Of a stretch of DNA of 18,420 bases, positions 1 through 18,420 are shown piece by piece; the first letter of the stretch is position 1, and each line of letters starts with the position of its first letter. The DNA comes from Candidatus Kaiserbacteria bacterium. GTDB lineage: Bacteria; Patescibacteriota; Minisyncoccia; Phycocordibacterales; UBA918. Below the pieces are notes generated by a model. The model was not told the origin of the DNA. It saw only the letters and a program-made list of their open reading frames with translations, and did no database searches. The translations under genes and the position numbers were made by a program. Location: positions 1-18,420 of the forward strand of contig JAGQLZ010000031.1 of assembly GCA_020428895.1 (NCBI GenBank), in the 5' to 3' direction.

Positions 1-60
1 GAAAAAGAAAAAGTAAAACTGAAGATAACTCGAGATGCGCGTCGAAAACGTGTGTCATAA
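1..60 (+). CDS. C-terminal tail of an upstream gene (partial)
   Basis: Reading from base 1, the frame gives 19 codons and then TAA at 58-60. The tail is strongly basic: EKEKVKLKITRDARRKRVS. The start and most of the gene lie outside the window, so I cannot name the product. A Lys/Arg-rich tail would fit a nucleic-acid-binding or ribosome-associated protein, or simply a charged cytoplasmic end, but nothing decides between these. The next gene starts about 30 bases later on the same strand, so the two could be co-transcribed. It could also be a chance open stretch, because only 60 bases are visible. Confidence 0.5.
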   Translation, partial: EKEKVKLKITRDARRKRVS

Positions 61-90
61 TATAGAGATAAGAGAGGTATCCTGTTCATT

Positions 91-1611
91 TTGATCCTTA
101 GACAGTATATGGCTAAAGTAGGGCTAGTTGTTTGTCTGTTGTTTTTTGTATTTATCAACTATGCAAGCGCGGCTGATGTTTCTATTACTCCTAGTTCTGG
201 TTCGTACTCAGTAGGACAAACTTTTACTGCAACCATTAAAGCTCTTCCAGCTGGCGATAGCATAAACGCAGTAGAAGCTACTATTGGTTTTGATTCGACA
301 GTTTTACAAGTGGTTAGTGTTTCTAAAACTGGGTCGGCATTTTCTCTATGGACTACTGAACCTACCTTTTCTAATTCGGCTGGTACAATAACTTTTGGTG
401 GTGGTAGTCCAACTCCATTTTCGGCAAATTCAAATTTATTAAGTGTAACTTTCAGAACACTTTCAGCCGGACAAGGCACCGTTTCTTTCAATACTGCTTC
501 AGTTTTAGCAGCTGATGGTTTGGGCACTAATGTATTGGATAACAAAATTAATGCTACCTATACTGTGTCTGGTGCTGCAGTTCCAGAACCTGAGCCGGAA
601 CCAGTAAGTCAACCAGAACCGACAACTTCAAAACCTGAAGATAATGATGCCACTATTGCTTTTGGTGATCCACCACGAGCGCCAGAAGTTGGATCACAAG
701 CTTTTCTCGATCCCGAAATTTGGTATAACGTAACTGATGGAATATTTACTTGGACATTACCGTTTGACGTAAATGTTGTAGCAGTTGAAGTGGCTACTTC
801 ATCAGAAAATCAGCCAGAGGAAAACGAAGATGCGATTTATGATCCGCCAATTGAAGAATTTGTACTCTCTTCAGAGAACGTAAAAGACGGTATTCAATAT
901 TTAAGTATTAAATTCAAAAATCAAGTTGGATGGGGAACTGTATTGAATCGCAAGGTAATGATCGATACTACACCGCCTGAAAAATTCCCAATTAATGTTG
1001 TAGCCGCTAATAAGACCAATGCATTTCCTCGGTTAACTTTTGAGGCTACAGATAAAACTTCAGGAATTGCTAAGTATGTAATGTTCGTAGCAGATCGTGA
1101 ACCGTTTGAAATAACACCTGATGAAGCTAGAGTTGGTTACCTACTTAGCGATTTGATTGACGGTACATACACAGTCAAAGTAGTTGCATACGACATGGCT
1201 GGTAATACCATTGAGTCATCAGTAGCGGTGCTTATCATGGCTGGTTGGACACCGCCAGTTGAAGAAGAAGAGAAGTGGTCATTCTGGTCACTGTTTACCG
1301 GTACGAATCTGCTATTCTTATTCCTCTTTGTTGTTGTTTTGTTGCAGGGCATCTATATCTGGTTTGAGCGTAAGAAGCATCGTGAAAAAGAAGAAAAATT
1401 ACGTCGAGAAACTCGCGAAGTTCAAGACCAAATGGAAAAGATTTTTTCAGCCTTACGTGATGAAATTTACGACCAAATTAACACCATTACTAAACGAAAG
1501 AGATTATCTAAAAAAGAAAAAGAAGCTGTTGAAGGATTGAATCAAGCACTGGAAGTTTCTGAGACCTTGATTGAAAAGGAAATTAATGATGTAAAGTCAA
1601 TCTTAAAGTAA
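91..1611 (+). CDS. Cohesin-domain membrane protein with Ig-like domains and cytoplasmic coiled coil
   Basis: This is a 506-residue secreted, membrane-anchored protein. Residues 1-27 form a signal peptide: basic start, hydrophobic core VGLVVCLLFFVFI, and ASA cleavage motif before ADV. Residues about 28-160 look like a cohesin domain (ADVSITPSSGSYSVGQTF, then GFDSTVLQV and LLSVTFRTLSAGQGTVSF strands). In cellulosomes cohesins bind dockerins; in other bacteria they are general surface-binding modules. A PEPEPEP linker follows (164-183), then one or two Ig-like beta domains (about 200-385) with a DTTPP boundary motif at 292-296. One membrane helix lies at about 404-426. A Lys/Glu/Arg-rich coiled coil to the end is predicted inside the cell. 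The start is uncertain: TTG at 91 has an AGAGAGG tract at 71-77, rather far upstream, while ATG at 109 gives an equally good signal peptide. The partner is unknown; the neighbouring giant secreted protein is a candidate by position only. Confidence 0.9.
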   Translation: MILRQYMAKVGLVVCLLFFVFINYASAADVSITPSSGSYSVGQTFTATIKALPAGDSINAVEATIGFDSTVLQVVSVSKTGSAFSLWTTEPTFSNSAGTITFGGGSPTPFSANSNLLSVTFRTLSAGQGTVSFNTASVLAADGLGTNVLDNKINATYTVSGAAVPEPEPEPVSQPEPTTSKPEDNDATIAFGDPPRAPEVGSQAFLDPEIWYNVTDGIFTWTLPFDVNVVAVEVATSSENQPEENEDAIYDPPIEEFVLSSENVKDGIQYLSIKFKNQVGWGTVLNRKVMIDTTPPEKFPINVVAANKTNAFPRLTFEATDKTSGIAKYVMFVADREPFEITPDEARVGYLLSDLIDGTYTVKVVAYDMAGNTIESSVAVLIMAGWTPPVEEEEKWSFWSLFTGTNLLFLFLFVVVLLQGIYIWFERKKHREKEEKLRRETREVQDQMEKIFSALRDEIYDQINTITKRKRLSKKEKEAVEGLNQALEVSETLIEKEINDVKSILK

Positions 1612-1640
1612 ATTATCGATTAAATCCCCATAAATTATAT

Positions 1641-1676
1641 TTATACCGCGCAATGCTAGTATCATGCGCGGTATAA
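1641..1676 (+). terminator. Intergenic hairpin, possible terminator of the cohesin gene
   Basis: TTATACCGCGCA (1641-1652) pairs perfectly with TGCGCGGTATAA (1665-1676), giving a 12-bp stem with a 12-base loop, 29 bases after the TAA of the cohesin gene. The core is GC-rich in an AT-rich setting, which is typical of an intrinsic terminator. However, the trailing T-run is weak (TTTATAATG) and the right arm runs almost into the next start codon. It may instead be an operator-like palindrome or a hairpin at the 5' end of the next mRNA. Confidence 0.45.
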
Positions 1677-1677
1677 T
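1672..1677 (+). promoter_or_regulatory. Perfect -10 hexamer TATAAT just before the giant gene
   Basis: TATAAT sits at 1672-1677, inside the right arm of the intergenic hairpin. With normal spacing, transcription would begin at about 1683-1685, that is on or next to the ATG at 1683. That would make the message leaderless, which agrees with the lack of a Shine-Dalgarno sequence upstream of this ATG. No good -35 box is visible 16-18 bases upstream, so the call is tentative. AT-rich sequence also produces such hexamers by chance. Confidence 0.35.
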
Positions 1678-1682
1678 TTATA

Positions 1683-1815
1683 ATGAGCAGAAATTCTACC
1701 TGCTTGTTAATTAGTGTGATAAGAAATTGTTATAAAAACAATCTAGTTTTAAAGTTTGGAGGTCTATCGGCTTTGTTTATAGTCGGTACGTCTTTTGTGT
1801 TTGCGGCGGTAATTG
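1683..1815 (+). other. Signal sequence of the giant protein
   Basis: The first 44 residues have a long, mildly basic n-region and a hydrophobic core at residues about 25-42, ending FVFAA before VIDR. This supports Sec export. Cleavage after residue 41 or 42 is likely but not certain. If uncleaved, it would serve as an N-terminal anchor. Confidence 0.75.
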
Positions 1816-4800
1816 ATCGGACTGAATATATCGAAGATAAACTATTGATCGTTCCTTCTTTCGCTACCTCAACTAGCTGGTCTAATGTTAATGAAGTCTT
1901 GGTGAATGATGTTTCTGAAGATTCTTTATACGATGACTTTTCCAACAAGAACAGCGCTAGATTACAAATGACTGCACTTTTTGAGCAGGAGTCCTTTAAT
2001 TCTTTAGATGAAGATAATTTTGACATAGATGATCAGAGTAGCGGTGTTTCTTCTAACAATGAATCTGAATCAGAAAATGATGTTTCCGAAGATGAAAGAG
2101 ACGCTGAAATTATTGAAGAGACAATAGAAACTGAAACCGAAGTTGAACAAACAGAAGTGACTGACAGTGAACCAGAAATACAACCAGAGACAGAAGATTC
2201 AGTAGGTGAAGTTGAAGAAAATTTAGAAGAAGTTTTAGATGACGAGATTGAAGATGTGGATTCTGAAAATGAGGCATCAGAAGAACCAATATCTTTTTCA
2301 GTTCCAGCATACAAAATTTCGCCGTTTAAATACATCATTGGTACATTTGCTTTCATGCAACAAGCAACTACAGTGCCTGTTACCACTGACGTGTCAGAAG
2401 CCCTTACCTCAGAAAGTGAAGAGGGTAATAATAATGAAGAGATCATTGAACCTTTGATTGAAGAGGAGATTGTTGAACAGGAAACTCAAGTTTCAACATC
2501 TTCTTTTGATACCACGTCTGCTGTAGCAGAAGAAAATGAATATGAAGAATCTGAAATTGATAGTAATAATGATATTGAATCAGAACAAGATATTAATTTT
2601 GATGAAGAGATTTTATTTTCTACAACTACCGATGATGTAATTGATGATGTAATTGATGATGTAGTAACTTCAACTGATGAATATGTTGAAGAAGAAATTA
2701 TTGACAACTCCTCAATCTTTTCAAATTTAAATTTTGCTTCAAGTAGCGCTCCCTGTAGAGAAGAAGATGGTTGTCAGAAACATCATTTGATAATTAGTGA
2801 TTTTTCAGTACCAACTTTAGAGAACAATAATAAATTAACTGATTTACAGCTTCGATTATCTTTAGCAGCACAGCCAAAATATGAGGAGGTTGATAGTGTG
2901 CAAAGAATAATAATTAGTTATCGATATGGTTCAGATGCAAATTGGTCTACCGCTGTTGAATTTGACTCAACTGAAGAGATTTCAAATAGCATGAACAATG
3001 GTTATCAGTTAGTTTCCTTGCCAACTCCAAGACAAATGAGCCAATTAGAATCTTTAGAGATTCGAATAACATATGAAGGTGACCCAAGAGATGCTCATAA
3101 TATTTATGTAGATGCTGTTTGGCTAGAGGCTTTTGCCGGAAGATTTTTTGAACCAGAGTATGATGTTGAATCTACTGATGAAATTGGTTATCAACGTGAA
3201 TTAGATATGCCAAAGTTGAACGACTTACGGTTTGCTAATGATGATTTTACTGCTAATGAATTACCTTTCTTCAACTTAAAATATAATTCTCAACAAGGTT
3301 TGATTGAAAGAACTTTTGAATCTTGGTTTGTAAATAAGAGACAATTTGAAATTCAGAAAGTAGAGCTGGTACACCCTTCTGGAAAACGTATTTCCATGGA
3401 TTATGACATTAATTATCGTGATAAAGGCGAATGGTCTCTTGAGTTTTTGCGTTATCCGCAACAAATTCAACCAGGTAAATACAAACTAGAAATTTCAATT
3501 AATGAAGACGATGAGTTGTATGTAGATAGCTTCGAGTTTTATTGGGGAGTACTGGCTGTCAATACTACTAAGAGTATGTATTTAGAGAATGAAGATGTTG
3601 ATTTTCATTTAGCAGCATTGACAGATTCAGGTGATACCATCTGTGATGCTGATTTACAGTTACAGGTAATCACACCATCTTCTGAAATTCACGATATTTC
3701 AGTTGAGCAGTCAGGTTATTGTGGTGATAATAATGTTACTGACGAACCAGATTATATTGCTGATTTTGCAGATACCGATGAGATTGGAACTTATCAGATT
3801 TTATTACAGCATTTCAATAAAGCTGGTAAGGTGGTTCATAAATCTCGCGATCGATTTGAAGTAAGAGAGTTTGTTCCTTATGAAATTGAACGTACTGCTC
3901 CAACTCGAATTTATCCGCCAGCTCCGTATAGAGTTTCTTTAAACATTAAAGCTAATCGTTCTTATGAAGGAGACATTATCGAACGAGTGCCGGCTGGATT
4001 TATAATTGATGATTATGGTGAGGCTACTTTAGCCACTTATCCATCTCATACAGAAATTATTTGGCATAACGTTGTTTTAGAGGAAGGGGATGAGCTCAAA
4101 TTATCTTATAAATTTGATGCTCCAGATATAAGTCCTTACATGTTCTTACTTGGTCCTCTAAACATGGATGGTTTTAAAGAAATCAGGCGTTGGCAAATTG
4201 CTTCTGATGCCTTAGGTGCTATTGCTACCTTGTATGGAAATCAAACAACTAATGGTACTGAACTAAACGATACTACAGTTGCTCCAATGGTATGGGCCAC
4301 CAGTACTTTTGATTCCTACTATTTTAATCATTCTACTAGTACTGATTCAACAAAATTATTTATCCAACGTGATGGTGACTACGCTTTTTCTGTTTCGTTA
4401 CCACTTTTACGAACCGATACAGACTCTGGTCGCGCTAGGTGGGGAGCAGAAATTAGAATTAATGGCGTAGTATACGAAACGGGTTATGCTCGCAGTGGCT
4501 ATGTTCGTGGTCAAAATAATCAATTTGAATCATCAAGTAATGGATATTTCTTTATTCCTGATATGCAGAAAGACGATGAGGTTGAAATTTATGTGGAACT
4601 ATTAACCACTCTTGATACTGGCATAACAGCTGAAATAAGTGGATCCGCTCAACTTTTAGCCGAATATATTTCCCCAGGTGAAAATGTGTTTGCGGCAACC
4701 TCTACTCAGCCAATCGGCACAACTACCTTGAATCAAATCACTGCTAACGAAATGGTTTGGATTGAGCAACGTCAAGATAGTGGTTTTTTACATTCAAATA

Positions 4801-7800
4801 CTATCAGTCCTGAAGATATAACCATCGTTAATCCCGGTGAATATTTTGTTACTATCAATATTCCTGTTACCACTCCAGAAACAACTAACACAAGACATAA
4901 TATTTTAGGTCGAGTACTACTTGATGGAGTAGAAGTGCCTGGTGGACAATTTTCTCAAGGTTACTTACGTGGTCCAGATCAATCCAGTGATGGAGACGCA
5001 TCTATGCATTGGTCAGGGGTAATTATATCGACTACCACAAGTCAAGTACTTTCCATTAGTGTTGAACGTGAGGCTGACAGTGGTCAAGTTTATGTTACTC
5101 CGGGAACATCTGCTTCAATTTACATTCAAGAATTACCATCCAGTGACGTGATTATGGTGACTGGTACACAACTAGTAACTAATTCAGACGAATGGAACCC
5201 AGCGGTTTCTTCAAGTATTGAATGGGAAGGTAGAAGTATTTACGACGCTACTGCTTATGATCATTCAACCACTAGTAATCCAAATGAAGTTGAGATTTTA
5301 GTAGCCGGCGATTACTTTATATCTTTTAATGCCGCCTTTACCAACGGTGATTCTCGTAATAACCCAATTGCTAAGATTTATATTGATGGTGTACCAGTTG
5401 AAGGTGTTGAGGTAAAACATGGTTACCAGCGAGACGCTGAAGGTCATGAGGACAGTTCTCTTTCGTTTACGTATTTACTTGAAAATGTTAGCGCCAACTC
5501 TGTTTTAACAGTATATATGGAGCGAGAAGGTAATACTGGCGCAGTTGATGATGCTACTGAAGCGATGTTGATGTTATGGAAAAAAGCTGAACTTGATTTA
5601 CGACCTGATACCTTTACCTTTTTTGACACCCCTTTTGATAACATACGTTTTGCATCGACAACTCCTATCTTTGAATTCCAAACTGATGATCCTGACGGAG
5701 TTTCAGATATTCAATATCAGTTTTCGATTTCGACTTCTTCAAGTTTTACTTCTTCAACCACCAGAACCTCCGGCGTAGATAGTGGTTTTAGTAATCTTGA
5801 TACACCAGTTGATACCTCACCATTTACTGAAGGTGAACAGATTAGATTTGCTTTACAGTCCGCAGATTCATTATTGGATAACACAACATATTATTGGCGA
5901 GTTAGAGCAAAAGATACTGACGGCTCTGATCAATGGGGTTCTTGGTCGGCATCACAAAGTCTAACGGTTGACTCTGGAGCCAGTACGCCTTTCTGGTTTC
6001 AGACCCTTGATGGCCAATTTGAATCTAACACTTTAGTAACAGCTAGAAGTTCTGGTAACGATAGTGCTGAAGTAGATGTGGTCGCCAACAGGGACATATT
6101 AGCTGTTTATGCAGAAGGTACTTTATCAACCCCACATTACACTATTTGGGATGGAACAATTTGGAGTTATGAGCAAGATGCACTAAATACTAATTCAAGC
6201 ATTGAATGGCTTGAGACCGAAGCGGCTACTACCAGAGATGAATACACTTTGGTTACTCAGGGTACAGATGGTCATGTAAATGCTCAGATATACAATGCTA
6301 CTACTTCTTCTTGGGGTAATATTCTGGAATTAACAACTACTTCGGCCTCAACATCAATTCGTGGAATTGATGTTGCTTATGAATCATTATCAGGAAACGC
6401 CATGGTGGTCACCTGTTCTGGTGGAGCAGATCCAGTGTACGCATATTGGGACGGTTCAAGTTGGAGTAGTGTTGATACCATTAATGTTACAGCTAGTGAT
6501 CAGTGTCAGCATATTAGATTAGCAGCTGATCCAACTTCAAATGAAATTATTTTAGTACAAAGAGGAGTGACTGGTAATTTCGAAGCGTTGGTTTGGAATG
6601 GTACAAGTTGGGGCGATGCAGTTCTGGTTGGAGTAGCTCCTTCTGGTAACACTAATAACTGGCACGCACTTAACTCGACTGTTGTTTATGAAGAGTCTGG
6701 AGATCAGGCATTGGTCGTGACAGCAGATGGAAATGACAACGAGTTTGTATATACAACTTGGGATGGCGATGAGTGGTCTACTGTTTTGAATGTACCTCAT
6801 GATGCTGATTATGAAACAGGAGTTTTGAAAGCTGATGAGGGCAGTGATCAAGTGGCTTTATGTATGATTGATAGTGCCAGTGATGCTCAAGTTATTCTCT
6901 GGGATGGATCAGCTTGGGGGTCGTTTAATGAGCTAACAGCAACTGCTAATACATGGCTTGGTCGGGCAATTGACTGTGAATGGGAGACTTTAGCTGGACG
7001 TGATGGTTATTTGATGGTTGCATATTCTGATACTGGTGTTGATGGTGATTATCATCAAGTTTGGAATGGTTCAACTTGGTCGGGAGAACAAGCTGGTTCA
7101 AACATTAATGATTCTTATTATGTGCAAACTGAACGAGCTGGTGACGGCACGATTGTAGCTTTTCATTTTATGGATGAAGGTGCTGATGAGCTCTATAACA
7201 CTGATTGGAATGGTTCAGAGTGGAGTGATTATGGCACTATTGAAACTGATCCAGCTCAAATCAACACTAATCCTAGACAAGAAACTTTCTCTCTTTCTGC
7301 TAAAAGATATCAATCGGCGGTTGGTGTTGTAACTACTGCACCGATTGATTTTACTGATGTACCAGACCAGCCAACGTGGGGTGATCTTTCATTCAATGCC
7401 ACTGAACCTTCTGGTGCTAGTGTGCGAGTTCGATTGCTTTATTCAGACGCTGGCACTTGCGATGCTTATATACCTAATGGTGTTTTGTCAGGTAATACTG
7501 CTGGATTCCTAGCCTCTACCACACCGATTGATCTTTCTGGTTTAAGCACCACAACCTATGACCAGATTTGTCTTGAAGCCACCATTAACCTGTCAGGTAG
7601 TCAGTCCGGACAACTAGAAGATTGGACTCTAACATGGGAAAGAACACCAAAACTTGAACAGTATGCCTATCGTTGGTATGACAATATTTCTAATTTTACT
7701 CCAGTTGACCCATGGCCAGTTGGTGGAAACGATTTGTCTGAAAACCAAGCGATTAGTAGTGAGTACGCAATTAATGATGGTGAAGAGTTGCGTCTGCGCA

Positions 7801-10800
7801 TGTCACTTAAAAACAGTAATATTGCTTTAGGTACCTCAACCAATAGTTTTGCTTTACAATATTCAGCTAATAATTCCTGTTCCATGGCGACTGACTGGTA
7901 TGACGTTGGAGAATTAGGTAGTACGACCGCACTTTGGCGGGGTTACGCAAACGCCATTGTCGGAAGCGATTGGTATAGCGGTAGTTGGAATCGTAGAATT
8001 GAGATAACTATTGATAGTTCAAATGTAGATGATGACCTGACTGACTTCCCAGTTTTTGTCGATTTAGCTGATTTGCCGAATAGTTTCTTTAATAACGTTC
8101 AGAATGATGGGGATGACATACGTATCACTGAAGATGACGGCTTAACAGAATTACCGTTTGAGTTGGTAGAAATTAATACCGGAACAAAGTCTGGAGAGTT
8201 GTACTTTAAGCCAGATTTGATTTCTTCTACAACCGACAGTTCATTCTTTATTTACTATGATAATAGCGGAGCTTCTGGTTACAGCGCTGGTCATACATAT
8301 GGTTCAGATAATGTTTGGGATAGTAATTACCAAGCTGTTTATCACTTCTCTGATACTCCAACCGGATCTTTTGGTGATATTACAAACAGTGCCGACAGTA
8401 GTGGATCAAACGATGCAACTTTTGGTGGAACTATCACTGGCGGAACTGTGGCTGCCGGTGTTGCTGGTAGTGGTTATGATTTTAATAATAGTAACAACAG
8501 TATTACTACTCCAGATTTTGTTGGCGGGGCGACAGATTTTACGATCTCTTATTGGATTGAAGACCCAACCTATAATGACGATCGAGTTATAAATGGTGGT
8601 GGTGCTTATTCAGTTTTAATATGGCCAGATAATGATAATGGTCTTGATTGTTTGGTGAACAGCACTTCTAATCGTGCCAATAACGGTGGTGGCGGTAATG
8701 GAGATAATCTAACCGGCTGGGTATTACATACTTGTACATACGATAGTACAACAATTCGAAACTATGCTAACGGTGACCCTTCAGGAACTGATACTTATAC
8801 TGGAGCTGTTTCAGATCCCGGTAGTACCAATGTTATTGGTAGTGATGGTTCTCGCTGGATGGAAGAAGTTTTGGATGAAGTTCGTTTTTCAAATATTGCT
8901 AGATCTGCAGAATGGATTAGTACAGAATATAACAACCTCATAAATCCAACTGGATTTTATGATGTTTCTTCTGAAGAATTGGTTAGTGATGGTCGCCAGA
9001 TACCATCTACTTTACTTACCGATTCAACTAAAGCTGAAACTTACGAAGAGGAAAATGACGCAGGTCCAAACTACAATGGTCTTCAAGTAGATGATATCGC
9101 AGAATGGGATTGGGTGATTGAAAACAATGGTGCAGCTGCCGGTACAAATTATTGTTTCAGAATGGTAAGAGATGACAGAAGTATTTTGGATACTTACACT
9201 CAATATCCGCAATTGATTACCAATGGTCCACCAGATGCTCCAACTTTGTCTGCGCCGTTTGACAATGAACAATTTGCTTCTAGTACACCTTGGTTTGAGT
9301 TCTCAGCAGTCGATGATGTTGGTGATGAAGTGGATTATCAAATACAAGTTGATGATGATTATAATTTTAGTGATCCAGTTATTATTGATAAAAATTCAGT
9401 CACCAATTTCTTACAGTTTGAATCATTATCAGATTCTGGTGACAAGAGTCCGTTTGATTCTGGTTCGTTAATTCGCTTTACGCCAATTACGGCGCTTAGT
9501 GACAACACTACCTATTATTGGAGAGTGCGAGCGCAAGATCCTAATGCGTCTGGTGTTTATGGTGAATGGTCTACCCCGTATAGTTTCCGTCGTGATTCTG
9601 GAACCACTATTACTACGTGGCATCAGCGCACCGAAGAACAATTTGCTACCGATGATCATGTCGATACAGAACCAAATGCTGCTGATGACGTTCGCTTGGT
9701 AAGTGGGGCTACTAATGGTACTACTACTAGCTCGGCCATAGATTTTGATGATGTCGATGTTGGTAATGCGTGGGGTCAGTTTAGCTTTAATAACACATTG
9801 GGTGGACAAAATATTACTTACCATATCGAATATCAAGTATCAGGAAATAATTGGGATCTTATTCCAAATGAGGCACTACCCGGTAATATTGCAGGTTATA
9901 CCAGCTCGCCAGTAAATCTAGTAACCTTAGATACTGATACCTATAACAAGATTAGACTAGTGGCGGTCTTTAGTGGTTCTGGCAGTAACCCACAATTAGA
10001 TGATTGGACAGTGACTTGGGGTCAAAGAGTTGAACAACCAACTCATGAAAATCCTTTTGATAATGCCAAAGTAGCCACTACTTCCCCAACGTTGTTATTT
10101 GTTACATTTGATCCAGAAAGTGATGACTTACAGTATGAATTACAAATATCTACCTCTTCAAGCTTTGCTGCTTCTTCCACTTTCGTTTCTGGAGTAGATG
10201 CTGGTTTTAGAAACACTGCTTCGTCTACTGATACCTCACCATTTATTTCTGGTGATACTATTGCTTATGACATACAGTCTACATTAACCAGTAGTTCTAC
10301 TTACTGGTGGCGAGTGCGTGCTCGCGACCCATTAGGTGACAATGTGTATTCACGATGGAGTGATCCAGAAAGTTTTACAATTGATGAGTCAATCACAGTT
10401 TCTACTTGGTATCAAACAACAGGTGACCAATTTGATACTGATTCATTGTTAGACATTGAAACTAGTACTAGTTCAGCTAAAATTACTTCAATTTTACGAG
10501 AAGCCATGGTGGCTTATGGTGAACTTGGTTCATTAGCACCTAGATACCGCAAATGGAATGGATCGGCTTGGGGAGATGAAGGAACTGCTGCCAGCATTGG
10601 TGCCTTGGTTGAGTGGGCTTCACTAGAAGCTAACCCGATTCGGGATGAGTATGCATTAGGAACTTTTGATGACGCTAATGATTTTAATTTCCAAATTTAC
10701 AATGGTGTAAATTCTACTTGGGGTAATCTTTTTGAAACTGGTGTTGAATATGATTATATCGAAAATAGCCGCGGATTTGATTTGGCCTACGAACAGATAT

Positions 10801-13800
10801 CGGGCGATTTGATAGCGGTAAACTGTGTTGGTAGTGACGCTGTTTATGCTGTTTGGAATGGAACAACTTGGAGTGCCACTACAAGTATTAGTCTGGCCAA
10901 TGCCAACGATTGTTATGGTGTTGAGTTAGTAGCTGATCCAACTTCAGATGAAATAATCTTAGGTGTTCGTCATGATAACCCAGACACCTATGATTTTGAG
11001 TTCATGGTTTGGAATGGATCTGCTTGGGGTAATGCTACCACCGTTGGTTCATTAGCTGAAGAAGATAGTTTTGGTATGGCGATAGAGTATGAAGAGTCAG
11101 GTGACGAGGCATTAGTGGCAGTAAGTAATGGTGGAGCTAGCAATTTCATATCAATTGTTTGGAACGGTTCCAGTTGGGGTAGTTACGAACTAGTAACTTT
11201 AGGTGATGATTTTGAATGGGGAATGTTTGCTCGTGATGAAGGTAGTGATAATTTGGCATTATGTTACGTGGATAATGATCAAGATTTAGGAATTATTGAG
11301 TGGAACGGTTCTAGTTGGGGAAGTTTTACAGAAACTACTGATATAGGAGAAACCAAAGACGGTTTGCCAATTAGTTGTCAGTATATGACTGATGATGCTA
11401 ATGATGGTGATGTACTGTTAGTTTATTCAGATACAAACAATCCACGAGTAGTTGGTGAGGGAGGTAAGTACAATATATATTCTTCTGGTGTATTAACTGG
11501 AGAGTCTGATCTAGATGATGTTGAAGATGCTTTTAATGTTCAAACCACAAGAACAGCTGATGATTTGATTTTGGCAGTATTTCTTGACCACAATAACGGC
11601 GATAGATACGACTTCACTTATTGGAATGGTTCGAGTTGGGCAGCTCATGATGCTGGTGCGTATATTTCTGATATTCCTTCAGTAGTTGGTAATCCGTTTA
11701 CACCATCACTGGATATGGCAGCTCGTATCTATCCGAACTTTACGTCTGGTCGAATCCGTTCAACCTTGATTGATTATGATGATGGAACCGGTCCTCGTTG
11801 GGAATCATTCAGCTTTACTGACAGTACTCCAGTAGATAGTTATATAACTTATCGAGTGTATTATGAGACACCAAGTGCAACTGTATTGGTGCCTGACCTA
11901 TATTTACCTGGAAATAGTACTGGAAATCTAACGTCTCCAATTGATCTTTCTCAACTTGATAAGAGTATTCATAATGAACTTACTTTAGAAGCTGATTTTA
12001 CTTGTGTTGATGGTAATTGTCCTGTCCTATATGACTGGATGGTTGAATGGTCTGAAGGTATTACGGTGTCTGGTATGGCCTATGAATATGACGAAGTAAC
12101 TCCATTAACCGGAGGTACTGTATCAGTGGTAGTCAATGGGGTTTTGCAAGCAGGGAAAACCGGTACTATTGCTGGTGATGGATCATGGGAAATAAATAAC
12201 GTAACCACTTTTGAAGATGACACTATCGTAGTGTTTATTGACGGTGCTGTAGCTGATGCTAATGAAGCTATTGCGGCAACCGAGTATGACGGAAATGGAG
12301 ACGTGACAGGAATGGTATTGGCAGAAAGGCACTTAACAATTGGATCAAATGATGAGTCTGTAGTGGTCACTAATGCTGGATTAGATGATTATGACTATAC
12401 CGACAACGAAAATGTCTTTTACTCAGTGAGTGTTTCTGATGAGTTTGATTTATGTGGTGACAGTGGTTGTGAGGATGCTGAGTTAAGGGTGTTGGCTGGC
12501 GCTACATACAAACCGGGGGCCAATAGTATTGTCCATGATATTGAAAACAACGGAACATTAGATCTTGATGCAACCACCCTTAGAGTTAGTGGTTCTTGGG
12601 TAGATAAGGCGACCACTTCAGTTGATACCAGTACAGTTATCTTTACGGCTACGACTTCTGCAGAGAGTCTATCAGGTACTCCTACATTATCTTTTTACAA
12701 TGTAACCTTTGGAGAAACTAGTGGTGATGCATCCTTTAACTTATTAGAGCCAACTATTAACGTTGGTAATATCCTGAGGGTGAACTATGGTTCATTTAAT
12801 AGAGCTACTCACACTATTAATGTAGCCGGTAATCTTATTATTGGAGCCGGTGGAGAATTTGCTGGTATTGGAACCACTACTTTCAATGGGTCAGGAAACA
12901 GAAGTTGGACTGACAGCTCTGCCACTTCTACTAATATCGGTCATGTAGTTGTAGACGGAACTTTCAAGACAGTAAACATATCAAGTAATGTTAGAGCGCA
13001 AAGTATAACTATCGGCAGCAATGACACTTTACGGGGAGGAACAGGTAATACCTTGTATGTGGCAGAAAATTTTGTTAACAACAATTCGTTTGTTGCCGAT
13101 TCAAGTAACGTTAATTTTTACTCGACTTCAACAGCTTTTATAACCAATAGTTCAGCTTTCTATAATCTAACTTTCTCAGGAGTTGATGGTATTTACTCCT
13201 TTACAAATTCATCAGTAAATATCAATAATAACCTTTTGATTGCTACTGGTACGGTAACTTTACCGACTGGCCTTACTACTGTCCGTGGTTCCTTCTCAAG
13301 TGCCAGTGGTACTTTTGCTCACAATAATGGTGAAGTTAGGTTTACCAGCAATAGTGCCGGTAAAACGATTACCTCAAATGCCTCAACTTTCTTTAATGCT
13401 TTTTACGATATTAGCTTTACTGGTACAGGATCATGGACGTTTACTGACAATGCCACTACTACAAATAATTTTACTGTCAGTAACGGAAGCATCACTTTCC
13501 CAAGTGGAACCATGACTATTGGTAGAGATTTTGCTTTCAATGGCGGATCATTTAATGCTAACGGTGGTGAAATTATATTCCTTATTCAAGGACCAGATAG
13601 TATAGATACCAATGGTAGTAGTTTCAATGATGTAAGGTTTAGAGGGGCAACTGCTGGAAGTTGGTATGCTTCAAGTTGGGATTATCGAGAGGCTATTACT
13701 ATTGATAGTACTGAAGTTGATTCTGATTTGAATGACTTCCCAGTTTATGTTGACCTATCAAACTTAAGTGCTAACTTCTTTAACAATGTAAAAAGTGACG

Positions 13801-16800
13801 GAGGCGATATTCGAATAACTGAAAGTGACGGAGTAACTGAGTTAGCTCGCGAAGTTGTAAATATAGATACCGGCGCAGATACTGGTGAATTATATTTTAA
13901 CGCTTCAAATATCAGTAGTTCAGCTGATACTACCTTCTATATTTATTATGGAAATAGTGGAGCGTCCGAACCAGCTGCGGCTAGTACTTACGGTAGTGAG
14001 AATACATGGAATAGTGACTACATTGCAGTTTTCCATATGGAAGAACTAAACGCTATTGACTCCACCAGTTATAATCACGATTTAACAGCGGTTGGAGATA
14101 CACCGGCCCTTACTGCTAGTGGTTATATTGGTAGTGCAATATCAATTACCGACAATGGTGGTAGTGACTACCTTAACTTCGGTGACAACCTAGGTGAACT
14201 AACTGGTCTTAGTCAAATGGCCGTGTCAGCTTGGGTTTATATTGATGACGATAGCGATGATGATTCCTTCTTTACTCGTCCCGGTTCTTCAGCACCGATC
14301 TTGCTGTGGGATAACATCAGTGGCTCGACTAATAATGATACTTATACATTTAACGTTGATAATACCGGAGTAGCGGCTAACCGTGTTGACGCTGCACCAA
14401 ACGGAATTTCTGTTGGTGACACTTGGCAGTATGTAGTTGGAGTGATGAATGGTAGTAATCGATATATATACGTTGATGGTTCTTTAGCAAATTCCAATTC
14501 AGGCGGTTCAGCCACTATCCCAAGTAACACGGGTGGTGCGCAGATTGGTTATTGGAGTGGTTCGACTGGTTTTGATTATCAAGGAGAAATTGACGAATGG
14601 CGACTTTCTAAAGTAGCTCGTTCAACTGATTGGATTTCGGCTGAACATACAAACATGTCATCATCTACTGATTTTTATTCAGTTGGTGCTTACGAATTAG
14701 ACAGCTCAAGAAGTTTTGATGAAACCAATGTTGATATAAATGGAGATGTTGTAATTGAGTCCGGCGCAAGCATAACCTTACCGAGTGGCAACCTCACAGT
14801 CGGCGGATCGTTTGATAATGATGGAGTGTTTAATGCTAATAGTGGTACGGTTGATTTTGATTCAATCGCTGGTTCTGAAACTATTGCTGCTGGTAATTCA
14901 ACTTTTGCCACTCTTAATTTTGATAGTGTAACTGGTGATTGGGATGTAACTGAACACGCTACTGCATCCGTCGCTATTAATATCAATGATGTCGGTGACT
15001 GGAATTTAAATTCGGGAATTGTTCTAGAAAGTACTGGTACTTTCAGTAATACTGTAGGTGGAGCTTCGACTACTTGGGATGGAGTTTTACGTCTGTCTTC
15101 TGATACTGATTACGTTATAAATTCAAAGACCGATCAGGGTGATCAATATTCAACAATAGTTACTGTTGGTAATACCGACATGTCTATGTGGAATTCATCT
15201 TCCACAGTCTACGCAACCAATGATAGTTCTTCAATTTACTCAATGGATCATAACGGAAATTCTGGAGATTTGTACATTTTTGGTAATTATGAAAGAAGTA
15301 GTGGTACTGAGTATTGGAGTTACGCTACTGATTTTGATGGCACAGATTTAACAGGCGGTGGTGAGCGTCAAGTAGATGTCAGAATTGAGAACGGAGGAGT
15401 TGTTGAAATTAGTACTTCAACCATAATCATTAATGGTATTTCAACTGCTTCAACTACTATTGATGCACAAAGTGGTTCTTATACGTTTACTGCTTCTAAA
15501 GCTACTGTAACCGCTAATTACTTTGAAATGACTGGTAGTGATGTTAACGGTATGAATCTTACAAATTCTTCAGTAGTAACGAGTCTAAATAATGCTCTAT
15601 TTTCAATCGGCCCAGCTGTAGCAGCAATTTCAGTTGACGCTTCTACCGTAGATGCAAATCCAGCATCTCAGTTCTTCAATACAAACTTTGTGACTGCGGG
15701 TGGTTCAGCCAACGTTACTCTAAATGGTGTACCGACTTCTTACTGGTGGTTCCGTAATGGTCAGGGAGATCGTTATGGTGAAGCTTTTGACAATCTTGAC
15801 GGTGATCCAGGTTCAATCCGTTGGGATGACAGTTCATACAATATTGTAATTTCAGGTCAGGTATTTTCAGATGATGGTTCAACTACTTTAGGTGGCCCAA
15901 CTTGTGATGGTACGACCAACAATGTACGAGTAGTGGTTGATGGTGGTACTTATGCCTCAACCACATATTGTAGTGGCATAGATGGTTCTTACTCATTTAA
16001 TGCCGTTTCATATATTGGAGATCCGGTAATAATGATCTACCTAGATACTAATGGTGGAGAAGTAGGAAGTGTGATTACTAAGACGCCAACGGCTGATATT
16101 ACTAACTTGAATATTTATGCTGATCGCGTGATGACAAGGAATGAAGACACTAGCCCTTTATCAATTGCAGATATGGCGGTTTATGACAGTAGTGATGACT
16201 CTGATTTGCGATATACCGCTGCGACCAGTACCACTGATACATTAGTAGTAGCTGCAGACACTGAACTAATCATCGCTTCTTCAAGTACATTTGCGCCAGC
16301 CGGAAATATTACCCTACTTTCTAGTGGTAGTGGTGAGACATTTGATGGTTCTTTCCATATTGATGACGGAGCAACTTTTGTTGGAGCTAACGGACAGAGC
16401 CATATAATTGGTGGTAATTTCTTTAGAGATACTGGTGGTATTTTCACTGGGGCTTCTTCAAGTATTACTTTCACAGCGACTACTACTGGTAAAACTATCG
16501 ATAGTGATGATGCCGGTGTAGTAAATTTCCAACAAATTGACTTTACTGGAGTGGGCGGTGCTTGGAATATAAACGCCAATATTGCAGTAGTTGGTAATAT
16601 GACAATTGCTACTGGTACTGTTACTGGTACTGGAGATATAACAATGACTGGCGGTACTTTAGGAGGTAATGGTCTGCTCTCAATGGGTGGCGGAACTGTT
16701 ACGATTGGAACTTCAACAGAACTAGGTGGTGTTCAAGGTTGGACTTTTAATAATTTAACTCTAGGCGATGGGGTTGTTACAAATACTACCACCAGAAGTA

Positions 16801-18420
16801 ATGACGCTACTACTACTGTTAGTGGTGTTCTAACAATTACCTCTGGTCATTTCCTTGATGCTGGTAACTCAGCTTGGGATTTGTCAGGATCAGGTACACC
16901 ATTTGTAGAAAATGGTACTTTCCTAGAAGGTACCAGTAGTTTTACGTATAGCGGTGGTGGAGCCACTAATATTACTTCAACCAATTATTATACTCTTCGA
17001 TTAGCTGCTTTAGCTGGGTCCCCAACTTATACCTTCTCTTCAGTTGGATTTAGAATCAATAATGATTTGATTGTTGGTGACGCTAATACAACGGTAACAA
17101 TTAATACTAACGACCCAGCTATTTTGGTTGAAGGTGACATAATAATTAATCAGTTCGGTACTTTAATAGGTAGTGACAGCAGTGCCTTGACATTAAATGG
17201 TAATTGGAATAATAACGGTACCTTTGTTGGTAGTAATGGACTGGTGCGATTTACCAGTCTTGACGCCTTTAATATTGCAGCCGGTAGTAGTAGTTTTTCA
17301 GACGTTGATATTATCGGTAGTGGATTAGCAACGATTAGTGAAAATGCAACGTCTACCGGCACGTTTACATTAGCAACATCTTCAGATGTGGTTGTTCAAA
17401 GTGGCGTAGTCCTAGCGGTTGGTGGTCAGTTTATAAATGATTCAGGAGGATTAAATACTACTTGGTTTGGTTCAACTTTACGATTGTTTGGTGGTGGTAA
17501 TTATGAGATTAGTGATAAGAATGTTTCTGATCGTTATGACAATTTAGTGGTTTCTGCAGGTACTGACATAAGATCTTGGAATTCATCAGCTACTACAACT
17601 ATTGTTGAAAATAATAGTTCTTGGTACTCAATGGATCATGCCGGAGTAAATGGAGAACTGTACATATATGGAGATTATGAAGCATCGTCTGGTAATGATT
17701 ACTGGAGTTACGCTACTGACTTTGATGGTACTGACCTAACTTCTGGTAGTAACGAACGACAAGTTGAAGTTTATATTGAAAGTAATGGTTCAGTTACTTA
17801 CAGTGGGGCAGGTATAGAAATTGTCGGTACTTCAACCGCCACCACTACCATTTCCGTACAAACAACTGGTGATTATTCATTTGATGTTTCAGCAGGAACA
17901 TTTAATGCAAGATATTATCAATTTTCAGATTTGGATAGTGACGGTTTAACCTTTACAAATTCACCCGATATAACCTCGTTAGCTTATGGAGATTGGATAT
18001 TAGATACTAATGGAGATGCAGCGCTAACAGTAGATGGTTCAGTACTTGATAATAATCCAGGTTCTAACATTATTCATAATCGATTTGCTACTACTTCCGG
18101 AGTTACCACAGCGGTAAACGTTCGGACAAATGGTAGTTCAGTTAGTTCTTGGCGCTACAACTTACACACTGGTGATGTTGATGGTGAAGATTTCGATGAT
18201 GATACTGGTGATCCCGGTTATATAGTATGGGACAACTCAACTACTACCTACACTATTGGTGGAACTGTATACCAAAATGATACGTCATCACCATCCACAG
18301 CGTGTGGAGCAACAGCTAATATTGTTTTGGTTGTCAATAATATTCAGTTGGCTTCCACTACCTGTAACGGATCTGGAGTTTATCAGTTTGAGGATATAAA
18401 TTTCGACAGCAATGATGTAA
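1683..18420 (+). CDS. Giant multi-domain secreted surface protein (5'-complete, runs off the window)
   Basis: One frame is open from ATG 1683 to the last base: at least 5,579 codons with no stop, C-terminus not in the window. The start gives a plausible signal sequence: basic residues R3, R14, K18 and K24, hydrophobic core FGGLSALFIVGTSFVF, and a VFA-type cleavage site near residues 41-42. The mature chain begins with an acidic stalk, followed by macroglobulin-like, jelly-roll-like, fibronectin-III-like, WNG-repeat, DUF2341, LamG and beta-array modules, each described separately. Composition is Ser/Thr/Asn/Asp/Gly-rich with few Lys and Cys, as expected of extracellular beta proteins. No enzyme motif was recognised. 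The likely role is a cell-surface fibre or adhesin that binds glycans or proteins; this is inference from module types. No alternative ORF in this stretch is credible. I see no SD before 1683; GGAGGT at 1758-1763 with in-frame TTG at 1773 is a weaker start because it removes the basic n-region. Confidence 0.93.
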   Translation, partial: MSRNSTCLLISVIRNCYKNNLVLKFGGLSALFIVGTSFVFAAVIDRTEYIEDKLLIVPSFATSTSWSNVNEVLVNDVSEDSLYDDFSNKNSARLQMTALFEQESFNSLDEDNFDIDDQSSGVSSNNESESENDVSEDERDAEIIEETIETETEVEQTEVTDSEPEIQPETEDSVGEVEENLEEVLDDEIEDVDSENEASEEPISFSVPAYKISPFKYIIGTFAFMQQATTVPVTTDVSEALTSESEEGNNNEEIIEPLIEEEIVEQETQVSTSSFDTTSAVAEENEYEESEIDSNNDIESEQDINFDEEILFSTTTDDVIDDVIDDVVTSTDEYVEEEIIDNSSIFSNLNFASSSAPCREEDGCQKHHLIISDFSVPTLENNNKLTDLQLRLSLAAQPKYEEVDSVQRIIISYRYGSDANWSTAVEFDSTEEISNSMNNGYQLVSLPTPRQMSQLESLEIRITYEGDPRDAHNIYVDAVWLEAFAGRFFEPEYDVESTDEIGYQRELDMPKLNDLRFANDDFTANELPFFNLKYNSQQGLIERTFESWFVNKRQFEIQKVELVHPSGKRISMDYDINYRDKGEWSLEFLRYPQQIQPGKYKLEISINEDDELYVDSFEFYWGVLAVNTTKSMYLENEDVDFHLAALTDSGDTICDADLQLQVITPSSEIHDISVEQSGYCGDNNVTDEPDYIADFADTDEIGTYQILLQHFNKAGKVVHKSRDRFEVREFVPYEIERTAPTRIYPPAPYRVSLNIKANRSYEGDIIERVPAGFIIDDYGEATLATYPSHTEIIWHNVVLEEGDELKLSYKFDAPDISPYMFLLGPLNMDGFKEIRRWQIASDALGAIATLYGNQTTNGTELNDTTVAPMVWATSTFDSYYFNHSTSTDSTKLFIQRDGDYAFSVSLPLLRTDTDSGRARWGAEIRINGVVYETGYARSGYVRGQNNQFESSSNGYFFIPDMQKDDEVEIYVELLTTLDTGITAEISGSAQLLAEYISPGENVFAATSTQPIGTTTLNQITANEMVWIEQRQDSGFLHSNTISPEDITIVNPGEYFVTINIPVTTPETTNTRHNILGRVLLDGVEVPGGQFSQGYLRGPDQSSDGDASMHWSGVIISTTTSQVLSISVEREADSGQVYVTPGTSASIYIQELPSSDVIMVTGTQLVTNSDEWNPAVSSSIEWEGRSIYDATAYDHSTTSNPNEVEILVAGDYFISFNAAFTNGDSRNNPIAKIYIDGVPVEGVEVKHGYQRDAEGHEDSSLSFTYLLENVSANSVLTVYMEREGNTGAVDDATEAMLMLWKKAELDLRPDTFTFFDTPFDNIRFASTTPIFEFQTDDPDGVSDIQYQFSISTSSSFTSSTTRTSGVDSGFSNLDTPVDTSPFTEGEQIRFALQSADSLLDNTTYYWRVRAKDTDGSDQWGSWSASQSLTVDSGASTPFWFQTLDGQFESNTLVTARSSGNDSAEVDVVANRDILAVYAEGTLSTPHYTIWDGTIWSYEQDALNTNSSIEWLETEAATTRDEYTLVTQGTDGHVNAQIYNATTSSWGNILELTTTSASTSIRGIDVAYESLSGNAMVVTCSGGADPVYAYWDGSSWSSVDTINVTASDQCQHIRLAADPTSNEIILVQRGVTGNFEALVWNGTSWGDAVLVGVAPSGNTNNWHALNSTVVYEESGDQALVVTADGNDNEFVYTTWDGDEWSTVLNVPHDADYETGVLKADEGSDQVALCMIDSASDAQVILWDGSAWGSFNELTATANTWLGRAIDCEWETLAGRDGYLMVAYSDTGVDGDYHQVWNGSTWSGEQAGSNINDSYYVQTERAGDGTIVAFHFMDEGADELYNTDWNGSEWSDYGTIETDPAQINTNPRQETFSLSAKRYQSAVGVVTTAPIDFTDVPDQPTWGDLSFNATEPSGASVRVRLLYSDAGTCDAYIPNGVLSGNTAGFLASTTPIDLSGLSTTTYDQICLEATINLSGSQSGQLEDWTLTWERTPKLEQYAYRWYDNISNFTPVDPWPVGGNDLSENQAISSEYAINDGEELRLRMSLKNSNIALGTSTNSFALQYSANNSCSMATDWYDVGELGSTTALWRGYANAIVGSDWYSGSWNRRIEITIDSSNVDDDLTDFPVFVDLADLPNSFFNNVQNDGDDIRITEDDGLTELPFELVEINTGTKSGELYFKPDLISSTTDSSFFIYYDNSGASGYSAGHTYGSDNVWDSNYQAVYHFSDTPTGSFGDITNSADSSGSNDATFGGTITGGTVAAGVAGSGYDFNNSNNSITTPDFVGGATDFTISYWIEDPTYNDDRVINGGGAYSVLIWPDNDNGLDCLVNSTSNRANNGGGGNGDNLTGWVLHTCTYDSTTIRNYANGDPSGTDTYTGAVSDPGSTNVIGSDGSRWMEEVLDEVRFSNIARSAEWISTEYNNLINPTGFYDVSSEELVSDGRQIPSTLLTDSTKAETYEEENDAGPNYNGLQVDDIAEWDWVIENNGAAAGTNYCFRMVRDDRSILDTYTQYPQLITNGPPDAPTLSAPFDNEQFASSTPWFEFSAVDDVGDEVDYQIQVDDDYNFSDPVIIDKNSVTNFLQFESLSDSGDKSPFDSGSLIRFTPITALSDNTTYYWRVRAQDPNASGVYGEWSTPYSFRRDSGTTITTWHQRTEEQFATDDHVDTEPNAADDVRLVSGATNGTTTSSAIDFDDVDVGNAWGQFSFNNTLGGQNITYHIEYQVSGNNWDLIPNEALPGNIAGYTSSPVNLVTLDTDTYNKIRLVAVFSGSGSNPQLDDWTVTWGQRVEQPTHENPFDNAKVATTSPTLLFVTFDPESDDLQYELQISTSSSFAASSTFVSGVDAGFRNTASSTDTSPFISGDTIAYDIQSTLTSSSTYWWRVRARDPLGDNVYSRWSDPESFTIDESITVSTWYQTTGDQFDTDSLLDIETSTSSAKITSILREAMVAYGELGSLAPRYRKWNGSAWGDEGTAASIGALVEWASLEANPIRDEYALGTFDDANDFNFQIYNGVNSTWGNLFETGVEYDYIENSRGFDLAYEQISGDLIAVNCVGSDAVYAVWNGTTWSATTSISLANANDCYGVELVADPTSDEIILGVRHDNPDTYDFEFMVWNGSAWGNATTVGSLAEEDSFGMAIEYEESGDEALVAVSNGGASNFISIVWNGSSWGSYELVTLGDDFEWGMFARDEGSDNLALCYVDNDQDLGIIEWNGSSWGSFTETTDIGETKDGLPISCQYMTDDANDGDVLLVYSDTNNPRVVGEGGKYNIYSSGVLTGESDLDDVEDAFNVQTTRTADDLILAVFLDHNNGDRYDFTYWNGSSWAAHDAGAYISDIPSVVGNPFTPSLDMAARIYPNFTSGRIRSTLIDYDDGTGPRWESFSFTDSTPVDSYITYRVYYETPSATVLVPDLYLPGNSTGNLTSPIDLSQLDKSIHNELTLEADFTCVDGNCPVLYDWMVEWSEGITVSGMAYEYDEVTPLTGGTVSVVVNGVLQAGKTGTIAGDGSWEINNVTTFEDDTIVVFIDGAVADANEAIAATEYDGNGDVTGMVLAERHLTIGSNDESVVVTNAGLDDYDYTDNENVFYSVSVSDEFDLCGDSGCEDAELRVLAGATYKPGANSIVHDIENNGTLDLDATTLRVSGSWVDKATTSVDTSTVIFTATTSAESLSGTPTLSFYNVTFGETSGDASFNLLEPTINVGNILRVNYGSFNRATHTINVAGNLIIGAGGEFAGIGTTTFNGSGNRSWTDSSATSTNIGHVVVDGTFKTVNISSNVRAQSITIGSNDTLRGGTGNTLYVAENFVNNNSFVADSSNVNFYSTSTAFITNSSAFYNLTFSGVDGIYSFTNSSVNINNNLLIATGTVTLPTGLTTVRGSFSSASGTFAHNNGEVRFTSNSAGKTITSNASTFFNAFYDISFTGTGSWTFTDNATTTNNFTVSNGSITFPSGTMTIGRDFAFNGGSFNANGGEIIFLIQGPDSIDTNGSSFNDVRFRGATAGSWYASSWDYREAITIDSTEVDSDLNDFPVYVDLSNLSANFFNNVKSDGGDIRITESDGVTELAREVVNIDTGADTGELYFNASNISSSADTTFYIYYGNSGASEPAAASTYGSENTWNSDYIAVFHMEELNAIDSTSYNHDLTAVGDTPALTASGYIGSAISITDNGGSDYLNFGDNLGELTGLSQMAVSAWVYIDDDSDDDSFFTRPGSSAPILLWDNISGSTNNDTYTFNVDNTGVAANRVDAAPNGISVGDTWQYVVGVMNGSNRYIYVDGSLANSNSGGSATIPSNTGGAQIGYWSGSTGFDYQGEIDEWRLSKVARSTDWISAEHTNMSSSTDFYSVGAYELDSSRSFDETNVDINGDVVIESGASITLPSGNLTVGGSFDNDGVFNANSGTVDFDSIAGSETIAAGNSTFATLNFDSVTGDWDVTEHATASVAININDVGDWNLNSGIVLESTGTFSNTVGGASTTWDGVLRLSSDTDYVINSKTDQGDQYSTIVTVGNTDMSMWNSSSTVYATNDSSSIYSMDHNGNSGDLYIFGNYERSSGTEYWSYATDFDGTDLTGGGERQVDVRIENGGVVEISTSTIIINGISTASTTIDAQSGSYTFTASKATVTANYFEMTGSDVNGMNLTNSSVVTSLNNALFSIGPAVAAISVDASTVDANPASQFFNTNFVTAGGSANVTLNGVPTSYWWFRNGQGDRYGEAFDNLDGDPGSIRWDDSSYNIVISGQVFSDDGSTTLGGPTCDGTTNNVRVVVDGGTYASTTYCSGIDGSYSFNAVSYIGDPVIMIYLDTNGGEVGSVITKTPTADITNLNIYADRVMTRNEDTSPLSIADMAVYDSSDDSDLRYTAATSTTDTLVVAADTELIIASSSTFAPAGNITLLSSGSGETFDGSFHIDDGATFVGANGQSHIIGGNFFRDTGGIFTGASSSITFTATTTGKTIDSDDAGVVNFQQIDFTGVGGAWNINANIAVVGNMTIATGTVTGTGDITMTGGTLGGNGLLSMGGGTVTIGTSTELGGVQGWTFNNLTLGDGVVTNTTTRSNDATTTVSGVLTITSGHFLDAGNSAWDLSGSGTPFVENGTFLEGTSSFTYSGGGATNITSTNYYTLRLAALAGSPTYTFSSVGFRINNDLIVGDANTTVTINTNDPAILVEGDIIINQFGTLIGSDSSALTLNGNWNNNGTFVGSNGLVRFTSLDAFNIAAGSSSFSDVDIIGSGLATISENATSTGTFTLATSSDVVVQSGVVLAVGGQFINDSGGLNTTWFGSTLRLFGGGNYEISDKNVSDRYDNLVVSAGTDIRSWNSSATTTIVENNSSWYSMDHAGVNGELYIYGDYEASSGNDYWSYATDFDGTDLTSGSNERQVEVYIESNGSVTYSGAGIEIVGTSTATTTISVQTTGDYSFDVSAGTFNARYYQFSDLDSDGLTFTNSPDITSLAYGDWILDTNGDAALTVDGSVLDNNPGSNIIHNRFATTSGVTTAVNVRTNGSSVSSWRYNLHTGDVDGEDFDDDTGDPGYIVWDNSTTTYTIGGTVYQNDTSSPSTACGATANIVLVVNNIQLASTTCNGSGVYQFEDINFDSNDV
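1830..2740 (+). other. Acidic Glu/Asp/Ser-rich stalk, residues about 50-353
   Basis: Nearly every second residue is Glu, Asp or Ser, with Thr, Val and Ile between (for example SESENDVSEDERDAEIIEE). No folded domain is apparent. It is interrupted at 2292-2390 (residues about 204-236) by a short neutral to hydrophobic patch, SFSVPAYKISPFKYIIGTFA, which is too short and polar for a clear membrane helix. A likely role is an extended, charged spacer between the cell envelope and the folded modules. Confidence 0.75.
2631..2666 (+). repeat. Three tandem 12-base units (VIDD)
   Basis: GATGATGTAATT occurs at 2631-2642 and 2643-2654, followed by GATGATGTAGTA at 2655-2666. It encodes DDVIDDVIDDVV within the acidic stalk. 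This is a short in-frame tandem repeat that could vary in copy number by slippage without breaking the frame. Confidence 0.85.
2741..3542 (+). other. Two beta-rich domains after the stalk, residues about 353-620
   Basis: The first part starts with a Cys pair (CREEDGC, residues 358 and 364) and continues as alternating strands (LQLRLSLAAQ, RIIISYRYGSD, LESLEIRITYEG, NIYVDAVWLEAF). The pattern resembles a galactose-binding-like or stalk-capping beta-sandwich. The second part (about 500-620) contains WFVNKRQFEIQKVELVHPSGK and PGKYKLEISINE, an Ig-like pattern with a PGxY turn. I do not recognise a named family for either. Confidence 0.5.
3543..3870 (+). other. Macroglobulin-MG2-like domain, residues about 621-730
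   Basis: WGVLAVNTTKSMYLENEDVDF resembles the TDKxxYxPGexV entry strand of alpha-2-macroglobulin MG2 domains. It is followed by a Cys pair (C654 in ICDADLQLQV and C680 in GYCGDNN) that could form a disulfide, and a GTYQILLQHFNKAGKVV strand pair. I recall closely similar text in CPR giant proteins, so this is probably a conserved core of the family. Assignment to the MG fold is inference. Confidence 0.5.
3871..4230 (+). other. PTRIYP beta domain, residues about 730-850
   Basis: It directly follows the MG-like domain. Motifs are FVPYEIERTAPTRIYPP at about 729-745, then SLNIKANRSYEGDIIERVP and ELKLSYKFDAPDISP. The 'GDIIERVPAGF' stretch resembles DUF11-like adhesin repeats, in which a conserved strand announces a boundary to the next domain. 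The family is not certain. Confidence 0.45.
4281..4674 (+). repeat. Jelly-roll-like repeat 1 of 3, residues about 867-998
   Basis: Features shared by the three units are a central strand G-D/E-Y-x-x-(S/T)-x-x, a basic or polar strand, an I-x-(I/L)-(N/D)-G-V turn, a G-Y-x-R strand and a final E-x-x strand. In this copy they are GDYAFSVSLPL, IRINGVVYE, SGYVRGQ and VEIYVELLT. The order of strands and length (about 130-160 residues) resemble C1q/TNF-like jelly rolls, which often bind proteins. The fold is inferred from pattern only. Confidence 0.5.
4675..5160 (+). repeat. Jelly-roll-like repeat 2 of 3, residues about 998-1160
   Basis: The diagnostic strands are GEYFVTINIPV, VLLDGVEVPGG, QGYLRGPDQ and VLSISVEREADSGQVYV. 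They align by eye with the units before and after it. The E-R-E-(A/G)-D/N-(S/T)-G ending is nearly identical to that of repeat 3 (MEREGNTGAV), indicating tandem duplication within the gene. Confidence 0.55.
5161..5600 (+). repeat. Jelly-roll-like repeat 3 of 3, residues about 1160-1306
   Basis: The strands are GDYFISFNAAF, IYIDGVPVEGV, HGYQRDAEG and VLTVYMEREGNTGAV, followed by MLMLWKKAEL leading into the first fibronectin-like domain. It is most similar to repeat 2. Confidence 0.55.
5610..5970 (+). repeat. Fibronectin-III-like domain A, residues about 1310-1430
   Basis: The copy starts DTPFDN.RFASTTPIFEF and ends in the hallmark TTYYWRVRAKDTDGSDQWG (YYWRVRA at 5889-5909). The motif (S/T)TP-x-F-x-F ... 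NTTYYWRVRA-x-D recurs in copies B (9225) and C (10035). Such domains usually act as spacers or protein-binding modules in secreted bacterial proteins. Confidence 0.7.
5994..7320 (+). repeat. Eight-unit W(N/D)G-x-x-W repeat block A (propeller-like), residues about 1438-1880
   Basis: After FWFQTLDGQF there are eight units of about 47-55 residues. Each has a W(N/D)GxxW-type motif: starts at 6147, 6291 (variant YNATTSSW), 6447, 6594, 6759, 6900, 7062 and 7206. Between motifs there is a (V/A)(Y/W)E-x-x-(S/A)G-x-x-(A/Y)-(L/M)-V strand. Repeat length and number fit a seven- or eight-bladed beta-propeller. The fold is inferred; no known propeller family was assigned. Confidence 0.65.
7377..7643 (+). 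repeat. W-to-W beta-sandwich copy 1, residues about 1899-1988
   Basis: It runs from TWGDLSFNATEPSG to LEDWTLTWER, with a central NGVLSGNTAGFLASTTPIDLSGL. The same scheme (W...F, then (L/P)GN-x-G, (S/T)PxxL, and final DW(T/M)(L/V)xW) recurs at 9771-10025 and 11799-12056. Length is about 90 residues; the family name is unknown to me. Confidence 0.6.
7650..7970 (+). other. First half of a split conserved domain, residues about 1990-2096
   Basis: It begins YRWYDNISNFTPVDPWPVGG, then DGEELRLRMSLKNSN, FALQYSANNSCSMATDW and TTALWRGYANA. I recall this RWY...LRMSL...LQY...W.DVG...WRG text as one continuous domain in other CPR giant proteins. There the sequence goes on directly to the text found here after 8982. 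Here the continuation is separated by a DUF2341-LamG cassette. Confidence 0.5.
7971..8310 (+). other. DUF2341 domain, copy 1, residues about 2097-2210
   Basis: It starts WYSGSWNRRIEITIDSS, with DDLTDFPVFVDLADL, then DDIRITEDDGLTELPFEL and SSFFIYYDNSGASG. These are the hallmarks of DUF2341 (W-x-R-x-x-I-x-I, DFPVxV-x-L, DIRxT, YYxN). The domain is common in secreted bacterial and archaeal proteins beside LamG domains, and its function is undefined. It is about 60% identical by eye to copy 2. Confidence 0.85.
8313..8970 (+). other. LamG / concanavalin-like lectin domain, copy 1, residues about 2211-2430
   Basis: The entry is VWDSNYQAVYHFSDTPTG, the usual (Y/W)-x-x-V-(Y/W)-H-(F/M) start of LamG domains after DUF2341. 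It is followed by FTISYWIEDPTYND and an exit LDEVRFSNIARSAEWISTEYN, the typical last strand and helix. LamG domains bind carbohydrates or proteins. It ends NPTGFYDVSSEE. Confidence 0.8.
8982..9224 (+). other. Second half of the split conserved domain, residues about 2434-2515
   Basis: The text is SDGRQIPSTLLTDSTKAETYEE, then VDDIAEWDWVIENNGAAAG, NYCFRMVRDD and YTQYPQLITN. It continues the domain begun at 7650-7970 and leads straight into fibronectin-like domain B at NGPPDAPTLSAP. Confidence 0.5.
9225..9600 (+). repeat. Fibronectin-III-like domain B, residues about 2515-2637
   Basis: It starts DAPTLSAPFDNEQFASSTP and ends NTTYYWRVRAQDPNASGVYG (YYWRVRA at 9513-9533). It aligns with copies A and C. 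It is followed by WHQRTEEQFATDD, the same W-x-Q...QF link as in A and C, but then by no WNG-repeat block. Confidence 0.7.
9771..10025 (+). repeat. W-to-W beta-sandwich copy 2, residues about 2697-2782
   Basis: It runs AWGQFSFNNTLGGQ ... LPGNIAGYTSSPVNLVTL ... LDDWTVTWGQ. It is homologous by eye to copies at 7377 and 11799. This copy follows fibronectin-like domain B after only about 60 residues. Confidence 0.6.
10035..10395 (+). repeat. Fibronectin-III-like domain C, residues about 2785-2904
   Basis: It starts THENPFDNAKVATTSPTLLF, then ELQISTSSSFAASSTFVSGV and STYWWRVRARDPLGDN (tryptophan codons at 10305 and 10308). The inner text QISTSSSF...SGVDAGF...TDTSPF closely matches copy A (SISTSSSF...SGVDSGF...VDTSPF), suggesting that A and C are the closest pair. 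Confidence 0.7.
10407..11690 (+). repeat. Eight-unit W(N/D)G-x-x-W repeat block B (propeller-like), residues about 2909-3337
   Basis: After WYQTTGDQF there are eight units. Motifs start at 10554, 10698 (variant YNGVNSTW), 10854, 11010, 11160, 11301, 11469 (degenerate YNIYSSG) and 11622. The number of units, the unusual second unit and the spacing pattern closely mirror block A (unit lengths 144, 156, 156, 150, 141, 168, 153 bases versus 144, 156, 147, 165, 141, 162, 144). The block is therefore a diverged duplicate, not a fresh array. Confidence 0.65.
11799..12056 (+). repeat. W-to-W beta-sandwich copy 3, residues about 3373-3459
   Basis: It runs WESFSFTDSTPVDSYITYRV ... YLPGNSTGNLTSPIDLSQL ... 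YDWMVEWSEG. It carries a Cys pair (CVDGNC) not found in copies 1 and 2. It closes the fibronectin-propeller part and leads into the beta-array part. Confidence 0.6.
12057..12520 (+). repeat. Array header copy 1 (V-x-G-x-x-Y domain), residues about 3459-3613
   Basis: ITVSGMAYEYDEVTPLTGGT starts a beta-sandwich of the kind seen in carboxypeptidase-regulatory-like or Ig-like adhesin domains. It continues VSVVVNGV, GSWEINNVT and VVFIDGAV. After it comes HLTIGSNDE and AELRVLAGATYKPG, which begins the strand repeats. Copies 2 and 3 are at 15837 and 18246. Confidence 0.55.
12520..13661 (+). repeat. Beta-strand repeat array 1, first part, residues about 3613-3993
   Basis: Degenerate repeats built from short strands follow each other: TLRVSGSW, STVIFTATTS, FYNVTFGETSG, NILRVNYGSF, NLIIGAGGEF, then GEVRFTSNSAGKTI and GSWTFTDNATTT. 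The period is roughly 60-70 residues, with 'GSWTFTDNATTTxNFTVxxGxITFPSG' as the clearest unit. The pattern resembles autotransporter-type or filamentous beta-helix repeats. A parallel beta-helix fold is inferred. Confidence 0.6.
13662..14000 (+). other. DUF2341 domain, copy 2, residues about 3994-4107
   Basis: It starts SWYASSWDYREAITIDSTEV, then DLNDFPVYVDLSNL, GDIRITESDGVTEL and TTFFIYYGNSGASE. It is very similar to copy 1 at 7971. The text just before it (FNDVRFRGATAGSW) is an unfinished strand of the beta array, so the domain sits inside a repeat. Confidence 0.85.
14007..14700 (+). other. LamG / concanavalin-like lectin domain, copy 2, residues about 4109-4340
   Basis: It enters at TWNSDYIAVFHMEELNAIDS, with MAVSAWVYIDDDSDD and WQYVVGVMNGSNRYIYVDGS. 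The last is the textbook LamG stretch. It exits at IDEWRLSKVARSTDWISAEH and ends in DFYSVGAYEL. It is probably a glycan- or protein-binding module. Confidence 0.85.
14701..15060 (+). repeat. Beta-strand repeat array 1, resumed, residues about 4340-4460
   Basis: After the cassette the array picks up with SFDETNVDINGDVVIESG, SITLPSGNLTVGGSF and NSGTVDFDSIAGSETIAAGN. These match the second half of a unit such as WTFTDNATTTNNFTVSNGSITFPSGTMTIG at 13434-13524. The cassette therefore interrupts one repeat unit. Confidence 0.55.
15063..15836 (+). repeat. YSMDH module copy 1, residues about 4461-4719
   Basis: This long module contains SSIYSMDHNGNSGDLYIFGN, YWSYATDFDGTDLTGG and ERQVDVRIENGG. It then has a strand-rich stretch ending YWWFRNGQGDRYGEAFDN and DPGSIRWDDS. 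A second copy begins 2,388 bases later (TACTCAATGGATCAT at 15237 and 17625). DNA identity is high in the core. Confidence 0.7.
15837..16330 (+). repeat. Array header copy 2, residues about 4719-4883
   Basis: YNIVISGQVFSDDGSTTLGG, then VRVVVDGGTYASTTYC, DGSYSFNAVSY and VIMIYLDTNGGEVG follow the same plan as copy 1 at 12057. It has an added Cys pair (TCDG and YCSG). It ends in LIIASSSTFAPAGNITLL, the start of array 2. Confidence 0.6.
16331..17450 (+). repeat. Beta-strand repeat array 2, residues about 4883-5256
   Basis: The strands are ETFDGSFHIDDG, SSITFTATTTGKTIDS, AVVGNMTIATGTVTGTGDI, LGGNGLLSMGGGTVTIGTS and LVRFTSLDAFNIAAGSSS. Gly/Thr/Asn-rich turns alternate with short hydrophobic strands, with the same logic as array 1 but no inserted cassette. 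Confidence 0.6.
17451..18245 (+). repeat. YSMDH module copy 2, residues about 5257-5522
   Basis: It contains SSWYSMDHAGVNGELYIYGD, DYWSYATDFDGTDLTSG and ERQVEVYIESNG. It ends WRYNLHTGDVDGEDFDDDTG and DPGYIVWDNS. It parallels copy 1 at 15063 along its whole length. Confidence 0.7.
18246..18420 (+). repeat. Array header copy 3 (cut by the window end), residues about 5522-5579
   Basis: TYTIGGTVYQNDTSSPSTAC, then IVLVVNNIQLASTTC and GVYQFEDINF align with header copy 2, including the Cys pair. It shows that the super-repeat pattern continues past the window. Confidence 0.6.

What the first reader, a model, noticed from the sequence alone, without database searches (positions are those of the whole stretch)
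1683..18420. Single open frame of at least 5,579 codons running off the window
One frame stays open for 16.7 kb and the protein is still unfinished. Module boundaries, codon style and repeat homologies all keep the same frame from start to end, so it is a real giant gene and not chance. In a small CPR-type genome this would be a very large coding investment in one secreted protein. Its C-terminal anchor or cleavage signal is not known.
Basis: seen in the sequence. Interest (0 to 1): 0.8.

Follow-up and report, generated by a model that had tools for sequence, protein, structure and literature searches.

The report
Giant surface protein of ultrasmall bacteria
The window holds most of one real gene for a probably secreted protein of about 7,000 amino acids, the centrepiece of an all-or-none gene cluster in some ultrasmall bacteria that may build a large surface structure for sticking to other cells, although that function is untested.

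Summary
Confirmed. ATG 1683 to the window end is one open frame of 5,579 codons. The window is a whole contig; contig C35 shares its last 27 nt in frame and completes the gene at about 7,059 codons. A database protein on a 31,740-nt contig agrees but for three internal residues, and six congeners have complete orthologues of 5,516-7,776 aa.

The protein looks secreted and modular, with LamG, DUF2341, FN3-like, propeller-like and TNF/BclA-like units, and ends in a conserved beta-sandwich domain (CTD). A companion protein downstream shares the CTD, and beside it lies a membrane protein for whose predicted fold Foldseek ranks Enterococcus WxLIP first. Of 297 genomes of the order, all 18 with the CTD have this partner; 2 of the other 279 do. 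The locus also encodes cohesin and dockerin proteins; in the genus, CTD and partner are all-or-none (21 of 38).

Best reading: an attachment fibre held by a WxL/WxLIP-like mechanism; adhesion and anchoring are inferred. Giant DUF2341/FhaB proteins of Patescibacteria were already reported, so this is a new variant of a known kind.

The parts
1..60 (+). 3' end of an Hsp20-type small heat-shock gene (the contig starts inside it)
   Evidence: Frame 1 begins EKEKVKLKIT and ends at a stop at 58-60, like the C-termini of the Hsp20 genes at this place in relatives; the G004 copy hits PF00011.
91..1611 (+). Cohesin-domain protein with a C-terminal membrane helix and a conserved, probably cytosolic tail; start codon uncertain
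   Evidence: PF00963 31.6 bits against cut-off 24.1; nine sequences aligned, with a near-invariant C-terminal tail; cohesin at 178-549. Membrane helix read by eye.
1634..1684 (+). RNA hairpin between the two genes that overlaps the annotated ATG
   Evidence: -21 kcal/mol, z -3.5, 0 of 200 shuffles as low (window 1612-1690); not called as a terminator by the scan.
1683..18420 (+). Giant gene, 5' part (5,579 of about 7,059 codons); continues on contig C35 to a stop
1743..1811 (+). N-terminal hydrophobic segment: secretion signal or membrane helix
   Evidence: Sequence; relatives have a similar segment near their N-termini. No signal predictor was run.
1965..2747 (+). Acidic, Glu/Asp-rich low-complexity linker
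   Evidence: Residues 1-500 are 15.4% Glu and 9.0% Asp; limits by eye.
2748..4292 (+). N-terminal unit without a known family; weak MG2-like signal in some members; not present in full in every giant
   Evidence: Alignment A5; MG2 in 3 of 8 members, best E 1e-4; no convincing PDB relative by sequence; in G002, G013 and G043 only its first quarter matches.
4293..5582 (+). Three tandem beta-sandwich repeats, TNF/BclA-like
   Evidence: Self-similarity 856-1290; BclA_C E 5.9e-5, 23.4 bits, below cut-off 38.
5643..5963 (+). Ig/FN3-like domain 1
   Evidence: Ig_Rha78A_N 26.4 bits, cut-off 27.4; similar to domains 2 and 3.
6045..7337 (+). Propeller-like module 1 with six W-[ND]-G-[ST] motifs
   Evidence: fold not confirmed.
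7950..9002 (+). DUF2341 + LamG-like pair 1
   Evidence: 59% identical to pair 2 over 111-124 aa; not itself listed by Pfam for the piece scanned, which ended inside it.
9231..10460 (+). Ig/FN3-like domains 2 and 3 with a beta module between them
   Evidence: Self-similarity; Ig_Rha78A_N 36.9 bits against cut-off 27.4 on domain 3.
10608..11783 (+). Propeller-like module 2
   Evidence: 34-40% identical to module 1.
12120..13652 (+). Repeat region of about 80-aa units, solenoid-like
   Evidence: Self-similarity; solenoid nature is inferred from sequence.
13635..14702 (+). DUF2341 + LamG pair 2
   Evidence: DUF2341 25.9 bits (cut-off 23.4) and Laminin_G_3 74.8 bits (cut-off 27.6).
14736..17126 (+). 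About 800-aa super-repeat, copy 1
   Evidence: alignment A7.
17127..18420 (+). About 800-aa super-repeat, copy 2 (cut by the contig end); a further partial copy, another DUF2341 and the C-terminal domain are on C35
   Evidence: 116-nt DNA repeat 15237-15352 / 17625-17740 at 76%.

Best explanation
The frame is the 5' four-fifths of a real gene for a secreted, modular surface protein of about 7,050 aa. The gene is the centre of a conserved locus carried by about half the species of its genus and scattered through other families of the order. Most likely mechanism: the protein is exported by an N-terminal signal; its conserved C-terminal beta-sandwich domain (CTD), shared with the companion protein four genes downstream, is held at the cell surface by a membrane-anchored, WxLIP/PapD-like partner encoded next to the companion; and the long body (LamG, FN3-like, TNF/BclA-like, propeller-like and repeat modules) reaches out to bind glycans or proteins of another cell. 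Cohesin proteins on the membrane, dockerin proteins and a cohesin+dockerin adaptor from the same locus probably form further joints of the surface assembly. Shown: the gene, its completion, its conservation, the locus, the domain hits, and the co-occurrence and adjacency of CTD and partner. Inferred: export, CTD-partner binding, cohesin-dockerin binding, adhesion.
Confidence: 0.62

Rival explanations
1. A giant cell coat or S-layer-like scaffold that protects the cell and has no specific partner cell.
For: Repetitive, acidic architecture without an enzyme domain over its cut-off; 1 of 45 CTD members has a weak S-layer-like hit (LMWSLP_N, E 0.0085); the giant ORF of Velamenicoccus was proposed to form a coat (passages of PMC10066038).
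Against: LamG, FN3-like and TNF/BclA-like modules are typical of binding proteins (general knowledge); patchy presence among congeners fits an accessory interaction trait better than a basic coat.
Confidence: 0.22
2. A polysaccharide-degrading or scavenging complex, cellulosome-like, in which the giant protein captures substrate and dockerin proteins carry the activity.
For: Cohesin and dockerin proteins in the same locus; LamG-type modules; an ABC ATPase and a MacB/FtsX-type permease inside the locus; the FN3 protein matches PF16656, the N-terminal domain of purple acid phosphatases, though no phosphatase catalytic domain was listed.
Against: No glycoside hydrolase, lyase or protease reached Pfam's cut-off in the giant protein or in the 14 neighbouring own-genome proteins scanned (two further neighbours, p395 and the 221-aa protein, were not scanned); the permease family is not a sugar importer (general knowledge).
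Confidence: 0.13
3. A long frame that is not made as one protein: the product is cleaved or only partly translated, so its size means little.
For: Strong hairpin over the annotated start; broken copies occur (G040; seven of the 120 listed relatives end abnormally).
Against: Frames of several thousand codons with a conserved C-terminus are kept over wide divergence (29-55% identity over the compared region for the relatives listed after P0002; C-terminal motif in 111 of 120).
Confidence: 0.07
4. Assembly artefact joining separate genes.
For: Internal repeats and the contig break inside the gene.
Against: A second assembly and six complete relatives with single matches across the junction.
Confidence: 0.02

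Closest known systems
Giant FhaB/DUF2341 exoproteins of Patescibacteria (PMC11809585; passages and section 14 read)
   Same: Patescibacteria proteins over 4,000 aa with DUF2341 domains, suggested to be adhesins; that paper counts 149 proteins over 4,000 aa among 2.1 million, 82 of them with FhaB and/or DUF2341.
   Different: The paper found no full-length homologues of its own two proteins and suggested domain reshuffling. Here one family of about 7,000 aa has many relatives of similar length, a fixed locus, a conserved C-terminal domain with a membrane partner, and cohesin/dockerin neighbours.
WxL / WxLIP (DUF916-DUF3324) surface clusters of Gram-positive bacteria (PMC10599100; abstract and outline seen)
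   Same: Large protein with a C-terminal domain, encoded near a smaller protein with the same domain and a protein of two Ig-like domains plus a C-terminal membrane helix; fold match of the partner to WxLIP.
   Different: No WxL or WxLIP Pfam match for CTD or partner; the C-terminal motif is WGI-type and not a dual Trp-x-Leu; different phylum; protein about 7,000 aa; cohesin/dockerin genes added. The smaller CTD protein is about 630 aa, not a lone domain.
Giant ORFs of Omnitrophota (PMC10066038; passages seen)
   Same: Giant, probably surface proteins in small host-dependent cells, some with laminin_G_3 or dockerin domains.
   Different: One of 39,678 aa with 42 predicted membrane helices; described as poorly conserved; no such locus described in the passages read.
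Cohesin-dockerin systems, including non-cellulosomal ones (Peer et al. 2009; seen only as a reference)
   Same: Cohesin and dockerin domains over Pfam cut-offs, and a cohesin+dockerin adaptor.
   Different: No carbohydrate-active enzyme domain detected in the proteins scanned; the giant protein itself shows neither domain.
Saccharibacteria epibiont surface factors (PMC10633639; passages seen)
   Same: A dockerin-domain protein (SEML1_0315) and a fibronectin III protein named among essential proteins of a Patescibacteria Tn-seq screen; adhesins needed for epibiotic growth.
   Different: Different class; no giant protein or such locus in the passages read.

Membership tests
WxL/WxLIP system | Partner protein with two tandem Ig-like domains and a C-terminal membrane helix | tested here: met
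   AlphaFold2 model of the L049 member, pLDDT 80, pTM 0.49; Foldseek ranks 1-3 WxLIP; prediction only, and the fold is common.
WxL/WxLIP system | Match to Pfam WxLIP models in the partner | tested here: not met
   None listed for 12 partner members or the own-genome copy at E<=1; two other membrane-type proteins of such loci match WxLIP_PGBD at E 0.006-0.007, below cut-off.
WxL/WxLIP system | C-terminal WxL domain with dual Trp-x-Leu motif on the large protein | tested here: not met
   No WxL Pfam hit among 45 CTD members at E<=1; the motif is [YF]WGI.
WxL/WxLIP system | Large and smaller proteins sharing the C-terminal domain, clustered with the membrane partner | tested here: met
WxL/WxLIP system | Physical binding of the domain to the partner and to peptidoglycan | not testable with these tools
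   Needs purified proteins.
Cohesin-dockerin system | Cohesin domain over the family cut-off | tested here: met
   31.6 bits, cut-off 24.1; 26 of 38 genus genomes over cut-off.
Cohesin-dockerin system | Dockerin domain over the family cut-off | tested here: met
   26.3 bits, cut-off 22.9; 23 of 38 genus genomes over cut-off.
Cohesin-dockerin system | Demonstrated calcium-dependent cohesin-dockerin binding | not testable with these tools
   Not assayed.
Cellulosome | Dockerin-borne carbohydrate-active enzymes | tested here: inconclusive
   None above cut-off in the proteins scanned: the giant protein, 14 own-genome neighbours and five proteins of relatives.
Giant FhaB/DUF2341 exoproteins of Patescibacteria | Over 4,000 aa with DUF2341 | tested here: met
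   About 7,059 aa; DUF2341 above cut-off twice.
Giant FhaB/DUF2341 exoproteins of Patescibacteria | FhaB (COG3210) domain | not tested
   No COG library at hand; no haemagglutinin-type Pfam family was listed for the giant protein.

The most novel reading that the evidence does not exclude
Patescibacteria own a surface-display module of their own: a C-terminal beta-sandwich tag plus a membrane-anchored WxLIP/PapD-like receptor. In this locus it displays a fibre of about 7,000 aa which, together with cohesin-dockerin joints (two membrane cohesins, two or more dockerin proteins, a cohesin+dockerin adaptor), forms a dedicated host-attachment organelle that is gained or lost as a unit.
Probability: 0.33. 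Interest if true: 0.85.

Novelty: new variant of a known kind. Interest (0 to 1): 0.64.

Why it matters
How most Patescibacteria hold on to their hosts is open. This locus names a concrete and testable set of parts: a conserved giant protein, a C-terminal tag with a co-occurring membrane partner, and cohesin/dockerin connectors. Because about half the species of one genus carry it and half do not, species can be compared for attachment. The tag-partner pair reaches other Patescibacteria groups, so it can be used to list surface proteins that now read as 'hypothetical'. It also qualifies the earlier remark that giant Patescibacteria exoproteins lack full-length homologues.

Tried and rejected
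Assembly chimera or chance frame: rejected. Enzyme identity: no Pfam or NCBIfam support (the NCBIfam scan covered residues 356-5579 and the C35 part only). FhaB: COG not tested. Sequence searches of the PDB with the partner, CTD, N-terminal unit, propeller-like and TNF-like alignments gave nothing convincing; the cohesin-protein alignment hit 2yn3 (E 2e-5) but outside its cohesin part, and otherwise weak rows. Fold search of the CTD gave only generic Ig-like matches; the WxL chain is not among the rows shown, which does not exclude it. DNA repeat finding was uninformative apart from one 116-nt pair. A self-BLASTP of the whole protein in one piece printed no repeats and was redone with 200-aa pieces. 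Paper searches over the held PMC library: no title listed and no passage seen describes this locus, but I opened only seven of the listed papers, and mostly by term search. bioRxiv is not held, and the giant-gene preprint cited in PMC12057145 (passages seen) could not be read. PMC12281837 had none of six terms looked for; PMC10936435 (passages) reports highly expressed extracellular proteins of other Paceibacteria, some with Ig-like folds, not this protein.

Full report
OBSERVATION. The window's plus strand has one open frame from ATG 1683 to the window end, 5,579 codons. With the window's base composition such a run has a chance of about 10^-170; the other five frames over the same stretch have 243-850 stops, and codon-position composition is similar along its length. 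The window is all of contig C29 of a 671-kb, 105-contig, about 80%-complete genome.

COMPLETION. A search of the same genome with the distal part of the frame found contig C35, whose minus strand opens inside a 1,488-aa frame. The two contig ends share 27 identical bases in frame; joined, the frame is 7,059 codons and then a stop. The protein database holds P0002, 7,029 aa, on a 31,740-nt contig: it matches the joined protein end to end from a later start, with three internal differences. P0002 is listed without a source, so I call it a second assembly, not a second organism. Six complete same-genus relatives align across the junction in single HSPs.

RELATIVES. Complete same-genus orthologues measure 5,516, 5,599, 6,645, 7,515, 7,532 and 7,776 aa; the G004, G010 and G023 copies fetched are cut by contig ends or incomplete. 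The protein search over residues 350-1460 gave 216 relatives at E<=1e-3 of 995 scored candidates, 120 listed; candidates are limited to 0.55-1.75 times the query length. The listed ones have a median length of 6,935 aa, and 111 of 120 carry a [YF]WG-type motif in the last 45 residues. Of the nine without it, two have a YFGI variant and seven look truncated or frameshifted (my reading). Names given by the sources are Pacebacteria, Paceibacteria, Parcubacteria, Kaiserbacteria and Patescibacteria group.

ANATOMY. N-terminal hydrophobic segment; acidic linker; a unit of about 515 aa without a known family (alignment A5), with a weak MG2-like signal in 3 of 8 members; three TNF/BclA-like repeats (below cut-off); Ig/FN3-like domains (one above cut-off); two propeller-like modules with six W-[ND]-G-[ST] motifs each; DUF2341+LamG pairs, the second above Pfam cut-offs, the first by 59% identity to it, and another DUF2341 on C35; and super-repeats of about 800 aa. 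The N-terminal unit is not constant: A5 matches 18 of 38 genus genomes, in G002, G013 and G043 only over its first quarter, and not in G005, G021, G044, G047 and G049, which have the CTD or companion (some are cut by contig ends). Lysine is 0.2-0.8% in each 500-residue block from 3001 to 6000. No catalytic family reached its Pfam cut-off in the giant protein, and no NCBIfam family matched residues 356-5579 or the C35 part.

C-TERMINAL DOMAIN. The last 350 residues of six same-genus giants are 49-56% identical to this genome's copy (A1). A scan of genome contigs (one genome each for 84,980 species) with this alignment found 62 loci: by title 52 belong to Patescibacteria groups, nine are only 'bacterium' and one is Planctomycetota (assignment of the candidate names to Patescibacteria is from general knowledge). 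In 54 of 62 the match ends within 72 nt of the stop; in six it does not (L090, L095, L096, L098, L099, L100), and L083 and L086 are cut by contig ends. AlphaFold2 models the part from residue 91 on with pLDDT above 90 in all but one ten-residue block, as two beta sandwiches; residues 1-80 are not modelled confidently. No Pfam family above cut-off is listed for 45 members; only generic Ig-like fold matches. The companion protein of about 630 aa downstream carries the same domain.

LOCUS. Order across own contigs C29, C35, C58 and relatives: dockerin protein (seen in relatives only), Hsp20, cohesin+membrane helix, GIANT, FN3 protein, ABC ATPase, MacB/FtsX permease, companion, partner, dockerin protein, p395, membrane protein, second cohesin+membrane protein, small protein, cohesin/dockerin adaptor, p642, second large protein (2,051 and 2,059 aa in two relatives, 2,484 in this genome), membrane protein, LytR_C protein. 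Other genes lie between some of them in some relatives. That C58 follows C35 in this genome is inferred from relatives. Cohesin (PF00963) and dockerin (PF00404) exceed Pfam cut-offs. In eight genus genomes both domains match the same short frame (218-264 aa; G002, G006, G014, G021, G040, G042, G043, G050), read, some of these matches being below cut-off. All 21 CTD carriers have at least one cohesin and one dockerin match at E<=1e-3, against 6 and 4 of the 17 others; G046's dockerin is below cut-off, and one of the 17, G023, is a carrier whose contig ends inside the giant gene. Carriers have larger genomes (median about 900 against 700 kb, sizes rounded by the tool, p 0.0025).

INTERPRETATION. 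I read this as a secreted, surface-held binding fibre: held by the CTD with its partner, by analogy to WxL/WxLIP; joined by cohesin-dockerin contacts; acting on another cell, as expected for host-dependent Patescibacteria. The parts rest on sequence; export, binding and adhesion are inferred. Support from elsewhere: adhesins and a dockerin protein were essential in a Saccharibacteria Tn-seq screen (passages of PMC10633639), and extracellular substances are seen where Paceibacteria attach to methanogens (passages of PMC10936435).

COMPARISON AND NOVELTY. Giant DUF2341/FhaB proteins of Patescibacteria have been reported (PMC11809585), so a giant gene as such is not new. I saw no description of the conserved family, the all-or-none locus, the CTD-partner pair or the cohesin-dockerin link in the search listings and passages (open-licence PMC only). 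It is not filed as a WxL system because two defining sequence features were tested and not met; it may still work like one.

Noticed in passing
window 1634-1684: A very stable hairpin (z -3.5) lies between the cohesin gene and the giant gene and includes the annotated ATG; either a terminator without a clear T-run, a translational switch, or a sign that GTG 1716 or TTG 1773 is the real start.
   Followed up: partly
window about 1366-1608 and the 3' end of L028 2418-4169: The cohesin membrane proteins end in a highly conserved charged, probably cytosolic tail, more conserved than the cohesin part in alignment A2; it may link the surface complex to something in the cytosol.
   Followed up: no
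L028 8037-15491 (+): A second large protein (2,484 aa here, 2,051 and 2,059 aa in two relatives) in the same locus ends in a different conserved motif (AGDY...YIA.P.F) and is followed by another membrane-type protein, so a second tag-partner type may exist.
   Followed up: partly
L028 4826-5596 (+) and homologues: Small protein with a dockerin and, in several relatives, also a cohesin domain: a possible adaptor that chains cohesin-dockerin contacts.
   Followed up: partly
L028 16431-18149 (+): Protein with LytR_C (36.4 bits, cut-off 22.2) and a weak WxLIP_PGBD hit (E 0.006).
   Followed up: no
L027 7033-8574 (-): The FN3 protein after the giant gene matches the N-terminal domain of purple acid phosphatases (78.6 bits, cut-off 30) and fn3, with no phosphatase catalytic domain listed.
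   Followed up: no
G040:C10 and G013:C16: In G040 the N- and C-terminal parts of the giant protein lie in separate frames and the partner gene is interrupted; the G013 partner match shows one stop. Decay or assembly errors; not mended.
   Followed up: no
L079 (JALOQQ010000037.1): A contig titled Planctomycetota carries CTD and partner genes; probably a binning error, otherwise a transfer between phyla.
   Followed up: no
joined giant protein, residues 3001-6000 (window 10683-18420 and contig C35): Lysine is only 0.2-0.8% in each 500-residue block while Asp, Ser and Thr are high, giving an acidic body.
   Followed up: no
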